A stretch of DNA of 64,000 nucleotides from Thermoproteota archaeon (GTDB taxonomy: Archaea; Korarchaeota; Korarchaeia; Korarchaeales; Korarchaeaceae). Position 1 is the first letter of the stretch. Each line of letters begins with the position of its first letter. The stretch is taken from NCBI GenBank assembly GCA_026986575.1, contig JALSOH010000009.1, forward strand, positions 124,001 to 188,000. The letters run 5' to 3'. The position numbers and the translations under genes are program-made. The notes under the pieces are model-generated. The model had not been told where the DNA came from, searched no databases, and worked only from the letters and a program-made list of their open reading frames with translations. This document shows, piece by piece, positions 1 to 64,000 of this stretch.

Positions 1-1
1 A

Positions 2-121
2 ATACTTACACTGGAACACTACGGTGGGAGGTATTCAGGCGTCTACAAGTACTTAGTGCCTGCCTCCATTCTATCCGTGATGATCTCCCTCGCTCTGGGG
101 GTGGTCCTGTGGGGAAGGTGA
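2..121 (+). CDS. C-terminal end of an integral membrane protein (5' end outside window)
   Basis: An open frame runs from the window edge to a TGA at 119-121 and gives 39 residues. The first half is polar and basic. The last part is a typical hydrophobic membrane helix (VPASILSVMISLALGVVLWG) followed by GR and the stop. It overlaps the larA start by 13 bases, which argues for one transcript with larA. A lactate or organic-acid permease would fit beside larA, but the visible fragment has no family signature, so that is only inference. Confidence 0.6.
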   Translation: MLTLEHYGGRYSGVYKYLVPASILSVMISLALGVVLWGR

Positions 122-1350
122 GGATCCTCTACGGGGACAGGCCCATACACCTCGATATCCCGGATGAGAATCTGCTGGGGGTCTACGGTATAAAGGTCCC
201 TCCTCAAGTTGATGTGGACGAAATGCTGGAGAAGGCACTGGATTCTCCGGTTAACAGCGATCGGTTGGAGGAGATCAGGGCTTCCGAGGTGCTCATAGTG
301 GTGAACGACTCCGCCAGGCTCACCCCCACTCCTAAGATGCTGGATCACGTCCTTCCTAGGTTGGAGGGGGATGTAAGGATCATAGTCGCCACAGGGACCC
401 ACAGGCCACCTACCGAGGGGGAGTACAGGGGGTTGATACTGGGACACCACTACGACAGGCTGAGGAGGGTGACGACATATCATGACTCGAAGAGAAGCGA
501 GTTCACCGATCTGGGAAGGACTGCGAGGGGAACCCCCATCCTGATAAACTCGGAGGTCTTCAGAAACGATCTCGTAATCACTTTGGGTTCGATAGAGCCC
601 CACTACTTCGCTGGCTATACTGGAGGTAGGAAGAGCATCGCACCAGGCCTGTGTGCCTACGAATGCGTCGAGGCAAACCACAAGATGGCGCTCCTTCCCG
701 AGGCGGCTCTGGGAAGGCTCAGGGGAAACCCGCTGCACGAGGATCTGGAGGAGATGGTCAGGAGGGTGGCGGGAAGGGTTAAGGTCTTCTCCCTGAATGT
801 GGCCATCACCGGTGAGGGGAGGACGTGGGCCGCTAGGTCAGGCGACATATTCGACTCCTTCTATTCCCTCGTCGAGGAGGTTGAGAGCAGGTACTCGGTG
901 GAGCTGCCCGAGCAGGCGGACATAGTTGTGGCCGTGGCCCCAGGAGAGATGGGAATAGACCTCTATCAGTCCCACAAGGCGCTGGAGGCTGCCAAGCCCT
1001 TGGTGAGGGAGGGCGGCGTGGTCATACTCGTCGCGCCCTGCTGGGACGGCATCGGACCCAGAAACTTCTACGACCTCCTGGCCGGAAGGAGCAGGGAGGA
1101 GATCAAGGAATATGTCTGGAAGAATTACAGGCTCGGCTATCACAAGTCCGCGAAGATAGTGGAGCTACTGGATAGGGCGGAGGTGTACGCGGTTACCTAC
1201 TTGAGCCCGGAGGTCCTCGAGAGGATAGGATTCAAGCCTTTCTCCAGTCCGCAGGAGGCGTTGAACGAGGCCCTGGCCAAGGTGGGCGGGAAGGTGGCCG
1301 TCCTGCCCGAGGCGAGTTTGGTCGTGCCCCGGCTGAGGACTAAACGTTAA
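109..1350 (+). CDS. larA: Nickel-dependent lactate racemase family protein (LarA, DUF2088)
   Basis: 413 residues, the usual LarA length. LarA interconverts L- and D-lactate, or other 2-hydroxyacids in family members, using the nickel-pincer nucleotide cofactor. All four landmark residues are visible at the right spacing: H98 in GTHRP, H165 in SIEPHYFAGY, K175 in TGGRKSIAPG (the lysine that binds the pincer covalently in the Lactobacillus enzyme) and H191 in EANHKM. The start is GTG at 109, inside the end of the upstream membrane gene, so the two are translationally coupled. Cofactor genes larE, larB and larC and the regulator nikR lie 14-22 kb downstream in this window. The LarA superfamily contains enzymes acting on several hydroxyacids, so lactate itself is the family default, not proven. 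Confidence 0.92.
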   Translation: MGKVRILYGDRPIHLDIPDENLLGVYGIKVPPQVDVDEMLEKALDSPVNSDRLEEIRASEVLIVVNDSARLTPTPKMLDHVLPRLEGDVRIIVATGTHRPPTEGEYRGLILGHHYDRLRRVTTYHDSKRSEFTDLGRTARGTPILINSEVFRNDLVITLGSIEPHYFAGYTGGRKSIAPGLCAYECVEANHKMALLPEAALGRLRGNPLHEDLEEMVRRVAGRVKVFSLNVAITGEGRTWAARSGDIFDSFYSLVEEVESRYSVELPEQADIVVAVAPGEMGIDLYQSHKALEAAKPLVREGGVVILVAPCWDGIGPRNFYDLLAGRSREEIKEYVWKNYRLGYHKSAKIVELLDRAEVYAVTYLSPEVLERIGFKPFSSPQEALNEALAKVGGKVAVLPEASLVVPRLRTKR

Positions 1351-1382
1351 ATTTTTGGTTCATATGGGAGAGAAGACGAGGG

Positions 1383-3815
1383 ATGAAGAGAGCCCTGCTC
1401 CTAGCGTTAATAGCCATCACCCTGCTCCACGCCAGAGCGCAGATACCGGGCATCGAGGTGGCATTGGAACCTAGTACCATCGGTCCATCCGGCCTAGTCA
1501 ACGTCACGGTGGCCTTGACCGGTGGATTGCCCCAAGGCACGTACTACACCGTGAAGGTGGAGGTAATAGATGATGGAACGCTGATCCGGAAGGAGAGATC
1601 CTTTGTCTCCACAGGTACGTCTGAGGTGCATCACTTCTCACTCACGGCGCCCTCTAAACCCGGCGTTTATCCAGTGAGGGTGATCCTCTCCTACCCCAAC
1701 GCTAATGTGACCGAGAACGTGACCCTGACCGTGATCCCCACCTTGAGGGATGTCACGCAGCTGGCAACCTCCCTCGCCGATTTGGACGACAAATTGGACA
1801 AGCTGAAGGCGGTCAGGCTGAACGAGACCGAGCTCTCAGCCCTTCTCACTAAGAGAGCTGAGATGGCGGAGCAGTTCGGTGAGCTCGTTAGGCTCCTTGT
1901 GGAGGGGAGGGAACCTCTCAGGGCCGCGGAGCTCTACGGGAACATTTCCTCGACGATGGAGGAGATGAACGAACGAATAAGGAAGCTGTGGAGCATAGAG
2001 CTTGTTGTCTGGTCTGTATCGAGCAGCATGGACTCCTCCCTTAAGATGCCCACCGGCATAAGCGTCGAGTTCTGGTATAGGTTGGTGACCGCCTCCCTCT
2101 GGGTCATACTCCTCCTGCTCGCTCTCTTCCCTCTCTACACCACCGGCTACATAACACTCACCTATTACTTGGTTTCGGAGATGGAGGAGGCGGAGAGCAG
2201 CGAGGTGATAAACGAGGCTAACCAGAGGGCCCTCAGAATACTGGAAAGGGCTTTTGATCAGATAAAGGAGGTCTCGGATCCCAAATCGATGATAATGACG
2301 TCTCTAGCCAGCGCTCTAGCTGCCGTGGGACTGATGGCGGACAACGTGTACGCGATCATAGGCTCGATGCTCCTCTCCCCCCTGATGGGCGCCATCGTGG
2401 CCGGGGCTGTAGGGTTAGCTCTCATAGACGTGAGGAGGGAGGAGGTCACTGGTTTGGACCTCTTCTACACCGGACTGAAGGTGGGGTTGGAGGGCCTCCT
2501 CTTGGTAATCGTTCTCTCTTGGATGACTTCGGCCCTCGCTGGTTCCTACGTCCCCCTCCAGATCACGAGGGAGCTGGCCGCTAGGGGAAGCCCTAATCTG
2601 GTTGATCTGGCCATAGCCTTGGCTGCGGGATTCGCCGGCTCAGTTGCCATGATGCACGAAAGGGCTGAGGCTGCGCTGGTAGGTTCGGCCATAGCCATAG
2701 CTCTAGTACCACCGGCCGCCGCCGTGGGAGTGTCGCTGGCGATGCTCAACCCCTCGCTCTTCGTTGGCTCTGCCACCTTGGTAGCTGTGAACGTGATCGC
2801 CTTGATAGCTGCTGGCTACATCTCGGCGAAGTTCTACGCCATATACCCCGTGATAGATCGCGTTTTCCATGAGTTCATGGAGTCCTTCAGTGAGGTGTCT
2901 GGAAGAGTTGCTAGGACGAGCGCTGAGGTCCTTTTGAGGGCCATGGGTTCCTTCATCGTGGCGGTCGTGTGGTTCCTCTCCCTCTGGGTGAAGGTGTCGG
3001 TGGGCCTGCTCGGGACCAAGTCCCCCGGAGAGGCCTTAAAGGCCATAGGCAGGAAAGTAGCTTTCGTTCTCCTGCCTATAGTCCTGAGCTGGCTGTTTGG
3101 CGTCGTGATTTCTACCAATGCCTCCGCCCTCTTCTCAATCGCTCACGACTCCCTCCTTGGAATTATCGCTTTTATATCCTCCATCCTCCCCCTCAGTCTG
3201 TTAACACCCAATGTGGCTTTCTTCCTCGCTCTCATTGCCTCGGCAGCCTTCCTCAGGCTGATGACCCTCGAGGCGGTGAGGGCCAGGGAGACCGGAAGCT
3301 GGAAGAGCAGGGCCAGGGTCTTTGGCTATGCTTTCCTGTTCTGGCTCACGTCCGGCTACATCTTGGGAATCAACAGGTTCACCCACGTCAGTGCAGGATA
3401 TACACTTCTCGTCATAGCGTTCGTCACCGTTTATTCGAACAAGTTCCTCTGGGAGAGGAGGAAGAGGATCGCCCTCTACGCCTTCATAATCTTCACATTC
3501 CTCACCCTCATGATCCACAGCGCCGCGGCGTTCGAGTCGATGAGGGCTGCTGAGACCCTCTCGACGGGCAATGTGATGAAGGTTGTGAAGGAGATAATCG
3601 CCTCCTATGCTGGCGTGTTGCCGGAGAATGTTAACGTTTCCCTGACCTCTAGAGGGGCGGAGTGGGTGCTTAGAGCCAAGATATATGTGAGCGAGACGAG
3701 GTTCAAACAGGGACCGGTGATGACCCCCGCGGTGGTGAAGGCAGCTGAGGAAACGGTGAGACACGCCTTGGGAACGGATGTGAGGCTGGTGGTGGAGTAC
3801 GCCCTGACACCCTAA
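1383..3815 (+). CDS. DUF389 membrane protein with exported N-terminal domain
   Basis: 810 residues. A signal peptide (about residues 1-20) precedes an extracytoplasmic beta-sandwich-like region (about 21-115) and a helical, possibly coiled-coil stretch (about 120-210), then a membrane segment near 235-260. The DUF389 hydrophobic core follows at about 295-490, with phrases typical of the family such as DNVYAIIGSMLLSPLMGAIV and SAIAIALVPPAAAVGVSLAM. Further helices fill the rest, and a soluble alpha/beta tail of about 95 residues closes it. DUF389 proteins are of unknown function, presumed transporters. The start ATG at 1383 follows an AT-rich promoter-like stretch at 1346-1354. The exported N-terminal domain and long C-terminal half make this larger than simple DUF389 proteins. 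Confidence 0.8.
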   Translation: MKRALLLALIAITLLHARAQIPGIEVALEPSTIGPSGLVNVTVALTGGLPQGTYYTVKVEVIDDGTLIRKERSFVSTGTSEVHHFSLTAPSKPGVYPVRVILSYPNANVTENVTLTVIPTLRDVTQLATSLADLDDKLDKLKAVRLNETELSALLTKRAEMAEQFGELVRLLVEGREPLRAAELYGNISSTMEEMNERIRKLWSIELVVWSVSSSMDSSLKMPTGISVEFWYRLVTASLWVILLLLALFPLYTTGYITLTYYLVSEMEEAESSEVINEANQRALRILERAFDQIKEVSDPKSMIMTSLASALAAVGLMADNVYAIIGSMLLSPLMGAIVAGAVGLALIDVRREEVTGLDLFYTGLKVGLEGLLLVIVLSWMTSALAGSYVPLQITRELAARGSPNLVDLAIALAAGFAGSVAMMHERAEAALVGSAIAIALVPPAAAVGVSLAMLNPSLFVGSATLVAVNVIALIAAGYISAKFYAIYPVIDRVFHEFMESFSEVSGRVARTSAEVLLRAMGSFIVAVVWFLSLWVKVSVGLLGTKSPGEALKAIGRKVAFVLLPIVLSWLFGVVISTNASALFSIAHDSLLGIIAFISSILPLSLLTPNVAFFLALIASAAFLRLMTLEAVRARETGSWKSRARVFGYAFLFWLTSGYILGINRFTHVSAGYTLLVIAFVTVYSNKFLWERRKRIALYAFIIFTFLTLMIHSAAAFESMRAAETLSTGNVMKVVKEIIASYAGVLPENVNVSLTSRGAEWVLRAKIYVSETRFKQGPVMTPAVVKAAEETVRHALGTDVRLVVEYALTP

Positions 3816-3824
3816 GGTGATGGC

Positions 3825-4826
3825 ATGCTGTGGATAGATGTGGTGAACGAACCTCACGTCAGGCTCTGGAGGAGGTTCCTCCGTAGGTATCCTCAGGAGG
3901 CGCTGGTGACGGTAAGGAGGAAGGGACCTCTGGTGGAACTGACCCGCAGGCTGCTGGGCCGGGACTTTCTGGTGGTAGGAAGGTGGGGTCGCACCAAGGA
4001 GGAAAAGCTCAGGGCTTTCGCCGAGAGGGTCAGGGAACTGGCCGAGTTGGTCGATGAACTGGATGTAAGTGTGGCCACCTCCAAAGGATCGGCGGAGCAG
4101 GCTAGAGTGGCCTTCGGGCTCGGAATTCCGTTCGTGGCCCTCAACGATAACGACCTGTCGCCTCACGTGATCACCAAGCTGACCTTCCCCCTCTCCACCG
4201 TCGCGGTGGTGCCGGAGTGCTTCCGAGGTCCGATCTACGGGCCCACTCTGAGGTTCAAGGGGATCTTCGAGGTATCACACGTCCTCGATTACCTTGAGGA
4301 GCCGACGAGGGAGGAACTCAGGCATCTGGGGCTAAGAGAGAGGGGATACGTTATAGTCAGACCCCCGCCCGTAGGATCCCATTACTTAGAAGTTGCGGAG
4401 CACTTCGAGGATGCGGTGAGCAGGCTACTCCTCTCTACGGGCTTGGATGAGGTCAGGATGCCGAGGGAAGGCGGGATCATCCTGCCCGACGGATCTAGGT
4501 ACGAGGGCGTGGTCGACGGATTGGATCTGATCTCCACCTCCGCCGGAGTCCTCTCCGGTGGGGGGACTATGATAAGGGAGGCGGCGCTCCTCGGCATTCC
4601 CGCGATATCCCTATTCCCTAGGGAGGAGCCGTGCGTCACCGAGGTTCTGATGAGGGAGGGCCTGATAGTTAAGGCCAGGGAGGACACCGTGATCAGGGCC
4701 TACGAGAGGTTGCTGGAGGACATGAGCTCAGGCGAGCTCGAGAGGAGGGCTAAGAGGTTCCTCAAATCGGTCGGCGACCCTCTAGACACAGTTGCTAGGG
4801 CGCTAGAGGAGGCAGAGAGGTCTTGA
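3825..4826 (+). CDS. DUF354 family protein (glycosyltransferase-B-like)
   Basis: 333 residues with the DUF354 N-terminal signature LWIDVVNEPHV and the C-terminal region STSAGVLSGGGTMIREAAL, where family members and related UDP-GlcNAc 2-epimerase/GT-B proteins bind a nucleotide sugar. The N-terminal Rossmann half is about 1-150 and the C-terminal half about 170-333. The reaction is not established for the family; archaeal members are usually annotated as glycosyltransferase-like. It starts 9 bases after the DUF389 gene, and its stop overlaps the next start (TTGA), so it sits in the middle of an operon with the DUF389 gene and the 126-residue gene. Confidence 0.75.
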   Translation: MLWIDVVNEPHVRLWRRFLRRYPQEALVTVRRKGPLVELTRRLLGRDFLVVGRWGRTKEEKLRAFAERVRELAELVDELDVSVATSKGSAEQARVAFGLGIPFVALNDNDLSPHVITKLTFPLSTVAVVPECFRGPIYGPTLRFKGIFEVSHVLDYLEEPTREELRHLGLRERGYVIVRPPPVGSHYLEVAEHFEDAVSRLLLSTGLDEVRMPREGGIILPDGSRYEGVVDGLDLISTSAGVLSGGGTMIREAALLGIPAISLFPREEPCVTEVLMREGLIVKAREDTVIRAYERLLEDMSSGELERRAKRFLKSVGDPLDTVARALEEAERS

Positions 4827-5203
4827 GATCTCGCCTGAGGATCTCCATATTAAGAGAAAGCTCCGGACAGCCGCTGAGACTCTCACAGGTCGAGAAGACG
4901 GAGCTCCTGAAGATACACTCCTTCATGAGGAGGTTGAGGGACCGGTTTCCGGACGCCCAGCTGGTGATCTCGGGCCCCAATCTTCACGTGACCCTCCCCA
5001 TACCGGATGACCCTGAGGAGTTCGAGGCCATAATCTCGCCACTAGCCAATAGGGTCAGGGTGATCGTGCTCCTTTGGTCGCCCCGCATATCTTGCTACTT
5101 GGATCTGTGCGCTAACCTGTTAGCCGCCTGCGAGAACCACTTAGTAGTGGAGGGAGACAACGATCTCGTTGAAGAGGTCGCCAGACTGTGGAGAACGGCT
5201 TGA
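4823..5203 (+). CDS. Small conserved-looking hypothetical protein
   Basis: 126 residues starting from TTG in a 4-base overlap with the DUF354 stop. I do not recognise a family. The sequence is a soluble alpha/beta mix: a charged helix at about 22-45, strands such as AQLVISGPNLHVTL and RVRVIVLLWS, and four cysteines near the end (about 91-107). The tight coupling suggests a job linked to the DUF354 protein, perhaps as a small partner. It ends 10 bases from the convergent glycosyltransferase gene. Confidence 0.6.
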   Translation: MRSRLRISILRESSGQPLRLSQVEKTELLKIHSFMRRLRDRFPDAQLVISGPNLHVTLPIPDDPEEFEAIISPLANRVRVIVLLWSPRISCYLDLCANLLAACENHLVVEGDNDLVEEVARLWRTA

Positions 5204-5212
5204 TTCTGAGGA

Positions 5213-6688
5213 TCAGAAGGGGCCCGCTCTGTAGCCCAGTCCTTCTTTCTCCAACTCCCCCCACTCGAACCTCTTTCCCTTAGCTCTGGCGATGAAGGTG
5301 TCCAGTAGGGCCTTCACCATCCAGGCCTCGTGCATCTGCTTGTACCCGACGACGAATAAGGGTAGGATCGCCAGGGTTATGTCCTCCTCCCCAGCGATCT
5401 GCAGTGAGAGGAGGAATATGAGGAACTGCATGAAGGAGAAAAGGATGAACTGCATTAGCAGGGGTATGAACCGACCGTGAATCAGGCCTAGAGCTAGGGA
5501 GAAGAGGACCGCCACATCCACCAGCGGGATTACGATGAGCTGCATGATCAACGCAGGAAACACCAGCCTCTGCAGGTATCCGTACCTCAGATTTAATAGA
5601 GCGTCCCTGTGCTTCAGGAGGACCTCGAAAGCCCCCCTGTACCACCTCATCCTCTGCCTGTACAGATCCCTGAGCTTCTTAGGCACTTCCGTAAATGCAA
5701 CGGCCAGGGAGCTGGCTTGCACTATCCTACCCGTCTTCAGCGCCTTTATAGTGATGTCAAAATCCTCGGTCACGACGTCCGTGTCGTACATCCCTGTGGA
5801 GCGAAGGACTTCCCTCCTGAATCCTCCGAATGATCCCGAGATTATCATGACGGCGCCGAACACGTCAAGCGCCCTCCTAGCGAAGTTGAAGCTGAGGATG
5901 TACTCTATGGCCTGAAGCTTCGTGAGGAGGTTCACCCTATTCCTGACCAGTACGTTACCCGAGACTGCGGAGACCTCGGGGTCTTGGAACCTCCTCACCA
6001 GCTCGGTTATGGACCTCCTGCCCACCAGCGTGTCTGCATCCACTACCACTATCACATCTCCCTTTGCGAACCTCATGCCGAAGTTCAGGGCCGAGGCCTT
6101 CCCTCTACCCCCGTGCTCCTTCCTGAGCACCTTGACCTTCTTGCTGACGTACCTCGACGCGATCTCGAATGTCCTGTCTGTTGAGGCATCATCCACCACT
6201 ATCACCTCCTTGGGCTCGTAATCGGTTTCGAGGATGGATTCTATCGTCGCTGCAATGGTCCTCTCCTCGTTTCTGGCCGGAACTATGACGGAGACCAGCG
6301 GCCGGTAGAGGAGAGGCCTTCCGACCTCTTGGAGCTCCCTGTACTTGTGGTAGATGGCGAGGGGAGACATGAGCATGTAGTTCCAGGTTATGAGGGTCAG
6401 TCCGAAGGCTAGCAGGGAGTTCAATAGCCCGGGAAACTTGGCGTATCCCTCGTAGAGGACGACGGCAGCCAATGCAATGGGCACGATCACCATGAGGATG
6501 GAGAGCTCCGTAAGCCCTCTCTTGAAGCTGAGCCCCCTCTTTCCCCTCCTGAAGGCCTCAGCCAAGTAATAGAGAGTGAGGGCCGAAGCTATTAGGAGGG
6601 AAACTATGGTAAGTCTCCCAGGTATCACCAGCGGGATCAGGGCGATACTGATGTAGAGCGTCACAACGGTGAGGTAAATCCTCCACAC
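5213..6688 (-). CDS. Membrane-bound family 2 glycosyltransferase (processive type)
   Basis: 491 residues. Four N-terminal membrane helices (about 1-115) precede a GT2 catalytic domain (about 130-350) and three to four C-terminal helices. Catalytic landmarks are all visible: VVDD at 164-167, DAD at 217-219, TED at 307-309 and QRMRW at 345-349. This combination (D, DxD, TED, QxxRW) marks processive beta-glycosyltransferases such as cellulose, chitin or poly-N-acetylglucosamine synthases. The product would be a surface polysaccharide; the sugar cannot be read from sequence. It lies 12 bases downstream of the TackOD1-like zinc protein on the same strand, suggesting a shared transcript. Confidence 0.9.
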   Translation of the reverse strand: MWRIYLTVVTLYISIALIPLVIPGRLTIVSLLIASALTLYYLAEAFRRGKRGLSFKRGLTELSILMVIVPIALAAVVLYEGYAKFPGLLNSLLAFGLTLITWNYMLMSPLAIYHKYRELQEVGRPLLYRPLVSVIVPARNEERTIAATIESILETDYEPKEVIVVDDASTDRTFEIASRYVSKKVKVLRKEHGGRGKASALNFGMRFAKGDVIVVVDADTLVGRRSITELVRRFQDPEVSAVSGNVLVRNRVNLLTKLQAIEYILSFNFARRALDVFGAVMIISGSFGGFRREVLRSTGMYDTDVVTEDFDITIKALKTGRIVQASSLAVAFTEVPKKLRDLYRQRMRWYRGAFEVLLKHRDALLNLRYGYLQRLVFPALIMQLIVIPLVDVAVLFSLALGLIHGRFIPLLMQFILFSFMQFLIFLLSLQIAGEEDITLAILPLFVVGYKQMHEAWMVKALLDTFIARAKGKRFEWGELEKEGLGYRAGPF

Positions 6689-6700
6689 GCGAACACCCCT

Positions 6701-7726
6701 TCAGGGGGCGCCGTGGTCCTTCTCTAGGAGCTTCTCCCCAGCTACGAGCTCTCTCAGCATCTGGATCAATCTCTCGATCAGATCCTCGCGCCTAGAGGAT
6801 TCAATCAGCGTAATTCCGTACCTACGAGCAACGTCCCTCAACCTCTCATCCAACGAGGACGGAATCGCGAGTATCCAGTACTTGGCGTTGGCGTCGAATG
6901 CCTTCGCGAAGAACCTCAGCAAATCCTCTTCCCTCAGCTGCTTCCCGGGAGGGACGATATCAATAACCGCCACAGGTATCGGCTCGTCTGAGGACCTGAT
7001 CACGAAAGTAAAACTTTGCTCTATGCCCGAGACGCCCTTAACCTTGGCTCCCGGGCCCTCTACAGTTATGCCGAGTTCAAGTAACCTGTCGGCCATCTCA
7101 CTGAGGAAGGACGCCTCCTCCAGAGATCTTACCCTCTCTGGGACGACCCTGTAGCGGTATACCCTCGCGATCCTCAGGTCCTTAATGGAGTTCTCCTTAC
7201 CACAGTCGGCACACACGAACTTGAGCTCAGGCAGGGAGAAGAACTCCCCGCAGTCAGAGCACAGATAGATGTCGGCAGTCCTGAGGTAGTCCACCCCAAT
7301 AGCCCTGAGCTTCTTCCCGCATTTGGGACAGACCATCTCTCCACTGGGGGTCTTGAAGTCCGTCTCCGGTCCAGAATAGCCGCAGGCGAGATGCTCGATG
7401 ACCGTGGTCCTGCTAAAGTTGATCGATCCGCAGTAGGGACAGACGGGTCTGATAGTGAGCCTATGGGAGCCGCATCTCCCGCACACAGCGATATTATCGT
7501 GGAGCTCTGCCCTCAGGATACCTTCCCTTGTCAACTCCCTCAGGACATCCTCCACCCCCTCACAATCCCGAACCCCCATTTCCCCGAGCAAGGGACAGTA
7601 GGTGAAGCCCTCATCGGGATCGAAAACTGGAACTAGCTCTTGGAGGTCCCCCGAGAGTATAAGGTTCATCAGCCTTCTCTTGAGGGCGATCCTCCCCCGG
7701 TCCAATCCATCGTCCTTTACGGCCAT
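6701..7726 (-). CDS. TackOD1-like multi-zinc-ribbon protein
   Basis: 341 residues. The N-terminus is helical. It is followed by at least three zinc-ribbon-like Cys pairs: C82/C85 with C96/C99, H112/C115 with C133/C136, and C156/C159 with C172/C175. The layout resembles the TackOD1 output domain described for TACK archaea and some bacteria, where it is usually fused to receiver domains. No receiver domain is seen here. The C-terminal half (about 200-335) has an alpha/beta pattern with PVAVIDIVP and KYWILAIPSSLDE, possibly a nuclease-like or Rossmann-like fold. TackOD1 proteins are often linked to exopolysaccharide genes, which fits the glycosyltransferase next to it. Role inferred: sensing or regulation of surface polysaccharide. 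Confidence 0.65.
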   Translation of the reverse strand: MAVKDDGLDRGRIALKRRLMNLILSGDLQELVPVFDPDEGFTYCPLLGEMGVRDCEGVEDVLRELTREGILRAELHDNIAVCGRCGSHRLTIRPVCPYCGSINFSRTTVIEHLACGYSGPETDFKTPSGEMVCPKCGKKLRAIGVDYLRTADIYLCSDCGEFFSLPELKFVCADCGKENSIKDLRIARVYRYRVVPERVRSLEEASFLSEMADRLLELGITVEGPGAKVKGVSGIEQSFTFVIRSSDEPIPVAVIDIVPPGKQLREEDLLRFFAKAFDANAKYWILAIPSSLDERLRDVARRYGITLIESSRREDLIERLIQMLRELVAGEKLLEKDHGAP

Positions 7727-7837
7727 CTTCGTTTACCGTACCCACGAGTAATATTAAGGATGTCGCGGTTTACCCTGAAAAAGAAGTCGGTATCCGAGCT
7801 TTTCAGGGACAGCCCCCTCGGGGAGGCGCCCTCGCCC

Positions 7838-8674
7838 TTACCGTCTCGGCGTGAGAACCAGCTCACAGTGCTCATCCCCCCTAGCGACGCACCTCTCCTC
7901 ATGAGATTCGTACTCGACCCCCATGATCTCCGACACCGCACCCTCTATTATACCCCTCACCATGCTGCATCCCACATCCTCACTGCTCTCCACGAGATTG
8001 GGATTCTCCTCTAATATTTCCTTGAGAGAAGTGCATTCAATGCATTCGTACTTTCTAACAACTATATCTTCGCCCCTCCTCTCCACCTCGGCAATCCCGT
8101 ACCCTAGGGATTGAAAGAGGGGTAAGGCGACCTTCTTCACCACCTCAAAGGGATCGTCGATCTCCAATTCCTCGGACAGGGATACATGCTTCCTCGAGAG
8201 CCCCCTCCCCATCCTCACGCCCACCTGATAGAGAATGCCAGAGGCAGCCCTCGGGCCTATAGCCTCTATCAGTCCCCTAATCAGCTCCTTCATGGCGGAC
8301 TTCCTCAGCATGACGATTCTCTCGCCGAAGACAGTGGGAGGGAATGAAGTGGTGTCCGCTATCAATCCCCTCGTCACGGGTTCGAAGATCCTCACTTCTC
8401 CGATGCTCTTAACGCCAGAGATCCTCTCCACGAGTTCCTGGGAGTCCACCTCCTTATCCGTGATGTCCACAACGAGGATCATCCTCGGCTCAGCACCCAC
8501 CGAATAGCCGTAGATGTAGTTTATGTTCAGCTCCATATCTTCTATTATCCCGGAGATCTCCCTTAGTAGTCCGGGTCTATCCTCCTTGAACGTGAGCGAG
8601 AGACCCAGGAAATCCCTACCGGGAGAGATGAGGACATTCCTAAACTCCAGAGGCTTGGGATCGTCCATCATCAA
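7838..8674 (-). CDS. ACT-like domain fused to V4R domain
   Basis: 278 residues. An ACT-like regulatory domain (about 20-98, with SLTFKEDRPGLLREISGII) is followed by a V4R (4-vinyl-reductase) domain (about 115-278). V4R domains bind small hydrophobic ligands or metal in regulators and in chlorophyll and bacteriochlorophyll enzymes. Conserved-looking cysteines are C211, C214, C236, C262 and C270, with the family-like ending ARGDEHCELVL. It is a diverged tandem paralogue of the next upstream gene (8712-9602), 37 bases apart on the same strand. Likely a cytoplasmic ligand sensor; no DNA-binding domain is visible, so a partner may be needed. Start chosen among three adjacent ATGs (8674-8668). Confidence 0.75.
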   Translation of the reverse strand: MMMDDPKPLEFRNVLISPGRDFLGLSLTFKEDRPGLLREISGIIEDMELNINYIYGYSVGAEPRMILVVDITDKEVDSQELVERISGVKSIGEVRIFEPVTRGLIADTTSFPPTVFGERIVMLRKSAMKELIRGLIEAIGPRAASGILYQVGVRMGRGLSRKHVSLSEELEIDDPFEVVKKVALPLFQSLGYGIAEVERRGEDIVVRKYECIECTSLKEILEENPNLVESSEDVGCSMVRGIIEGAVSEIMGVEYESHEERCVARGDEHCELVLTPRR

Positions 8675-8711
8675 TTACACCCGAAACATGTTGATGAAGG
8701 GGCTCATCGGT

Positions 8712-9602
8712 CTACGCCCTCTGTACCAACCTAAGCTCGCAATAACCGTCCCCCGCAGCCATGCACTTGACCTCCTCAACCGAAACCTCCTTTCCCAAGA
8801 CGGATGTGAGGACACCAGCCCACATTCCCCTTATCAAGCTGCAGGAAGCCCTATCTGTTATACCGGCGACCTCACACTCTATGTTCCTGTAGAGCCTTAT
8901 CTCGCCGCCTTCTCGGGACAGGTGGAGTTCCGCCTCGCCGTAACCTAGGGTCTTAAAGAGGGGGACGGTCACCAGCTCGAGCACATCCTTCGGATCCTCG
9001 ATGCCGACAGATCTGGCGATCTTCTTGTGGTCCTCCCCAGCCCCCAAACCCATCTCGAACCCAATGTTGTAAAGCAAAGCGTCCGCTGCTTCGGGTCCTA
9101 TCCTCTTCGTGAGTTCATTCTTGGCGCTCCTCAGGAGGACATCCCTCATTATGGCAACCCTGTTGTCACCGACGTAGGCCGGAAAGTTCAGAGTATCTAT
9201 GAGCAGGCCCTCCCTTACTGGGAGGATCAGATCCACGTTTCCCACGCCCTCTATTCTGTTCAGTGCTTCCATTAACTCCTCGAAGTCCAGAGCAGATTCT
9301 GAAGCATCCAGGATGAGGAAGATAGTACCCTTACCGCCCTCGCTGACCTGCAGGTGGAGATAGAGGATGTCACCCCCTCTCTGGGCCACTGCTTGGGCTA
9401 CATCCCTCAGTATACCGACCCTGTTCTCGGTTATGTCCATCGAATAAGCTGCAAGCCTCCTGCCCGGACTGACTGCGTACCTGCCCAAGTTGATGGGCCT
9501 ATTCCTCCCCCTCACAACCCTCAGCCCCCGATCGAGCAACCTTTGTATTCGCATATAAAAGATCCGGTATAATATAGAAACAAACTCAACAATTCTCATC
9601 AA
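8712..9602 (-). CDS. ACT-like domain fused to V4R domain (paralogue)
   Basis: 296 residues with the same architecture as its downstream neighbour: an ACT-like part (about 50-128, MDITENRVGILRDVAQAV) and a V4R part (about 150-296) ending AAGDGYCELRL. Cysteines C254, C280 and C288 align with C236, C262 and C270 of the paralogue, and C243 with one of its first pair; the second cysteine of that pair is missing, so the metal or ligand site may differ. The start is uncertain: a TTG at 9602 and ATGs at 9599 and 9557 are in frame, and a TATA-like stretch near 9552-9559 would favour a start further inside. Probably co-transcribed with the 278-residue paralogue. Confidence 0.72.
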   Translation of the reverse strand: MMRIVEFVSILYRIFYMRIQRLLDRGLRVVRGRNRPINLGRYAVSPGRRLAAYSMDITENRVGILRDVAQAVAQRGGDILYLHLQVSEGGKGTIFLILDASESALDFEELMEALNRIEGVGNVDLILPVREGLLIDTLNFPAYVGDNRVAIMRDVLLRSAKNELTKRIGPEAADALLYNIGFEMGLGAGEDHKKIARSVGIEDPKDVLELVTVPLFKTLGYGEAELHLSREGGEIRLYRNIECEVAGITDRASCSLIRGMWAGVLTSVLGKEVSVEEVKCMAAGDGYCELRLVQRA

Positions 9603-9702
9603 ACTTTAAAGAATTATGGGATGCACTGAAAATTTAGTCTGTGAGGGAAACTGCATCTCTCGAGAGCTGGGGGAAATCTAATTTACTGGCCGTGTGTCTT
9701 GG

Positions 9703-9710
9703 AGAGGTGA
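9703..9710 (+). promoter_or_regulatory. Shine-Dalgarno of the DUF505 gene
   Basis: AGAGGTGA lies 5 bases before the ATG at 9715. It decides the start in favour of 9715 over an upstream in-frame TTG at 9694. Confidence 0.6.
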
Positions 9711-9714
9711 TAGC

Positions 9715-11517
9715 ATGCTGATCAGGAAGGATCACTTGAAGCTGCTCCTCCGACTCGGCGAGGATGGTAAGGAGGCCTTGGAATTCAGGGGAGAGAGGAG
9801 GGTAGATGAACTAGTCTTCTCGAGGAGGATAACTGAGCTGAAGGTTCTGGGACTCGTGGATATATCGGACGGGACCATAAACCTCACATCAGCCGGGAGG
9901 AAGCTGGTTGAGGCCCTGAGGAGAGCTGAGCTGGATGTGGAGTCCCTACCCGACGTCTGGGTCGATACCCCCATTTACAAGATGGTGGAACTGGCGGTTA
10001 GAACAGGTCGTATCCTCCCCAATTGGGAGGGCGCGCTGAGGGAGAGGGGGTTCTGGGAAGACGGGCCTACCGACTTGGCCAAGGAGCTCTTGGAGGTTAG
10101 GGGGCAGTCGAGACCCTCCTTGCTGCTAGCTACCGAACTATCGGACTTCATAGAGGTTATACCGCCGGGCCCGGAGGACTTAGGAGAGCTGATAAGGATA
10201 AGGGACGAGCTGGGCTTCGGAAAGTGGGTCGTGAACGCCCTTCAGGCGATGGATCTCCTCTACATATCCCCGCCTGATGAGTTCGGCGCCGTATACACGC
10301 TGACACCTGCAGGGAGGAAGGCCAGGGAGTCTATATGGCTGATCTCCGTAGTGACAACTCAGATAACCGTCGATCAGCGGACTGCGGAGCAGATAGAGAG
10401 AGGGGAGTCCACAGAGAGGCTGGTGGAGATGGGCCTTGCTGACAGCAGCGGAATAACCGAAGCTGGAAGGGGAATGCTGGCGGCTTACAGGGAAATGGGT
10501 GTAGTTAGGAGGCCCACGACACCGTTCTACTTCACAGTAGAGGAGATCAGGGTCCTCAAGGCTATAGAGGAGGCCGAGAGGAAGAGGGAGATGAACCCGG
10601 AGATACTACCCACTAAGGGGTGGATAGAGGATAAATCGGGCATAGCCGATGTGGGAGAAGCCCTAATCCTCTTGGAGTCGAAGGGACTCGTGGAGAGGAG
10701 GGAGATAGAGATGAAGGACACTTACTGGTTCACTGAACACGGGAGGCAGGCCTACAACCTAGTGAAGGAAAGCAGCGAGGACATCACGAGCGAATCGATG
10801 AAAGCCGTGACCTACCCCCTTGCTGGCGAGGTCCCAATGGCCGAGTGGGTCAGGCAGGCCAAGAGGCACGGTTTCGTGGACAAGGACCTCACCAAGAGGG
10901 GTAGGCTACTGGTTGAGCTGAGCAGCAGGGTGGTGAGGAGGCCCGTGCTCACAGCTTACGACGTAGCCATCCTGATGAAGATCCCCAAGGGGAAGTACGT
11001 GGGTAGGGAGGAACTTGTCAGCGCAGTGGACGAGTATCTAGGGGTGAAGGACGATGAGGAGGCCAGGAGAATAGTCAGGAAGGCTATATCAGAGGCCGAA
11101 TCCAAGGGACTCGTGATTATGCTCCAGAACAGGACCGTCGGCCTGACGCCCATAGGGGAGGTGATGAAGGACGTGGTCGCCTTCGGGAACACCCAGACCA
11201 TGAAGACCATGAAGTTCCCGGTCACCCCCACCGTTTACTGGGTCTTGAGGGTCATCTCGGAGAACATAGATGAGTTAAAGGAGGCATGGAGGAAGGGGAT
11301 CGATGTGGTGAACGTGGAGGCCAAGATCGTGTACAACCACCTGAAGAAGTACACGTCCGTTACCGACGAGGAGATAAAGAAGGCCTTCGTGATCCTCAGG
11401 AGGACGGGCCTCTTGGGAAAGATGGGTCCCACCTCAGCAGGAGAGCTCCTGTTAGAGGTCGGCAGAATGTTCGAAAGGCTCCCAGAGGAGGAGAAATGGG
11501 TAAGGGACATCGGCTAG
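9715..11517 (+). CDS. DUF505 family protein (multiple winged-helix-like repeats)
   Basis: 600 residues from the ATG at 9715. The protein is made of several helix-rich, winged-helix-like units that each begin with a phrase like LLLRLGEDG, VRVLKAIEEA or AYDVAILMKI and end in LTPAGRK or LTPIGEV-type wings. Four or more such units can be counted between 5 and 560. DUF505 is an archaeal family with no established function; the repeats suggest DNA or RNA binding or regulation. It stands alone, with a T-run about 50 bases past the stop. Confidence 0.75.
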   Translation: MLIRKDHLKLLLRLGEDGKEALEFRGERRVDELVFSRRITELKVLGLVDISDGTINLTSAGRKLVEALRRAELDVESLPDVWVDTPIYKMVELAVRTGRILPNWEGALRERGFWEDGPTDLAKELLEVRGQSRPSLLLATELSDFIEVIPPGPEDLGELIRIRDELGFGKWVVNALQAMDLLYISPPDEFGAVYTLTPAGRKARESIWLISVVTTQITVDQRTAEQIERGESTERLVEMGLADSSGITEAGRGMLAAYREMGVVRRPTTPFYFTVEEIRVLKAIEEAERKREMNPEILPTKGWIEDKSGIADVGEALILLESKGLVERREIEMKDTYWFTEHGRQAYNLVKESSEDITSESMKAVTYPLAGEVPMAEWVRQAKRHGFVDKDLTKRGRLLVELSSRVVRRPVLTAYDVAILMKIPKGKYVGREELVSAVDEYLGVKDDEEARRIVRKAISEAESKGLVIMLQNRTVGLTPIGEVMKDVVAFGNTQTMKTMKFPVTPTVYWVLRVISENIDELKEAWRKGIDVVNVEAKIVYNHLKKYTSVTDEEIKKAFVILRRTGLLGKMGPTSAGELLLEVGRMFERLPEEEKWVRDIG

Positions 11518-11557
11518 CTACTCCTGAGAAGACCGAATTCTATGAGATGCCCGCCCC

Positions 11558-11571
11558 TTTCTCCTTTTTTA
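11558..11571 (+). terminator. T-rich terminator candidate after the DUF505 gene
   Basis: A pyrimidine stretch ending in six T residues (11565-11570) follows the DUF505 stop by about 50 bases. Archaeal termination typically uses such U-runs without a hairpin. Confidence 0.4.
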
Positions 11572-11674
11572 TCTAGGAAAATGAGGTGAAGTCCTTGGGT
11601 TTAGAGGCTCGACCGAGAAGCCTATCTGTGTTGCAGCAGCGCCCAGACCTGCCCGTAATTAGCCTACCGAGAAA

Positions 11675-11683
11675 GATTATTTA
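11675..11683 (+). promoter_or_regulatory. TATA box of the hepT-mnt module
   Basis: GATTATTTA is centred 26 bases before the GTG at 11705, the spacing expected for a leaderless archaeal transcript. Confidence 0.5.
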
Positions 11684-11704
11684 TCTCGGCATCCTAGTCA
11701 AATT

Positions 11705-12121
11705 GTGTCGAAGGTAGCGAACAGAATCGAGGAGATCGAGGAAGCACTGAGAGAGCTTGAAGAGCTCACCTCAATGGATCAAAGATCGTTCTTGAAGAGT
11801 AGGACGGCTAGGTTCTCGGCTAGATACTCCATAGTCCAAATTGTGGAGGCATCAGCTGACTTGGGCGTTCTCATACTGCAGATCGAGGGTGAAAGCGCTA
11901 GAAGCTATAGAGAGATCTTCAAGAAACTTGCTCTGCGTGGGATAATTTCAGTGAGTACTTTCGAGGTGATGGCCAGACTGGCATCCCTCAGGAACATGGT
12001 AGTTCACAGGTACTGGGAGGTGGACGATCTCAGGATATATAGGGAGGCTAGGTCAGGCGGATTGGAGGCTATTAGATCGTTTATAAGGGAGGTGAAGGCC
12101 TATCTATCTGAGAAGGGCTGA
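11705..12121 (+). CDS. HepT-like HEPN (DUF86) protein, toxin of an MNT pair
   Basis: 138 residues, all helical, with the HEPN active motif RNMVVHRYW (R-x4-H followed by Y) near 98-106. HepT proteins are RNases that MNT nucleotidyltransferases neutralise by adding AMP to the tyrosine of this motif. The gene starts with a leaderless GTG and stops just before the paired MNT frame, so order is toxin first. The active-site arginine, histidine and tyrosine are all present, so the protein looks functional. Confidence 0.8.
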   Translation: MSKVANRIEEIEEALRELEELTSMDQRSFLKSRTARFSARYSIVQIVEASADLGVLILQIEGESARSYREIFKKLALRGIISVSTFEVMARLASLRNMVVHRYWEVDDLRIYREARSGGLEAIRSFIREVKAYLSEKG

Positions 12122-12137
12122 GGAAAGGAGGAAGTTC

Positions 12138-12551
12138 GAGTTCCACAGGCTGAGCGATGAGGAGAAGGCATCCATAGTTGAAAAGCTCAGAAAGGCGATT
12201 CTGAGTAGGAAGGAGGTCCTGCTTGCGGTAATTCACGGGGGATTCTTGGAGCTCAGACCTTTCAGGGACATAGATGTCGCCATATACACCGGATACTCAA
12301 TTCCCTATGAGGAGGAGCTGGATTTTTGCGAGCAGCTGAGTCTCGAGCTGACCGATATTGCTGGGATCTACGTTGATGTGAGGATGCTGGATTACTCCCC
12401 GCCGCGTTTCAGGGTCAGCGCCCTCTCCAACTGCGTGGTGCTGGTGGAGAGGTACCCGAGGGCATTCCTCCTCAGGGCATCCATCCAGGAGTTGGATGAC
12501 ATCGAGAAGAAGGTTTCCTTGGTGAGGGGATGGATCAGAGGTCGAGGTTAG
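12138..12551 (+). pseudogene. MNT-type nucleotidyltransferase without a canonical start codon
   Basis: The frame encodes an MNT nucleotidyltransferase: IHGGFLELRPFRDIDVAIY holds the GG-x9-D-x-D catalytic signature, followed by a C-terminal helix region. After the in-frame stop at 12093-12095 there is no ATG, GTG or TTG until 12246, and that TTG lies inside the catalytic motif and would remove its GG. A good Shine-Dalgarno, GGAAAGGAGG at 12122-12131, sits where the start should be, but the codons behind it are TTC, GAG, TTC. Either a rare start codon (for example CTG at 12108) is used or the start has been lost. The coordinates mark the recognisable domain. It is the expected antitoxin partner of the HepT gene just upstream. 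Confidence 0.6.
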
Positions 12552-12593
12552 TCGTTATCCGATCTTGGGTCGCCCTAACGGGCGTGCTGCCCT

Positions 12594-13004
12594 CTATCGA
12601 GTAGGAACCACCTCCACACCGAGCTTCCTCGCCCTAGATCCCATTCTCTTATCGAAGGTGGCGAGCAAGATTCCCTCCTCCCCTGCTATCCTGACGATGA
12701 CCTCGTCATTGAATCGGTTGAGTGAGATACCCTCCTCGGCTAGGGATCCTAGGGCTTTCCTTATGAGGCGCTCTTCTTCCTTGTAGGTCCTGCTCTTCTC
12801 AGACGAGATGTAGTCCTCCAGTTTATCCAGCGCCGTCGATGGACTGACTCCCATCCCCTTGAGGAACCAGATGTATTCATAAATGACTATCAGGGGAATA
12901 ACCCACTCCTCCAATTGATCTAGTAGTTGGGAAGCATCTCTATGGTGTATTGAATCCTCATACGTATCGTAGATCAGGACGTTGGTATCGATCACGGCCC
13001 TCAA
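12594..13004 (-). CDS. vapC: PIN-domain ribonuclease toxin (VapC-like)
   Basis: 136 residues with the acidic PIN residues in place: D6 (AVIDTN), E43 (YEY), D100 (NRFND) and D118 (TFDKR). VapC toxins cleave RNA. The ATG overlaps the stop of the AbrB-type antitoxin gene by 4 bases, the usual antitoxin-toxin coupling. It converges with the upstream MNT gene. Confidence 0.85.
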   Translation of the reverse strand: MRAVIDTNVLIYDTYEDSIHHRDASQLLDQLEEWVIPLIVIYEYIWFLKGMGVSPSTALDKLEDYISSEKSRTYKEEERLIRKALGSLAEEGISLNRFNDEVIVRIAGEEGILLATFDKRMGSRARKLGVEVVPTR

Positions 13005-13228
13005 AAGGTTTCCCTCCTTCCCCTCTCTATCACCTCATCGATCTCCTCGATGGTAAGCTTCCTCCCCGATCTAAGGGTCTTTCTGACTCTCTTAACCTTC
13101 TTCATTACTATATGACCTTCCTCACTTACGTAAACTTCCAAGTAATCGCCTTCCCTTATGCCCAGCTCGTTCCTCACCTCGGCTGGAATGGTGACCTGGT
13201 AGTTCCTAGTGACCTTCACCCTCGGCAT
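13001..13228 (-). CDS. AbrB/SpoVT-type antitoxin of the VapC pair
   Basis: About 75 residues. The swapped-hairpin AbrB fold is clear: MPRVKVTRNYQVTIPAEVRN, then LGIREGDYLEVYV, then a basic, helical tail (residues 40-75) that would bind the toxin. The start is set at the ATG at 13228 because a TATA-like box (13245-13257, minus strand) sits about 24 bases upstream. It would bind DNA as a dimer and repress its own promoter while blocking VapC. Confidence 0.8.
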   Translation of the reverse strand: MPRVKVTRNYQVTIPAEVRNELGIREGDYLEVYVSEEGHIVMKKVKRVRKTLRSGRKLTIEEIDEVIERGRRETF

Positions 13229-13244
13229 CATAGTATCATATTCT

Positions 13245-13257
13245 ACTAATATAAAAG
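13245..13257 (-). promoter_or_regulatory. TATA box of the AbrB-VapC operon
   Basis: On the minus strand CCTTTTATATTAG is centred about 24 bases before the ATG at 13228, fitting a leaderless transcript. Confidence 0.5.
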
Positions 13258-13371
13258 GACATCTAGTAATTAGCGATCGACCGCGCGACGTTTTCCCCGT
13301 TCTGAATCGGGTATGTTCCGACTTGGCTTGGTCGCGCATCCTCTTTAAGGACGTGGTGCCTGACTTCGATG

Positions 13372-13737
13372 ATGGAACTGGAACTAGTGCTGGAGAGACT
13401 AAAGTCCCATGAGAAGGTACTGGCAGTCATACTCTTCGGTTCCACCGTCAGGGGAGAGACCACACCCCTCTCGGATGTTGATATTGCCGTGGTCGTGGAG
13501 GATCCAACCCCGGAGGACGAGGCGGAGCTGGGAAGCCTATACTCTAGGAGGATAGACTTGGTTCTGTTTCACAGGCTCCCCCCTTACATCCAGTTCCAAG
13601 TATTGAAGGAGGGGAAGGTCCTCTACCTGAGAGACAAGGAGAAGTTCAAAGAGATAAAATTCAGGACCATCAGGAACTACCTCGAGCATTCCCGCATGTA
13701 CAGAAGGGTGAGGGAGATGCTCCTTGAGGTCGAATAG
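13372..13737 (+). CDS. MNT-type nucleotidyltransferase antitoxin
   Basis: 121 residues from the second of two adjacent ATGs (13369 and 13372); a TATA-like CTCTTTAAGG at 13341-13350 fits 13372. The catalytic signature LFGSTVRGETTPLSDVDIAV is complete (GS, then D-x-D). MNT enzymes transfer AMP to the tyrosine of the partner HepT and so silence it. It is followed, with a small overlap, by the HepT gene: order is antitoxin first, opposite to the module at 11.7 kb. Confidence 0.85.
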   Translation: MELELVLERLKSHEKVLAVILFGSTVRGETTPLSDVDIAVVVEDPTPEDEAELGSLYSRRIDLVLFHRLPPYIQFQVLKEGKVLYLRDKEKFKEIKFRTIRNYLEHSRMYRRVREMLLEVE

Positions 13738-14113
13738 CTTGGCTAGATTCATGAGTCACTACAGAAAGGCGAGAGAGTTAAAGGAGAGCGATCTCTCAAA
13801 TTACTTGGTCTACACGGCCCTAGCCATGGAGTGCTTCCAGGCAGTGAACTCCCTCATAGAGATTGGCGAGAGATACGTGGTGGATCTGGGCAGGTACCCC
13901 GCTACCTACTCCGACATATTCCAGATAATGTACGAAGAGGGAGCGATAACTATGGAGGAGCTGAGGGCTCTCAAGAGGCTGATCTTCCTCAGGAACTTGA
14001 TAGCTCACGAGTATTACAGAATAACTGGGGAAGAGCTGAAAGAGATGGCCGACCTGCTGGATATGGCTGAAAGGGTCGTGAGGAGATTAATGAAACATTC
14101 GCATCCTAGTTGA
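13724..14113 (+). CDS. HepT-like HEPN (DUF86) toxin
   Basis: 129 residues from TTG at 13724 (overlapping the MNT stop) or 120 from the ATG at 13751. All-helical with the R-x4-H motif RNLIAHEYY near 93-101, including the target tyrosine. Intact and paired with the upstream MNT gene. Confidence 0.82.
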   Translation: MRSNSLARFMSHYRKARELKESDLSNYLVYTALAMECFQAVNSLIEIGERYVVDLGRYPATYSDIFQIMYEEGAITMEELRALKRLIFLRNLIAHEYYRITGEELKEMADLLDMAERVVRRLMKHSHPS

Positions 14114-14207
14114 GGCGTAAATCCCTCCTCGCTCATTTAGATCGCGAAAGGCAGCTACTCCGATGAGTAAAAGCACCTACAGCCTGCACTATCAATAATA
14201 TGCTCTC

Positions 14208-14984
14208 CTAGACCAGCACGAGCTTAGATCCCCTATAACCTGCGAGGTCTAGGGTGACTGCGTGGAAACCCATAGATGAGGCCATCTCCAAGATCTCATC
14301 CCGAATCTCCAGAATCCTGTACATGTCGGGGGGAGGGACCTCTATCCTCACCTCACTCCCCTGGACGCGGGCCCTCACCATCGAGACGCCCGTTCGGAGG
14401 ATTAAGTCCTCCAAGTTTTCGATCTTCTTCAATAGATCGAGACTAACCTTTCTTCCCGGCGGCATTCTGGTTAGCAAGCAGGTTTCGGCCAAGTAGGGGA
14501 GATCAAGGTCCCTCAGCAGTGAGAATACCTCTCCTTCCGTAATTCCTGCCTCTACAAGCGGACTCCTGATCCCCAACTCTTTCAGAGCCCTTAAGCCTGG
14601 CCTGTCCTCCCTCAAATCGCTGACATTGGTCCCATCTAGCACCGCGTCGCACCCTTCCCGCTCAGCCACATCCAAGATCAGGGACATCATCCTCAACTTG
14701 CAGAAGTAGCATCTGAGGGGGCCATTCCTCGATATTTCATCCTCTTTCATTACCTCCTTATCCCTGATGATGATGTGATCCACTCCAAGGAGTCTGGCCA
14801 CCCCTTCGCTGGCAGCGATGACCCTCCTAGGTATGTAGGGGAAGTCGACTGTCACGGCCTTTACCTTATCCACGCCAGCTTGTTCGAGCGCCCAGAGTAG
14901 GAACGTGCTGTCCCTACCTCCAGAGAATGCTATAGCTGGGCACCTGTAGCCCTTCAAGGCACGAATCAACTTCTCGAGGCTCAC
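14208..14984 (-). CDS. larE: LarE, ATP-dependent sulfur transferase for the nickel-pincer cofactor
   Basis: 258 residues. LarE activates the carboxylates of pyridinium-3,5-biscarboxylic acid mononucleotide with ATP and converts them to thiocarboxylates. The PP-loop SGGRDS (21-26) binds ATP. DGTNVSDLREDRPG (117-130) is family-typical. C169 in AETCLLTR matches the sulfur-donating cysteine of the Lactobacillus enzyme, and C92 and C95 (RCYFC) could join it as a three-cysteine [4Fe-4S] site, as in the Thermotoga-type LarE. The GTG start at 14984 has its own TATA-like box, so it is probably transcribed separately from the fix operon upstream. Confidence 0.9.
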   Translation of the reverse strand: MSLEKLIRALKGYRCPAIAFSGGRDSTFLLWALEQAGVDKVKAVTVDFPYIPRRVIAASEGVARLLGVDHIIIRDKEVMKEDEISRNGPLRCYFCKLRMMSLILDVAEREGCDAVLDGTNVSDLREDRPGLRALKELGIRSPLVEAGITEGEVFSLLRDLDLPYLAETCLLTRMPPGRKVSLDLLKKIENLEDLILRTGVSMVRARVQGSEVRIEVPPPDMYRILEIRDEILEMASSMGFHAVTLDLAGYRGSKLVLV

Positions 14985-15004
14985 TGGGCTTGAAACCGAT
15001 TGAA

Positions 15005-15013
15005 CTTAAAAGC
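15005..15013 (-). promoter_or_regulatory. TATA box of larE
   Basis: On the minus strand GCTTTTAAG lies about 25 bases before the GTG start at 14984. Confidence 0.5.
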
Positions 15014-15109
15014 GGTTAGCTCGTTTAGCGTAACAGAAGCGGCAACTATGGGGATGGGAAATTAGATATAAGGTGGAGGAGCTTAGAGAATTAATGCGTG
15101 GATTCGAAT

Positions 15110-16159
15110 TCATTTCCTCCTTCCTTTTATCCCCCTTATCTCCTCCAGCAGCTGTATTAGCGCAGGAACGACCTCCCTGTAATCTCCTACTATACCGTAA
15201 TCCGCATGCTCGAATATGGGAGCATCGGGGTCTATGTTTATGGCCACGACTCTCTTCGCCTCCCTTATCCCGAACACATGCTGAGCTGCTCCGCTTATAG
15301 CGACTGCTATATATAGGTTCGGTTTAACTGCTTTCCCCGTCTGTCCCACCTGCTTGTCGTGGTCTATCCATCCAGCGTCAACGGCCTTCCTAGAGCCAGC
15401 TATAACGCCGCCGAGGAGATCAGCCAGCCTCTTCAATAACTCAAATCCCTCCTTGGAACCGACCCCCTTACCCCCAGCAACTATGATGTCGGCCTTCTCG
15501 ATGGGGATCTCCTCCTTCTTCAGGATGGGCTCCCTGCTCAGCAGTCTGATTCCCCTTGGTTGGGGTACCTCAACCTTCTCCTCGTATATCTCACCATGCC
15601 TGCTCTCGTCCCTCTCTGGGGTGGGGAATATATTGGGCCTCACCGATCCCATCACTGGCCTCCTGCTCCTAGTGACTATATGGGCGAGCATGAAACCGCC
15701 GAAGGGCGGCCTTATCAGCACCACGTCACCATTCTCATCGACATCCATGGAAGTCAGGTCCGCCGTTATTCCCGTCCTGAAAGAGTTCGCCACATACGGC
15801 GCTAGCTCCCTGCCCCTCAGCGTTGCCGGGATAAGGAACACCTCTGGCTTGTACTTCGAGGCCAGCTCGAATAGCACTTTCCCCCACACGGTCGGGTAGT
15901 ATGTAGAAAGCCTCTCGTCATCCACGACGTAAACCCTGTCCGCCCCGTAGTAGATGGGTTCCTCAGCCAGTCCTCTCACCCCACTACCTATCAGGGCCAC
16001 GCCCACATAGGTGTTCAGCTTGTCCGCTAGCTCTCTGGCAGCACCAATCAGCTGCAGGCTAGCTTCCTCTATCTCCTTCCTCTCGTTGTCTGAGAAGGCT
16101 GCTACCCAAACGCCCTCGTACTCCTCTAGGTTTATCTCGGGCCACTCCTTGCAGACCAT
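15110..16159 (-). CDS. fixB: Electron-transfer flavoprotein alpha subunit (FixB/EtfA)
   Basis: 349 residues. The N-terminal domain (about 15-185) pairs with EtfB. The C-terminal FAD domain shows the classical run VIAGSRKAVDAGWIDHDKQ, QTGKAVKPNLYIAVAISGA and VAINIDPDAPIFEHADYG. In FixABCX (EtfABCX) complexes the subunit carries the FAD that passes electrons to FixC. It is the last gene of the minus-strand operon fixC-fixX-fixA-fixB, 4 bases after fixA with a GGGGTGATGAG Shine-Dalgarno before the ATG. Confidence 0.93.
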   Translation of the reverse strand: MVCKEWPEINLEEYEGVWVAAFSDNERKEIEEASLQLIGAARELADKLNTYVGVALIGSGVRGLAEEPIYYGADRVYVVDDERLSTYYPTVWGKVLFELASKYKPEVFLIPATLRGRELAPYVANSFRTGITADLTSMDVDENGDVVLIRPPFGGFMLAHIVTRSRRPVMGSVRPNIFPTPERDESRHGEIYEEKVEVPQPRGIRLLSREPILKKEEIPIEKADIIVAGGKGVGSKEGFELLKRLADLLGGVIAGSRKAVDAGWIDHDKQVGQTGKAVKPNLYIAVAISGAAQHVFGIREAKRVVAINIDPDAPIFEHADYGIVGDYREVVPALIQLLEEIRGIKGRRK

Positions 16160-16163
16160 CTCA

Positions 16164-16961
16164 TCACCCCAGCTCCAGCAGCCCCTCCCCTCTCAGCTTC
16201 TCCAGCAACCACTTCGCGGCCTCTCTTGCATCTCCCCTGAAGATCTCGTTCTTCCTTGGAACCTTAGGGACCATCTCAATCTTAGACAGTGCCGTTGGGG
16301 ATCCTCTCAGCCCGATGCACTCGGGATCGAGGCCGAGCAGCTTGTTGCTCCACGTTTTCACGGGATTCTCGAGCTTCACCCTTAGCTTATTGGACACTTT
16401 CACCCTCCTCGGATTCAGGGAATGCATGGCGACGGATATTAGGGCTGGTAGGTCCAGCTCATAGGTCTCATGGGCGTTCTCTAGGCTCCTCCTTACCACG
16501 AGCTTCCCGCCCCTGAGCTCGGCGTGGGTCACGTAGTAGACATAGGGGAGGTCCAGCCACGATGCGACCTGAGCCCCGACGTGGGCAGTCGAGGAGTCTA
16601 TGGTCTCCTGACCGAAGATTATCAGGTCGTAGTCCAGCCTATCTATCACCTTAGCAAGTACGTAGGAGGTAGCCAAGGTGTCGGCGCCAGCGAAGGCCCG
16701 ATCCGACACGAGGATCGCCTTGTCGGCCCCCATCCCCAGAACATGCTCAAGTCCAGCGATGGCGGAGGGAGGGGACATGGTAATCACGGTCACCTTCCCG
16801 CCGTACTCGTCCTTCAGGCGGAGAGCCATCTCAACGGCCTCGAGATCGTGGGGATTCACCACGCTCGGTATGCCCTCCCTTATGAGAGTGCCTGTTTTGG
16901 GGTCTATGTTTACAGATGTGGTGTTTGGAACCCACTTTATGCCCACAACCATCTTCAGCAT
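16164..16961 (-). CDS. fixA: Electron-transfer flavoprotein beta subunit (FixA/EtfB)
   Basis: 265 residues from the ATG at 16961, preferred because GGAGGTGA lies about 7 bases before it. Family features are KMVVGIKWVPNT, then PHDLEAVEMALRLKDEYGG, then GMGADKAILVSDRAFAGADT and IIFGQETIDSSTAHVGAQ, and the ARISAVAMHS-like stretch LPALISVAMHS. In bifurcating Etf complexes this subunit holds the FAD that splits the NADH hydride. It forms a complex with FixB, FixC and FixX from the same operon. Confidence 0.93.
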   Translation of the reverse strand: MLKMVVGIKWVPNTTSVNIDPKTGTLIREGIPSVVNPHDLEAVEMALRLKDEYGGKVTVITMSPPSAIAGLEHVLGMGADKAILVSDRAFAGADTLATSYVLAKVIDRLDYDLIIFGQETIDSSTAHVGAQVASWLDLPYVYYVTHAELRGGKLVVRRSLENAHETYELDLPALISVAMHSLNPRRVKVSNKLRVKLENPVKTWSNKLLGLDPECIGLRGSPTALSKIEMVPKVPRKNEIFRGDAREAAKWLLEKLRGEGLLELG

Positions 16962-16979
16962 GCCCATCACCTCCTCAAC

Positions 16980-17264
16980 TCAACTGAACCTGAAGTGGAT
17001 CCCCCTCCCGCTGACCGGGTAGTCCCAGTGGACCGCGTCGTGAGGGCAGATCAGCCTGCATGTTCCACATTCGAGGCAACCCTCGTAGCTGAAAAGCACC
17101 TCATTCCCGACTAGTGTGTAGCACTGGGCCGGGCAGAGAAGGAGACAAGGCTTCTCATCGCATTCTCTGCACTTGGTCGCGTCCACCCTTATGTGAGGCT
17201 CGTAGTCCACATCCCACACGTCGTTGTTCAGGATGTCGTCGACCCTCATGGGCTTCCTCATCAT
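16980..17264 (-). CDS. fixX: FixX ferredoxin-like protein
   Basis: 94 residues with two cysteine clusters for iron-sulfur binding: CRECDEKPCLLLCP (about 33-46) and CLECGTCRLICP (about 63-74), then the FixX-typical ending near residue 80 (VHWDYPVSGRGI). It would connect FixC to the quinone pool. The ATG overlaps the fixC stop by 4 bases. Confidence 0.92.
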   Translation of the reverse strand: MMRKPMRVDDILNNDVWDVDYEPHIRVDATKCRECDEKPCLLLCPAQCYTLVGNEVLFSYEGCLECGTCRLICPHDAVHWDYPVSGRGIHFRFS

Positions 17265-18559
17265 ATGCTCCTCACCATCCCCAGCAGATCCCTTATCAGA
17301 TCAAGCCAGCCTATCCTTCCTTTTCTAGCCCTCTTGAATGCCTCCATTATCTTGGGAACTTCGTAGGGTGAGTGGAAGAGCTGGTCCATAACCGAGTTCA
17401 ATACCTCGGGGTAGGTGGAGTAGAGCCTGCCGTTTTCCCTCATTTTAGAGGCGTTTCTGAACTTCCTCAGCTGCTTCATGATGAAGCTTTCCTCCAGCAA
17501 CCTCTCATACACGGACAGGTTCTCTGAGGTCATGCCTCCCATCTCATGGGCCTTCTCCACGGCTTTCGCTGCTAGATAACCCGAGTAGGCCGCGTAGTCC
17601 ACGCCCCTGAAGTTGTACCCCAAATTTAAGAGCAGACCAGCCGCATCTCCTGCAACGAGGAGGCCATCGGCGTAGAGCCTGTGGGGGAGGGAGGGCCAAG
17701 TGTATTCGGGCACGAGGTGAGCCGAGTATTCCATTATCCTGCCGTTCCGGAAGTACCTCTCGAGGAGGGGGTGTAACCTCAAAGCCTCCACGTAGCGGGA
17801 GATGTGCTCCCTCACCCCCTTAACCGCCTCGCCAAGCATGACCACGAGGCCCAAGCTGACGGAGTCCCTGTTCGTGTATAGGAAGGCCCCTCCTGGCAGC
17901 CCCCCAGTGACCTCACCCATCATGAGCCATGCCAACCCTTCACCCTCCTCAAGACCGAACAGATCCTCTATTTCCTTCTTCGAGAGCTTTATCACCTCCT
18001 TGACTCCCAAGCCAGCATGCCTCAGCTCGAGCTTGGGAACCAGCCCTGCCCTTTCCAGCAGGAGCCTGTTTATCCCCTCCGCATCTATCACCACTTCGCT
18101 GGAGACCTTCTCATCACCCACCCTTATGCCCGTCACTCTCCCATTCTCCACCACCAGCTCGTCCACAGTTATCTCCGTGAGCACCGTTCCACCAGCCTCC
18201 TCCACCCTCTTGGCCATCCAGCAGGACAGCTCGGTCAGGTAGGTGGTGAAGGATGTCTTCTTTCTCGTGTGGAATTCGAAGGAGGTCATCGCCTCACCGC
18301 TGACCATCGATATCCTCTCCTTGGTCACCCATCTGTGGATCGGAGCCGAATCATCGAATCCGTCGAACACATCTCTGAGCGGATCAGCGTAGACCCTACC
18401 ACCGAAAACGTTCTTGGTGCCCGGCATCCTGCCTCTTTCCACTAGTAGGACCTTAAATCCCTTCTTAGCTAGGGTATATGCAGCAGCTGAGCCCGCTGGC
18501 CCTGCTCCTACGACTATAACGTCGAATTTGTAACCAACCTCTTTCAAGCTTGAAAACAC
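17261..18559 (-). CDS. fixC: FixC / ETF-quinone oxidoreductase-like flavoprotein
   Basis: 432 residues. FAD-binding Rossmann signature VVGAGPAGSAAAYTL near 16-30, ERG closing the second strand near 42, and a second FAD contact VAGDAAGLLLNLGYNFRG near 315-330. In FixABCX, FixC takes one electron branch and reduces quinone together with FixX. First gene of the operon; the GTG at 18559 is used as start (TTG at 18547 is an alternative). A TATA-like AAGTTTATTA lies at 18591-18600 (minus), and a near-perfect inverted repeat sits just upstream of it. Confidence 0.92.
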   Translation of the reverse strand: MFSSLKEVGYKFDVIVVGAGPAGSAAAYTLAKKGFKVLLVERGRMPGTKNVFGGRVYADPLRDVFDGFDDSAPIHRWVTKERISMVSGEAMTSFEFHTRKKTSFTTYLTELSCWMAKRVEEAGGTVLTEITVDELVVENGRVTGIRVGDEKVSSEVVIDAEGINRLLLERAGLVPKLELRHAGLGVKEVIKLSKKEIEDLFGLEEGEGLAWLMMGEVTGGLPGGAFLYTNRDSVSLGLVVMLGEAVKGVREHISRYVEALRLHPLLERYFRNGRIMEYSAHLVPEYTWPSLPHRLYADGLLVAGDAAGLLLNLGYNFRGVDYAAYSGYLAAKAVEKAHEMGGMTSENLSVYERLLEESFIMKQLRKFRNASKMRENGRLYSTYPEVLNSVMDQLFHSPYEVPKIMEAFKRARKGRIGWLDLIRDLLGMVRSI

Positions 18560-18805
18560 CCTCCAGGTGCCTTTTCAATCTATCGAAATCTAATAAACTT
18601 TTGTGGGGCTGAATGGGACCCCTGAGCCCCATTCAATTTGAGATAGGGCATTTTCAAACCGAATCAATGAGCCAAGAATATTGAACATCTCGAGGCAGGA
18701 AGGGGCAGGAGGGGTACGATACGCTAACTTAGGGATCCCCCCTCACATCTCAGGCGAGGAGCTAACATACCTGAAGTTTAAATCGGATGGGGGGACCTCT
18801 TCTGG
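18560..18805. promoter_or_regulatory. Divergent promoter region between fixC and larB
   Basis: 246 bases without a gene. Minus-strand TATA-like AAGTTTATTA at 18591-18600 serves fixC. Plus-strand GTTTAAAT at 18776-18783 lies 26 bases before the larB ATG. The inverted repeat at 18610-18635 lies just behind the fixC TATA box. Confidence 0.6.
18610..18635. repeat. Inverted repeat upstream of fixC (candidate operator)
   Basis: Arms TGAATGGG (18610-18617) and CCCATTCA (18628-18635) are perfect complements with a 10-base spacer. Its place directly upstream of the fixC TATA box suggests a regulator site; a hairpin in RNA is an alternative. It does not match the Escherichia coli NikR operator. Confidence 0.5.
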
Positions 18806-19564
18806 ATGCAACTTCGCACAATCCTCGAGAGACTCGTTCGTGGTGAGATAGGCGTAGAGGAGGCGGAGAAGCTCATCCGGTCTTGGGAGGTAAGGCAACT
18901 CGGGGAGACCCTGAAACTTGACCTGGGGAGAGAGATGAGGAAGGGGTTACCTGAGGTGATCTTGGCCCAATGGAAGGGAGGGGAGGATCTCAGGAAGGCG
19001 ATAGTCGGAGCGCTGGAGGCGAGGGGTAGGGCCCTAATATCTAGGATATCCGAGGAGCATATTCCGATAATAGAGGAGTTCGAGCGGGAATACCATGTTA
19101 GGAAGAGCCCCAACTCGAGGGTCTACGTAATCAGGAGACGGGATCTCCCGGCACCTCCGCTTAAGGGGAAGGTGGGTATAATAGCGGCGGGCACGTCAGA
19201 TGTTCCCATTGCCGAGGAGGTCAGGTTGCTGGTGGAGGAGGCCGGATGCTCCACGGTGAGGGCGTACGACGCGGGGGTGGCGAACCTCAAGAGGACCTTG
19301 GAAGCGGTTACCGATGTGATGGAGGGGGGAGCTGACGTCATTGTCGCCATAGCCGGAATGGAGGGCTCACTCCCCTCGGTCGTGGCCTCCTTAGTGGATA
19401 TCTTGGTGATCGGGCTGCCCACCTCGGTCGGGTACGGGATGGGGGGCGGAGGAGAAGCGGCTCTGCTCTCTATGCTCCAGTCCTGCGCGCCCGGGCTGGT
19501 GGTGGTTAACATAGACAACAGCGTCGCGGCGGCCTACGCAGCCGTTTCCGTGTGCGGGAGGTGA
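18806..19564 (+). CDS. larB: LarB, pyridinium-3,5-biscarboxylic acid mononucleotide synthase
   Basis: 252 residues. LarB carboxylates and hydrolyses nicotinic acid adenine dinucleotide, the first step to the nickel-pincer cofactor. The C-terminal two thirds (about 110-252) have the AIR-carboxylase-like core: VGIIAAGTSDVPIAEEV, GMEGSLPSVVASLV, GLPTSVGYGMGGGGEAAL. C227 in LQSCAPG matches, by distance from the end, the substrate-binding cysteine of the Lactobacillus enzyme. Leaderless start with TATA 26 bases upstream; larC follows after 4 bases. Confidence 0.93.
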   Translation: MQLRTILERLVRGEIGVEEAEKLIRSWEVRQLGETLKLDLGREMRKGLPEVILAQWKGGEDLRKAIVGALEARGRALISRISEEHIPIIEEFEREYHVRKSPNSRVYVIRRRDLPAPPLKGKVGIIAAGTSDVPIAEEVRLLVEEAGCSTVRAYDAGVANLKRTLEAVTDVMEGGADVIVAIAGMEGSLPSVVASLVDILVIGLPTSVGYGMGGGGEAALLSMLQSCAPGLVVVNIDNSVAAAYAAVSVCGR

Positions 19565-19568
19565 TGAT

Positions 19569-20798
19569 ATGCTCGTCATAGACCCTAGGATGGCGGGGAT
19601 ATCGGGGGACATGCTTCTCTCCGCCTTAGTGGACCTCACGGGAATGGAGGAAGCGGTGCAAGAGGTGGCAGATGTCGTTTCCTCAACGCTGGATTACGTG
19701 GACAGGATCGGGGTAGAGTTCAGGGACGTCAGGAGGGGCGACCTCAGGGGGAGAAGGATGATCGTCACCTTGGAGGAAAGGGTCGAGAGACTCTGGGCCT
19801 CCGACGCTCTGAGATATGCCGCTGAGATGTGCAGGAACTTGGGCTTGGGCGAGAGGGCATCCACCCTCGTGAGGACCGTCATTAGCGAGTTAGCGAGAGC
19901 CGAGGTCTCAGCCCACGGTTACGAGCCTGAGAAGGCACACTTCCACGAGCTCGGCTCGGCTGACACCTTCTTGGACGTGTTGGGGGTGGCCAGCGTCCTT
20001 CAGAGATCGGGGCTAATAGATGAGCTGGTGTATACCACCCCCCCAGCCTTGGGCGGCGGTTACGTGGAGATCTCCCACGGCTACTTGCCGGTGCCGACTC
20101 CCGCAGTCTTGGAGATACTGAGGAGGCACAACTATAGGATATCATCGGTCCCCATTGAAGCGGAACTCACCACCCCTACGGGAGCTGCCCTCCTCGTAAA
20201 CCTAGCTTCTAGGATCGTAGATACCCTGCCACCCATGAGGATCGAGGGAGTTGGGGTTGGAGCTGGAGAGAGGGAGCTGGACAGGGTGCCGAACCTCCTT
20301 AGGGTGATCAGAGGATCGGGGAGCGGGAGCAGGGAAGTGAAGATGGAGGTAGTTACTCTCTTGGAGACGAACGTGGATGACGTCCCTGGAGAGGTGCTAG
20401 GTCACGTGGTCGATGAGCTAATGAAGCAGGGAGCCCTGGACGTATCTGTGCTCCCGGCTACGGGAAAGAAGGGGAGACCTGCGTACCTAATCAGGGTGCT
20501 CTCCAATCCTCGGGCGGCTGAGGAGCTGGCCATCCTGCTGATGAGGGAGACCGGCACCCTAGGCGTGAGATTGATGGATGTCCCGAGGATGGTGGCGGAG
20601 AGGGATGTGAGGACCATCAGGCTGGAGTTGCTTGGGAGGAGCTACGAGGTAAGGGTGAAGGTATCGAGCATAGGAGGGAAGGTGGTCAATGTGAAGCCAG
20701 AACACGACGATCTTGCGAAGATCTCTAGGGAAACAGGGATCCCTTTAAGGAGACTTGATGACCTCGTGAGGACGCGTCTCGCTGAACCCCTCGACTAG
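19569..20798 (+). CDS. larC: LarC, nickel insertion enzyme for the pincer cofactor
   Basis: 409 residues. LarC uses CTP to insert nickel into pyridinium-3,5-bisthiocarboxylic acid mononucleotide. Family features are DPRMAGISGDMLL at the N-terminus, HFHELGSADTFLD near 122-134, PVPTPAVLEIL, ELTTPTGAALL, and ETNVDDVPGEVLGHV in the C-terminal half. It is one continuous frame, unlike Lactobacillus, where larC needs a frameshift. Start ATG at 19569 follows GGAGGTGATGAT, part of which is the larB stop. Co-transcribed with larB. Confidence 0.93.
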   Translation: MLVIDPRMAGISGDMLLSALVDLTGMEEAVQEVADVVSSTLDYVDRIGVEFRDVRRGDLRGRRMIVTLEERVERLWASDALRYAAEMCRNLGLGERASTLVRTVISELARAEVSAHGYEPEKAHFHELGSADTFLDVLGVASVLQRSGLIDELVYTTPPALGGGYVEISHGYLPVPTPAVLEILRRHNYRISSVPIEAELTTPTGAALLVNLASRIVDTLPPMRIEGVGVGAGERELDRVPNLLRVIRGSGSGSREVKMEVVTLLETNVDDVPGEVLGHVVDELMKQGALDVSVLPATGKKGRPAYLIRVLSNPRAAEELAILLMRETGTLGVRLMDVPRMVAERDVRTIRLELLGRSYEVRVKVSSIGGKVVNVKPEHDDLAKISRETGIPLRRLDDLVRTRLAEPLD

Positions 20799-20845
20799 AG
20801 TGCTGGTTACATCATTAAATGGGAGTAACAGATCTGTCGCCCTAG

Positions 20846-21354
20846 GTGAATGATGAATCTCTCGATATCAGGGAGAGGTTCCTCTCATCGGGAAGGGCGG
20901 TCTTCAAAATGGTCCAGCTATCCAACATCCTCAGGATATCCCGGGATCACGTCAAGATGTACGCTAGTAGACTGAAACCTTGGCAGGAAGATAAGAGGTA
21001 CGTTCAAGCATTGGTGTTCTACGCGTTGAGCGGGTGGCCTATCATCATGAACGGAGGAACTTATCTCTGGTTCTTCCATGGGCCAAACAAATTCTACGAT
21101 GATCTCGACTTCGCCCGGACATGAGTTTTGAAGGAGGACCCGAGGATGTGAGTGTCACTTGAGCTCTTCGGACTGAGAAATAGCATGAAGGTACTGAGGG
21201 AAGATAAAATACGCACTCACGTTCAGAGTAGATGCGTGAAGATCACTCTCGACGTCTGAGAAGGATCTCTGCCGTGTTCATGTGGATATAAGCAGGAGCG
21301 AGAGGGTCCTCCTGAAGCCGATACCCATCAAATTGGATGAGCCCGCGCGCCCTC
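20846..21354 (+). pseudogene. Relic of an AbiEii/AbiGii-type nucleotidyltransferase
   Basis: The open part (20846-21124, 92 residues, GTG start) ends in NGGTYLWFFHGPNKFYDDLDF, the catalytic signature of the AbiEii nucleotidyltransferase family, and stops three codons later. Downstream, further family-like pieces appear in changed frames with stops between them: VKITLDV at about 21237-21257 and ISRSERVLLKPIPIKLDEPA up to about 21349. The gene has therefore lost reading frame in several places. Intact members are type IV abortive-infection toxins. No intact partner is next to it. Confidence 0.65.
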
Positions 21355-21400
21355 GCCCAGGGACGCGGGATTATTAACTATCTTACCTCCGATAGAATTG

Positions 21401-21838
21401 ATGGGTTCGCACAAGCACGAGGAGGGTAGGAGAGGAGAGAGCTCAGTAAGGTTCGGGGTGTCAGTGCCAGCCGACTTGCTCAGGGAGTTCGACGAGGTGA
21501 TCTCCAAGATAGGAATGAAGCGTTCCAAGGCAATTAGGTTGGCAATGAGGAACTTCCTATCCGAGAGGAACTGGGAGTGTCAGGATAAGGAGGTCGTGGG
21601 AACGATAAACCTCCTCTACGACCACGAGGTCAGGGGGCTGGAAGAGTTCCTGACGGAGGTGCAGCATGAGTTCTTGGACGTGGTGCTATTCAACACCCAC
21701 ATACACTTGGACAGGGAAAACTGCCTCATGGTCATAGTGATCAGGGGGAATCCCTCCCGGATCAGGAGGATGATCGAGAAGATATCTTCGAGGAGGGGCA
21801 TCAAGCAAGTGAGGACTCTCATAAGCAGCATGAGCTGA
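21401..21838 (+). CDS. nikR: NikR-type nickel-responsive repressor
   Basis: 145 residues from the ATG at 21401 (a TTG lies one codon earlier). N-terminal ribbon-helix-helix DNA-binding part (VRFGVSVPADLLREFDEVI, then KRSKAIRLAMRNFL) and C-terminal ACT-like nickel domain. With numbering from the TTG, the four nickel ligands of E. coli NikR (H76, H87, H89, C95) have exact counterparts at the same spacing: H90 (VQHEF), H101 and H103 (THIHL) and C109 (RENC). It would shut off nickel uptake or nickel-related genes when nickel is plentiful. It lies 600 bases after larC, the only nickel-using system visible here. Confidence 0.9.
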   Translation: MGSHKHEEGRRGESSVRFGVSVPADLLREFDEVISKIGMKRSKAIRLAMRNFLSERNWECQDKEVVGTINLLYDHEVRGLEEFLTEVQHEFLDVVLFNTHIHLDRENCLMVIVIRGNPSRIRRMIEKISSRRGIKQVRTLISSMS

Positions 21839-21870
21839 ATTATTTGATCCCAGATCCAGCTCAGTTCGGC

Positions 21871-22293
21871 CTAGCCAAGCCTAACTCGCCCCGTGTGCCC
21901 CAATGCCGAGAGAATCCCACGCAAGAGTTCTCGCACATCAGAGAACTCAAGCAAAATCAAGTCAGGGTTACCAGATATCAGCTTGGACACCTTAGTCCCC
22001 CTCCGGTAGAACGCTATTACCTCTTTCCCCCTCCTTAAGGCCTCACATATCTCGTACCCGACTCCCAAACTCGGATGCGTCACATCGGCCAGCAGGATAT
22101 CCGCCTCTCCCAACATCTTCATGTCGCGCTCGAAAACGTAGGAATCATCAGCTGTTTCGTCGGGAGATCCTGGGAGGTAAATCTCCTCGTTGACCACATC
22201 GTGCCCTTCATCCTTCAGGATGGAGATCACCTCTCTAGCTAATTCGAGATCACTCCCGGCGCCCCTTATGGATGTGGCGAAGTACACTCTCAT
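21871..22293 (-). CDS. Nucleoside 2-deoxyribosyltransferase / DNPH1-like hydrolase
   Basis: 140 residues from the ATG at 22293, chosen because a TATA-like box lies 26 bases upstream and the family's first strand (MRVYFATSIRG) begins there. Other family marks are VFERDMKMLGEADILLADVT and PSLGVGYEICEALRRGK. DNPH1-like enzymes split 2'-deoxynucleoside 5'-phosphates, and relatives swap bases on deoxyribosides. The longer reading to 22377 would add a tail unlike the family. Confidence 0.8.
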   Translation of the reverse strand: MRVYFATSIRGAGSDLELAREVISILKDEGHDVVNEEIYLPGSPDETADDSYVFERDMKMLGEADILLADVTHPSLGVGYEICEALRRGKEVIAFYRRGTKVSKLISGNPDLILLEFSDVRELLRGILSALGHTGRVRLG

Positions 22294-22314
22294 CCCGTCG
22301 TCCTGTGGAGCGTA

Positions 22315-22324
22315 GATATATACG
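22315..22324 (-). promoter_or_regulatory. TATA box of the DNPH1-like gene
   Basis: On the minus strand CGTATATATC is centred 26 bases before the ATG at 22293. Confidence 0.5.
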
Positions 22325-22392
22325 TTCGGGCCTCCTTCGGAGATGCCTTCGGAACGCCTAGAGAGTACGCTCATCACTCTTGGGCGAACTTA

Positions 22393-22760
22393 TAGTCCAC
22401 CATCTCTTAGTACGAACTTAACCTCGGTTCCATCGATTCTAACCGTGTCCTCATGATCCCGAGTCAAGACTGGTTGATCCTGCATCCAAGATCATCGGCA
22501 GCCCTGATCAGAAATAACACCCTCAACTACTAGAATCTCCTTGGGGGAGAACGGAATATCCTGATAATTGTGTCCCCTCCTCAACTGAGTGGCTATCTTA
22601 CTGAGCAGCTTTGAGGAGGAGCCTGTTATGAATGGTAGGTATCTCATACCCTTACACTGGATGAAGCATGTCCTACCAGCCTTCTCAGGTCCAATCCAAT
22701 CATTTAGGTGACGAAGCTCTCGCTTGGACCGACCTTCTTACACCTATTTAGTAATACATC
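22393..22760 (-). pseudogene. Relic of an archaeal AAA+ ATPase (AAA_14/DUF4143-like)
   Basis: Read on the minus strand, three recognisable pieces remain. GPEKAGRTCFIQ resembles a worn Walker A (GPRRAGKTTL). RYLPFITGSSSKLLSKIATQ and LRRGHNYQDIPFSPKEILV match the sensor region of archaeal AAA_14 ATPases. DHEDTVRIDGTEVKFVL is like the C-terminal strand pair. The middle and the C-terminal DUF4143 body are missing, and frames are broken. This explains most of the 550-base gap between the DNPH1-like and MBL genes. Confidence 0.55.
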
Positions 22761-22847
22761 CCTTAAGCCTTCCTTTTTGAGGGGCATGGCTTCCTAGTGT
22801 TCCCCCTCGGGTTAAATGCAGTGAGGATTTCCCTGGGATAAACTGTG

Positions 22848-23711
22848 TCACATGTTGAGCTTCCACAGGATACCGCTCTCGCTGGCCTCAGCCGAGACCT
22901 TGCCCTCCTCGTAGAGCCTAGCTAGGAGGGATCTTATAGTAACAGCGCTGAGAATGATCGAGCTCACCGTGACCTTGCCTCCCCCATCCTTCAGGAGCCT
23001 GGAGGTCAACTCTTCGACCGTCATGGGCCTAGAGGACAGCTCAGTCATGGCCTTGTCAGGAAGCTCCTCCATCACCTCTATGTTGAAGTCCAAGAGTTCT
23101 TCAGCTCTCTTGCCCTCCACCACGGGACCGTGGGAGGGGACGAGCTTTCGGAAATCCCTCGCATGTTCCCTCAACCAGCGGAGGGTCTCCAAGGCCGTTC
23201 CGTAGTCCTGATAGTAGGGGATAACCGCGCTCCTCAGCAGCTTGTCTCCGAAGAAGGAGTCAGCGGCGTAGAGGATGCGATTCGCTACATAACCTACTTG
23301 ACCGTAGGTGTGCCCTGGGAGCGGAACCGTCTCCACCGGCCCGAGCTGGAAGGGATGCCTGAAGACATGGTCCACCTGAACGCTGACGGCCTTCACATGG
23401 TATATCAGGCCCTCCGGCGCGTAGCCACCGAAGGTCACAGCCCTCCTCAGGCCCACCGACTCAACACCGCAGGCCTCCACTATCGGAGCGTGTATCCCCA
23501 ACTCGCTCTCCAATCCCCTTGCCGCGAGCACGTGATCCGAGTGGAAGTGCGTCAGGAGAACGGCCTTTATCTTCCCCTGAGCCCTTATATCAACAGCCCT
23601 ACTCTCTGAAGACCCCGGATCGATAACTATGAAGCCATCCTCCCATGGGACGAACATGGTGGAGGGGCTTCCGGGGAGTAATTTGATACCCTTTCCTATT
23701 CCCTTTAGCAT
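22848..23711 (-). CDS. Metallo-beta-lactamase-fold hydrolase with C-terminal winged helix
   Basis: 287 residues from the ATG at 23711 (an ATG at 23729 is also in frame). Metal-binding marks: THFHSDH near 54-60, PGHTYGQ near 132-138, the bridging aspartate in YAADSF, and PSHGP. A helical, wing-like C-terminal region (about 215-287) resembles the extension of LACTB2-like proteins. Such enzymes hydrolyse thioesters, RNA or lactones; the substrate cannot be read. It stands alone between worn regions. Confidence 0.82.
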   Translation of the reverse strand: MLKGIGKGIKLLPGSPSTMFVPWEDGFIVIDPGSSESRAVDIRAQGKIKAVLLTHFHSDHVLAARGLESELGIHAPIVEACGVESVGLRRAVTFGGYAPEGLIYHVKAVSVQVDHVFRHPFQLGPVETVPLPGHTYGQVGYVANRILYAADSFFGDKLLRSAVIPYYQDYGTALETLRWLREHARDFRKLVPSHGPVVEGKRAEELLDFNIEVMEELPDKAMTELSSRPMTVEELTSRLLKDGGGKVTVSSIILSAVTIRSLLARLYEEGKVSAEASESGILWKLNM

Positions 23712-23729
23712 AAGCCTCCAGCCCACCAC

Positions 23730-24098
23730 CCTAGCAAATTAATAACGGTATCAACGTAAACATCGGAAGACCCCTTCATCTAAGGATCCCATGGCTGGTA
23801 GAGCGTGGGACCAAAGGGGCTTCCTTAAAACCTCTACTGGCACGTGGAGGATGGATTTCGCAGTATTAGCCCCGAATTCAGGCTATTATAAGGGAATATT
23901 CCCCTCCCGATAGGCCCGGTGACTTTACGGGATCGTAATGTAGAATGGTCTCAATTGGGGATTGAATACAGCAGCCTATTATTCCCTTCATTCTCTAAGT
24001 AGTCCCGTCTAGGGTTACAAACGCCAAAAACTGAGCGCGGATGATGTACCTATATCTCCACCGGTATCCGAGGGACCAGCACATTTAGGGCCTAAAGT
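23730..24098. other. Intergenic stretch without a recognisable gene
   Basis: About 370 bases between the MBL gene and the RHH-PIN pair. Both strands are full of stops and no RNA or repeat stands out. One GGGGATTGAATA string at about 23957 is present once only. Confidence 0.5.
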
Positions 24099-24128
24099 TA
24101 TTAAGATCTTAAGTCCCATATCTTTTGG

Positions 24129-24407
24129 ATGGGATCCATTAAAGTGTATATCTCGGATCAGCTGGAGCGAAAATTTAGAGAGGTAGCGATGAAGCTCTTT
24201 GGCTATGGAAGGGGCTCCCTAAGCGTTGCATCGGAGAAAGCGTTCAGCCTTTGGCTCTCACATGCACCAGACATCTTGGAAATTTCAGAATCTATTGATG
24301 ATCCGGTGGATGCCATATATGGGATGCTCTCTCATGTGAGAAAGACGGGAGTCGAGCTTCAACATGAGGCGAGTAAAATCAGGGCCAGAAAGGCGTTGGA
24401 ATATTGA
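24129..24407 (+). CDS. Small antitoxin-like protein, partner of the PIN toxin
   Basis: 92 residues. The N-terminus (SIKVYISDQLERKFREVAMKLFGYGRG) looks like a ribbon-helix-helix protein, and the rest is helical and charged, as in VapB antitoxins. A TATA-like TATTAAGA at 24099-24106 lies 27 bases before the ATG, so it is leaderless. Directly followed by the PIN gene. Confidence 0.65.
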   Translation: MGSIKVYISDQLERKFREVAMKLFGYGRGSLSVASEKAFSLWLSHAPDILEISESIDDPVDAIYGMLSHVRKTGVELQHEASKIRARKALEY

Positions 24408-24408
24408 A

Positions 24409-24822
24409 GTGCTGATAGATGCCAACATATTCTTGGAAGTCGAGCTTGCTCAGGAGCATGCTGAGGCATGTAAGGGCTTTTTAGCGAGGGTTAGGGATGG
24501 TTTGGTCAGAGCGGCTATAACCGATTTTCACGTGGATTCCATAGTCTTGGTAATGGAGAACTATGGAAAGAGCTGGAGGGACCTCGCCGTTTTCTTAGCC
24601 TCGCTGTTTCTTTATAGAGGGTTGGTAATTTATCCTGTAGGGATGGGAGGACGCCTCAAGGCCATTCATTTCATGAGAGAATACGGTCTGGATTTCGATG
24701 ATGCACTGGCCCTACAGGCCATGAGGGATCTCTCGATTAGAACCTTAGTGTCCTACGATAGAGATTTCGACTCGGTCGACTGGGTTGAAAGGGTCACGCC
24801 TGAGAGTCTCGCGGAGGGGTAA
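24409..24822 (+). CDS. PIN-domain ribonuclease toxin (VapC-like)
   Basis: 137 residues from the GTG at 24409, two bases after the antitoxin stop; an ATG at 24364 inside the antitoxin gene is an alternative. The start fits because PIN proteins usually begin at this strand (LIDANIFLEV). Acidic PIN residues are visible in LIDANIF, GLDFDDALAL and VSYDRDFDSVD. RNA-cleaving toxin of a VapBC-type pair. Confidence 0.78.
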   Translation: MLIDANIFLEVELAQEHAEACKGFLARVRDGLVRAAITDFHVDSIVLVMENYGKSWRDLAVFLASLFLYRGLVIYPVGMGGRLKAIHFMREYGLDFDDALALQAMRDLSIRTLVSYDRDFDSVDWVERVTPESLAEG

Positions 24823-24863
24823 CTTCAACTCCTTTGGATTTGGTGCTGTGAAATCCCGAAACA

Positions 24864-25283
24864 TCAGAGCGCATTATCTTCGCTATCCTGAGCCCTCGAA
24901 GTGGATGATCTCAGGTCTAGGCCGAAACCGTCGTAAAGAATAGCGCTCCCTCTCAGCATCTCCCTGTAGTAGGGGTCTTCGATCTCCTCGGGTGAGAGGA
25001 CAAGGAGATCCATCGATATGCCTCGAGGTTTAAGCGATCTCACCTCGACAATCCACCCATACCTGTCACCCCCGATGTCCATCACAACTAGGAGATCGTA
25101 ATAGCTATCTGACCTTCCCTCGCCCCTCCCCCTCGACCCGAAAAGTATTATCGTGGACCTGGGGAAACGCCTCGCTATCCTCCCAACGAACTCCTCCAAG
25201 AGTTCATTCTGCCTCGAGAGGAGATCTTTTCTAGCCTTCAGCAGCCTTCTTAGCCCATGAAATGATTTTTTCACCATGGGCAA
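24864..25283 (-). CDS. MNT-type nucleotidyltransferase with altered catalytic motif
   Basis: 139 residues. IILFGSRGRGEGRSDSYYDL is plainly the MNT motif, but the usual S-D-Y-D has become S-Y-Y-D, so the first metal-binding aspartate is a tyrosine. That should abolish nucleotidyl transfer. The start is uncertain (ATGs at 25283 and 25277). It follows a frameshifted HEPN gene, so the whole pair seems to be decaying. Confidence 0.65.
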   Translation of the reverse strand: MPMVKKSFHGLRRLLKARKDLLSRQNELLEEFVGRIARRFPRSTIILFGSRGRGEGRSDSYYDLLVVMDIGGDRYGWIVEVRSLKPRGISMDLLVLSPEEIEDPYYREMLRGSAILYDGFGLDLRSSTSRAQDSEDNAL

Positions 25284-25645
25284 GGCTCCTCTCTGCCTTT
25301 TCTTTGTCGTACGCGATGGGAGATCTACCCAGACATCTGGAGAGGGGTTAGGGCATCAGCCAGCGGGTAGAGCTCCTCCGGCGCGTCGAGACCAGCTTCC
25401 CTCAGGAACTCCAACAGCTCGACTAAATCATGTGTGTAGGGGTGAATCCCCACTAAGGAGATAGACAGGGCCTTTAGGTAAAACTCCACCGCTTGATGTA
25501 CCTCAAAGCACACGAACCAGTACGCTCCCTCCTCAATGTTTCTCCTAGCCTGCCTCATCAGGAAGTCCGCCCTCTCGATCCACTCTCTAGGTAATTCCAT
25601 CTCCGTAGCATATCTCCTTCCTAGAATTAAAAGGAGATCGCACAA
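25231..25645 (-). pseudogene. Frameshifted HEPN-domain gene, partner of the MNT gene
   Basis: The open part (25325-25645) encodes a HEPN domain: EWIERADFLMRQARRNIEEG, VCFEVHQAVEFYLKALSI, HPYTHDLVELLEFLREAG, ending at a TAG after LTPLQMSG. The normal ending continues in other frames: PDVWVDLPS directly after the break, then IAYDKEKAERSLAHGEKI and ISWAKKAAEG to a TAG at 25231-25233. At least two small deletions have therefore split it. Its last part overlaps the MNT gene. Confidence 0.7.
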
Positions 25646-26015
25646 TGAGGTTCTATGTTCGGTTCATGTGGGAGCGGACTCGCTTAAGGCTAACAGGCAA
25701 GAATTGTTATAGGGTCTGGACAGCAGCTCAGACCTTTAGCTATGTAGTTTACTGAATGAATGTCGTCGGAAGAGCCGATATGCCCTCATATCGGATCTCT
25801 TGAGGGTCGCAGAGTATATAGGTGGTCCCATGAATGGATGAGTTAGATATCTGCCCCCGTACATGAGATCTGAATTCAAACTTCGATGCCAGCGGGAGAG
25901 ATAATGTAAGGGGTGCTGGGTTGGGGGAAACCCAACCAATATACCCTTGAATCGCCCGAGGCACCAAGGCATGGAGGGCATATGGCGAATTCACCTTCAG
26001 GAGGATTCTCATCCC
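25646..26015. other. Gene-free stretch with two strong hairpins
   Basis: About 370 bases. Two perfect hairpins stand out: 25775-25794 (8-bp stem, loop CCCT) and 25919-25937 (7-bp stem GGTTGGG, loop GGAAA). Open frames on the minus strand (25749-26012) lack recognisable protein character. It could hold a structured RNA or be a worn element; I cannot name it. Confidence 0.35.
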
Positions 26016-26834
26016 CTACATGACCGACAGGATGAGCCCTCCAACCACCAAAGTCGATCCCACTACATCCCTCGTGGTAAGCTTGTCACCGCTCAGGTGG
26101 GAGGCTATCTGGGATGTTGGTGGTCCTAACGCCGTGGCCAGGGTGGCGATCGTTACTCCAGCCGAGCCTAACGCGTAGAAGTAGAGGGAGAGGGCCACTC
26201 CAACTCCAAGCAAGCCGCCCACGAATGCCTTCCCTATCCCCTTAACCCTGTAAACGGGATAGCTGAGCACCCCATAGACCGAGGTGATGATTAGAGTGTT
26301 CCACAGGGTCATGGTCAGGGGAGTGACGTATTCAAGGGCCAGTTTCGCCGCTATTGGGCCCAAAGTGTAGCAGATGGATGAGAGGAGGGCCCAGAAGGTG
26401 CCCACGATATCCCACCTTCCTCCCCTGTAGGTGAGGATCCATATGCCCGAAACGGCCAGGAGCACGCCCGTCATTATTTGCACGGTTAGGGGTTCCCCCA
26501 GCAGTGCGTGCGACAGGAGAGCCGTCCAGACGACGTATGTGAACGCCACCGAGGTGGCCCTACCTGGCCCCATCAGCCCTATGGACTTGAGAAAGGAGTA
26601 GTCCCCTAGACCAGTCCCCAGCGACATGTTGGCGATTATGTAGAGGAGGCCTATAAGGGGGGGCACCACCATGTCTCCCGTTAAGGCCGTGAGGGGGATG
26701 AGGAAGGCTAGAGCACCTAAGGACTTCCAGAAGTTGGCCCTCGCTGATCCTCCGCTCCTCGTGGCCTCAGCGTAGAGGGTGGGCACTACTCCCCATATGA
26801 CGCCCGACAGCACGGCGGCGAGAAGAGCTATCAA
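26016..26834 (-). CDS. EamA/DMT-superfamily transporter
   Basis: 272 residues with ten predicted membrane helices in two EamA halves (about 1-135 and 140-272). Each half begins with the family-like pattern (ALLAAVLSGVIWGVVPTLYA; GTFWALLSSICYTLGPIAAK) and the first ends in a glycine-rich helix (GVLLAVSGIWIL). Such proteins export or import small metabolites. It ends the minus-strand group with the AEC gene, whose stop is 47 bases upstream of its start. Confidence 0.85.
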   Translation of the reverse strand: MIALLAAVLSGVIWGVVPTLYAEATRSGGSARANFWKSLGALAFLIPLTALTGDMVVPPLIGLLYIIANMSLGTGLGDYSFLKSIGLMGPGRATSVAFTYVVWTALLSHALLGEPLTVQIMTGVLLAVSGIWILTYRGGRWDIVGTFWALLSSICYTLGPIAAKLALEYVTPLTMTLWNTLIITSVYGVLSYPVYRVKGIGKAFVGGLLGVGVALSLYFYALGSAGVTIATLATALGPPTSQIASHLSGDKLTTRDVVGSTLVVGGLILSVM

Positions 26835-26881
26835 AGGGAACCCCCTGACCGATCGGCCTTGCTACTTAAGAGCCTTCCCGT

Positions 26882-27784
26882 TCACCCCCAGCTCAGTGCC
26901 GTCAACCACGCGCCCAGATATATGGGAGAGAACAGTGAGGTTATTAGGATCAGCGAGTATATCTCCTCCCTGCGAAAATCGTAAACATCGCTAAGGACGG
27001 CCAGGGCGACAGCGACAGGCATAGCTGACATGAGCGTGGTGATCGACACCTCCAACTGACTGAGGCTCAGCAGATGCCCCACACCTAGGGCGATTAAGGG
27101 GAGCAGGAGGACCTTCCCTAACAAGGGAGTCAGGTCAAGCACGGGCCATCCCCTTCCGTAGAAGAAAGCGCCGAGCATGAATATGGCAACCGGTCCCGAT
27201 GTGTTTCCCAGCTCCTTAAGGGTGTAGGAGATGAACTCCGGTACCTTCACGCCTGATACCATGAGGAGAAGTCCGATCAGAGCTGACCATATCAGCGGAT
27301 TCCTCACAATCCTCCTCAGTAGATCACCTCCCTCCCTAGCCGCCTCGAAGAGGGGAATGACAAGGAAGGTGAAGGTGACGAGAGTGGAGGCCCACGCAAG
27401 GACTGCTGGACTTGTGCTCCCCGGGAACACCGCCCTCACATAGGGTATCCCATAGAAACCGGTGTTTCCAGATATGGAGGCAGCGATGAGCAGGATGACG
27501 CGCTCCTTTCCCAATCCCATCGCTTTTCCCACTAGGTAAATGAGGGTCGCGACCAGCAACATGGGCGCAGAAACGCCTATGACCATTCTCAGGACTCTTT
27601 CGCTCATTTCCATTGAGGAGAGTCCCCAGATGACTAGGGAGGGTAGCGATACGTGGAAGACGAAGTCGCTCAACACCCTTTCCTCGCCCTCTCTCAGGAC
27701 CCCGTACTTCCTTGACAGGTATCCTAAGGCCATCAGCGACAGCAGAAAGAAGGTGGACCTGGAGAGAGCGCTTACTAGATCCAT
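26882..27784 (-). CDS. AEC-family (auxin efflux carrier-like) transporter
   Basis: 300 residues from the ATG at 27784, chosen because a TATA-like box (27806-27814, minus) lies 26 bases upstream; upstream in-frame starts at 27808 and 27847 would overlap it. Ten membrane helices with the AEC pattern: LGYLSRKYGVL, FVFHVSLPSLVIWGLS, SISGNTGFYGIPYVRAVF and, in the second half, GPVAIFMLGAFF. AEC proteins carry organic acids. Divergent from the HMG-CoA reductase gene. Confidence 0.85.
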   Translation of the reverse strand: MDLVSALSRSTFFLLSLMALGYLSRKYGVLREGEERVLSDFVFHVSLPSLVIWGLSSMEMSERVLRMVIGVSAPMLLVATLIYLVGKAMGLGKERVILLIAASISGNTGFYGIPYVRAVFPGSTSPAVLAWASTLVTFTFLVIPLFEAAREGGDLLRRIVRNPLIWSALIGLLLMVSGVKVPEFISYTLKELGNTSGPVAIFMLGAFFYGRGWPVLDLTPLLGKVLLLPLIALGVGHLLSLSQLEVSITTLMSAMPVAVALAVLSDVYDFRREEIYSLILITSLFSPIYLGAWLTALSWG

Positions 27785-27805
27785 CGAGGTGTCTCGGGGC
27801 CCTTC

Positions 27806-27814
27806 CATATAAGG
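27806..27814 (-). promoter_or_regulatory. TATA box of the AEC transporter gene
   Basis: CCTTATATG on the minus strand, 26 bases before the ATG at 27784. Confidence 0.5.
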
Positions 27815-27886
27815 TCTCCACGTGGGTTGTGCCAGCGTACCCACCAAGGCATTTATTATTCACTAGGTCGGGAGGCCGGTGATGGG

Positions 27887-29149
27887 ATGCCCAGCTCTAG
27901 GATACCTGGATTCTATAAGCTTACGATAGACGAGAGGCTCCGGAAGGTCAAGGAGTTTGCGGGCCTGACGGATGAGGAGCTCGAGGTCATAAAGTACGGG
28001 AAGCTGCCTCTCGAAGTTGCCGATCAAATGATCGAGAACGTCATTGGCCTCTGGCCCCTGCCTTTCGCCGTCGCCACGAACTTCCTGATAAACGGAAGGG
28101 ATTACCTGGTGCCGATGGCCATAGAGGAGCCCTCAGTCGTTGCGGCAGCTAGTAACGCGGCCAAGATGGCTAGGGAATCGGGAGGCTTCGAGGCCGAGGC
28201 TACTGAGTCCATCATGATATCCCAGATCCAGGTGGTGAAGATTCCCGACTTGGAGGAGGCCAAGAGGACCATAATGGCCGAGAAGGAGAAGCTACTGGAG
28301 CTGGCCAATGAGATGGATCCCCTCCTCGTGAAGTTGGGGGGCGGTGCTAGGGACTTGGAGGTGAGGACCATTGACACCGACGTCGGATCGATGCTTATCG
28401 TTCACCTCTACGTGGACACGCTGGACGCCATGGGCGCGAACACCGTTAACACCATGGCCGAGGGCCTGGCGCCAACGATCGAGAGACTAACTGGCGGCAA
28501 GGTCTACCTGAGGATCCTCTCCAACCTCGCTGACAGGCGTCTGGCTAGAGCGAAGGCCAGGTTCGCCAAGTCGGCGATAGGAGGGGAGGAGGTGGTAGAG
28601 GGGATAATGTGGGCCTATCGCTTCGCCAAGTACGATCCTTACAGGGCCGCGACCCACAACAAGGGGATAATGAACGGGATAATAGCGGTAGCGAGGGCGA
28701 CGGGTCAAGACACTCGGGCCATAGAGGCAGGGGCCCACAGCTACGCTGCCAAGAGTGGGAAGTACACCTCACTGACGGAGTACTGGGTGGACGAGAACGG
28801 TGACCTTTGGGGGAGCATCGAGCTTCCCCTTGCCGTGGGAACCGTTGGAGGCGTGGTCAGGGTCCATCCCATAGCTAAGCTGGCCCTCAAGATACTGGGC
28901 GTGCAGAAGGCTAGGGAGCTGGCGCGGGTAATGGCTGCGGTCGGCCTCGCACAGAACTTCGCCGCTCTAAGGGCTCTGGCAACTGAGGGTATTCAGGCCG
29001 GCCACATGAAGCTCCACGCCCGCAACATAGCCCTCGCTGCCGGCGCCACCCCGGAGGAGGTTGATAGGGTCGTTGAGAAGATGATAAGGGAGAAGAGGAT
29101 AAGCTTGGAGAGGGCGAAGGAGATACTGGAGGAGATAAGGGGTGGCTGA
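27887..29149 (+). CDS. HMG-CoA reductase, class II type
   Basis: 420 residues from the ATG at 27887. Produces mevalonate from HMG-CoA for archaeal lipids (or runs the reverse reaction, as in Pseudomonas mevalonii). Visible marks: ENVIGLWPLP, the catalytic-glutamate region MAIEEPSVVAAASNAAKMA, DAMGANTVNTM, the cofactor-site phrase GTVGGVV and the late histidine in GHMKLHARN. Length, N-terminus (IPGFYKLTIDERLRKVKEF) and C-terminal helical domain mark the bacterial-type class II enzyme. Most archaea have class I, so this suggests transfer in the lineage. TATA-like ATTTATTATT at 27851-27860. The next gene starts inside its last codons. Confidence 0.9.
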   Translation: MPSSRIPGFYKLTIDERLRKVKEFAGLTDEELEVIKYGKLPLEVADQMIENVIGLWPLPFAVATNFLINGRDYLVPMAIEEPSVVAAASNAAKMARESGGFEAEATESIMISQIQVVKIPDLEEAKRTIMAEKEKLLELANEMDPLLVKLGGGARDLEVRTIDTDVGSMLIVHLYVDTLDAMGANTVNTMAEGLAPTIERLTGGKVYLRILSNLADRRLARAKARFAKSAIGGEEVVEGIMWAYRFAKYDPYRAATHNKGIMNGIIAVARATGQDTRAIEAGAHSYAAKSGKYTSLTEYWVDENGDLWGSIELPLAVGTVGGVVRVHPIAKLALKILGVQKARELARVMAAVGLAQNFAALRALATEGIQAGHMKLHARNIALAAGATPEEVDRVVEKMIREKRISLERAKEILEEIRGG

Positions 29150-30239
29150 GGGTATAGACCTATACCTCGTGGAAATGGAACTCGTCTCCCCCTTCGAGAT
29201 AAGTTCTGGAGTGACGAAGAGGAGGCAGGCGGTTATTGTCAGGGTGGAGAAAGACGGGCATGTCGGCTGGGGAGAGGCTCCAGCTGACTCCAAGCCCATT
29301 TACTCCTATGAGACCGCTGAAACCGCCTTCTATGTGATTAAGGAGTTCCTAGCGGAGCACGCCCTGCAAGCCGCAGGTCCCGAAGACTTCCTCAGGAGGG
29401 TGAGCTTCGTCAGGGGTCATCAAATAGCTAAGGCCGGAGTTGAGATGGCCCTCTGGGATCTTGAGGCGAAGAAGAAAGGTCTTCCCCTATGGAAGATGCT
29501 TGGGGGCGTGAGGGAGGAGATAGAGAGCGGCGTGAGCGTTGGGATACAGCACACGATCAGGGATCTGCTCAAGGTAGTGGGCTCCTACTTGGAGAGGGGT
29601 TACAGGAGGGTCAAACTGAAGATCAAGCCGGGCTGGGATGTGAATGTCATTAAAGCGGTGAGAGAGGCTTATCCTGACCTCTTATTGCAGGTGGACGCCA
29701 ACGCAGCCTACAGACTCAACGACTGGTACCATCTGAAGAAGCTGGACGCCTACGACCTCCTGATGCTGGAGCAACCCCTCGATTACGACGACCTAGTTGA
29801 TCACGCCGAACTGGCGAAAATGCTCAGGACACCCATCTGCCTCGACGAATCCATAAAGAAGCCGGAGGACGCCTACAGGGCCTTCAGGCTGAGGAGCTGC
29901 TCCATCATAAACATAAAACCAGCTAGGGTCGGGGGCTTGGTGAACGCCAAGAAGATACACGACTTCTGTGACTCAGTCGGTATGCCAGTCTGGATTGGGG
30001 GTATGCTCGAGACGGGAATAGGCAGGGGACACCAGGTGGCCGCGGCCACGCTACCCAATGTCAGGTTCCCTAACGATATATCGGCCAGCGACCGTTATTA
30101 CGAGGAGGATATAGTGGAACCTCCTTGGAAGCTGACCGCTAGGGGGACGCTGAGGGCTCCGGACAGGCCGGGTATAGGGGTAGAGGTGTTGGAGGAGAGG
30201 CTGGAGAGGCTCACATTAAAGTCGGTACATATCGCTTGA
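29142..30239 (+). CDS. Enolase-superfamily enzyme, OSBS / N-acylamino acid racemase-like
   Basis: 365 residues. Muconate-lactonizing-enzyme subgroup: K160 and K162 (KLKIK), metal ligands D185 (VDANAAY), E210 (EQPL) and D235 (DES), and K259 in IKPARVGG; WIGGMLETGIGRGHQ closes the active site. This set is shared by o-succinylbenzoate synthase (MenC, menaquinone synthesis) and N-acylamino acid racemases, which cannot be separated by eye. The GTG start overlaps the HMG-CoA reductase stop by 8 bases, so the genes are co-translated; no other men gene is in the window. Confidence 0.85.
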   Translation: MAEGIDLYLVEMELVSPFEISSGVTKRRQAVIVRVEKDGHVGWGEAPADSKPIYSYETAETAFYVIKEFLAEHALQAAGPEDFLRRVSFVRGHQIAKAGVEMALWDLEAKKKGLPLWKMLGGVREEIESGVSVGIQHTIRDLLKVVGSYLERGYRRVKLKIKPGWDVNVIKAVREAYPDLLLQVDANAAYRLNDWYHLKKLDAYDLLMLEQPLDYDDLVDHAELAKMLRTPICLDESIKKPEDAYRAFRLRSCSIINIKPARVGGLVNAKKIHDFCDSVGMPVWIGGMLETGIGRGHQVAAATLPNVRFPNDISASDRYYEEDIVEPPWKLTARGTLRAPDRPGIGVEVLEERLERLTLKSVHIA

Positions 30240-30407
30240 GCATGACTAACTGTTGAGGTCAAGGATACCCTTCACATTATTTTATCGATAAGAGAGACAG
30301 AAGATCCTTTGAGGTTTTTGAAACATCGATGGCGCTCGTAGCTGGGGAAAACAGGGTCTCATCCGTTCGGTGGGAAACCTTTTTTCTGTCCGCCCCTTGG
30401 AGTCTAG
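30240..30407. other. Intergenic stretch
   Basis: 168 bases, with an AT-rich piece (TATTTTATCGATAAG around 30277-30292). No gene seen. Confidence 0.5.
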
Positions 30408-30743
30408 ATGGCCCTGCTCCACCTCGATAAAATCTTGGAAATTATAAGTAAGTTCTTGGAAGAGGATGAGGGCTCGGTAGCCGCATACCTATTCGGCAGC
30501 TTCGCTAGGGGAGACTTCGCGGAGGAGAGCGATGTCGATGTACTCGTGATAAGTGAAAGGACAAAGGAGACTAGGAGGAAACTGTACGACCTCTCTTGGA
30601 ATATTCAGCTGGCTTACGGGGTACCCGTGTCCTTCGTGGTTATATCGGAGGAGAGGTGGAGAAGGGGTCTGACTCCGCTTAAGAGAGTAGTTCTGGAGGA
30701 AGGTGTGCTCATATGGGAGAGGGGAAAGAGAGGGAGGAAATAG
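30408..30743 (+). CDS. MNT-type nucleotidyltransferase
   Basis: 111 residues with a complete catalytic motif, YLFGSFARGDFAEESDVDVL (GS, D-x-D). The C-terminal part is short and ends basic. First gene of an MNT-HEPN pair, overlapping the HEPN start by 31 bases. Expected role: modifies and silences the HEPN partner. Confidence 0.85.
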   Translation: MALLHLDKILEIISKFLEEDEGSVAAYLFGSFARGDFAEESDVDVLVISERTKETRRKLYDLSWNIQLAYGVPVSFVVISEERWRRGLTPLKRVVLEEGVLIWERGKRGRK

Positions 30744-31132
30744 CCAAGGCCTATCTCGAGAAAGCTAGGGAGCACCTGAAGGCCGCGCGCATTTCATTGG
30801 AGCATGGCCTGTTCAGAGATGCCATAAGCGGGGCTTACTACTCGGTGTACTCTGCAGCCTACTCAGTGCTCTATCTCTTGGGCAAGACCCCTAAGACTCA
30901 CGCAGGCTTAAGGACATCCTTTGGCCTCTTGGTGAGGGAGGGTATTGTTGAGGTGGATTATGGTAAGATAATTTCAAAACTGTACGAGATGAGGGAGACG
31001 AGTGATTACGATCCGATCTCATTTTACGGAGAGGAGGAAGCGGAACAGGCGGTATCGGATGCCGAGAGATTCCTGTTGAGGATGGAGGAGCTCTTTGAAG
31101 AGATTAGGGGGAAGTTGGATCGAGGAGCGTGA
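30713..31132 (+). CDS. HEPN-domain protein paired with MNT
   Basis: 139 residues, helical: AKAYLEKAREHLKAARISLE, then SGAYYSVYSAAYSVLYLLG, PKTHAGLRTSFGLLV, and RETSDYDPISFYGEEEAE. This is the HEPN form commonly linked to minimal nucleotidyltransferases; the classical R-x4-H motif is replaced by RETSDYD. Intact and overlapping the MNT gene. Confidence 0.82.
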   Translation: MGEGKEREEIAKAYLEKAREHLKAARISLEHGLFRDAISGAYYSVYSAAYSVLYLLGKTPKTHAGLRTSFGLLVREGIVEVDYGKIISKLYEMRETSDYDPISFYGEEEAEQAVSDAERFLLRMEELFEEIRGKLDRGA

Positions 31133-31157
31133 TCACCCGAGCATATGGAGACACGCC

Positions 31158-34100
31158 TCAGGGACCCTCCTCCCAGCCAGCGAGTCTCCTCCTGAGTAAG
31201 GCTCTCCCGATGAGCAGGATTGCAGCCACAGGTAGCGCCAGGAGTAGATCGCCTAACTCATTATATACGGAACGAGGGAGGCTGACTGACAGCGAAGGAG
31301 TGAAAACATAGGCTACATCTCCCATCAACACCTTTACCTGGATCGATTTCAGCTCGGGGCTCGATATATCTGTCGAGAACCGACCCAACCTGTGATAATC
31401 CCTGATTTGGACCGAGCCGTTGGCCCTTAATAGGAAGGGGGTCCTGAACATTACCAGGGATCCATCTGGGAGGGGAGTTCCGTTCAGCTCCGCCCCTTTG
31501 ACCTCCACAATCACGTAGAATCCAAGCCCTCCCCTCATCCTGGCCGCTCGGGCGTTGAGGGTCGAGCGCTCCCTAGCCAGATACCTCCTCTCCCCCTCCA
31601 CATCGCCCTTCCTCTCTACCCAGACTGCCCTACCCTCTATGAGCACGGATCCGCTGGCCTTAATGCCTCTTGCAGTTCCGACGTCGGTCGGTAATCCGCA
31701 TCTTCCCGGCCGCCACGAGTTGACTACCCTCTGGACCTCGGACCTCGTCTCGATTAAGAGCTCGGAATCCACTTGGCCCTTCCGGTAATAGGAGTCCAGC
31801 AGAGCGCTGAGATCCACATCACCTCCCGGCACGACGCTCAGGACCACATCCCCCCTCCTAGGCCCCTCAACCCGATGCGTTCCCCTCACCCACCCAGTGA
31901 GGTTCCCGAAGAACCCCACGGTGTGCAATCCCACCACCCCACCCTTTCCATCCACAGGGAACTCACGGCCGTTCACAACCAGCGATGCACCCTCGGGACC
32001 CACCCTGAGCACGATCCTGTAGCACCGGGACCGGGGTACCGGTCCATCGTCCTCGGTCCCGAAAACGGTTCCCCTGATCAGATCGATCCCGGCCTCCCTG
32101 TACCTCCTGGGTCCCTCATACTCGAAGATCACGGCTACACTACCATTATTCTTCTCAGGGCAGGCCTCTAGCGTGAATTCTCCCTCCTCCAACTCGAATC
32201 TGGTCACAGCCACTCCCTCGTCTCCCACCACCCTCAGCCCCCTGAGGAAGGGTCCCCTCACGTATATCCACCTCACATCCTTAGGATCGACCGGAAGGGT
32301 CTCGTTTACCTCAATAAGGGATGTGGGAGAGCCTAGGTAGATCCCTCTGGGAGCGAAGGGATCGTCCCTGAGGTAGGTGGTGTGAGGGGGCAGGGCTTCC
32401 CCTATCAGGCGGTAAGCGTCGAGTGCCCTCTCCCTCAGGTAGGTGTCGGAGGGCAATATGACAGCTATGGAGGAATTGGGGTCGATGCACGAGGTCCTAA
32501 TGTGAGAGATGGATGGGACTTCCTTCCAATATCCCCCCATATAGGATCTGGATGCGTTCATTCCCCAGAGGAGGGCCTCGTCGTAGATGGTAGCTAGGAC
32601 ATCTACTTCCTCGAAGGGGTCCAGTGAGGCCATGACTAACTCCGGGCCCCGCGCCACCCAAGGTGGTATGGACCTTATCCATCTGACCGGCGGCCCGTAC
32701 GCGGCAACCCACACCGAGTTATAGGAGAAAAGGAGAAGGGGCTCGCTCACATTCGAGTCGGACATGAATCGAACATCTAGGGGATTCAGGACGTTTCCTG
32801 CAGTATCAGCGATCTGCGCCCACCTGGCAGCTGACAGGGAGGTGGACAGGATGCTCGTGAGGAGAATTACCGCGAGCACCCTCCTTCTTACTTTCATCCT
32901 GGCGATCTGGTATCCTGCAGCTGCAGATACTCCCAGGAAGGCGTAGAGGACGAATCTGTACTCCCAGTACGGAATGCTCCCTACCCAGAGCTTGTATATA
33001 GTGATCAGCTTACCCATGACGATGCTGGATAGGGCTAAGACCAGGAAAGCCCGTCTCTCCCTCAGATCGGAGAGCAGGACTAGGAAACCAGGCACTCCCA
33101 GCAGGACCGGATAGAGGATCCATGGGAACTGCCCCAGCCCTTGGATCCGATGGATGTTCAGGCTATCCATCCTGTAGATCCAGATCAAGATCCCCGAAAG
33201 ATAGAGAGAGGCTAGAATAGGCCTGATTGAGGGCCACACTCCAGAGAATTGGATTCTGAAACCCGTCCCGAGAGCCAGCAAGGCCAGAAGGCCGAATGCG
33301 AGCATGGCTAGGGAAGGGAGGATTAAACCCATGCTAGTTCCCCACACGAAGTGAAGAATTATGACCGTTAACGGAACCAGTACTACAGATACGGGAACCC
33401 TTTTTCCTCCAATAGCCCTGAAGAGAACGTAGATTGAGAAGAGAACCGCCTCTACGACATGAAGCAGGAAAAGGAAGAGTAATGTAACGTAGATTGGGAA
33501 TTCAGGGTGTTCCAGGCCCTCATGCAGGTAGATCAGGAGGGACAAGATGCCAATTGACAGGGTCAGGGGAAATCCCCATAGGAACTGAGGGAAGCCCCAT
33601 GTGAGGGAGCGATAGGTGACCCCCTCTACCTCCTCTAATGCGGTCATATCAGCCCCATATTTGATCCAAGCTATCCAGGAGAGTCCCGAGAAAGCGGTCC
33701 AAGTAACGAAGGAGATCTCTCTCCCTTTCAACTTGGAGAAGGATTTGTGTACTAGGAGCAGGGCGATCAGGTTGAGGGACCAAGAGGTCCTTACCAGCTC
33801 GAGGGGCGATGATCCTCCCATCTCATAAGTAAAAGCGAGGATTGAGTGATATCCCACGTAATACCAATCACTATAGGCGTGAAAATTGTCAGCTAGCATA
33901 CGAGCCCAGTACTGGTGGAGTATCGGATCGTAGGTGATGAAGTAGGGCAGGAAGCGAAATACTAGGGTTAACTCCGAGAGGAGAAGTAGGGATGACGGTA
34001 TTAGCAACAACGAATAGCTGCTCACCTCCAAGGACTCGCCCTTTACATCACCTCTCATCCTCAAGAAGATGAATCCAACCGCTGAGGAGATGAGGGACAG

Positions 34101-34472
34101 GGCTTCAAGGGATGGTACTGGTTCAGGGAAGCCCGATCCGTACATTATGGTCAGAAGGAGGGAGGACAGGATGAAGCTCAAAGACAGAGAGACGGTCGGA
34201 CTCCGAGGTCGAATAGTGAATGTCAGTCCATAAAGAGACGTCAGGAGGAAGAGGATACCCAGCAACGACCTGAGATCTGGAATCTCCACCGCCCAAGGGA
34301 GGGCCAATAAGATCGCGGGTGAAACGAGGAGAAGGAGCCCGTGCACCACCCTCGATGGGACCTTGCATTCACACTCCCTCCGGCTGAGAGCTAAGATCAA
34401 TGTAAGGGCGAGAGCCGCGAGGAAGGTCAGGAAGCCAAAGATCTTAGTGGGTGGGACCGAGGCACCCCTCAA
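31158..34472 (-). CDS. Large GT-C-like multi-span membrane protein with extracellular C-terminal half
   Basis: 1104 residues. The first half (about 1-560) has about 14 membrane helices. A large outside loop with YDPILHQYWARMLADNFHAY (about 182-201) resembles the acidic first loop of GT-C glycosyltransferases. The second half (about 560-1060) is extracytoplasmic and beta-rich, with several NxS/T sites and a LamG-like stretch (CYRIVLRVGPEGASLVVNG). A last helix with a basic tail (ALLRRRL) anchors the C-terminus. I cannot name the family; a membrane mannosyl- or oligosaccharyl-transferase-type enzyme is plausible. It is 36 bases downstream of the surface-protein gene. Confidence 0.6.
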   Translation of the reverse strand: MRGASVPPTKIFGFLTFLAALALTLILALSRRECECKVPSRVVHGLLLLVSPAILLALPWAVEIPDLRSLLGILFLLTSLYGLTFTIRPRSPTVSLSLSFILSSLLLTIMYGSGFPEPVPSLEALSLISSAVGFIFLRMRGDVKGESLEVSSYSLLLIPSSLLLLSELTLVFRFLPYFITYDPILHQYWARMLADNFHAYSDWYYVGYHSILAFTYEMGGSSPLELVRTSWSLNLIALLLVHKSFSKLKGREISFVTWTAFSGLSWIAWIKYGADMTALEEVEGVTYRSLTWGFPQFLWGFPLTLSIGILSLLIYLHEGLEHPEFPIYVTLLFLFLLHVVEAVLFSIYVLFRAIGGKRVPVSVVLVPLTVIILHFVWGTSMGLILPSLAMLAFGLLALLALGTGFRIQFSGVWPSIRPILASLYLSGILIWIYRMDSLNIHRIQGLGQFPWILYPVLLGVPGFLVLLSDLRERRAFLVLALSSIVMGKLITIYKLWVGSIPYWEYRFVLYAFLGVSAAAGYQIARMKVRRRVLAVILLTSILSTSLSAARWAQIADTAGNVLNPLDVRFMSDSNVSEPLLLFSYNSVWVAAYGPPVRWIRSIPPWVARGPELVMASLDPFEEVDVLATIYDEALLWGMNASRSYMGGYWKEVPSISHIRTSCIDPNSSIAVILPSDTYLRERALDAYRLIGEALPPHTTYLRDDPFAPRGIYLGSPTSLIEVNETLPVDPKDVRWIYVRGPFLRGLRVVGDEGVAVTRFELEEGEFTLEACPEKNNGSVAVIFEYEGPRRYREAGIDLIRGTVFGTEDDGPVPRSRCYRIVLRVGPEGASLVVNGREFPVDGKGGVVGLHTVGFFGNLTGWVRGTHRVEGPRRGDVVLSVVPGGDVDLSALLDSYYRKGQVDSELLIETRSEVQRVVNSWRPGRCGLPTDVGTARGIKASGSVLIEGRAVWVERKGDVEGERRYLARERSTLNARAARMRGGLGFYVIVEVKGAELNGTPLPDGSLVMFRTPFLLRANGSVQIRDYHRLGRFSTDISSPELKSIQVKVLMGDVAYVFTPSLSVSLPRSVYNELGDLLLALPVAAILLIGRALLRRRLAGWEEGP

Positions 34473-34508
34473 TGCGCTTACACCTTGCCTAGCCCACTCA
34501 ACTTAAGT

Positions 34509-36458
34509 TTAGCTCCTGAAAACACGCCTCCTTCTTCTAGCTAGGACTAGGACCAGCAGCGCGACCACTAAAACGGCTGCAGCTCCGGCAACTGGGATCA
34601 ATGGGATCTCAAACCCTCCCTCCCTTTCCTGAATGGTCAGCTGGAACGTAGTTGTACCTGCGGTTCCGCCTGACTTTGCCGTGATTACCCCGGTGAATGA
34701 GCCAACCGTATTCCCGGCTTTGATTAGCAGGGAGCTGGCGCCCGTTCCCTCGATGAGGGGTGGATTGAAGGAGTACTCGGCGTCTGGCGGCAGGCCGCTC
34801 ACCTGAAGGGTGACGGTTCCCTCCGCACCGGTGACCATCACGGCGATCGATCCGGACTCACCGATCCTCAGGGAGAGGCTGGACGGACTTACTGAGAGTG
34901 AGAGCTGGGTTGTGCGGGTTGTCTCAGCTGTAGAGGTCCCGGTCATCGTCTCGGTGGTCGATGCAGATGTATATGTAGATGTTCCTCCCCGCTCCCCCTT
35001 CCCGATCACCAGCCTTATGGTGCCCGACCTGGTCAGGTCCCCTCCAGATGCGGTCACGCCGAGAGTGTAGTTTCCCGGCGGAGTCGAATCACCCACACTT
35101 ATGGTCACAACCGACTGGTAGGAGGGGGGCATTCCATTGGCCGAGAAGGAGGCGGAGCAGCCATTGCACAGGTTGGACAGGGTCAAGGTCACTGGCTGGG
35201 TGAAGCCACCGTATCCATTCACTGAGACAGTGAATGTTCCGCTTCCTCCTTGGACCACCGCGATCTCGCTTTTATCTAGGGATATGATGAAGCCCGGTTC
35301 CTCACCGACTTCCAAAGTTCCAGTGACGTTATGAACCTTATCTGCGCCTTCAGCGATCACCGTGAATTGGAGGGTGGAGAGAGGAACGTTGGGGGAGGTG
35401 GTTATTCTAAGGATCGAGGTGTAGGGCGGATTAAGCGAGTTCTGGGAGAAGGAGTACTGGAAGCCCGATCCCAGACCTGTGACCTTCAGATTCACAGGCG
35501 CATCGAAGTTCCCGATCTTCCCGACATCCACCGTGAATGTGACACTCCCACCCCTCTGAACCCTTGCGGATATGGGGGATAGGGAGACGGAGAAGTCCCT
35601 CGGGGATTCCTCGACCTGGACCATGAGGTTGACTGTCTTGCTCCTACTTCCCCATGGGCCGGATATGGCCGCGCCTAGCGTGATCGTGTAGTTGCTTGGG
35701 TCCAGGTCCTCCGGGACCTGGATGTTCACTGTAGCCTGTGCCGTACCACCCGATTCCAGATGCACGGTGAGGGCGGACAGGGATACTCCCGGACTGGGGC
35801 TGGCAGCGGTCATTGATAGCTGTACATCGCCCTCAAATCCCTGCAGGGACTCCACCAGTAAGGTAGCTTGAGCAGCCTCCCCCTGCCGCACGACCATCGT
35901 ATCGGGGTCAACTGACAGCGCTACGTCGGGCACCAATCCGTAGACCCTGATCATGAAGTCGAGAGTATCGGAGACCGGAGAGCCTGCCTTTATCCTCCGG
36001 CCATCCTCGTAGGCTCCATCACACATGTGCCAAACGATGTTCCCGAAACCCGCTCTGACCTCTATAACGTAGGTAGAGCCGGGATCCACTTCTATGAGTG
36101 AGGAGGAATTTACGAAGAACCAAGCCTTGCTGCCGGGGCCGATGGTCATCGTCTTGCTGAGGAGAGAGGGTCCGTTTATCGAGCCCTCGTGTAGGGTCAC
36201 GGTGAATGGAGCGGGGCTCCCCCATCTGCTCTCTAGGTAGACCGCTATGGTGGTTATGGTGCCAACCACGGGTTTGAAGGTCTGCCCGATGGGATTGTTC
36301 GTAGAGACGACCTCCGCCCCAACTGAGGGGCATGAAATGCTCACCTGCCTAAACTGATCCTGCTGGGCTCTTAATGTCGTAACAATGTCAGTAGAGGCTA
36401 GGAAGAAGGGCAGCAATAGGAGAAAGGTTAGCACATACATCGATCTAAAGGTAAACAC
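34509..36458 (-). CDS. Surface-anchored protein with repeated Ig-like domains
   Basis: 649 residues. Signal peptide (about 1-22), a jelly-roll-like N-terminal region (about 35-170), then four Ig-like beta-sandwich repeats at about 175-288, 289-385, 388-480 and 520-615, each starting with a phrase like DFSVSLSPISARVQRGGSVTFTV. A Ser/Thr-rich linker (about 488-515) separates the last repeat. A C-terminal helix (VAGAAAVLVVALLVLVLARR) with an Arg cluster anchors it in the membrane. Typical cell-surface or S-layer-associated protein, presumably glycosylated, next to a GT-C-like gene. Confidence 0.75.
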   Translation of the reverse strand: MFTFRSMYVLTFLLLLPFFLASTDIVTTLRAQQDQFRQVSISCPSVGAEVVSTNNPIGQTFKPVVGTITTIAVYLESRWGSPAPFTVTLHEGSINGPSLLSKTMTIGPGSKAWFFVNSSSLIEVDPGSTYVIEVRAGFGNIVWHMCDGAYEDGRRIKAGSPVSDTLDFMIRVYGLVPDVALSVDPDTMVVRQGEAAQATLLVESLQGFEGDVQLSMTAASPSPGVSLSALTVHLESGGTAQATVNIQVPEDLDPSNYTITLGAAISGPWGSRSKTVNLMVQVEESPRDFSVSLSPISARVQRGGSVTFTVDVGKIGNFDAPVNLKVTGLGSGFQYSFSQNSLNPPYTSILRITTSPNVPLSTLQFTVIAEGADKVHNVTGTLEVGEEPGFIISLDKSEIAVVQGGSGTFTVSVNGYGGFTQPVTLTLSNLCNGCSASFSANGMPPSYQSVVTISVGDSTPPGNYTLGVTASGGDLTRSGTIRLVIGKGERGGTSTYTSASTTETMTGTSTAETTRTTQLSLSVSPSSLSLRIGESGSIAVMVTGAEGTVTLQVSGLPPDAEYSFNPPLIEGTGASSLLIKAGNTVGSFTGVITAKSGGTAGTTTFQLTIQEREGGFEIPLIPVAGAAAVLVVALLVLVLARRRRRVFRS

Positions 36459-36501
36459 CTCTTGTTGATATGGGAGGGAAGATTATAAAATGAAATCGGG
36501 G

Positions 36502-37116
36502 TCAGCCCAAGCTGGAGATCCAATCGGCGATGCCTGAGGTGAGCATGTCCGCGGCCGCAGCCGCGACTATTATGGCCATGAACCTGGCCAGTCCCCTCAG
36601 CCCGTTGACCCCTAGGAGGCTTCTCAACTTGGACGAATGCATGAGTATCAGATAAGTTGCTGCAGTCACTAGCGTTGCTGAGGCAAAGAGAACGCTGTTA
36701 GCAGCTAGGAACCCGTACTTGGTCGTGTACTCCGTGGACAGGACTAGGATCGTTGTCATGGTTCCTGGCCCCATCAGCAAGGGAGTGGCGAGGGGAACGA
36801 CCGCCAGCTCCTCTTCCTCTACCTCCTTGGTCCTTGGCATTCCCTGAAGCATGTCTATAGCCAGCACGGTGAGGATTATCCCTCCCCCTATCTTCAGACC
36901 GGTGACCGTTACGCCGAGGACCATGAGTATCACCTTCCCCAGCGCAGAAAAGAGCAACATCATCAGGAAGATGGCTATCGAAACCACTTTCACTATCCTG
37001 CGAACTTCATAATCGTCCCTCCCCTCGGTCAGTGATAGGAACGTTGGGACGACGCTTATCGGGTTGAGAATGGCGAATATCTGCATTGTCGAGACGATGA
37101 GGATCTGGGGATCCAT
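36502..37116 (-). CDS. MarC-family integral membrane protein
   Basis: 204 residues with six membrane helices. MarC/UPF0056 marks are AILNPISVVPTFLSLT at the start and PLATPLLMGPGTMTTILVL in the middle. Function of the family is unknown, and the older link with multidrug resistance is not supported. Stands 43 bases from the surface-protein gene, same strand. Confidence 0.88.
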   Translation of the reverse strand: MDPQILIVSTMQIFAILNPISVVPTFLSLTEGRDDYEVRRIVKVVSIAIFLMMLLFSALGKVILMVLGVTVTGLKIGGGIILTVLAIDMLQGMPRTKEVEEEELAVVPLATPLLMGPGTMTTILVLSTEYTTKYGFLAANSVLFASATLVTAATYLILMHSSKLRSLLGVNGLRGLARFMAIIVAAAAADMLTSGIADWISSLG

Positions 37117-38484
37117 CCAGCCCTCCTGACCCTACAAGTAAAAAACTGAGTGATTTACCCACCTTCCTAATTCCGCTTACCCTTCAACCCACCCTAGGTA
37201 TGCCCGTTGACTCACGATAGGAGTCCGCCAATCGAAAGAGGTGGACCAAGTAGGTCACACCACATCTCCTGCGATTTGACCTCACCACCACCGTTTAAGT
37301 CGCGCCAGCTAACCGGCATCAGATTCGATGAGGGCCAAAGGTAGCTCACGTTGTTCAAGAGCCACATCAAGCCAACCATGTTGGTAATCTACTCATGCCC
37401 GCGATCCCGGTCAGTCCTCTCATATGGTCCCTGTAGATAATCGCTTGTTCCCCCTGCCACGGGTGGGAGGTCAGCACTTTCCCCTAAGTACCTTAGAGCA
37501 TATACTTTCCCTTGCTAGAACCTTATCCAACGATCCCCAGCCGGATGAAATTACGGCCTATCCGACGCGCGACTTATGTTATACGCCTCAAGGGAAGGCC
37601 TTTCAGGCTGGAAAGTCCTCATTGAAGCTATTGCCTGACTGCTCAGCCCTAAGACGCGTGTCTCCCTCTATTGGGATTGAGACCTTGAAACATCACCGTA
37701 TCTCGCCCGCAGAGGGGTAAGAGGCACTGCTCTTGGACGCGCAGCGAAACTAACTGCTCTCAAATCTCCTAAGAAGTAACATGCGAATCACATGCGGCAC
37801 CTTCTAATTGTCAGCGGAAACGAGACAACGGATAGCGTCGGGAGCAACACTGCTTGGTAGCTTCCACATCTGTTTCGTCTGCCGTCTTTTTTACCAGAAT
37901 GAGGCTGCTTACTGTATATATTGACGATATACTCGAGATCGCGGGAAGACCCCCTTCTCTTCCTGTAAATAAGGGAAACGATCCCTTTCAAGCAACTCCC
38001 CCCACGGCTTTCTCTTAATGACCAGTTGATTAATAAAAATGGTCGATATCCTCAGGTAACCGCTTACAGCGGTCCCTCCATCCCATCACAGCGTTAATTT
38101 AACATTCATGATGGAGCCGCGGAATCCTTGTTCTACATGAACTGCCGCATCCGTTATTTCGAAGCTGAATGATGTGGTCATTAAGTCGCTTATTTTTTAT
38201 AATGCAGCCTGAGCACGATCTAATCATATCATTCGTCAGACCTAAAGCGAGGAGCATGGAATGAATGGACGCGAGGGGATGGACGGTCCTTTCCTGTTGA
38301 CTGCTCTGACGGCATTTCCCTCTACGGCGACTGTCCGAACACGCTCACATCTAGCGAACAGATGCGTCCCTAGCTGCGGCTTTGCCTGATACCCTTTAGG
38401 CTGAAGGGTAAAAGGACACCTCTGCCCTCACAAAATCCCTTTCACCAGCTTGATGAGTGTCATAAAATAGCCGTTAGAGGGAGT
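37117..38484. other. 1.37 kb stretch with no assignable gene
   Basis: No frame here looks like a protein. The longest (37424-37720, plus) is rich in Pro, Arg and Ser and lacks family signs, and all other frames are cut by stops. Two parts can be told apart: 37.15-37.77 kb is GC-rich and may be a worn element or structured RNA, and 37.78-38.48 kb is more AT-rich. A 7-bp stem hairpin (TACCCTT/AAGGGTA) sits near 38391-38411. No rRNA or tRNA match could be recognised by eye. Confidence 0.5.
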
Positions 38485-38727
38485 TTAAAGGAAGTCCTCC
38501 CTCAATTCCCTTTCAACTTTCAACCATGAATCTAGATCTAGGAAGTCTAGGGAAATGAACCTCTCGGTCGTTATTTCTCCCAAGACCCAGTTCAAGGTAT
38601 CCACCACATTGCACAGGAAGGCGAAAGAGTGGGAATCTATGTCTTCCTCAGGCCCATATTCCATCATCACTTCCACGACGCTCTTGAGGATGTCTCTCAT
38701 CCTCTCTATCTCGATTGATGATCGCAT
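38485..38727 (-). CDS. Small hypothetical protein
   Basis: 80 residues, acidic and helical (IERMRDILKSVVEVMMEYGP, SHSFAFLCNVVDTLNWVLGE). I recognise no family. AT-rich TATA-like stretches (minus strand, 38736-38760) precede the ATG. The helical pattern would allow a small regulator or antitoxin, but nothing shows it. Confidence 0.45.
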   Translation of the reverse strand: MRSSIEIERMRDILKSVVEVMMEYGPEEDIDSHSFAFLCNVVDTLNWVLGEITTERFISLDFLDLDSWLKVERELREDFL

Positions 38728-38954
38728 TAAGGGATTTTTATATGTACTTTTATATCTCCTTTACTCTTCGGCTAATGAGGAAATTGCATTCATTCTGTCG
38801 GAACCGCATCCCACAAAAGTCCATGAAAGATATCTCCTGTCAATGTGAACTCAGAGCAAGAGGATCCTTCCGCCATGTAAGAAAATGTTACGGAGTGGAA
38901 GCCACGGCATGTATCGTTTTTAGTCCTTTAACGCAGATGGCTTAAGGTGATGTA

Positions 38955-39365
38955 ATGTCCCTCAAAGCAAGTAGACCTCTGGGGGTAACCATACTCGCTG
39001 TCTTAGCTGGAATCTCCGGCATACTTTCCGTAGTAGGAGGCATAACGCTAGTGGCCTTGGGTCCAATGATGACATCTATGGCTGCCCAACAGGGAGTGCC
39101 TGGCATGATGGGATTTTTTGGAGGCATGATCATCGTCATGGGCGTGATGGTCTTGATAGTGGGGGTACTGGATCTTGTGGTGGCTTGGGGTTACTGGACG
39201 GGCCAGGGATGGGCGTGGGTTCTCGGAGTGATCCTCGGTGTGATAGGAATAATCATGGGAATCATCCAAATAACCAACGGGGGAATAATAGGACTCATCA
39301 TAAACGCGATAATACTTTACTACCTTTTCCAGCCTCATGTTAAGGAGTATTTCGGAAGGATGTAA
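38955..39365 (+). CDS. Small four-helix membrane protein
   Basis: 136 residues with four hydrophobic segments (about 10-35, 50-78, 83-105, 108-128), glycine-rich, similar in general look to DUF2127-like proteins. Start ATG at 38955 follows AAGGTGAT (38945-38952). T-runs at 39388-39392 and 39399-39403 may terminate it. A decayed copy of its first 43 or so codons lies at 41421-41550, so it belongs to a duplicated segment. Confidence 0.65.
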   Translation: MSLKASRPLGVTILAVLAGISGILSVVGGITLVALGPMMTSMAAQQGVPGMMGFFGGMIIVMGVMVLIVGVLDLVVAWGYWTGQGWAWVLGVILGVIGIIMGIIQITNGGIIGLIINAIILYYLFQPHVKEYFGRM

Positions 39366-39387
39366 GATCAGGAATATAGAAATCCCC

Positions 39388-39403
39388 TTTTTAACATCTT
39401 TTT
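39388..39403 (+). terminator. T-rich terminator candidate
   Basis: Two T-runs (39388-39392, 39399-39403) follow the stop of the small membrane protein gene by about 25-40 bases. Confidence 0.35.
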
Positions 39404-39624
39404 GGCATAGAAGTGTAGATTGTGCAATCATCAGCTGGGATTATTAAGTTTCCTTATTAACGGGAAGGATGTCTTGCGCATCCTCTCTCATCTGCGGGGA
39501 TCCGCCTGCACCCAAGGGTTGTCAATAGAAGTTGGAATGTTTGAAGCCTAATATTTGCGGCCCTGCAGGAAACATAATTAAAAAGAGATGACATAGCCAA
39601 GATATATTTTTATTTATCAGCCTA

Positions 39625-40194
39625 ATGAGTTACTTCCAAGGAGACATGGACATCACGGTTGAAAAAATTGTTTGGGTAGTACTGGCCCTCTTAGCTGCTA
39701 GCATGGTAGGAATGATCCTGTTCGATAGACTTCTGCCTGGGACGGAGCAAGTCGGACAGAGGTTCTATGTAAGACTGATTAAGTCATCCTTCGTGGAAAA
39801 CCTACCTATCACAGCGCCAACCAGTTACTGGGGAAATCAAGCCCTCATGTCTATCATCGACGCTGATCGGAGAGGATCGTTGGACGAAACTATCCCCTCG
39901 AGTGGTTACGTAGTATCATTGAGGATCGTGAATGGAGGTGAGGGAGGACCCGACATTGTCGCTCTGAGATTCACGCCAGTGGGCTTTGGGGTACCAGAAA
40001 ATCCATATGTGTTCCTACCAGATGGTACGGACATATCAGATGGCTACTTCCTTCCATATCACATACCTCCTAAGGGTACTTCAGATGTGACCGTTCTAAT
40101 TCCATCTAACTACGTTGATAGGGAAAAAGTCCTGATAGTTACCGCCACCTTCAACGATGGTACCGAATCCTCACAGAGCGTACCTATTCCATGA
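39625..40194 (+). CDS. Membrane-anchored exported protein of unknown family
   Basis: 189 residues. One N-terminal hydrophobic segment (IVWVVLALLAASMVGMIL, about 14-31), then an outside beta-rich domain ending ATFNDGTESSQSVPIP. The short N-terminal anchor followed by a beta domain recalls archaeal pilin-like proteins, but no clear cleavage motif is visible. TATA-like ATTTTTATTTATC lies just upstream. A decayed copy of residues 37-189 is at about 41551-42024. Directly behind its stop lies a 13-codon relic of pstB on the minus strand. Confidence 0.6.
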   Translation: MSYFQGDMDITVEKIVWVVLALLAASMVGMILFDRLLPGTEQVGQRFYVRLIKSSFVENLPITAPTSYWGNQALMSIIDADRRGSLDETIPSSGYVVSLRIVNGGEGGPDIVALRFTPVGFGVPENPYVFLPDGTDISDGYFLPYHIPPKGTSDVTVLIPSNYVDREKVLIVTATFNDGTESSQSVPIP

Positions 40195-40196
40195 GG

Positions 40197-40238
40197 TTAC
40201 ACTTCACCCCTTAGGAATTTCACCGTCAGTTTGCGCGT
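40197..40238 (-). pseudogene. Relic of the last codons of pstB
   Basis: On the minus strand these bases read [12 protein letters not shown] and a stop. The intact pstB ends [12 protein letters not shown] and a stop at 42029. Eleven of twelve residues around the end match, and the piece lies behind the copy of the 39625 gene exactly as the true pstB end lies behind the decayed copy. It is the edge of a segmental duplication. Confidence 0.7.
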
Positions 40239-40282
40239 GATATGCCCCCTCATCTATCTATCCCAGATAACGCGCGTAAAAT

Positions 40283-40326
40283 TATTATATGTAAGCTAAC
40301 CCTTCCTAACCAACTGATTGGGAGGT
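40283..40326 (+). promoter_or_regulatory. Promoter and Shine-Dalgarno of the roadblock gene
   Basis: TATTATAT (40283-40290) and GGGAGGT (40320-40326) precede the ATG at 40333. This gene therefore seems to have a leader with a ribosome site, unlike many neighbours. Confidence 0.45.
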
Positions 40327-40332
40327 ATTGCC

Positions 40333-40710
40333 ATGTCCATGAGCTCTAGCATAGACATTCTCCTGAAAGAAGTTCTAAGGCGGAATTCAACCGACATCAC
40401 TGGTGTAGTTATAGCGTCGAAGGACGGGTTACTCATTGGACACAGACTTTCTGAGGAGGGCCTCGATCCAGGAAGTGTTGCTGCGTATATGGCAGCCCTC
40501 TCTGAAGATCAAAAGAAGATAATAGGTCAACTAGGACTCGATGAGGTTAAAACAACCATTGTAGAGACTTTAAGAGGAAAATTCATCATGAAGGAGGAGG
40601 GAGACCACTTAATCGCCATTATAGCGTATCCAGAGGCTAATCTAGGGCTTATTATGCTGGAGATCAAAAGATTAGCCGAGAATCTCAGAGCAGCCTTGAA
40701 CCCCAAGTAA
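40333..40710 (+). CDS. Roadblock/LC7-domain protein
   Basis: 125 residues from the ATG at 40333. The roadblock fold is visible: a first helix (SSIDILLKEVLRR), strand TDITGVVIASKDGLLIGHRL, helix with GSVAAYMAALSEDQKKIIGQL, strands KTTIVETLRGKFIMKEEGDH and LIAIIAYPEANLGLIMLEI, and a last helix. Such proteins (MglB-like) regulate small GTPases or act as dimeric scaffolds. A second roadblock-like gene converges on it 2 bases away; no GTPase gene is adjacent. Confidence 0.8.
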   Translation: MSMSSSIDILLKEVLRRNSTDITGVVIASKDGLLIGHRLSEEGLDPGSVAAYMAALSEDQKKIIGQLGLDEVKTTIVETLRGKFIMKEEGDHLIAIIAYPEANLGLIMLEIKRLAENLRAALNPK

Positions 40711-40712
40711 AT

Positions 40713-41141
40713 CTACTCAAGAATTAATTTTTCTTTGTTTTCTTCCGCGACTCTGAGTAAAATCCTTTCCAATTCATCAACAAGTCTGAGGGACTTATCC
40801 AAATCCCTCGAAAGTGTACCAAGGGCTAGGACAACATCTTCATCTAATTTTCTTATGATAACGTAACCACGCTCGCCTCTTAGAATTACCTCTCCTAGAG
40901 AACCCATCCCCGAATACTCCAAAAAACTGAGCCCTATCTCTGAGATGGCTGAACTCGAGGATGAGAGAAACTCGTTTACCACATTACCTGAATTTGATGA
41001 GGAGAATATGGTCGTCCCATCTGAGAAGCTGATGATGACTAGAGTTATGACATCGTCAGCAGTGTTTATGAAGTTACCTATCGATTCTCTGATCGCCCTG
41101 AGAAGGTCGGCCTCAGCAGTATGAATATCCCTTGATCCCAT
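40713..41141 (-). CDS. Roadblock/LC7-like protein
   Basis: 142 residues. Similar fold to the convergent neighbour but more diverged: helix AEADLLRAIRESIGNFIN, strands DVITLVIISFSDGTTIFSSS, a serine-rich helix, then EVILRGERGYVIIRKLDEDV and VLALGTLSRDL, and a last helix RLVDELERILLRVAEENKEK. May pair with the 40333 product. Lower GC than the metabolic genes. Confidence 0.6.
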   Translation of the reverse strand: MGSRDIHTAEADLLRAIRESIGNFINTADDVITLVIISFSDGTTIFSSSNSGNVVNEFLSSSSSAISEIGLSFLEYSGMGSLGEVILRGERGYVIIRKLDEDVVLALGTLSRDLDKSLRLVDELERILLRVAEENKEKLILE

Positions 41142-41420
41142 TCCAGATCCTCCAAGAGCGGGACTGCTTTAAAACAATTAAAAAGGTAACTACAGCTCTA
41201 TTAGGCTTGGATAAGAATAGAACTTCTGATAAATGTCTCTTAGAAAGCTGAGTGTAAGGTAGATTCTATCTCTGTTTCTATTATTTTTATGTTTAACAAG
41301 ATGTTTTTTTGATTATGCTTAAAACATATATTTTTTGAAATAGCCATTCGGACGTAAGACTAGCAGGATTATTATCCAGAGTAGAAGTCAAGTTGCGCTA
41401 TTATTCTCGGAGCTGATCAT
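41142..41420. other. AT-rich gene-free stretch
   Basis: About 280 bases with many A/T runs (for example around 41270-41340), many stops on both strands, no gene seen. It lies between the roadblock genes and the decayed duplicate. Confidence 0.5.
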
Positions 41421-42024
41421 GTGTATCTTAATATAAGCAGAAGACCTTTGAGAGTAACTATACGAGCAGCACTGGCTGGTATCTCTTGTATCCTCTCCCT
41501 CCTAGATAGAGTAACCCCTATGGCCTTGGGCTCATGTTATCGTCGGCTATGACGGGACGGGGAGCACCTAGTCAGGGATTCTAAGTTAGACTTGTCAATT
41601 CGTCCTTTGTAGGGGCTTCCTGCATCTACATTTAATGATGTATATGGAGACTATGTTATCCCGGCAACAATCTCAGCTGATAATCGATTTATCGGCACGA
41701 GAGGGTAAATTCTCCTGAAAGGGAGGATATATATTATCACACACAAGATGGTGCGCGGAGGTGAAAGAGGTCTTGAGATAACGGCTCTCAGGTTCAAGCC
41801 AGTGGATCTCGGTGTGATAAGAGCTCTACACATCTTCCTCTCGAATGGAGAAGATATCGAAAATACCTCGGACAGATACTTCCTCTCCACGCCTACACTA
41901 CCAAAGGAAACCATAGATGCCAGGACACCCGTCCTTTCCCATATGTAGGTAAGGGAAAATCTTGGTCTTTACGGTCGTCTTCAGCGATGAAATGGAGTCT
42001 TCTCAGAGTATAGAGATTCCCTAA
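41421..42024 (+). pseudogene. Fused, decayed copy of the 38955 and 39625 genes
   Basis: Bases 41421-41550 read like the start of the 38955 protein: RRPLRVTIRAALAGISCILS against SRPLGVTILAVLAGISGILS, then MALGS against VALGP. From about 41551 the sequence follows the 39625 gene from its residue 37: VRLVNSSFVG against VRLIKSSFVE, GGERGLEITALRFKPVDLGV against GGEGGPDIVALRFTPVGFGV, and the end SSQSIEIP-stop against SSQSVPIP-stop. Stops and frame breaks lie throughout. The two genes were joined by a deletion after duplication. Confidence 0.75.
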
Positions 42025-42028
42025 TCCT

Positions 42029-42799
42029 CTAAACTTCCCCTCTCAGGAATTTCACCGTTAATTCATGCCTCGGATTGAGGGCTATGGTATCGGTGAGCCC
42101 GAACTCCACCAGCTCGCCCATGTAGATGAATGCTATGTAATCCGAGATCCTCACAGCTTGGTGGGGCGTGTGAGTCACCAACACGATGGTGATCTCCAGA
42201 TCTCTGAGCAGGCTCCTCAGGGCCTCCTCTATCTTGACCGCGTTTACTGGATCTACATTACCGGTTGGCTCATCCAGAAGGAGGAGCTTCGGTTTCAGGG
42301 CGAGAGCTCTAGCCAAGCAGAGCCTCTGCTGCTGACCACCGCTCAACCGGTGCGGTAGGTCGTCCAACCTGCCCTTCACCTCATCCCACAGCATTGCCTT
42401 CTCCAAGGCCCACCTAACCAGCTCATTCAACTCGTCCTTGCTCCTCACCAGACGGTTGAGCTTGGGTCCTATGGCAACGTTCTCGTATATGCTCATATTG
42501 GGGAAGGGATTGGGAGTCTGGAAGACCATTCCCATCAGCCTTCTGACCCTATAAGGGTCCTCGCTATACACGTCGGTCCCGTAAACTAGGACCTTCCCCT
42601 CAACCTTGGACTCGGGTATCAGGTCAATCAACCTGTTTATAGCCCTGAGAAGGGTGGACTTACCTGAGCCGGAGGGACCCATGACTGCCAGTATCCTCCG
42701 CTTCGGGACCTTAAGTCCCACGTTCTTTATGATGTGCTTCCCCCTTATCCAGACATTCAGTCCCTCTATCTGGAGGGCGTAACCCTTCTCCTCTATCAC
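42029..42799 (-). CDS. pstB: Phosphate ABC transporter ATPase
   Basis: 256 residues from the GTG at 42799, which overlaps the pstA stop (GTGA); a longer reading into pstA is not needed. ABC marks: Walker [11 protein letters not shown]-loop [10 protein letters not shown], signature LSGGQQQR, Walker [13 protein letters not shown] and switch H in VTHTP. The PstB-typical ending ([20 protein letters not shown]) is present. Drives high-affinity phosphate uptake with PstS, PstC and PstA; last gene of the minus-strand operon. Confidence 0.94.
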
Positions 42800-43635
42800 A
42801 GGAACACCTCCTCGGTGAACTTCCTCGAGATCAAGAAGATGATGAGGAACATTACGGTGAGAACGAGGGCAGCGCCCCATGCGACCTGATGCATGTTCGC
42901 GTAAGGGGTCTGAGCATAGTCGAATATCAGAAGGGATATCGAGTCCCCGTAGTCCAGCGGACCTAAGGGGATGTTATACCGGTCTCTCCCTAGCGTGAAC
43001 AGGAGAGGCGCGGTCTCGCCCAGCACCTTCGCGAAGCCTATGAGCATGCCCGTCAGTATTCCCCTCCTTGCTATGCCCACCATTATCTCGAAGACCACCT
43101 TGGGCCTGCTCAGCCCCAGCGCGAAACCCGCCTCCCTATAAGTGAAGGGCACCCCCTCTAAGGCCTGTTCGACATAGGTGGTCACGTAGGGTATCATCAT
43201 TATGGCCAGAGCTAGGGAGCCAGCGAGCATGGAGAACCTCCCCATCGGAACCACGAGTATGGCGTAGACGAGCATGCCCACCACGACGGACGGTATCTCC
43301 AGTAGGGCCTTGCTGAGGACCCTGACCATCTTGGCTAGAGGATTGTCGGGGAACTCGACGGCGAATATGGCGGCGAATAAGGAGAGGGGGATCCCCAGAA
43401 GGGAGCTTAGCACTGCTAATAGAAGGGTGCCAGCTAGGGAGGGAGCTATCCCCCCCAGCCCAGCGTTCGGAGCTGGGGGCACATCTAGGAGGAAGTTCGG
43501 CCCGGCCTCCATTATGACTCCGAACCCGTTCCATATGACCGAAAGGAAGACATGGAATACTGGGAGTACTGCAGCTATCGAAAGGATCACCACTAAAACT
43601 AGGAAGACCCTCTCCTTGACCTCCCTAACGTCCAT
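42796..43635 (-). CDS. pstA: Phosphate ABC transporter permease PstA
   Basis: 279 residues, six membrane helices, and the permease EAA-like loop [20 protein letters not shown] followed by [20 protein letters not shown], typical of PstA. Start ATG overlaps the end of pstC by 11 bases; stop overlaps the pstB start. Middle of the pstSCAB operon. Confidence 0.93.
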
Positions 43636-44554
43636 ATAACTCCCTCACCCTCCTCATCATCACGACACCTATTCCGCTGAACAGCATGCCCAAGGCGAGA
43701 AGAACCAAGCTACCAGCGAACATGACGTTTTCCATCAGGGGGAAGAAGCTGGCCTCGGTGAACTGGTTGGCGATTAGTGAAGATATGGTGTATCCGGGAG
43801 CGAAGAGGCAGGGTGAGATGTTGAAGGCGTTTCCCACCACCAAGGCAACAGCTACTGTCTCACTGGCTGCCCTTCCAAGCCCTAGGAGAACGGCGGCTAT
43901 TATGGCTGGCCTTATGAGTGAGACCATTATCCTGAAGTACTCATATCTAGTGGCCCCGAGAGACAGGGCCGCCTCCCTGTAGGTGCGAGGCACCTGCCTG
44001 TAGGCCTCCTTGATCACCCCGTGCATGAATGGAATTATCATTACCGCCAGTAAAAGCCCGGCTGCCAAGAATGAGGCGCCACTCAGGGGATCGCAAGCGA
44101 ACGGGGGGATGAAGTCGAGGTGCTCGTGTAGCGGCGACATGACCCAACTCCTTAAAATGGGAACCATCACCTCCAACCCCCAGAGCCCGTAGATTATCGT
44201 GGGTAGACCAGCCATGAGGTCTATCACCGAGGAGAAGAACTCTTTGATCCTGTAGGGAGCCATCTCCTCCATGAAGAAGACGGTAGCGACGGAGAGGGGC
44301 AAAGCTACTGCAGCGGCTATCAGCGAGGTGACTAGGGTCCCGTAGAGGGGTGCCAGTAGGCCGTACTTCACGAACTCCACCCCCCTCTCTGACGGCTTCC
44401 ACACATTCTCGGTGAAGAGGGAGATGCCGAACCTCTCAAGAGCCGGCCATGACTCGTAGGCCAGTACGTAAGCCAGAAGTGCGAATAGAGCGAATATTAC
44501 CGCGGCGAAGGGAAGCAGGGTGAGGAAGAATCCCCTGTCCACCTTGGGAATCAT
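43625..44554 (-). CDS. pstC: Phosphate ABC transporter permease PstC
   Basis: 309 residues, six membrane helices. PstC phrases: SVIDLMAGLPTIIYGLWGL, the EAA loop VPRTYREAALSLGATRYEYF and LLGLGRAASETVAVALVVGN. Starts 16 bases after pstS, overlaps pstA. Confidence 0.93.
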   Translation of the reverse strand: MIPKVDRGFFLTLLPFAAVIFALFALLAYVLAYESWPALERFGISLFTENVWKPSERGVEFVKYGLLAPLYGTLVTSLIAAAVALPLSVATVFFMEEMAPYRIKEFFSSVIDLMAGLPTIIYGLWGLEVMVPILRSWVMSPLHEHLDFIPPFACDPLSGASFLAAGLLLAVMIIPFMHGVIKEAYRQVPRTYREAALSLGATRYEYFRIMVSLIRPAIIAAVLLGLGRAASETVAVALVVGNAFNISPCLFAPGYTISSLIANQFTEASFFPLMENVMFAGSLVLLALGMLFSGIGVVMMRRVRELYGR

Positions 44555-44570
44555 TCGATCACCCCCGAAT

Positions 44571-45656
44571 TCACGGTTTTATCAGTCCCACGGCCTTCAG
44601 GTTCACCGACCTCAGTTCGGGCGGTATGGGGGCGTACCCCTCAGCTATCAGCTCCTGTCCCTCAGTGTTCACGAACCTCACGAACCCCCTGATGGCTTCC
44701 GCCTTCTCTCCGTAATGAGTCCAGAACATCAGGTGGACGAAGGAAGTCAGGGGGTAGGATTCCTCGCCGGGGGCGTAGACCACGGCATCTAGGTCGAGGC
44801 TGAAATCGTCAAGGGGACTCTTGGGGAGGAGGGGAAATGCTCTCCTCGCGGCCTCAGTGATCGATTGGGGAGAGGGGGTGACGAAGTTCCCCTCGGCGTT
44901 TCTCACCGACGCCATAGGGAGGTCGTTCTCTAGGGCGTAGGAGAGCTCCACGTAGCCCAGCGAGTAGGGGGTATTCATGATAACCTGAGTCACTCCCTGA
45001 TTTCCCTTAGCCCCTACGCCGTTCCCTCTGGAGTCGACAGGCCATTCCACGCTCTTCCCCACAAGATCGAGGGGCCAGTCTCGGGGGGATGCCTTGTGAA
45101 GGAAGAAGGTGAAGATGTTGGTGGTTCCGCTCGAGTCAGACCTGTGGACAGCGATTATCTCCTTATGGGGCAGCTTCATTGCTGGATTGAGCTCCCTCAT
45201 CAAAGGATCGTCCCAGTACCTCACCTCCCCCTTGTAGATCCTTGCCAGCACTTTGCCATCGAGTCTTAGCTGTCCCTCGACGGGCAGGTTGTAGGTGATC
45301 ACCACGGCCCCGAGCACCACCGGCATCTGCAGCACCCGACCCCTGTACCTGAGCCAGAGGTCTCTGGTGAGAGGGGGATCGCTTGCCGCGAAGTCAACCA
45401 GTTTGGAGAGGAACTGCTTCTGGCCCGTACCGCTCCCAGTCGGATTGTAGTTTAGGGTAACCCAGGGATGCTCTTCCGTGAATTTAGGTATCCAGATAGA
45501 CATCTGAGGGTAGATGAAGCTGGAGCCGGAGCCGAGGATCGATACCTCCTCGCTGTTCCCTTGAACGGTCGTGCCCACGAGCCCGAGGACCACCCAAAGG
45601 ACGAATATGAGGGGACCCATGGAGGCCAGCAAGGGTGCTGAGATCCTCAGCTCCAT
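44571..45656 (-). CDS. pstS: Phosphate-binding protein PstS
   Basis: 361 residues. N-terminal signal/anchor (about 10-33), then the phosphate-binding fold with its marks: SGSSFIYPQMSIWIPKF, YNPTGSGTGQKQFL, FAASDPPLT, VHRSDSSGTTNIFTFFL and GNQGVTQVIMNTPYSLGYVE. Exported, membrane-anchored substrate receptor and first gene of pstSCAB. Minus-strand TATA-like TTTATAGTTT lies at 45691-45700. Divergent from the AbrB-PhoU gene. Confidence 0.94.
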   Translation of the reverse strand: MELRISAPLLASMGPLIFVLWVVLGLVGTTVQGNSEEVSILGSGSSFIYPQMSIWIPKFTEEHPWVTLNYNPTGSGTGQKQFLSKLVDFAASDPPLTRDLWLRYRGRVLQMPVVLGAVVITYNLPVEGQLRLDGKVLARIYKGEVRYWDDPLMRELNPAMKLPHKEIIAVHRSDSSGTTNIFTFFLHKASPRDWPLDLVGKSVEWPVDSRGNGVGAKGNQGVTQVIMNTPYSLGYVELSYALENDLPMASVRNAEGNFVTPSPQSITEAARRAFPLLPKSPLDDFSLDLDAVVYAPGEESYPLTSFVHLMFWTHYGEKAEAIRGFVRFVNTEGQELIAEGYAPIPPELRSVNLKAVGLIKP

Positions 45657-45690
45657 CTAGGGCACCTTCTCGCGCCCGTCCATCCTGTAA

Positions 45691-45751
45691 AAACTATAAA
45701 CGTATTGCAAATAGAATATAGATACTGGATTGATCTACATACCTTATATAG
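45691..45751. promoter_or_regulatory. Divergent pst / phoU-like promoters
   Basis: Minus-strand TTTATAGTTT (45691-45700) for pstS and plus-strand TTATATAG (45744-45751) about 30 bases before the ATG at 45779. Shared regulatory region of about 120 bases. Confidence 0.5.
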
Positions 45752-45778
45752 AAGGTCCGCGCGGATCCCCCGATAGAG

Positions 45779-46789
45779 ATGGCCCAGCCTAGGAGCGTTC
45801 AGGTGACGGGGCGTTCCACCTACATAATCTCCCTCCCTAAGGAGTGGGCGAGGAGTGTCGGGATAGGAAAGGGATCCACCGTTTATTTGGAGGTACTGGC
45901 GGACGGTTCTTTGAGGATCTCGCCCTCACCGAGCGGTAGGAGGGGACAACTGACCAAGGTAATTGACGCCTCCAAGTATGGGGATGTGAGCAGCCTGATG
46001 AGGGAGATAATCTCTCACTACTTGGCCGGATACAACTCCATTAGGATAGAGTACGGGGCAGAGCGGAAGGACTTGGCCGAGAGGGTGAAGGAGATAATTG
46101 AGAGCAGTATCTTGGGATTCAGCGTCCTCGAGGGAACCGCAACTTCGATGACCTTCTACGCGGTCCTCGATCCCTCCTCGATGAGCTTGGACGATGCCGC
46201 ATCGAAGCTCGTGTCCGATGCCCTCCACATGCTGGAGGACACGCTCCGGGGCATGAGGGAAAGGGATAGCAGCCTCCTTGAGGGTGTGATCAGGCAGGAC
46301 CAGCTCGTGGACAAGTTGTACTTGCTCGTCGCCAAGCAGCTGACCATAGCCCTGATGAATCCCGTCAATGTGAGGGACTTCGGTCTCGAAACTCCTGCTG
46401 AGGCACCTCACCTCTTCCTAGCTGCGAAGAGCGTTGAGAGGATCGCGGATCATGCGACGATAGTAGCGAGAAACACGATGGATCTCATCCTCGAAGGCGG
46501 TGAAATACCTCCAAACATCTTGGACTCACTGGAGGAGGCTATCGAGCTCTTCAGGGACGTCTCCTCAGCTCTAACTAGCCCGAACAAGGAGAAGGCTGAG
46601 GAGGTAGCTAAGCTAATTGAGAGGGTGGGTAGGGGCCCGAGCGCCTGGGAGGAGAGGTACGCAGATCCCAGACTTTACGCGATAGTGGAGAGCATTGGAC
46701 GGATATTCGGTTACAGCTTGGACATAGCCGAGGCAATAATAGATGTCTCCACTGTCAGAGAAGCAGCTAGGATGCTAAGGGGCCGTTAA
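45779..46789 (+). CDS. AbrB-PhoU phosphate regulator
   Basis: 336 residues. The N-terminal swapped-hairpin AbrB DNA-binding domain (about 4-50: RSVQVTGRSTYIISLPKEWA, GIGKGSTVYLEVLADGSLRI) is fused to PhoU-like helical domains (about 60-335, with VSDALHMLEDTLRGM and KSVERIADHATIVARNTMDL). Archaeal proteins of this build sit by pst genes and are taken to repress them when phosphate is sufficient. Divergent from pstS, which fits. Confidence 0.88.
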   Translation: MAQPRSVQVTGRSTYIISLPKEWARSVGIGKGSTVYLEVLADGSLRISPSPSGRRGQLTKVIDASKYGDVSSLMREIISHYLAGYNSIRIEYGAERKDLAERVKEIIESSILGFSVLEGTATSMTFYAVLDPSSMSLDDAASKLVSDALHMLEDTLRGMRERDSSLLEGVIRQDQLVDKLYLLVAKQLTIALMNPVNVRDFGLETPAEAPHLFLAAKSVERIADHATIVARNTMDLILEGGEIPPNILDSLEEAIELFRDVSSALTSPNKEKAEEVAKLIERVGRGPSAWEERYADPRLYAIVESIGRIFGYSLDIAEAIIDVSTVREAARMLRGR

Positions 46790-47217
46790 AGGAGTCTCCT
46801 TACCCTCTCAGCTATTCTCTCTGAGACCTTCCTGTAAGGCTCTGGATCACCTTCCTCATCCCACTTAACTCCGGGACACGAGAGGGAGACTAGGATGAAG
46901 TCCTCACCCACTATGAAGGGATACCTCCGGCAGGTGTCGGGACGGTGTTCGTAAGCGACGCAGAGATTTCCCTCTAGAAAGATGCAGGAACCGTCCTCCT
47001 TCATCCTCATCTTGTAAGGCGCGCCAGTAAGCTCCCTCTCCAGATCTGTCGTGGGCTCATAGAAGTCTCGGTAACCTGCCTCTTCCAACCTCCTTACATC
47101 CTCCTCGTAAAGGACTATCACCCTGTTCCTGCAGCAGTCCCCGCACAGCGTGCAGACAAAGCCTGGCATTTTATCCACTTTAACGTAGTCGGAGACCACC
47201 ACTTCCACGGGCATCAC
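46786..47217 (-). CDS. YkgJ-like cysteine-cluster protein
   Basis: 143 residues. Zinc or iron-sulfur cysteine pattern: CTLCGDCC (about 22-29), then CIFLEGNLC, RPDTCRRYPF and a late SCPG, as in YkgJ/UPF0153 proteins of unknown role. The reading overlaps the SatD-like gene end by 38 bases; an ATG just before GFVCTLC would remove the overlap. Converges with the AbrB-PhoU gene (4-base overlap). Confidence 0.82.
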   Translation of the reverse strand: MMPVEVVVSDYVKVDKMPGFVCTLCGDCCRNRVIVLYEEDVRRLEEAGYRDFYEPTTDLERELTGAPYKMRMKEDGSCIFLEGNLCVAYEHRPDTCRRYPFIVGEDFILVSLSCPGVKWDEEGDPEPYRKVSERIAERVRRLL

Positions 47218-47824
47218 CCAGCAGGCGGGAGATGACGAAACACCCAGTGCTCCTGAGGGTCTTGCTCACGTTCCCCTTGCTTACCCCATACCTCCTGGCT
47301 ATCACCTCTATCTTATCCCCGAACCATATCCTCCTGAAGCAGTAGGCGACCCTCTTCTCCGGCATCTCCGCGAGCACGGCCATGGAGAGGGCCGCCACGT
47401 ATATATTCCTCTCGTCGTTGAGATCGGCACCCTCCCCCACCTCCAGATTCAGCACTGAAACCCTACTCCTCTTCGAGCTCAGCTTCTCCAAGGCGGATCT
47501 AGCGCTCCAGAAGGCGGGACCGTCGCACTCGTCCGCGAACTCCCTGATGAGGTGCACGCTCCCGGCCCCCAGCCCCACCCTGAACCTGAGATTCGAGGCG
47601 AGGGAGTAGTGGAAGAAGAAGGTGAGTGGACGCCAGTCCTTGGTCAGGAATTCGACGCTATCTCCAGCGGTGAGCGCCGGTCTGGCAGCCAGCTCCCGAC
47701 TCCATCTCCCCTCCACTAGGTTCATACCACTCCTTATAATCTCCCTGATCTCCTCAGCCCTATCGGACAGCTCCCTAGATCTGATGAGGTCGAAAATGGC
47801 AGCTAGCAACCCAACCTCCCCCAT
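47180..47824 (-). CDS. SatD-like protein with C-terminal helix-turn-helix
   Basis: 214 residues from the ATG at 47824, overlapping the upstream membrane gene. SatD-family marks: FDLIRSRELSDR (11-22), TAGDSVEFL (52-60), RVGLGAGS (82-89) and DGPAFWSARSALE (101-113). A C-terminal helix-turn-helix (about 168-195, IEVIARRYGVSKGNVSKTL) would bind DNA. SatD is known from a Streptococcus acid-stress operon, without an assigned reaction. The start at 47896 would add a tail that lies within the upstream gene and is unlikely. Confidence 0.65.
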   Translation of the reverse strand: MGEVGLLAAIFDLIRSRELSDRAEEIREIIRSGMNLVEGRWSRELAARPALTAGDSVEFLTKDWRPLTFFFHYSLASNLRFRVGLGAGSVHLIREFADECDGPAFWSARSALEKLSSKRSRVSVLNLEVGEGADLNDERNIYVAALSMAVLAEMPEKRVAYCFRRIWFGDKIEVIARRYGVSKGNVSKTLRSTGCFVISRLLGDARGSGGLRLR

Positions 47825-48273
47825 ATCATGTGGAGGGAGAGCCATGAAAGGGCTATCCCGCTCGTGAGACTGAAGAACGTCCCGATTATGTACCATTCAG
47901 CCTCCATTGTCCTCCTGTCGAATCTGAACAGGGCTTTCGCGGCAACTACAATGGCGAGAGAGCTGAGAGCATCTTTCACGGGCAGCAAGCAGTTGGCACT
48001 CATGAGGAAGAGGAGGAATACGAAGGACCTCTCCATCACGCCTATCACAGCACCACCGTGGAAACCCTCCTCGCCGCCTCCCGATCGGATCCTCCTTCCC
48101 AACTCGGATATAAGGCTGTGAGGGAGCAATAAGACGCTGAGATAGGCGAGTAGATGCGAAGCGATCATTCGGGGTTCCACAATGGGAGCTCCTTGGAACA
48201 GGAGTAAGAGAGCTAGTGAGAGGAGACCAGCGAACAGGATCAAGACTTTCCGTACCTGAGCCTCGAGACCCAT
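47803..48273 (-). CDS. Membrane protein partner of the SatD-like gene
   Basis: 156 residues with four hydrophobic segments (about 10-28, 36-55, 80-110, 128-150) and a short basic, glycine-rich loop. No family recognised with certainty. Bacterial satD genes are also paired with a small membrane protein gene. It overlaps the SatD-like start by 22 bases and lies directly behind the tandem palindromes, so it is probably the first gene of the operon. Confidence 0.6.
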   Translation of the reverse strand: MGLEAQVRKVLILFAGLLSLALLLLFQGAPIVEPRMIASHLLAYLSVLLLPHSLISELGRRIRSGGGEEGFHGGAVIGVMERSFVFLLFLMSANCLLPVKDALSSLAIVVAAKALFRFDRRTMEAEWYIIGTFFSLTSGIALSWLSLHMIWGRLGC

Positions 48274-48288
48274 GCCGCGTCATCTACC

Positions 48289-48367
48289 TGAGTTTACTTA
48301 AAAGGTAAACTGAGGACTGAGTTTACTTAAAAGGTAAACTGAGGACGAGGTTCACCTCGCAGGTGAA
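48289..48367. promoter_or_regulatory. Tandem palindromic operator between divergent genes
   Basis: Two identical 29-base direct repeats (48289-48317 and 48318-48346), each holding the near-palindrome GTTTACTT-AAA-AGGTAAAC. They are followed by a third, related perfect palindrome, TTCACCT-CGC-AGGTGAA (48351-48367). All three share the plan of 7-8 base arms around 3 bases. They lie 16 bases from the membrane gene start (minus) and 43 bases from the AstE/AspA-like gene start (plus), so they could control both. Confidence 0.75.
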
Positions 48368-48409
48368 ATCGCGGGCAGCCTTATTACAAACACCCGGTAC
48401 TCGTCCCCT

Positions 48410-49357
48410 ATGGAGCTTGAGAAGGAGAGATTGACCGTCGGTCACAGGCCCGATGGCTCCGAGGTGAACCTCCCGGTCGTCAGGGTGCAGGGGTCTTCCA
48501 GAGGACCTAGGCTGCTCATCACACTGAGCGTCCACGGGGACGAGATCACGGGTCACAAATCGGTGTGGTACCTCCTAGATCACCTCAGAAAGGTGACCGA
48601 CCTCAAGGGAGAGCTAACCATCATCTCCTTGGTCAACGTTGAGGGCTTCAACTACTCCATCAGGGGCTTCCCCTACTCCACCTTAGACCTGAACAGGATG
48701 TTTCCTGGAGATGAGAGGGGCTCTCTGTCCGAACGAATCACCGCTAGGATCTGGTCCCTAGCCTCTAAGGCCGACTTCGTCCTCGACGTACACACCGCGG
48801 GCCTATGCGTTCCCTTCGTCCTGATACATCCGGCCGAGCCCCTCATAAGGGACTTCATGGAGGATGTGGCCTACGCCAGCGGCCTGACCCCCCTCTACAA
48901 TTACGATCCCGAGCTCTACGACAGGATAGGGTTGGGGAAGTCACTGAGCGGCACCTCGGTCAAGAACGGCACTCCAGCGCTCACTTTAGAGCTGCCGGGG
49001 TTCGTTGGGATAGACCAGCTGGGTGCCAGGGCGGGCTTCATAGCCCTGAAGAACGTGATGGTCAAGCTGGGGATGCTGGATGGGGATTACGAGGAGGTGG
49101 ACTTCCTTCCGGTGATCAGGAGGAGGGGGATGAAGAGGGTGAAGGTGAGCGCGGAGTCGGCTGGTCTCCTCGACTACACCGTCGAGCTAGGGGAGGAGGT
49201 ATTCGAGGGGCAGCTCTTGGCCAGGGTGAGGGATCCATTCGGGGATGCGCTGGAAGAGGTCAGGGCCCCTAGAGACGGCTTCGTAGTTCAGATAAATGGA
49301 TTTTACAGGACCTTCACCGGTGGCAAGGTGGCGACCTTGGCGGTGGAGGCCGGCTGA
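48410..49357 (+). CDS. Succinylglutamate desuccinylase/aspartoacylase-family hydrolase
   Basis: 315 residues. Zinc peptidase-like fold with HGDE (H42, E45) and H128 in LDVHT as metal ligands; LDLNRMFPG (92-100) supplies the substrate-binding Asn-Arg. The C-terminal part (about 225-310) is a beta-rich lid. Family members deacylate N-acylated amino acids; the substrate is not readable. Start ATG at 48410 follows the tandem palindromes. Confidence 0.85.
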   Translation: MELEKERLTVGHRPDGSEVNLPVVRVQGSSRGPRLLITLSVHGDEITGHKSVWYLLDHLRKVTDLKGELTIISLVNVEGFNYSIRGFPYSTLDLNRMFPGDERGSLSERITARIWSLASKADFVLDVHTAGLCVPFVLIHPAEPLIRDFMEDVAYASGLTPLYNYDPELYDRIGLGKSLSGTSVKNGTPALTLELPGFVGIDQLGARAGFIALKNVMVKLGMLDGDYEEVDFLPVIRRRGMKRVKVSAESAGLLDYTVELGEEVFEGQLLARVRDPFGDALEEVRAPRDGFVVQINGFYRTFTGGKVATLAVEAG

Positions 49358-49430
49358 GTCATAGGATGGGAATAGGTGCGCATTACATTTCGGGGCATGC
49401 CTATTTTTCCCCTCACCTCCCCAAGGGAGG

Positions 49431-52079
49431 ATGCGCAGGGCCTGGCCTCTACTACTGATACTCCTGCTTTCCACCGTGGCATCAGCGGCGATGCCCACTG
49501 ACGAATGGCAGGCACGCACTAACCTCTTCTCAGGCACTGGCGCCCTCAGAGATGGAGGAGCCGTCCTGTTCCTCCGGCAGGGGCTCATAAACGAGCCGGA
49601 GGGGCGTCTCGAGGTGGTGAAGTTCGCTGGCAAGAACGTGGTGCTCACCTCCTCCAAGGGAATCATCTACTACTTGGACACCTTCAAGGCCGTTAAGATG
49701 GTCAACGCTTGCGCCGGGAGGGTGGTCAAGATGGCCCACGCCTCCACACCCCGTGGGGGTGTGACCTACGCCCTCTGCTGGAAGCCCAACGACAACATCG
49801 TCTCGGCAGTGACGATATTCGACGGCGCAACCGGAGTGAAGTGGTTCTCGCTCATAAGGCCATCCAGATACAGCGAGGAGACGGGGTTCAAGTGGGCCGA
49901 CTACAGGACCGATTTCCCGTGTAGCGTGGAACCAGCTTCCCCTCTGGTCGCGGACATGGACGGGGACGGCTACGACGAGGCGGTGTGGTTCCTCGACGGC
50001 AGCCTCTTCTACGTCGACTCCCCCCTTTCGAACCCCAACAGGACCCTCATAAGCCAGACTCCCAGGGGCTTCGCCTACGGTGATGTGACAGGCGATGGGA
50101 GGAAAGAGGTGGTCATCGCAACTCCTACCGAGATAATGACCTGGCAACCCGGCGGAAGGCCAGCGGTTTACTCCAAGTACGGGTGCACCTCCGATCCCGT
50201 GTTGGCTGACCTCGACGGGGACGGTGTCAGGGAAGTGGCCTGTCTGTATGGGAGCTCCCTCGTGGCCGTCGACGGGGACAGGCTGCTTCTCAGGGCCAAC
50301 AACATCGCCACCCTGCCGGCTGCCGGGGATATAGATGGCGACGGACTTTCAGATTTGGTGTATGTTACCAGTGACGGCACGCTGACCGCGAGATCCATAA
50401 AGGGCGTGCTCTGGACCTTCAAGGTGCAGAGGCCCTTCTTCACTCCAGCCATAGGAGATGTGGACGGGGATTACTCGCCGGAGGTGGTGATAGGGGCGGG
50501 CCAGTACCTGCGCGTCCTGTCGTCCAAGGGAGAGGAGGAGTGGAGGGAGAACCTCAGGGAACCCGATGCTTGGGCGTCCGGTGGGGAGATAACCCTCACC
50601 ACGTACGTGAGGTACGAGGCAAAGACCTCCCCGATCCTCTACGATTTCGATGGTGATGGGTTCCTGGAGATCCTGCTGGGCATAGGGGCGTACTTGGAAC
50701 AGGGGAGGATAGTCGTGGTGGACGACACGAGGGGCATGGGTAATCCACCCGTCGTGGAGATCCTGAACCCAGCCAACTACAGCAGGGTGGGCAGTGAGGT
50801 GGACCTCACCTTCACTGTCAGCGATGACCTCTCCCCGGTGCTCCCCACTAAGGTCTATAGACTGGTGGGAGGTGAGTGGATAGAGGAGTGGACCGGTGAG
50901 GTGAGGTCCGGGGAGAGCGTCCAGCTGACGGTGCCCTCAGCTGACGAGCTTAAGGTGGAGGCGACCGACGGCTCCCTCAGGAGCAGTGAGATCCTCAAGC
51001 TGAAGGTCGATGTTCAGGCGCCTCAACTGGTGATAGAGCCTAGGAACATGTCTAAGATAGGGCCCGGCACCAACATCACCGTGAGGATGGTAGCCCCGAT
51101 CAACGAGTACGCCTACCTGACTGTCTACCACGGCACGAGTCCGGGAGGACAGTGGGTGAAGATGATCGACAGGAGGAGGATCTGGAAGACCACCAAGCTG
51201 GAGATAGATGTGACGCCCATAGTGGAGAAGGTTGAGGGTTACCACTGCTTCAAGTTCGTTCTGGAGGACGCGCTGGGAAACCTGCAGGAGGTGGTGATGA
51301 GGTACAGGATAGAGAAGGGAGGGGAGGAGAGGAGGGTAGCGAGGGTCGGGGAGGTGGAGCTTTCGATCTCGGCCCCTGAGGTCCCCGTATCCCACAGCGT
51401 CAACATCAGCTGGACCTTGGTGGGTGCGGAGAAGGCCTCCCTCTACTACGGGAAGGGCTTTGACTGGACCCTCTTGAGGGAGGTGGAGGGGAACGGCACC
51501 CTAGAGTGGGACGTCTCATCGATGGAGGACGGGACCTACTACCTCAAGCTCGAATCAGGAAATGTGTCGGTCACCACCCAAGTGAAAGTGGACAACACGC
51601 CCCCCAACGTCGAGATAACGGCTGACAGAACGTCCCTGACGGTGAATGAGACTGCGGTGCTCACTGTGAGGACCGATGCCGTCAAGCTGTACTGGGATCT
51701 GGACGGCGACGGGAGGTTCGAGACCCTCGGGCCCAAAGTCGCGAGGGTTGTTGCGAGGGAGCCGGGGGAAATGACCATTAACGTGATGGGGGTTGACGAG
51801 GCCAATAACTCTAGGATCGCGAGCATCACGCTGAAGGTGAAGGCCGAGCAGGAGGGTGTAGCGGAAGAAACGACTGCAACTCCAATTCAGGAGGTCAGCA
51901 GGACGGAGAGCTGGACGGAGAGGTTGATGGGCCTGTTCGGAAATGTCCACTTGGGGCCGGAACTGCTGATACCGCCCCTCATCCTCCTGCTCTTTGTATC
52001 GGTCCTGAGGGCGAGGGCAAAAGCTAAGAAGAAGAGGAAGAGGGTCAGGAGGGTGGTCAATCCTTGGAGATCGCTGTGA
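49431..52079 (+). CDS. Exported FG-GAP/VCBS-repeat surface protein
   Basis: 882 residues. Signal peptide (1-22). Six calcium-loop repeats between about 175 and 420 (for example DMDGDGYDEAV, DVTGDGRKEVV, DLDGDGVREVA, DIDGDGLSDLV, DFDGDGFLEIL) form a beta-propeller. Several Ig-like domains follow (about 440-800, ending with another DLDGDGRFE). A C-terminal helix (LLIPPLILLLFVSVL) with a lysine/arginine-rich tail anchors it. Surface adhesin or carbohydrate-binding role is likely. It overlaps the B3/B4 gene by 16 bases. Confidence 0.78.
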   Translation: MRRAWPLLLILLLSTVASAAMPTDEWQARTNLFSGTGALRDGGAVLFLRQGLINEPEGRLEVVKFAGKNVVLTSSKGIIYYLDTFKAVKMVNACAGRVVKMAHASTPRGGVTYALCWKPNDNIVSAVTIFDGATGVKWFSLIRPSRYSEETGFKWADYRTDFPCSVEPASPLVADMDGDGYDEAVWFLDGSLFYVDSPLSNPNRTLISQTPRGFAYGDVTGDGRKEVVIATPTEIMTWQPGGRPAVYSKYGCTSDPVLADLDGDGVREVACLYGSSLVAVDGDRLLLRANNIATLPAAGDIDGDGLSDLVYVTSDGTLTARSIKGVLWTFKVQRPFFTPAIGDVDGDYSPEVVIGAGQYLRVLSSKGEEEWRENLREPDAWASGGEITLTTYVRYEAKTSPILYDFDGDGFLEILLGIGAYLEQGRIVVVDDTRGMGNPPVVEILNPANYSRVGSEVDLTFTVSDDLSPVLPTKVYRLVGGEWIEEWTGEVRSGESVQLTVPSADELKVEATDGSLRSSEILKLKVDVQAPQLVIEPRNMSKIGPGTNITVRMVAPINEYAYLTVYHGTSPGGQWVKMIDRRRIWKTTKLEIDVTPIVEKVEGYHCFKFVLEDALGNLQEVVMRYRIEKGGEERRVARVGEVELSISAPEVPVSHSVNISWTLVGAEKASLYYGKGFDWTLLREVEGNGTLEWDVSSMEDGTYYLKLESGNVSVTTQVKVDNTPPNVEITADRTSLTVNETAVLTVRTDAVKLYWDLDGDGRFETLGPKVARVVAREPGEMTINVMGVDEANNSRIASITLKVKAEQEGVAEETTATPIQEVSRTESWTERLMGLFGNVHLGPELLIPPLILLLFVSVLRARAKAKKKRKRVRRVVNPWRSL

Positions 52080-52729
52080 GGGACGAGGCCGCTGCCCTGG
52101 GCATCTTCATAGCCTACGCCTCGGTGGAGGGGGTGAAGGTGGGCCCCACCACCGACGACTCATTCATGAGGGAGGCGGCCGAGGAGCTGAGGTCCAAGTA
52201 CACGCTCCAGAGCCTCAAGGAGGATCCCATCGTGAGGGCCTACAGGGATTTCTACTGGAGGATAGGGATTGATCCGACCAAAACCCGGCCTAGCAGCGAA
52301 GCTATGGTGAGGAGGGTCCTCAAGGGGGGCAACTTCCCCAAGATAGATAACGTGGTGGACGCCGGAAACGTAGCGAGCGCCCTCACCCTAGTGCCCATAG
52401 GCCTGTACGACTTGGATAAGGTCAGTGGGAAGCTGGAGGTGAGGCTGGCGAGGGAGGGCGAGATATTCCGCCCCATAGGGGGAGGTGAGGAAGTATTGAG
52501 GGGCGGAGAACCCATCCTCGCTGACGAAGAGGAAGTGCTGTTCCTCTATCCCCACAGGGACAGCAGGAAGACCATGATCACCGGGTCCACCACTAGGGTG
52601 CTCGTGGTCGGGGCCGGCGTCCCCGGTGTGGAGGTTCCCCGGGTGAGGAAAGCGGTGAACCTGTCCTTGGACCTGATAATCGGAAGTGCAGGTGGAAGGA
52701 GGGCTAGCGAGACGAAGCTAGCTCCCTGA
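52064..52729 (+). CDS. B3/B4 tRNA-binding-domain protein
   Basis: 221 residues from a TTG at 52064. It is a stand-alone version of the B3/4 domain of phenylalanyl-tRNA synthetase beta: YRDFYWRIGIDPTKTRPSSE, VDAGNVASALTLVPIGLYD, GGEEVLRGGEPILADEEEV, and LVVGAGVPGVE. Such proteins may edit mischarged tRNA or D-amino acids; the role is unproven. Converges with lplB, whose end it overlaps by 26 bases. Confidence 0.82.
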   Translation: MEIAVRDEAAALGIFIAYASVEGVKVGPTTDDSFMREAAEELRSKYTLQSLKEDPIVRAYRDFYWRIGIDPTKTRPSSEAMVRRVLKGGNFPKIDNVVDAGNVASALTLVPIGLYDLDKVSGKLEVRLAREGEIFRPIGGGEEVLRGGEPILADEEEVLFLYPHRDSRKTMITGSTTRVLVVGAGVPGVEVPRVRKAVNLSLDLIIGSAGGRRASETKLAP

Positions 52730-52973
52730 TAGTCTCGATGATCTCGTCGACCTCCACTCCTATAAGTTCAACGTTCTTCAAGATCTTCTTCACCACTCCC
52801 TCCACTTCCCCGGCCTTCTTTCCCACTAGGGCCCTTTCCAGCTCGTCTATGGCTCGTGAGGGGAAGGCCATGAAGTCGCCCGATATGGTCAGGCGAGAGA
52901 TCTTACCCCCTTCCACCTCCAGAACTACCTCTAGGGTCTTCCCTGTTCTGGATCTCACGACCTTCCTCATCAT
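52704..52973 (-). CDS. lplB: LplB, C-terminal accessory part of bipartite lipoate ligase
   Basis: 89 residues from the ATG at 52973, which overlaps the lplA stop (ATGA). It matches the separate accessory domain of archaeal lipoate-protein ligase: ISRLTISGDFMAFPSRAIDE, then LERALVGKK, VEGVVKKIL. Needed with LplA for lipoate activation in Thermoplasma-type enzymes. Confidence 0.82.
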   Translation of the reverse strand: MMRKVVRSRTGKTLEVVLEVEGGKISRLTISGDFMAFPSRAIDELERALVGKKAGEVEGVVKKILKNVELIGVEVDEIIETIRELASSR

Positions 52974-53701
52974 CTCCTGAAGTTCCACCTCCTGCTCCTG
53001 TATTTCTCCTCCAATTCCTCCACGTGCTTCCATTCCTCCTCCGTGAGGTCTCCCTCCCCCATCTCCCCTAGGAAGGAAAAGGAGTCGAGGGCCGCCTCCA
53101 AAACCTCCTCATATCCTATTTCCCTGCCCAGCTCCCTACCTATGGTGGTGACCCTCTCTAAAACGCTCCTCACTCCCTTATCCGACAGCTTCTCTCTGGG
53201 CGGGGAGATGAGCCTAGCTAGGGTCACCAGGTCCGTGGCATACATTATGGTGCCGTGTTGTAGCAGAACCCCGCCTTCCCTCGTCTGAGCACTGCCCGAT
53301 ACCTTCCTCCCCCCAATCAGGACGTCGTTGACGCCTGCGAACTGAGGTTCGAGTCCGAACCTCCTCACCACACCCATAACTCCCTCGCACAGGTACCTGA
53401 AGCTCTCCCTCACATCCTTGGGGAACAGATCTAGTGGGCCAGCGACCGAGTATGTTAGTTCACCTCTCTCATCATGGTAGACTGCTCCCCCGCCAGTGAT
53501 CCTCCTCACCACGGGCACACCTAGCCTCTCAGCCTCCTTCAAGTTTACCGAGCTCTCCACCCTCTGGAAGTAGCCTATCGTCACGGCGCTCGGTCTGAAC
53601 CTATAGAACCGTACGGTCGGAACGCGAGACCTAAGCAGGGCCTCGTCGACGGCCATATTGAAGGCCGCATCCCCCTCAAGTCGGAGAAGCCTCCACCTCA
53701 C
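52970..53701 (-). CDS. lplA: LplA, lipoate-protein ligase catalytic subunit
   Basis: 243 residues from the GTG at 53701, which overlaps the stop of the upstream gene (GTGA); longer readings run through that gene. BPL/LplA marks: FNMAVDEALL, RFRPSAVTIGYFQ, VVRRITGGGAVYHDERG, VNDVLIGGRKVSGSAQ (K is the catalytic lysine) and LLQHGTIMY. It charges lipoate to carrier proteins such as GcvH or 2-oxoacid dehydrogenase E2; neither is in the window. Confidence 0.9.
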   Translation of the reverse strand: MRWRLLRLEGDAAFNMAVDEALLRSRVPTVRFYRFRPSAVTIGYFQRVESSVNLKEAERLGVPVVRRITGGGAVYHDERGELTYSVAGPLDLFPKDVRESFRYLCEGVMGVVRRFGLEPQFAGVNDVLIGGRKVSGSAQTREGGVLLQHGTIMYATDLVTLARLISPPREKLSDKGVRSVLERVTTIGRELGREIGYEEVLEAALDSFSFLGEMGEGDLTEEEWKHVEELEEKYRSRRWNFRR

Positions 53702-54438
53702 TCCCTGACACCCCTCATTAGGTGCCATCCCATGTACTTTATCCTCTTGATCTCTCCCTCCAAAAAACGCTGGAAGATCTCCGCTTGGCTCAGGCCCTCT
53801 AGAGCTCCAACGTCGCCCTCCGTTATGAGCTCCTCGTAGGTCGGCGATGAAGCGAGCAGACCCAGAAGAAGGATGAGTCCCTCTCCCGGCTCCAACACGA
53901 AGAGTCGACCCCAGGTCCGCCCCCACAGTCCCGATATGCCACCTTTCAGGCCAGCGAGCTCCAGCCATCTCTCAGTAATTAGGTAGCCCTCGTCCGGGAA
54001 CTCGCCCATTCCAGGGTACAGTATGCCCGATCTGAGCACATTCTCCGCCACTATGAGGTAGCCATCCCTCACCCTCTCGAGGGGTGTGATCACATCTCCC
54101 AGATTCAGTAAGGATCTGAGCTCCGAGTTCAACCTTTCCACTAGCTCCAAGCTGGAGGGGCTGTAGGAAGAGTAAGCGTCGCTGCTCATGGTGGCCGTTA
54201 CCAGCACCCTGCCTATTGAGACCAGCTTGGCCATACCTCCCCTAGTCGGCGCCAGCAGGGCCACTATCGACCCCCTAGGGACCTCGAAGACCCCCGCCCT
54301 CTTCAACCTCCTGTCGCTGGCCGTGAGCTCCTCCTCTGTTAGGCCTATCAGGGTTAGGGATCCCAGCACGAGGGGATCCATCCTCTTCCTTCCATCCTCC
54401 TCGAGGGCATCTGGAGGTAAGGAGCTGAGAATTACCAT
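53698..54438 (-). CDS. Unknown protein in the lipoate ligase operon
   Basis: 246 residues. I recognise no family. It is soluble, mostly alpha/beta, with a central glycine-rich hydrophobic piece (GISGLWGRTWGRLFVLEPG, then LILLLGLLASSP) and a charged C-terminus. It reads like a DNA-free enzyme accessory protein, but this is a guess. Its stop overlaps the lplA start, so production is coupled with LplA and LplB. Confidence 0.6.
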   Translation of the reverse strand: MVILSSLPPDALEEDGRKRMDPLVLGSLTLIGLTEEELTASDRRLKRAGVFEVPRGSIVALLAPTRGGMAKLVSIGRVLVTATMSSDAYSSYSPSSLELVERLNSELRSLLNLGDVITPLERVRDGYLIVAENVLRSGILYPGMGEFPDEGYLITERWLELAGLKGGISGLWGRTWGRLFVLEPGEGLILLLGLLASSPTYEELITEGDVGALEGLSQAEIFQRFLEGEIKRIKYMGWHLMRGVRE

Positions 54439-54567
54439 GGCTTCATCGGGGCTAATCCTTCCACCTCTCGACTAGTTACAGTAGACCAATATACCCTTTG
54501 CTCCCTCCAATCAGGTTATAATCACAAGAGTTATATTTCAGCATCTCTAATCTAACGTAGTTGTGAG

Positions 54568-55011
54568 GTGACCTATTTGGTTGTCGCTGGCAAGGCAAGT
54601 GATAAGTTGAAGAACCTCCTGAATCAGGCGATTGCTAGGGAGATACAGGTATCGATCCAGTACATGTGGCAGCATGTCCAGACCACGGGCCCCCTCCATC
54701 ACCTGCTGGCCGACGAGCTGAAAAAGGTGGCTATCGAGGAGATGAAGCATGCCGAGCAAATTGCTGAGAGGCTCTGGTACCTCGGAGGCACCCCCACCAC
54801 GGCTCCCAATCCCATCTTCGTGGGTGAGAACCTGAAGGAGATGATGGAGAGGGATGTGAAGGATGAGGAGGAGGCCATAGAGCTTTACAAGGAGATAATA
54901 AGGGTGGCTAATGAGGAGGGCGATATAACGACTGCAAGGCTTTTTAGGAAGATATTGGAGGATGAAGAGGAGCATCACGATTTCTTCACCACCGTGCTGG
55001 AGGGTCTGTGA
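54568..55011 (+). CDS. Ferritin-like diiron protein (bacterioferritin/DPS type)
   Basis: 147 residues, four helices. Metal-ligand pattern: NQAIAREIQVSIQYMWQHVQ in helix 1, EEMKHAEQIAERLWYLGG in helix 2, a second acidic helix with VKDEEEAIELYKEII, and EDEEEHHDFF in helix 4. Iron storage or oxidation; it probably limits Fenton chemistry. GTG start, with TTATATTT at 54531-54538 upstream. Superoxide reductase follows 24 bases later, so the two form an oxygen-defence operon. Confidence 0.85.
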   Translation: MTYLVVAGKASDKLKNLLNQAIAREIQVSIQYMWQHVQTTGPLHHLLADELKKVAIEEMKHAEQIAERLWYLGGTPTTAPNPIFVGENLKEMMERDVKDEEEAIELYKEIIRVANEEGDITTARLFRKILEDEEEHHDFFTTVLEGL

Positions 55012-55035
55012 GCGGTGGATGAGGAGGTGATGTGT

Positions 55036-55413
55036 ATGGTCGAGAGGTTCGGTGATATGATACAGACCGCCTCCCATGAGGAGGAGGCCACTAGAGAGAA
55101 GCACACCCCCTTCATAGAGGCCCCTGATACCGTGAAGGCTGGAGAGGAATTCGAGGTCACTGTGATAGTGGGCAAGGAGGTGCCCCATCCCAACAAGTGG
55201 GAGCACCACATAAAGTGGGTCCAAGTCTTCGTGGAGGAGGAGGGCAGACCTTACAACCCCGTTCACGTGGCGACCTTCGATATGGGTCCAACTTACGGGG
55301 AACCCAAAGTGAAGTTCAGGATGAAGCTTCAGAAGAACTCCAAGCTCTGGGTGATAAGCTACTGTAACCTCCACGGCCTCTGGGAGGCCTCAAAGGAGAT
55401 CAAGGTCCAGTGA
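55036..55413 (+). CDS. Superoxide reductase (neelaredoxin/class II type)
   Basis: 125 residues from the ATG at 55036; GAGGAGGTGA at 55021-55030 is its Shine-Dalgarno. Iron-centre marks: REKHTPFIEAP, VPHPNKWEHHIKW and SYCNLHGLWE (C and H ligands). The desulforedoxin domain of class I is absent. Reduces superoxide to hydrogen peroxide without making oxygen, as in anaerobic archaea. Confidence 0.92.
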   Translation: MVERFGDMIQTASHEEEATREKHTPFIEAPDTVKAGEEFEVTVIVGKEVPHPNKWEHHIKWVQVFVEEEGRPYNPVHVATFDMGPTYGEPKVKFRMKLQKNSKLWVISYCNLHGLWEASKEIKVQ

Positions 55414-55433
55414 TTCACGAATCCCTCCATCAT

Positions 55434-55439
55434 CTTTTT
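55434..55439 (+). terminator. T-run after the superoxide reductase gene
   Basis: Five T residues about 20 bases past the stop, consistent with an archaeal terminator. Confidence 0.35.
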
Positions 55440-55473
55440 ATTGGATTTACCGCCTCAATAAGGTGTGTCCATC

Positions 55474-55929
55474 ATGCTAACCTCTGAGTTAGATGTGCGA
55501 ATTGACTCTAAGGACAGGCAGATCTTGGAGTATCTGCTAGCTAACGGTAGGATGTCCCTGAAGGAGATAGGGAAAAAGCTGGGGATAAGCGACGTCGCGG
55601 TTAGGAAGAGGATCAAGAAGTTGGAGAAGGCTGGGATAATCAGGGGGTACACAGTCAAGGTCAGTCCCTCTGCATTAGGGTATACAGTGGTCTCCCTAAC
55701 TGGCGTGGATGTGGAGCCGGGTGATCTGATAAGGGTAGCTAGGGAACTGACCAGTAGGGAGTACGTCAAGTCAGCCTGGATCACCGCTGGTGATCACTCC
55801 ATCATGCTGGAGATCTGGGCCAGGGACAGCAAGGAGATGGATGAGATATTGGCTGAGATCTCGGAGATGAAAGGGGTTACAAGGGTCTGCCCAGCTGTTA
55901 TAACCCAGAGACTGAAGGCCCGGTGCTGA
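55474..55929 (+). CDS. Lrp/AsnC-family transcription regulator
   Basis: 151 residues from the ATG at 55474 (an upstream GTG at 55465 is possible). N-terminal helix-turn-helix: DRQILEYLLANGRMSLKEIG, then KLGISDVAVRKRIKKLEKAG. C-terminal RAM (ligand-binding) domain from about 65. Likely amino acid-responsive; an APC transporter lies across the next gene. Converges with a RAM-only gene. Confidence 0.9.
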   Translation: MLTSELDVRIDSKDRQILEYLLANGRMSLKEIGKKLGISDVAVRKRIKKLEKAGIIRGYTVKVSPSALGYTVVSLTGVDVEPGDLIRVARELTSREYVKSAWITAGDHSIMLEIWARDSKEMDEILAEISEMKGVTRVCPAVITQRLKARC

Positions 55930-55944
55930 TTCCAGTCGGACAGG

Positions 55945-56214
55945 TCAGAGTACCTTCCCTCCCCTTTTGTGCGTATAGAGCACGACCACCGAGTGGGTTG
56001 CCTCGACCCCCTCTACCTTCAATAACTTGTCTTTCAGGAACTTCCTGAACTCCACGGTGTTCTCAGCCTCTACTACCGCTACTACATCGAATTCGCCGGT
56101 CACTTCGTATAGATCAACGACCTCCGGGTACTTCTTCAGGGCCTCAGTGACTTTGTCTAAGAGCTTGCTCTCCACCCTTATGCTCACAATCACCAGAGTC
56201 AACCCATACCCCAC
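55945..56214 (-). CDS. Stand-alone RAM (Lrp/AsnC C-terminal) domain protein
   Basis: 89 residues with the RAM fold (VIVSIRVESKLLDKVTEALK, YPEVVDLYEVTGEFDVVAVV, KLLKVEGVEATHSVVVLYT) and no DNA-binding domain. May bind amino acids and modify an Lrp-type regulator. Starts 18 bases after the APC transporter gene on the same strand. Confidence 0.88.
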   Translation of the reverse strand: MGYGLTLVIVSIRVESKLLDKVTEALKKYPEVVDLYEVTGEFDVVAVVEAENTVEFRKFLKDKLLKVEGVEATHSVVVLYTHKRGGKVL

Positions 56215-56231
56215 CCCCTCATCGTCCCATC

Positions 56232-58061
56232 TTACCTGACCCTCATGACTACTAACCTTCCCCTCATCCTACTCAAGAGGGTCTCAGGGAGCCTGTAGGC
56301 TTTACCTTTTAACTTACCCCTTCCGAACACAGCGACAAAGTCGTATGGTTCCGCCTCCTCGGCCAGCGAACTCTCGTCTCCCTTTATCACGAAAACCGTC
56401 ACCTCGTAGTCCCTCCTCCTGAGAATAGAAGCTACCTCCTCCAAGTGGGAGAGGGTCAGTTCTTCCAGCTGCCGCATCTCCTCCAAGTCTTCAGCCGAGA
56501 CTAGGTCCGTGAGAAACAGCCTGTGCCTCCTGTCGAAGTATTCCATGAGGACCTTGGCCGCCACCTCCGCCGGTATGCCCGGGGGAACTATCACCAGAAC
56601 CTCCATCTTGTACGCGGCTGGCTTCACCTCATCAGCGTGGAGACGCCCAGTCACCGGTAAGCCCTTCCTCGTCCTGTACGCAGAGTAGAGGAGAAGTCCC
56701 AAGACCAGCCAGAGCGTACCCAAGCTCCTCCCAATGGGGTGGAAGACCACCATGAGCACCAGTATTATCAGCGCGGCGACACTTCCGATGACACCAGTCA
56801 GTGGCTTGCCCTTCAGAGTTGGACTCTTCCAGGGTCTATAAGCTTCTCGATCCAGTTTCCTGAGTCGGAGGATGGATAGATTGACGAACACGTAGGTAAT
56901 TAGGGCGGCGAAGGTGTAAAGGTCAGCGATCTTCTCAAGACCGCCGAGGAAGGTGAGGGCCATCCCTATTCCGCCGAAAAAGAGGATGGAACGGGTGGGG
57001 GTCCTGAATCTCGGGTGGATTTGGTTGAACCAAGAGGGCATCTGGCTGTACTTCGCCATGGAGAAGACTATCCTGGAGACCCCAACCACACCAGTGTTCG
57101 CTGATGCTAGGTTGACCGTGAAGCCGGTGAACGCCACGAGATAGGATAGAGGCTCGCCCACGTAGGCTATTCGCCTTGCCATTGTCACCAGAGGGCTCTC
57201 TAGGTCTCTAGCAAGATGCTCCCAAGGCAGCATCCCCATACTGAGGATCGAGAGGCCCAAGGCGTACACGAGGACCATCAGGACTGAGAGCTTGGTCGCC
57301 AACGGGATCCACCTGTAGGGCCTCTTTGTCTCCTCCGCAGCCTGTGCGATGGAGGCTATGCCCACGTATGAGCTCATAGCCAGCGTTACCCCGTAAATGA
57401 AGTTCTGACTCCTCAGATCCATGAAGGGTATGTAAGAGACGTCGAGAGGGTGGGGAGAACCTATTTGGGTGATCTGAGAGAGGAACAGGGGGAGGGAGAA
57501 ATTGAAGAGGAGACCTAAAAGGAGGATGGCCGACTGGACTAGTAGGCTAGGGACGACCATCATCTCATTTAGGGTAGACGACTCCTTGATCCCTATTATA
57601 TTCACGATGATGAGGAATGAGATCATTATGAGGGTGGTGATGACGAGGTTCCCGACGTGGAAGGGACCCACCTGCGTCACTTCTCCTATCGAGGGAATGA
57701 AGTAGCTGAGATACCCCGCTGAAGCCATGGCGAAAAGGGTTATATCCACGGTGTAGGCTAGGAGCATCATCCACCCGGCCACGAAGCCAGCGAGGTCGTT
57801 GAAGGCTTTCATGGAGTAGACCTGAACTCCTCCAGCGTAAGGGTAAGTGGAGGCTAGCTCTGCATAGCTGAGGCCCGTCGCAACGTAAAGGATCGCCGCC
57901 AATGCGAACGCTAGGGGCGAGCCGCCAGCTGCGTAGAGGGCCACGAGTCCCAGCGCGACATATATATCGGCCCCGACGTCGGCGTAACCCATGGAGAAGG
58001 AGCCGAACCAGCCTATATCCCTCTTTAGTGCTACCCTCTCCTCCCGCCTCTCCCTCCGCAC
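56232..58061 (-). CDS. APC-superfamily amino acid transporter with C-terminal USP-like domain
   Basis: 609 residues. Twelve membrane helices (about 15-460) with the APC start (FGSFSMGYADVGADIYVALG), YAGGVQVYSMKAFNDLAGFV and others. The C-terminal 140 residues (about 470-609) form a cytoplasmic alpha/beta domain like universal stress proteins (KMEVLVIVPPGIPAEVAAKV, YEVTVFVIKGDESSLAEEA, YDFVAVFGRGKLKG). The USP-like domain may regulate transport. Start ATG at 58061. Confidence 0.85.
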   Translation of the reverse strand: MRRERREERVALKRDIGWFGSFSMGYADVGADIYVALGLVALYAAGGSPLAFALAAILYVATGLSYAELASTYPYAGGVQVYSMKAFNDLAGFVAGWMMLLAYTVDITLFAMASAGYLSYFIPSIGEVTQVGPFHVGNLVITTLIMISFLIIVNIIGIKESSTLNEMMVVPSLLVQSAILLLGLLFNFSLPLFLSQITQIGSPHPLDVSYIPFMDLRSQNFIYGVTLAMSSYVGIASIAQAAEETKRPYRWIPLATKLSVLMVLVYALGLSILSMGMLPWEHLARDLESPLVTMARRIAYVGEPLSYLVAFTGFTVNLASANTGVVGVSRIVFSMAKYSQMPSWFNQIHPRFRTPTRSILFFGGIGMALTFLGGLEKIADLYTFAALITYVFVNLSILRLRKLDREAYRPWKSPTLKGKPLTGVIGSVAALIILVLMVVFHPIGRSLGTLWLVLGLLLYSAYRTRKGLPVTGRLHADEVKPAAYKMEVLVIVPPGIPAEVAAKVLMEYFDRRHRLFLTDLVSAEDLEEMRQLEELTLSHLEEVASILRRRDYEVTVFVIKGDESSLAEEAEPYDFVAVFGRGKLKGKAYRLPETLLSRMRGRLVVMRVR

Positions 58062-58123
58062 GCCCCCACCCGACCGCCCATGCTCGGCACGAACGGAAGC
58101 CCATTATTAAAAGGATTAACTTT

Positions 58124-59299
58124 CTACTCCAGCTCGCTGCCCGTTGCCCACCTGTTCACTAGGAACTTGGCTAGGAAGGGAGATCCGAAGGCAGTGACGA
58201 GCGAGTAAAGTACTAGAGAAGAGTATAGGACATCATCTATCGTTCCCAGCCTCAAACCTGTTTCAGCCGCTGCTATAACGAGGCTCAGTTTGGCCCACAT
58301 TATGGTACCCATCACCACGGATCTCTTGATCCCAAGGACGTTCCTCGCCGATACGGTAACGCCCAGAACCTTTCCCAGCAGGCTCAAGATTATGAGTCCG
58401 GGGAGGAGCCATAGATTCGTCTTCAGGACAGCGTCGACCACATTTACCTTCACCCCCGTAAGGAGGAAGAATGCTGGCAGGAACAGAGCATATCCGAAGG
58501 AAGCCAGGTTTCTGAGTAGGTATTCACTGGAATATATGAGCTCCGATACCAGGACGCCAGCGAAGAAGGCGCCTATCACCCCGTGAACTCCAGAGGCCTC
58601 GGCCATGGCGGCGAATATTATCATGAGGACCATGCTGAGCCTCGTGGAGAAGTGGTACCTCCTCTCCAAGATCTGAACCTTCTCAGTCAGCTTGGAGTAC
58701 GCCTTGATCAGCTTGTAGGAAGGATAAAGGACCAGGAAGAGGAGTAGGAGGACCCAGATGGTGTCCAAGGAGAGATTCGAGCCCTCCACGAAGAAGGCGA
58801 GTAGGAACATGCTGAGCATATCGGAGACAGCGGTAGCCCCGAGCAGTAGATCGGAGAAGGATGGGTTGCTCTTTCCCCCGACTTCTAGCAGATGTCTCAT
58901 CTCGAGCACCGTCGGGAGGACCACGCCCACGGAGGTGGTAGAGGAAACTACGCCTATAAGCCAGGGGTTCACTCCGATCGCCATGCCCAGGGCGTACCCC
59001 ATCAGGAAGGGAACCATGGTGGCAGCAGTACCCACTAGGAGCGCGGTGAAGAAGTTCTCCTTGAGGAACTCAAGCTCTACCTCAAGCCCGGCCAGGAAAA
59101 GCAGGTATATAAGGCCGAAATCGAAGAGGAACGAGAACCAGGGGAGATCCGGCTGCACTAAGTTCAGGAAGGACTGCCCTATCACGATCCCCATCGCTAT
59201 CTCCACAACTACGCAGGGGACGCCCGTTTTTCTAGCTATGAGTGGGCAGATGATGGCGAGGACTCCCAACAAAGCCAGCTGGACTATCTCCGATGCCAA
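58124..59299 (-). CDS. CPA2-family cation/proton antiporter (KefB/NapA-like)
   Basis: 391 residues with about 12 membrane helices. CPA2 marks: VVVEIAMGIVIGQSFLNL, FGLIYLLFLAGLEVELEFLK, and the helix-broken motif GVVSSTTSVGVVLPTVLEM. The C-terminus is short, without TrkA-N. Na+ or K+ against H+ exchange. It starts 12 bases after the wHTH regulator gene, so both are likely one transcript. Confidence 0.88.
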   Translation of the reverse strand: MASEIVQLALLGVLAIICPLIARKTGVPCVVVEIAMGIVIGQSFLNLVQPDLPWFSFLFDFGLIYLLFLAGLEVELEFLKENFFTALLVGTAATMVPFLMGYALGMAIGVNPWLIGVVSSTTSVGVVLPTVLEMRHLLEVGGKSNPSFSDLLLGATAVSDMLSMFLLAFFVEGSNLSLDTIWVLLLLFLVLYPSYKLIKAYSKLTEKVQILERRYHFSTRLSMVLMIIFAAMAEASGVHGVIGAFFAGVLVSELIYSSEYLLRNLASFGYALFLPAFFLLTGVKVNVVDAVLKTNLWLLPGLIILSLLGKVLGVTVSARNVLGIKRSVVMGTIMWAKLSLVIAAAETGLRLGTIDDVLYSSLVLYSLVTAFGSPFLAKFLVNRWATGSELE

Positions 59300-59311
59300 G
59301 GACTATCCCCT

Positions 59312-60172
59312 TCAGCGGGAGGTTAAGCGGTCCAGCGCCTCCAGATCAACGTACTTAGAGAGCTCCTCGTCCATGGAAAGCATGTGGGCCTCTACCAGTT
59401 GAGCGACCTTCCTGCCCAGGGGTGTGAGCTTGTAGTAAACCCCCCTCTTCGTGTCAGGCCCCTTCTCCTTCACCAAGAGCTCACCGTCCTCGAAGTAACG
59501 CTTGATGTAGTAATCCAAACTTACGATCTTGGACCTCTCGTCCTCTATTCCCTTATCTCCCCTCTTCCTCATCTTGTTCCTGATCTTCACATACTTTATT
59601 AGGGTTTGGGGGGATGCGAGCACGCCAGCCTGTTCGAGCCTGCCGACAGCGTAAAGTATGGCGAGGGAGACCTCGTTCAGCTTCCAAGTCGGGTAGGCTA
59701 TCAATTCCCTGTACCCGGCTTCGTCCAGTTCTATGGCCCTAGCGTTGAGGTAGAGAGCCAAGTGAAAGAGAGGGATCTTGAGGAATCCAGAGCATACGAC
59801 TAAGATCCTCAGCTTCCTCTGACCTCCTGAGGAGTTGATCTTCCTTATCTTCTTGGCCAGCCCCACCATAGAGGATATCACAGTGAGTTGATCCAGCGAG
59901 GGAAGTTCCTCCTCCACGACGCTTTCGGTGGAGTTTATCAGCTCGAGCTTATTCCGGAACTCCTCGTAACCCTCGCCTATCAACCCATCCTTGATCAGGA
60001 AGGCGAACCTGATCATCCTGAGGTCATCGGATACTAGTCTCTCGAACATCCTGAAATCTGTGGAGGTAGGGGCGACCAGGAGATAAAAGGAATCGGAAAG
60101 ATCGATGGCCTTCTCAGCGCTCCTGCTTAGGACCCTCTCCAGCCTCTCTAGTCCGGAGCCCCCTACCCCCAT
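59312..60172 (-). CDS. Putative CARF-like sensor with winged helix
   Basis: 286 residues. N-terminal Rossmann-like part (about 25-165): FYLLVAPTSTDFRMFERLVS, a helix with LPSLDQLTVISSMVGLAKKI, then NSSGGQRKLRILVVCSGFL, which resembles the glycine-rich ligand loop of CARF domains. C-terminal winged helix (about 175-270) with KLTPLGRKVAQLVEAHMLS. No CRISPR array or cas gene is in the window. An HTH regulator of the antiporter gene directly downstream is a simple alternative. Start ATG at 60172, behind a palindrome. Confidence 0.5.
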   Translation of the reverse strand: MGVGGSGLERLERVLSRSAEKAIDLSDSFYLLVAPTSTDFRMFERLVSDDLRMIRFAFLIKDGLIGEGYEEFRNKLELINSTESVVEEELPSLDQLTVISSMVGLAKKIRKINSSGGQRKLRILVVCSGFLKIPLFHLALYLNARAIELDEAGYRELIAYPTWKLNEVSLAILYAVGRLEQAGVLASPQTLIKYVKIRNKMRKRGDKGIEDERSKIVSLDYYIKRYFEDGELLVKEKGPDTKRGVYYKLTPLGRKVAQLVEAHMLSMDEELSKYVDLEALDRLTSR

Positions 60173-60181
60173 CAGAATCCA

Positions 60182-60212
60182 TCAAAATCAATTTTGACAA
60201 CTTATAACCTTT
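60182..60212 (-). promoter_or_regulatory. Palindrome and TATA box of the CARF-like gene
   Basis: TCAAAAT-CA-ATTTTGA (60182-60197) is a 7+7 inverted repeat directly between the ATG at 60172 and a minus-strand TATA-like GGTTATAAG (about 60201-60209). This position suggests an autoregulatory operator. Confidence 0.5.
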
Positions 60213-60366
60213 ATGATTTCAGCAAACGGCTTTTACATGAAAACCCATTTCTTATATGTGTAGAGCGGTTTTGAATACAAAATTTATTCTTACCCAATGC
60301 GAAATTACTGTAATAGTACCACTTAATGGTTATAAAGGAAAACTTATGCATCACATTGATAACGCC

Positions 60367-61425
60367 ATGTCAAACCGATCGGGCAGGAGGTACAGGCTGG
60401 CTGGCGAGGAGCTCGATCCAATGATTGGACCCTATGGGAGGTATCACGAACTTCTGAGAAGTATAGCGTCGGATCTCGCCAAGAACCTCTCCAACATCAT
60501 CAAGAGAGTCGATGAAATCGCCCCAAAGCTTAGAGACGTGCTTCCCATCTTCGAGTTAAGGGGGGAAGATGCCTCTTCGGTGAGGATAGCCGCCGTGGAC
60601 GCCGGGGCTAACGGGAAGGACTTGATCTTGGGTTATCAGCCAGTGAGCGTAGCAGTAGGTGCGGTGTTCATCGGGACAATGAAGGACGGCGATCCGGTTG
60701 TGGCTACGGTGAAGCCCCCTAAATCCTACTTCGATGACGAGGAGGGCTCCAAATTTTCCTCCCTTCTGGGCTACTACCTCATGTATCGGCTGGGCATAAC
60801 CCTCTTGGAGAGATCAGATGTCCTCATCTTGGACGGTCCCCTCTTCCTCCCTAGGAATTACTACGGGCCTAGGGGGAGGGCCCACGCCAGGGCCTATTAC
60901 GAGGTCTACGATGCGACCCTCCGCTCCCTTGGGGAGCTCCTGAGGACAGCTAGGTCCATGGAGAAGATCGTGGTGGGGATAGTCAAGAGGATCAGGAGCT
61001 CGTACATCTCTGGGTGGTTTGGGTTAAGCGGCTACCCTGACTCGATGCTCGCTTCCAGCCTGCTCAGAGAGGGCGAGGCCTTGGGGCCAATTCCCATAAA
61101 CCCTAGGTGGGAGGATGTCATCACCTGGCTGAACGACACGAGGCCCTACAGGCCTTGGTCCGTGTTCTTCAAGAGGAGCTCCAAACCCACGAGGTTGGAC
61201 CTCCCGGAGTACGCACTCGACGACTCTGAATGGTTGGCTAACGTCCTCTATAGTGTTTCCGAGCCTGTTACGGGCCTTCCCATCCCGCTGATAGCTGTGG
61301 ACAGGCTCTCTAAACTGACCGACAGGCAGGCCTCCCTCATCTACAGGATGATGCTGTCTGAGATGGGCTGCAGGGACCCGGACAGGGTGGCGATGTTTTC
61401 CCTTCAGAGGGGTGAGAGCGATTGA
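60367..61425 (+). CDS. nurA: NurA 5'-3' nuclease
   Basis: 352 residues from the ATG at 60367; the 111 bases before it are AT-rich with a TATA-like TTATAAAG (60330-60337), so a longer reading from 60256 is unlikely. NurA marks: VRIAAVDAGANG (active-site Asp), SDVLILDGPLFLP, KIVVGIVKRIRSS, and PIPLIAVDRLSKL. It resects DNA ends together with HerA and Mre11-Rad50. Its stop overlaps the herA start (TTGA). Confidence 0.88.
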   Translation: MSNRSGRRYRLAGEELDPMIGPYGRYHELLRSIASDLAKNLSNIIKRVDEIAPKLRDVLPIFELRGEDASSVRIAAVDAGANGKDLILGYQPVSVAVGAVFIGTMKDGDPVVATVKPPKSYFDDEEGSKFSSLLGYYLMYRLGITLLERSDVLILDGPLFLPRNYYGPRGRAHARAYYEVYDATLRSLGELLRTARSMEKIVVGIVKRIRSSYISGWFGLSGYPDSMLASSLLREGEALGPIPINPRWEDVITWLNDTRPYRPWSVFFKRSSKPTRLDLPEYALDDSEWLANVLYSVSEPVTGLPIPLIAVDRLSKLTDRQASLIYRMMLSEMGCRDPDRVAMFSLQRGESD

Positions 61426-63977
61426 ATGATGTGGTCGGCCACGTGATCTCCCGCTCCACCCCAAAGAGGATCATGTTCGTGGTTCTAAAGGGGTCTAGGG
61501 TTGGAATGGGGGATTTTTACGTGGTCAACCATCCTTGGAAGGGAGTTCCCGTCTTCCTCAGGGTCAGGGAAATCCAGACCATGAATGAGGAGGTGGACCT
61601 GGGAAGGACAGGTCTCCTAGCCAGCAGCTCGGGACTCATCTCGGACTACAGCAGTGAGCTAGAGTACGTGATAGTGGAGAGTGAGGTCTTGGGGTACAGG
61701 GATCCGGAGAGTGGTAGGATAAGGGGGCTGGAAGCTCCTCCATCCACCCTCTCACCCGTCAGGCGTCCCTCTAAGTCTGATCTGGTCTCCTTCCTTGGCC
61801 AAGGGGATGGCAGGGGCCTCCCCGTGAGGATAGGGAGGGTGAAGGGAACGTCGGTCCCGTTCCATCTGGACCTAGCCTCAGTGGCTAGGGGCCACATGTT
61901 CGTGACTGGGATGACTAGGAGCGGGAAGAGCGTTACCGAGGACACGATCGTCCTCCTCTTCAACAGGGAGAAAGGGAAGTACTTCTTAGGCCCCATAAGG
62001 AAGTTTGTGGATCCCTACCTTCCAAGGAGGGCTAGGAGGGGGATAGTGGACATGAGGGGGTGGGGATGGGAGACCCTCACCTTGGGCCCCGGGATGAGGC
62101 CAGAGTGGAGACCCATAGCGGGCGCCCTGAGGCATGTGAACGATAAGGAGATATACGAGATCGAGACGGCCACTGGGAGGAAGATCAGGGTCACTGAGGA
62201 CCATAGCCTGCTCGTCACCCCTGACGGGACTAGCGTCGTACCGGTCAAGCCCAAGACGCTTATGGCCATGAGGAGCAAGTACCTGATAGTGCCTAGGGGG
62301 GCTCCTTTACCGAAGCCCAAGTCCACCAGCTTGTACATGGACAGGCTCATAGGCATTGCCCTAGCCTCGGGGGTCCCCTACTTCGAGGGAGGGATCCTTA
62401 TAATGGATCCATCGCCTGCAGACGTGAGAGTAGCATGTATGGAGGCAGGAGTGGACTGCGAGAGCATGGGCAGGGCCGCGATACGCGCTAGGTCGGAGCT
62501 TCTCATGGACGCGGTGGCAGAGGGGCTGGCTTCGATCCTCAATCTCCCGATGAGTCACCAGCACTTCACCGGTTCCTTCCTGTATCCCCTGCCCAGCGCT
62601 CTCAAGGAGTACCTCTACAGGAGGCTCCTTCCCTACATGAACGGGAAGTCATTGGTGATGATGGAGAGCGAGGACAGGATCCTCTCGGCCTCCATACTGC
62701 TCTCATTGGTTGGGGTGACGACCCTAGAGATGTGCGAGAGGGGACTGAAGCTGGATCCAGCCACCGCCGCCATGCTCAGGGACAAGCTGGAGATGCCGCA
62801 TATGTTCGTGGAGGAGATGGATGGAGCTCTAACGCTCGGCGATCCGAGGAGGGAGACCAAGGTAGCTGAGGGAGTCATCCAGAAGGGATGGGTGGATTTG
62901 GAGAGGGTGGTCAGGGTCGAGAGGCTCTACTCGAGGCAGGAGTTCGTTTACGATCTGGATGTGCCGGGAGCCCAGAACTTCCTAGCCAACGGGATCTTCG
63001 CCCACAACAGCAGTTTCGTCTCCAGCCTCATCTCGAAGTCATCGCGGCTCCATCCTAGGCCCGGTTTCCTTGTGCTGGACAGGAGGGGGGAGTACGTCGG
63101 ACTTGCGAAGAGAGGAGCCGTGATTTACGACTACACAGCATTCCTCCCCAAGCACGGCCTAGCTAGGCCTGCTGACGTGGCGAGGAGGTTGGGATACAGG
63201 CAGGGGACTCTCTCCCACAGGCTAGTGCTCTCGGCAGCCGAGGAGGTCATGAGTGAGGGCGAGGAGCCGGACCTCCAATCCCTGATCAGGGCGCTCAGGA
63301 GGTTAGCGAGGGAGATGAGGGTCAAATCCTCCCTCGTGGCTGAAGTAGAGGCGAGGTTGAGGAGGGAGTTCCCCAACTTGGTAGCTGGGGGCGGGGGCCT
63401 CGACGTGGTCGAGGAGGTGAGGAAGAACCCCCTCGTCGTAGTGGACTTCTCCTCAGACACGAGGTACGAGGACCAATTCTATGCGGTCAGGGAGATGGTA
63501 AGGAGGCTCACCAATTACGCCGTGTCTAGGAGGAACGAGGGGGATTTCGCCCTCATCGTCGTCGTAGAGGAAGCCCAGTATCTGGTTCCGGAGAGGGGTT
63601 ACACCATAGTCGGGGATCCCTACGAGGCAGGGGCTGCTCAGGCCATAATAGAGGCGATAAGCCAGGCCGGCGGCTACAATTTGGGCTTCGTGGTGGTGAC
63701 CCAGAGGCCGGCATACGTGAGCAAGAGCGTTATAAGCCAGACCAACACGGTGGCGGCCTTCAGGTTGAGGAACGGGAACGATCAGGAGGCCATCATGAAG
63801 TACACTGAGGCGGAGGATCTCTCCAATTACTTGGCGATGCTCTCCGACCACGAAGCCTTGCTATGGGGCATGGCCAGTCCCATACCCTTCCCGGTACAGG
63901 TGGAGGTTGAAGTAGTGAGCCTGCCGGCGAAGGCCTCTAGGCCGCCAGAGGAGGCTTGGGCGCGCATGCGCGGATAA
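61422..63977 (+). CDS. herA: HerA-type DNA translocase with an in-frame intein
   Basis: 851 residues. Without the intein 491 residues remain, the usual HerA size. Extein: HAS-barrel N-terminus (about 1-130), then VTGMTRSGK, intein, SSFVSSLI. This restores Walker A GMTRSGKS. Walker B is IVVVEEAQYLVPERG, followed by VVVTQRPAYVSKSV and VAAFRLRNGNDQEAIMKYTE. HerA is a hexameric ATPase that loads NurA for end resection. TTG start overlapping nurA. Mre11 and Rad50 genes are not in the window but may lie beyond it. Confidence 0.9.
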   Translation: MNDVVGHVISRSTPKRIMFVVLKGSRVGMGDFYVVNHPWKGVPVFLRVREIQTMNEEVDLGRTGLLASSSGLISDYSSELEYVIVESEVLGYRDPESGRIRGLEAPPSTLSPVRRPSKSDLVSFLGQGDGRGLPVRIGRVKGTSVPFHLDLASVARGHMFVTGMTRSGKSVTEDTIVLLFNREKGKYFLGPIRKFVDPYLPRRARRGIVDMRGWGWETLTLGPGMRPEWRPIAGALRHVNDKEIYEIETATGRKIRVTEDHSLLVTPDGTSVVPVKPKTLMAMRSKYLIVPRGAPLPKPKSTSLYMDRLIGIALASGVPYFEGGILIMDPSPADVRVACMEAGVDCESMGRAAIRARSELLMDAVAEGLASILNLPMSHQHFTGSFLYPLPSALKEYLYRRLLPYMNGKSLVMMESEDRILSASILLSLVGVTTLEMCERGLKLDPATAAMLRDKLEMPHMFVEEMDGALTLGDPRRETKVAEGVIQKGWVDLERVVRVERLYSRQEFVYDLDVPGAQNFLANGIFAHNSSFVSSLISKSSRLHPRPGFLVLDRRGEYVGLAKRGAVIYDYTAFLPKHGLARPADVARRLGYRQGTLSHRLVLSAAEEVMSEGEEPDLQSLIRALRRLAREMRVKSSLVAEVEARLRREFPNLVAGGGGLDVVEEVRKNPLVVVDFSSDTRYEDQFYAVREMVRRLTNYAVSRRNEGDFALIVVVEEAQYLVPERGYTIVGDPYEAGAAQAIIEAISQAGGYNLGFVVVTQRPAYVSKSVISQTNTVAAFRLRNGNDQEAIMKYTEAEDLSNYLAMLSDHEALLWGMASPIPFPVQVEVEVVSLPAKASRPPEEAWARMRG
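61929..63008 (+). other. Intein in the Walker A motif of HerA, with worn endonuclease domain
   Basis: 360 residues. First residue Ser: SVTEDTIVLLFNREKG (splicing block A). Block B: RKIRVTEDHSLLVT with the T-x-x-H. Block F: YDLDVPGAQNFLANG. Block G: FAHN, followed by Ser as +1 residue. The middle has residues of LAGLIDADG endonuclease motifs in worn form (RLIGIALASGVPYFEGG; ILSASILLSLVGV), without the acidic residues needed for DNA cutting. Splicing residues look intact, so protein splicing should work while homing probably does not. Confidence 0.88.
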
Positions 63978-63984
63978 AATTTTA

Positions 63985-63999
63985 ACATGCTCACTTTTT
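63985..63999 (+). terminator. T-rich terminator candidate after herA
   Basis: A T-run (63994-63999, CTTTTT) follows the herA stop by about 17 bases. Confidence 0.35.
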
Positions 64000-64000
64000 A

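Follow-up and report, generated by a model that had tools for sequence, protein, structure and literature searches.

The locus raises the question of whether a complete set of nickel-pincer (Lar) genes, a fixCXAB operon and nikR, all found within positions 109-21838 of the window, form one metabolic unit or two modules that share a neighbourhood. The window is the whole 64,000-nucleotide stretch analysed, C9:124001-188000 of source genome G000 (11 contigs, 1.91 Mb). All the parts come from known families, and the neighbourhood by itself is no mechanism. The second answer, an ordinary cofactor pathway lying beside an ordinary bifurcating complex, is probably the correct one. The first-pass annotation had described larA, larE, larB and larC as present and apparently intact, together with fixCXAB and nikR, and the nine genes are uninterrupted, with one open frame per named gene. 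Its placement of fixCXAB between larE and larB, and of nikR after larC, agrees with the coordinates of the following features.

109..1350, plus strand: larA, 2-hydroxyacid racemase dependent on the nickel-pincer cofactor, malate-type by prediction (Pfam Lar_N 166 bits, LarA_C 46 bits; both above cut-off)
1383..3815, plus strand: DUF389 membrane protein, probable larA operon partner (DUF389 95 bits; synteny)
3825..4826, plus strand: DUF354 protein, probable larA operon partner (DUF354 124 bits; synteny)
14208..14984, minus strand: larE, [4Fe-4S] (CxxC-C) type sulfur insertase (TIGR00268 213 bits, cut-off 150)
15110..16159, minus strand: fixB (etfA), closest solved structure EtfABCX 7koe_B, 282 bits
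16164..16970, minus strand: fixA (etfB), bifurcating type (top five solved matches are bifurcating/confurcating Etf)
16980..17264, minus strand: fixX, ferredoxin-like subunit (best match 7koe_D, 71 bits)
17261..18559, minus strand: fixC, ETF-quinone oxidoreductase-like flavoprotein (7koe_C, 212 bits)
18560..18805, no strand: divergent intergenic region between fixC and larB (alignment of five genomes)
18806..19564, plus strand: larB, initial enzyme in the synthesis of the nickel-pincer cofactor (NF033503 215.6 bits, cut-off 175)
19569..20798, plus strand: larC, nickel insertase with LarC1 and LarC2 in one frame (TIGR00299 161 bits, cut-off 90; NF052512 125 bits, cut-off 50)
21398..21838, plus strand: nikR, nickel-responsive regulator (PRK04460 127.6 bits, cut-off 105)

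The strand arrangement, absent from the earlier annotation, places fixCXAB and larE on the minus strand, where larE follows fixB at a spacing of 125 bases and fixC and fixX overlap by 4 bases. The larB-larC pair is divergent from fixC across a gap of 246 bp, and nikR begins 600 bases past larC. The larA gene lies ~13 kb ahead of larE and ~14-17 kb from fix, and the interval up to larE is occupied by toxin-antitoxin-like genes, a DUF505 gene and regulator-like genes. Positions 5213-9602 encode a TackOD1 zinc-ribbon protein adjoining a GT2 glycosyltransferase, as well as a tandem pair of ACT-V4R proteins, while two HepT-like ORFs, an MNT-type nucleotidyltransferase and a VapBC-like pair lie between the DUF505 gene and larE (11705-14113). 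Further along the window are two large minus-strand ORFs of 1104 and 649 aa that gave no Pfam match (31158-36458), and a HerA-type helicase (DUF87) with an intein-splicing domain (61422-63977) directly after a NurA gene (60256-61425).

LarB, LarC and LarE are all unbroken and exceed their curated cut-offs, and the set for biosynthesis of the pincer nucleotide is thus complete. The Lar and NikR genes as a whole exceed such cut-offs with the exception of LarA, which passes Pfam but reaches the cut-off of no NCBIfam equivalog. The C-terminal cysteine of LarB, C227, is invariant in 12 of 12 aligned sequences, and LarC aligns with full-length LarC 12bi. In LarE, residues C92, C95 and C169 line up with the cysteines of 8cnz to form a CxxC-C triad. 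Since this triad binds a [4Fe-4S] cluster in Thermotoga maritima LarE (PMC9283937), the window LarE should be catalytic and not self-sacrificing. Compared with LarABCE of Lactobacillus plantarum, the window proteins share the LarA catalytic histidines and cofactor-holding lysine, together with LarB, LarC and LarE above curated cut-offs. They differ in the CxxC-C cluster motif of LarE, where the L. plantarum protein has a sacrificial single cysteine, and in a one-frame LarC, a larA placed in a separate permease operon and a nearby nikR.

LarA displays the features of its superfamily, namely both domains, two catalytic histidines, the cofactor lysine and the nickel histidine, and the active-site residues H98/H165 (catalytic), K175, H191, Q287 and K290 are kept. 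The two substrate-specificity positions, W358/T359, are occupied by H345-K346, and His/Gln-Lys at these positions has been reported for malate racemases (PMC11770544). Among solved structures the best full-length match is similarly a malate racemase, Mar2 (LarAH6, 6d6z), which shares the His-Lys pair, although the window protein, scoring 326 bits where the family requires 500, lies outside the curated equivalog. LarA scores below the lactate racemase equivalog (NF033504, 239.5 bits, cut-off 460) and below both malate racemase families (NF052593, 325.8 against 500; NF052595, 263 against 462), and the malate-type assignment is therefore a prediction. Lactate is the less likely substrate because LarA has its own permease operon as well as the His-Lys pair of malate racemases. 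A DUF401 permease, a 402-aa membrane protein, starts before the window and ends ~10 bases inside the larA frame, an overlap conserved in six relatives. The order larA-DUF389-DUF354 is conserved in G005, G007 and G014, and in the more distant G009, G011 and G012 an AEC-family permease adjoins larA instead. Because permease genes adjoin larA both here and in relatives, the context of LarA is transport-linked, its own, and separate from fix. A second LarA is encoded in the genome at C4:76438, so the window LarA is not the sole possible user of the cofactor; this second protein has a counterpart of neither H345 nor K346 and may act on another substrate.

Each of the four Fix proteins (FixA, FixB, FixC and FixX) has its match among the four chains making up T. 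maritima EtfABCX (7KOE), and all are encoded in one operon. The five best solved matches of FixA (5ol2, 6fah, 4kpu, 7koe and 7qh2) are all bifurcating or confurcating Etf proteins, and both FixA and FixB match such proteins ahead of any classical Etf. FixB carries RPPFGG, corresponding to the group-2 motif RPXFGG whose arginine is required for ferredoxin reduction in T. maritima (PMC10734219), and FixA carries GLRGSPT, a GxxGSPT-type loop near the bifurcating FAD. In addition, FixX retains two four-cysteine sets, C32/C35/C40/C44 and C63/C66/C69/C73. The four subunits, the RPXFGG motif and the two-cluster FixX are shared with EtfABCX of T. maritima and of Pyrobaculum aerophilum; the window complex differs in adjoining nickel-pincer genes. 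By homology, FixABCX is predicted to be of the group-2 bifurcating type and to take electrons from NADH. The idea that Fix accepts electrons from a lactate dehydrogenase runs against the chemistry of characterised EtfABCX complexes, including that of T. maritima, which are NADH-oxidising (PMC10734219). Because EtfABCX takes its electrons from NADH, the window complex would not need a dedicated lactate dehydrogenase as direct donor. The same genome holds a second Fix-like set (L104, G000:C4:494000-512000), a separate Etf route, with a FixC of 41%, EtfAB and a divergent FixX, and with acyl-CoA-dehydrogenase-like and thiolase-like ORFs as neighbours.

The proposal of a hydroxyacid unit can be put in a revised form. 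LarA would provide both isomers of malate or lactate, an NAD-dependent dehydrogenase would produce NADH, and FixABCX would convert this into reduced quinone and reduced ferredoxin. The earlier remark that no lactate dehydrogenase is visible is true of the window, but the genome encodes an Ldh_2 malate/L-lactate dehydrogenase on the same contig, ~3 kb past the window end and ~47 kb from larB, and a GlcD-type oxidase with a CCG/FeS protein on contig C4. Because both enzymes are present in the genome, a route from malate through NADH to Fix is chemically possible. Ldh_2 occurs in 14 of 16 genomes of the genus and the FAD-oxidase family in all 16. Both families are, however, also present in relatives that lack fix, lar or both, and neither tracks with fix or lar. 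A precedent is offered by bacterial lct clusters, which combine a lactate racemase (LctF), a permease, a lactate dehydrogenase (LctD) and EtfAB (LctBC) (PMC8914356), and which resemble the window in uniting a LarA-family gene and a bifurcating-type Etf in one region (PMC8914356). In contrast, the fix-larBC cluster itself holds no dehydrogenase and no permease, LctD and a lactate permease included, a search of the fix-lar cluster having found no lactate dehydrogenase gene, and it includes FixC and FixX, which lct clusters lack. The distance of LarA from fix in the window and the 49 kb that separate larA from larB in G014 also count against such a unit, which we consider unlikely.

Gene presence and absence in relatives were scored by sequence searches. 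The gene calls, the completeness of the Lar set and the local fix-lar adjacency reported by the first-pass annotation are all correct, and the adjacency is repeated in one clade of the genus, where fixC and larB are divergent neighbours in every assembled case (G000, G005, G008, G014 and G015); in G003 the fix operon sits at a contig end. This adjacency persists across 25% FixC and 43% LarB divergence. The association of lar with fix that the annotation proposed to check in relatives thus stands for this clade but breaks in both directions elsewhere. A fix operon with a FixC ortholog is found without LarA or LarB in G002, G022 and G023, and LarA, LarB, LarC and LarE are found without a FixC ortholog in G009, a complete one-contig genome of the same genus (1,590,757 bases), and in G012. 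The LarB of G009 and G012 shows 45% identity, noted as a possible independent origin of lar. In G010 and G011 two intact LarA proteins are encoded (in G011 at C2:387214 and C1:225445), and the searches detected neither LarB nor LarC and no LarE over cut-off; G011 consists of two contigs and is 99% complete. The clearest counter-example to an obligatory functional link is the close relative G007, which keeps larA and larE but lacks fixBAXC, larBC and nikR.

Physical linkage could account for the arrangement if fixBAXC-larBC-nikR were gained or lost as a block, deletion-prone or transferred, with no other tie between its parts. The gene order of the window is followed in G007 as far as larE (89% over 4.4 kb) and gives way there to unrelated genes, with a clean breakpoint on contig C21 (L314) just before larE, where fixBAXC-larBC-nikR is absent. 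In this genome (96% complete, 70 contigs) larA and larE remain, and a FixC ortholog, LarB, LarC and NikR over cut-off were not found, the parts of the block being absent together. This is nevertheless one case in a 70-contig assembly, and the window contains no tRNA. G014, moreover, retains the fixC-larB pair, yet its larE is found on a different contig and ~8 kb separate its nikR from larC. Recent transfer is disfavoured because the closest LarB proteins outside the clade, those of G006 and G018, come from the same family. Movement as a block is accordingly a rather improbable explanation.

The nickel control proposed for the locus was followed through NikR and the region between fixC and larB. 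NikR passes its family cut-off and keeps the four nickel ligands H90, H101, H103 and C109 when aligned with NikR 2bj1. The alignment of five genomes displays separate AT-rich promoter-like boxes for the two sides of the intergenic region, and an imperfect inverted repeat at 18610-18635, upstream of fixC and next to its box, is partly kept in four genomes. The 16-bp core of this repeat is unique in the window. The window held no second site above chance and relaxed matches to the core equal the chance level, so NikR control of lar or fix is a candidate at most and no regulon is claimed.

A tie between LarB, or the pincer nucleotide, and Etf/Fix that does not involve LarA was considered from larB neighbourhoods across Archaea, for example a pincer enzyme exchanging electrons with Etf or a supply of reduced ferredoxin for cofactor assembly. 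For the survey, each archaeal genus with coordinates available was represented by one genome and ~6 kb to either side of larB was read, giving 93 loci, several of them from the known clade, and ~88 genera. The only cases of Etf or a true FixC beside larB are this clade and family f25 (G048 and G128); in the latter, EtfAB and an acyl-CoA-dehydrogenase-like ORF diverge from larB across a gap of 44-60 bases. Among 80 larB loci from GTDB species genomes a single one, from a Nitrososphaerales genome (L206), has Fix beside larB, in the order FixAB in one frame, fixC, fixX and a short ORF, divergent from larB. In L235 and L275 the FixC matches close to larB have 25% identity and were discounted as relatives of the geranylgeranyl-reductase type. 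LarA was not found in G048, G128, G350 or the L206 genome, and the pairing in f25 and L206 therefore cannot serve LarA racemisation; genomes with LarBCE and without LarA are known (PMC11796402). From the ETF counts of the 28 genera with both gene families, a Poisson estimate gives 0.06 genera expected to have Etf no more than 500 bp from larB, 0.10 for 1.5 kb and 0.25 for 5 kb. Two genera were seen, corresponding to P ~0.002-0.005 at 0.5-1.5 kb and up to ~0.03 over 0.5-5 kb, in a post hoc statistic whose distances were set after seeing the data, with related genomes and many contigs ending near larB. For these reasons the recurrent divergent arrangement of Etf and larB is a weak lead and not proof. 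Divergent Etf/Fix and larB in three archaeal lineages argue for the tie, but the pairing is rare overall, the partner is not constant (f25 has EtfAB and an acyl-CoA-dehydrogenase-like ORF, the remaining two lineages have FixABCX) and no candidate enzyme was identified. The literature searched yielded no published link between larB and fixC or between the pincer and bifurcation, though one may exist elsewhere. We regard such a tie as quite improbable. The lactate or hydroxyacid oxidation unit under nickel control, as first stated, is rejected on the dissociation of lar and fix, the malate-type residue pair of LarA and the NADH-oxidising chemistry of Fix. The LarA-free f25 and Nitrososphaerales genomes in which Etf adjoins larB also speak against it.

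The reading that two known modules share a neighbourhood is thus preferred. LarB, the iron-sulfur type LarE and LarC would supply two LarA racemases with the nickel-pincer nucleotide. For the window LarA the most likely substrate is malate or a 2-hydroxyacid resembling it, which its own DUF401 permease would transport, and the product isomer could be used by a stereospecific dehydrogenase elsewhere in the genome. FixABCX would be a bifurcating complex in its own right, associated with the membrane, that passes electrons from NADH to both quinone and ferredoxin. The fixC and larB genes would be divergent neighbours by descent in one clade, presumably without biochemical coupling. Of this reading, the gene content, the intact residues, the clade-restricted synteny and the dissociation among relatives are observed; the substrate, the way the electrons flow and the lack of coupling are inferred. 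Against this reading stand the adjacency in five of five clade genomes where the contig allows it and the divergence of Etf and larB in two unrelated lineages.

The tidy metabolic story told by one genome, in which lar and fix are paired, weakens once relatives are checked. The larB-Etf neighbourhoods in LarA-free genomes bear on the role of LarBCE without LarA. It is a long shot that in several archaeal lineages LarB, and with it the pincer nucleotide or a precursor, cooperates with electron transfer by Etf/Fix without involving LarA; if true, this would point to a redox enzyme, as yet undiscovered, that depends on the pincer, or to a need for electrons during assembly of the cofactor. The locus adds a complete nickel-pincer pathway with an iron-sulfur type LarE to a deep archaeal lineage, and the coupling of a predicted malate-type racemase to the uncharacterised DUF401 permease family provides a testable substrate for DUF401.

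Follow-up and report, generated by a model that had tools for sequence, protein, structure and literature searches.

A tandem-dyad array upstream of archaeal satD operons is a candidate operator for autorepression by SatD

An array of palindromic sites lies upstream of a small operon for a membrane protein and a SatD-family protein in the window (the whole 64,000-nucleotide stretch of DNA analysed here), and sites of the same design accompany satD in other genomes and on plasmids. Judged by this distribution, the array is a genuine operator whose conservation reaches well past close relatives. It is quite likely that SatD itself occupies the array in a cooperative manner and represses the membrane-protein/satD operon that encodes it; we infer the parts of this reading (SatD as the binder, the cooperativity, the repression and the signal) from comparison of sequences. 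The conserved operator architecture is new and suggests a function for SatD, a member of an uncharacterised family that is annotated by its family name alone: the array predicts that SatD is a DNA-binding autoregulator. The open literature that was searched contains no description of SatD as a regulator, or of an operator for the SatD family.

The array consists of three 19-bp dyads that start at 48292, 48321 and 48350, exactly 29 bp from start to start. Dyad 1 (48292-48310), which is proximal to the membrane-protein/satD operon, and dyad 2 (48321-48339) have the identical sequence GTTTACTTAAAAGGTAAAC, which follows a 7-3-7 plan apart from one G/T mismatch and has an outer G-C pair in addition. 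Dyad 3 (48350-48368), on the side of the AstE-like gene, is the variant GTTCACCTCGCAGGTGAAA; it contains a perfect 7-3-7 palindrome, TTCACCT-CGC-AGGTGAA, at 48351-48367, and has counterparts in genomes G008 and G015. Two identical tandem 29-bp units, CTGAGTTTACTTAAAAGGTAAACTGAGGA, occupy 48288-48316 and 48317-48345, each made up of a dyad and a 10-bp linker. Because dyads 1 and 2 are identical including their linkers, at least one recent duplication or conversion of a 29-bp unit is likely. An earlier note on this DNA had described two identical 29-base units and a variant 7-3-7 palindrome at this place, and all of these were found; the exact 29-bp register of dyad 3 is a further detail that it did not contain. 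The sequence of dyad 3 (48347-48362) also reappears as a 16-bp inverted match (GAGGTGAACCTC) at 48457-48472, within the AstE-like coding region.

How specific is the palindrome to this place? When up to three mismatches were allowed, the pattern gave six matches in the window, which are three places read on both strands; with the same pattern, shuffled windows gave a mean of 0.5 matches and none of 100 shuffles reached six. A search of the whole 1.9-Mb archaeal genome for similar sites, as the earlier note had proposed, limited the zero-mismatch palindrome to dyads 1 and 2. The remaining genome matches, dyad 3 included, carry three mismatches, and their number is near background (17, versus 10 in a reversed-pattern control); no second comparable array is present elsewhere in this genome. 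A genome-wide regulon was rejected, since there is no other perfect site in the genome and the remaining matches are close to background.

The first gene after the array encodes a small membrane protein of 156 aa (47803-48273, minus strand), the conserved partner of SatD. It is overlapped by satD, the second gene of the minus-strand unit (47180-47824, with a likely ATG at 47824 in an ORF that opens at 47896), whose product has a C-terminal helix-turn-helix (HTH) and is the proposed binder of the array. The gene for a CxxCxxCC (YkgJ-like) protein (46786-47217, minus strand) overlaps the end of satD and is the third gene of a probable operon in the closest relatives only. The divergent neighbour, on the other side of the array, is an AstE/AspA-like deacylase gene (48410-49357, plus strand; AstE_AspA_cat, E=1e-18). 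The SatD-like and AstE/AspA-like names previously given to the neighbours were right, but the gene that adjoins the array is that of the membrane protein, with satD in second place. The profile of this membrane protein matches the partners of other SatDs (hhalign probability 97.5, E=7.5e-12), and the window SatD, like these others, is encoded together with a small membrane partner. A DUF3307 assignment for the window protein was rejected, as a Pfam search gave no match, but profile comparison shows homology to the other SatD partners; in the Halorientalis partner, the same domain is located after a DUF3307 domain.

Both sides of the array have promoter-like sequences. The TATA-like element TTTTAAGT lies on the minus strand at 48296-48303, inside dyad 1, with the ATG at 48273 about 26 bp downstream. 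On the plus strand, the TATA-like element TTATTACA (48381-48388) lies about 26 bp before the ATG of the AstE-like gene at 48410 and is also found in G003, G008 and G015. Both divergent starts are probably leaderless. The array, located between the two start sites, is therefore probably untranscribed, which argues against an RNA hairpin.

Do the sites follow satD in related genomes? SatD homologues are encoded in 10 of the 24 genomes of the window's family. Perfect sites (GTTTACYTNNNARGTAAAC) occur in eight of the 24, all with satD and always upstream of the membrane-protein/satD pair; in the family genomes that lack SatD there is no perfect site, and the best matches carry at least two mismatches. 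A 48-bp tandem pattern (a pair of GTTWAC-N7-GTWAAC dyads with a 10-bp linker) was found at satD loci only, in seven family genomes, and the reversed control gave none. The genome G017 has two clear diverged dyads, 29 bp apart, with two and three mismatches to GTTTACYTNNNARGTAAAC and none to GTTWAC-N7-GTWAAC, while in G005 satD is interrupted by a contig end. The absence of the sites from close relatives, which the earlier note had named as grounds for doubt, was not observed: in this family, no satD whose upstream region is present lacks the sites. As would be expected of an HTH autorepressor with a tandem-dyad operator, the sites are conserved, specific to this operon and located in the promoter of the proposed regulator's own operon. 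Three loci of the family have a single dyad only, so the full array appears to be dispensable in some places.

Two genomes of the family show variations of this arrangement. In G002, both paralogous satD loci (L046 and L047) have their own GTTTAC-type dyads; given the identical site types, the two loci could cross-regulate. G015 has one unit fewer than the window, and its operon (L017/L044) is decaying: the membrane-protein gene carries a frameshift and has been fused by a deletion to a shortened satD. Despite this decay, one perfect dyad and a variant dyad are kept in the 29-bp register.

The register extends well beyond the family. In a family of another archaeal phylum (f42, probably Asgard archaea), the arrays are built of GTTWAC-N7-GTWAAC dyads, often with three sites, and at 12 of 14 satD loci the best spacing, out of 19-60 bp tried freely, was 29 or 58 bp. 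Pairs of similar dyads at a distance of 20-40 bp were also sought by a motif-free scan of 36 satD loci and of the upstream regions of 292 other ORFs. At 27 of the satD loci, the spacing that it selected was 28 or 29 bp; the loci are related to each other, so that the counts are not independent. Scores of at least 18 among the 292 regions all came from satD arrays viewed from a neighbouring ORF or from a duplicate locus, and no promoter unconnected with satD reached this score in the scan. Haloarchaeal and Sphingomonas plasmids carry the same tandem-dyad architecture at satD. The Sphingomonas plasmid has a triple 28-bp array with half-sites TTAGCCC/TTACCCC, and the half-site is GTTCGCC on the Halorientalis and Haloplanus plasmids, which have a second, downstream dyad group as well. 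Elsewhere, it is TAAACC at G434 and G602, and TACAACC at G352 and on a Natronosalvus plasmid. Linkers and parts of the half-sites vary between lineages, and the register is therefore unlikely to be the leftover of one duplication. Convincing tandem dyads were found neither at two of the f42 loci, nor at most f130 and most f141 loci, nor at the satD loci of Fusobacterium and Arthrobacter.

Which part of SatD would recognise these sites? The C-terminus has weak Pfam/NCBIfam matches to sigma-70 region 4, YlxM and KorA, and the SatD family profile clearly matches the solved HTH structures of the UPF0122/YlxM type (1xsv, E=8e-7; 1s7o, E=8e-6); the family therefore has a C-terminal helix-turn-helix. 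The likeness to UPF0122/YlxM, to sigma-70 region 4 type HTH proteins and to the KorA/TrfB repressors is one of the HTH only, as these proteins are without the N-terminal SatD domain. In the closest relatives of the window SatD, the helix SKGNVSK does not vary. Helices of the SKGNVSK type go with GTTWAC half-sites, SKQAISK (G434 and G602) goes with TAAACC, and two distant SatDs that both have the helix QQAVSK (G352 and Natronosalvus) have the half-site TACAACC in common. Thus, the sequence of the dyads seems to vary with the recognition helix of SatD, a correspondence that was read by eye from a handful of groups rather than by a formal covariation test. If it holds, the natural variation in helix and half-site offers a ready specificity code.

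The N-terminal domain has as its invariants D10, GD51-52 and DG100-101. These D, GD(S/E) and DG motifs resemble the palm of class III cyclases and GGDEF proteins, and the domain is possibly a nucleotide sensor or an enzyme, although searches of Pfam and the PDB gave no cyclase match for it. An AlphaFold model of SatD, built from a six-sequence alignment, has a mean pLDDT of 45 and is too poor for dimer geometry or fold comparison. A viral origin of SatD was rejected, as no relative was found in viral contigs or phage records, and a role as a defence system was rejected because PADLOC gave no match.

The strict co-occurrence of sites and satD, the correspondence between helix and half-site, and the HTH itself make SatD the most likely binder. 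A SatD dimer would sit on each dyad through its C-terminal HTH, and neighbouring dimers would be locked in the 29-bp register (a 19-bp dyad plus a 10-bp linker) and bind cooperatively. The bound dimers would cover the TATA box and BRE, so that TBP and TFB would be blocked and the operon repressed, while the upstream dyads would add cooperative affinity. The promoters are consistent with such occlusion. In f42, and in several members of the window's family, TTATAA or TTTATA comes immediately after the right half-site of the proximal dyad, which puts this half-site over the BRE; the window's subgroup has its proximal dyad displaced by about 11 bp, with the TATA-like element inside it. With the proximal dyad over TATA and BRE, its occupation should block TBP and TFB. 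The N-terminal domain would be the likely sensor that relieves repression, with a signal that is perhaps a nucleotide or the state of the membrane partner. The array may also act on the adjoining divergent AstE-like promoter at the four loci that have this arrangement. Besides the loci with a single dyad or with no convincing tandem dyads, a further point counts against the autorepression reading: a 29-bp register corresponds to about 2.8 helical turns, and spacing on the same face of the helix is not obvious. The broader proposal that SatD and its membrane partner are a widespread two-gene control module, in which a cyclase-like, nucleotide-binding N-domain acts as the sensor and a membrane protein that would do harm if left unregulated is repressed via a family-wide 28-29-bp tandem-dyad operator, is possible but rather doubtful.

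Could the array belong to the AstE-like gene instead? AstE is the divergent neighbour at just four loci, the array is kept at L019, L020 and L039, where AstE is not adjacent, and no dyads accompany the four AstE homologues that are encoded away from satD. AstE was rejected as the owner of the array, which stays with satD and does not occur at AstE genes that have no satD beside them. The earlier note had the array control both divergent transcripts; as a general feature this does not hold, since satD loci keep the array when AstE is located elsewhere or missing. In the window, an effect on the AstE-like promoter is possible, because the promoters on either side of the array are close together. 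A true bidirectional operator, with the AstE-like deacylase as its main physiological output, would fit the four divergent loci and the position of dyad 3 near the AstE TATA-like element; the arrays that have no AstE neighbour and the AstE homologues that have no sites make it unlikely.

The remaining alternatives concern what acts on the array, and how. SatD could be an activator or a dual regulator of its operon that recruits TBP and TFB. In most lineages other than that of the window the proximal dyad immediately precedes the TATA-like element, a position at which archaeal activators can bind as well, with further dyads farther upstream, and an activator just upstream of the BRE would leave similar traces. 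However, the position is an occluding one in the window and its closest relatives, where the TATA-like element is inside the proximal dyad, and in the haloarchaeal relatives, where a dyad ends just before the start codon. Activation is thus a weaker rival than autorepression, and we regard it as quite unlikely. That some other local or global regulator uses the array is very unlikely. SatD binding is a prediction, and the N-domain could be enzymatic and the HTH could have a different target, but the sites are restricted to the promoters of satD and accompany it in different genomes, in different phyla and on plasmids, and inspection of the neighbourhoods found no other HTH gene common to satD loci. 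Comparison of the loci gives good support to the earlier proposal of one cooperative regulator, probably the SatD-like HTH protein: the sites go with satD rather than with AstE, different phyla share the 28-29-bp register, and half-sites seem to differ in step with the SatD helix. A neutral tandem duplication, or a structural element such as a cruciform or RNA hairpin, would account for the identical units of the window and for the missing unit in G015. It would not account for a register and dyad symmetry that are kept in two phyla in spite of changed linkers and even changed half-sites; with the array upstream of both probable leaderless starts and probably untranscribed, such an origin is extremely improbable.

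Tandem-operator autorepressors have dyads over the promoter of their own operon, in two to three copies and a fixed register. The SatD array likewise has two to three dyads in a fixed register at the promoter of its own operon. It differs from other autorepressors in that its 28-29-bp register is kept from archaea to an alphaproteobacterial plasmid while the half-sites differ. Dyads of 19-20 bp in a 28-29-bp register therefore provide an architecture by which the module might be found elsewhere.

The SatD family (PF16264) is named from the sat operon of Streptococcus mutans, and the window protein matches its profile above the Pfam cut-off (37.2 bits versus 29, E=3e-9). Like the SatD-DUF3307 pairs of Halorientalis and Haloplanus, it is encoded beside a membrane protein; the archaeal SatDs closest to it have the membrane-protein gene first and GDS(I/V)E in place of the GDEFQG motif. 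The literature that was searched links satD only to acid tolerance and, for S. pyogenes, reports satD to be accessory yet apparently essential (PMC11323703). If the autorepression reading is true, an autorepressor of a harmful partner would account for both properties of the S. pyogenes gene, a speculative explanation that requires the same partner and operator design there.

Three further observations concern particular loci. On the Halorientalis and Haloplanus plasmids (L125 and L126), dyads lie at -127/-98 and near -51/-22 before satD, and the last dyad ends just before the satD start codon. In the SatD-less genome G407, a tandem-dyad match with two mismatches lies upstream of a flavodoxin-like gene (L097, near 1501-1548); it is possibly a chance match or another target, and the reversed control also matched in two genomes. 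Beside the satD operon of the window, a gene for a MazE/AbrB-PhoU fusion protein (45779-46789) is divergent to a Pst-type phosphate transporter (42796-45656), and this neighbourhood is retained in L016 and L017.
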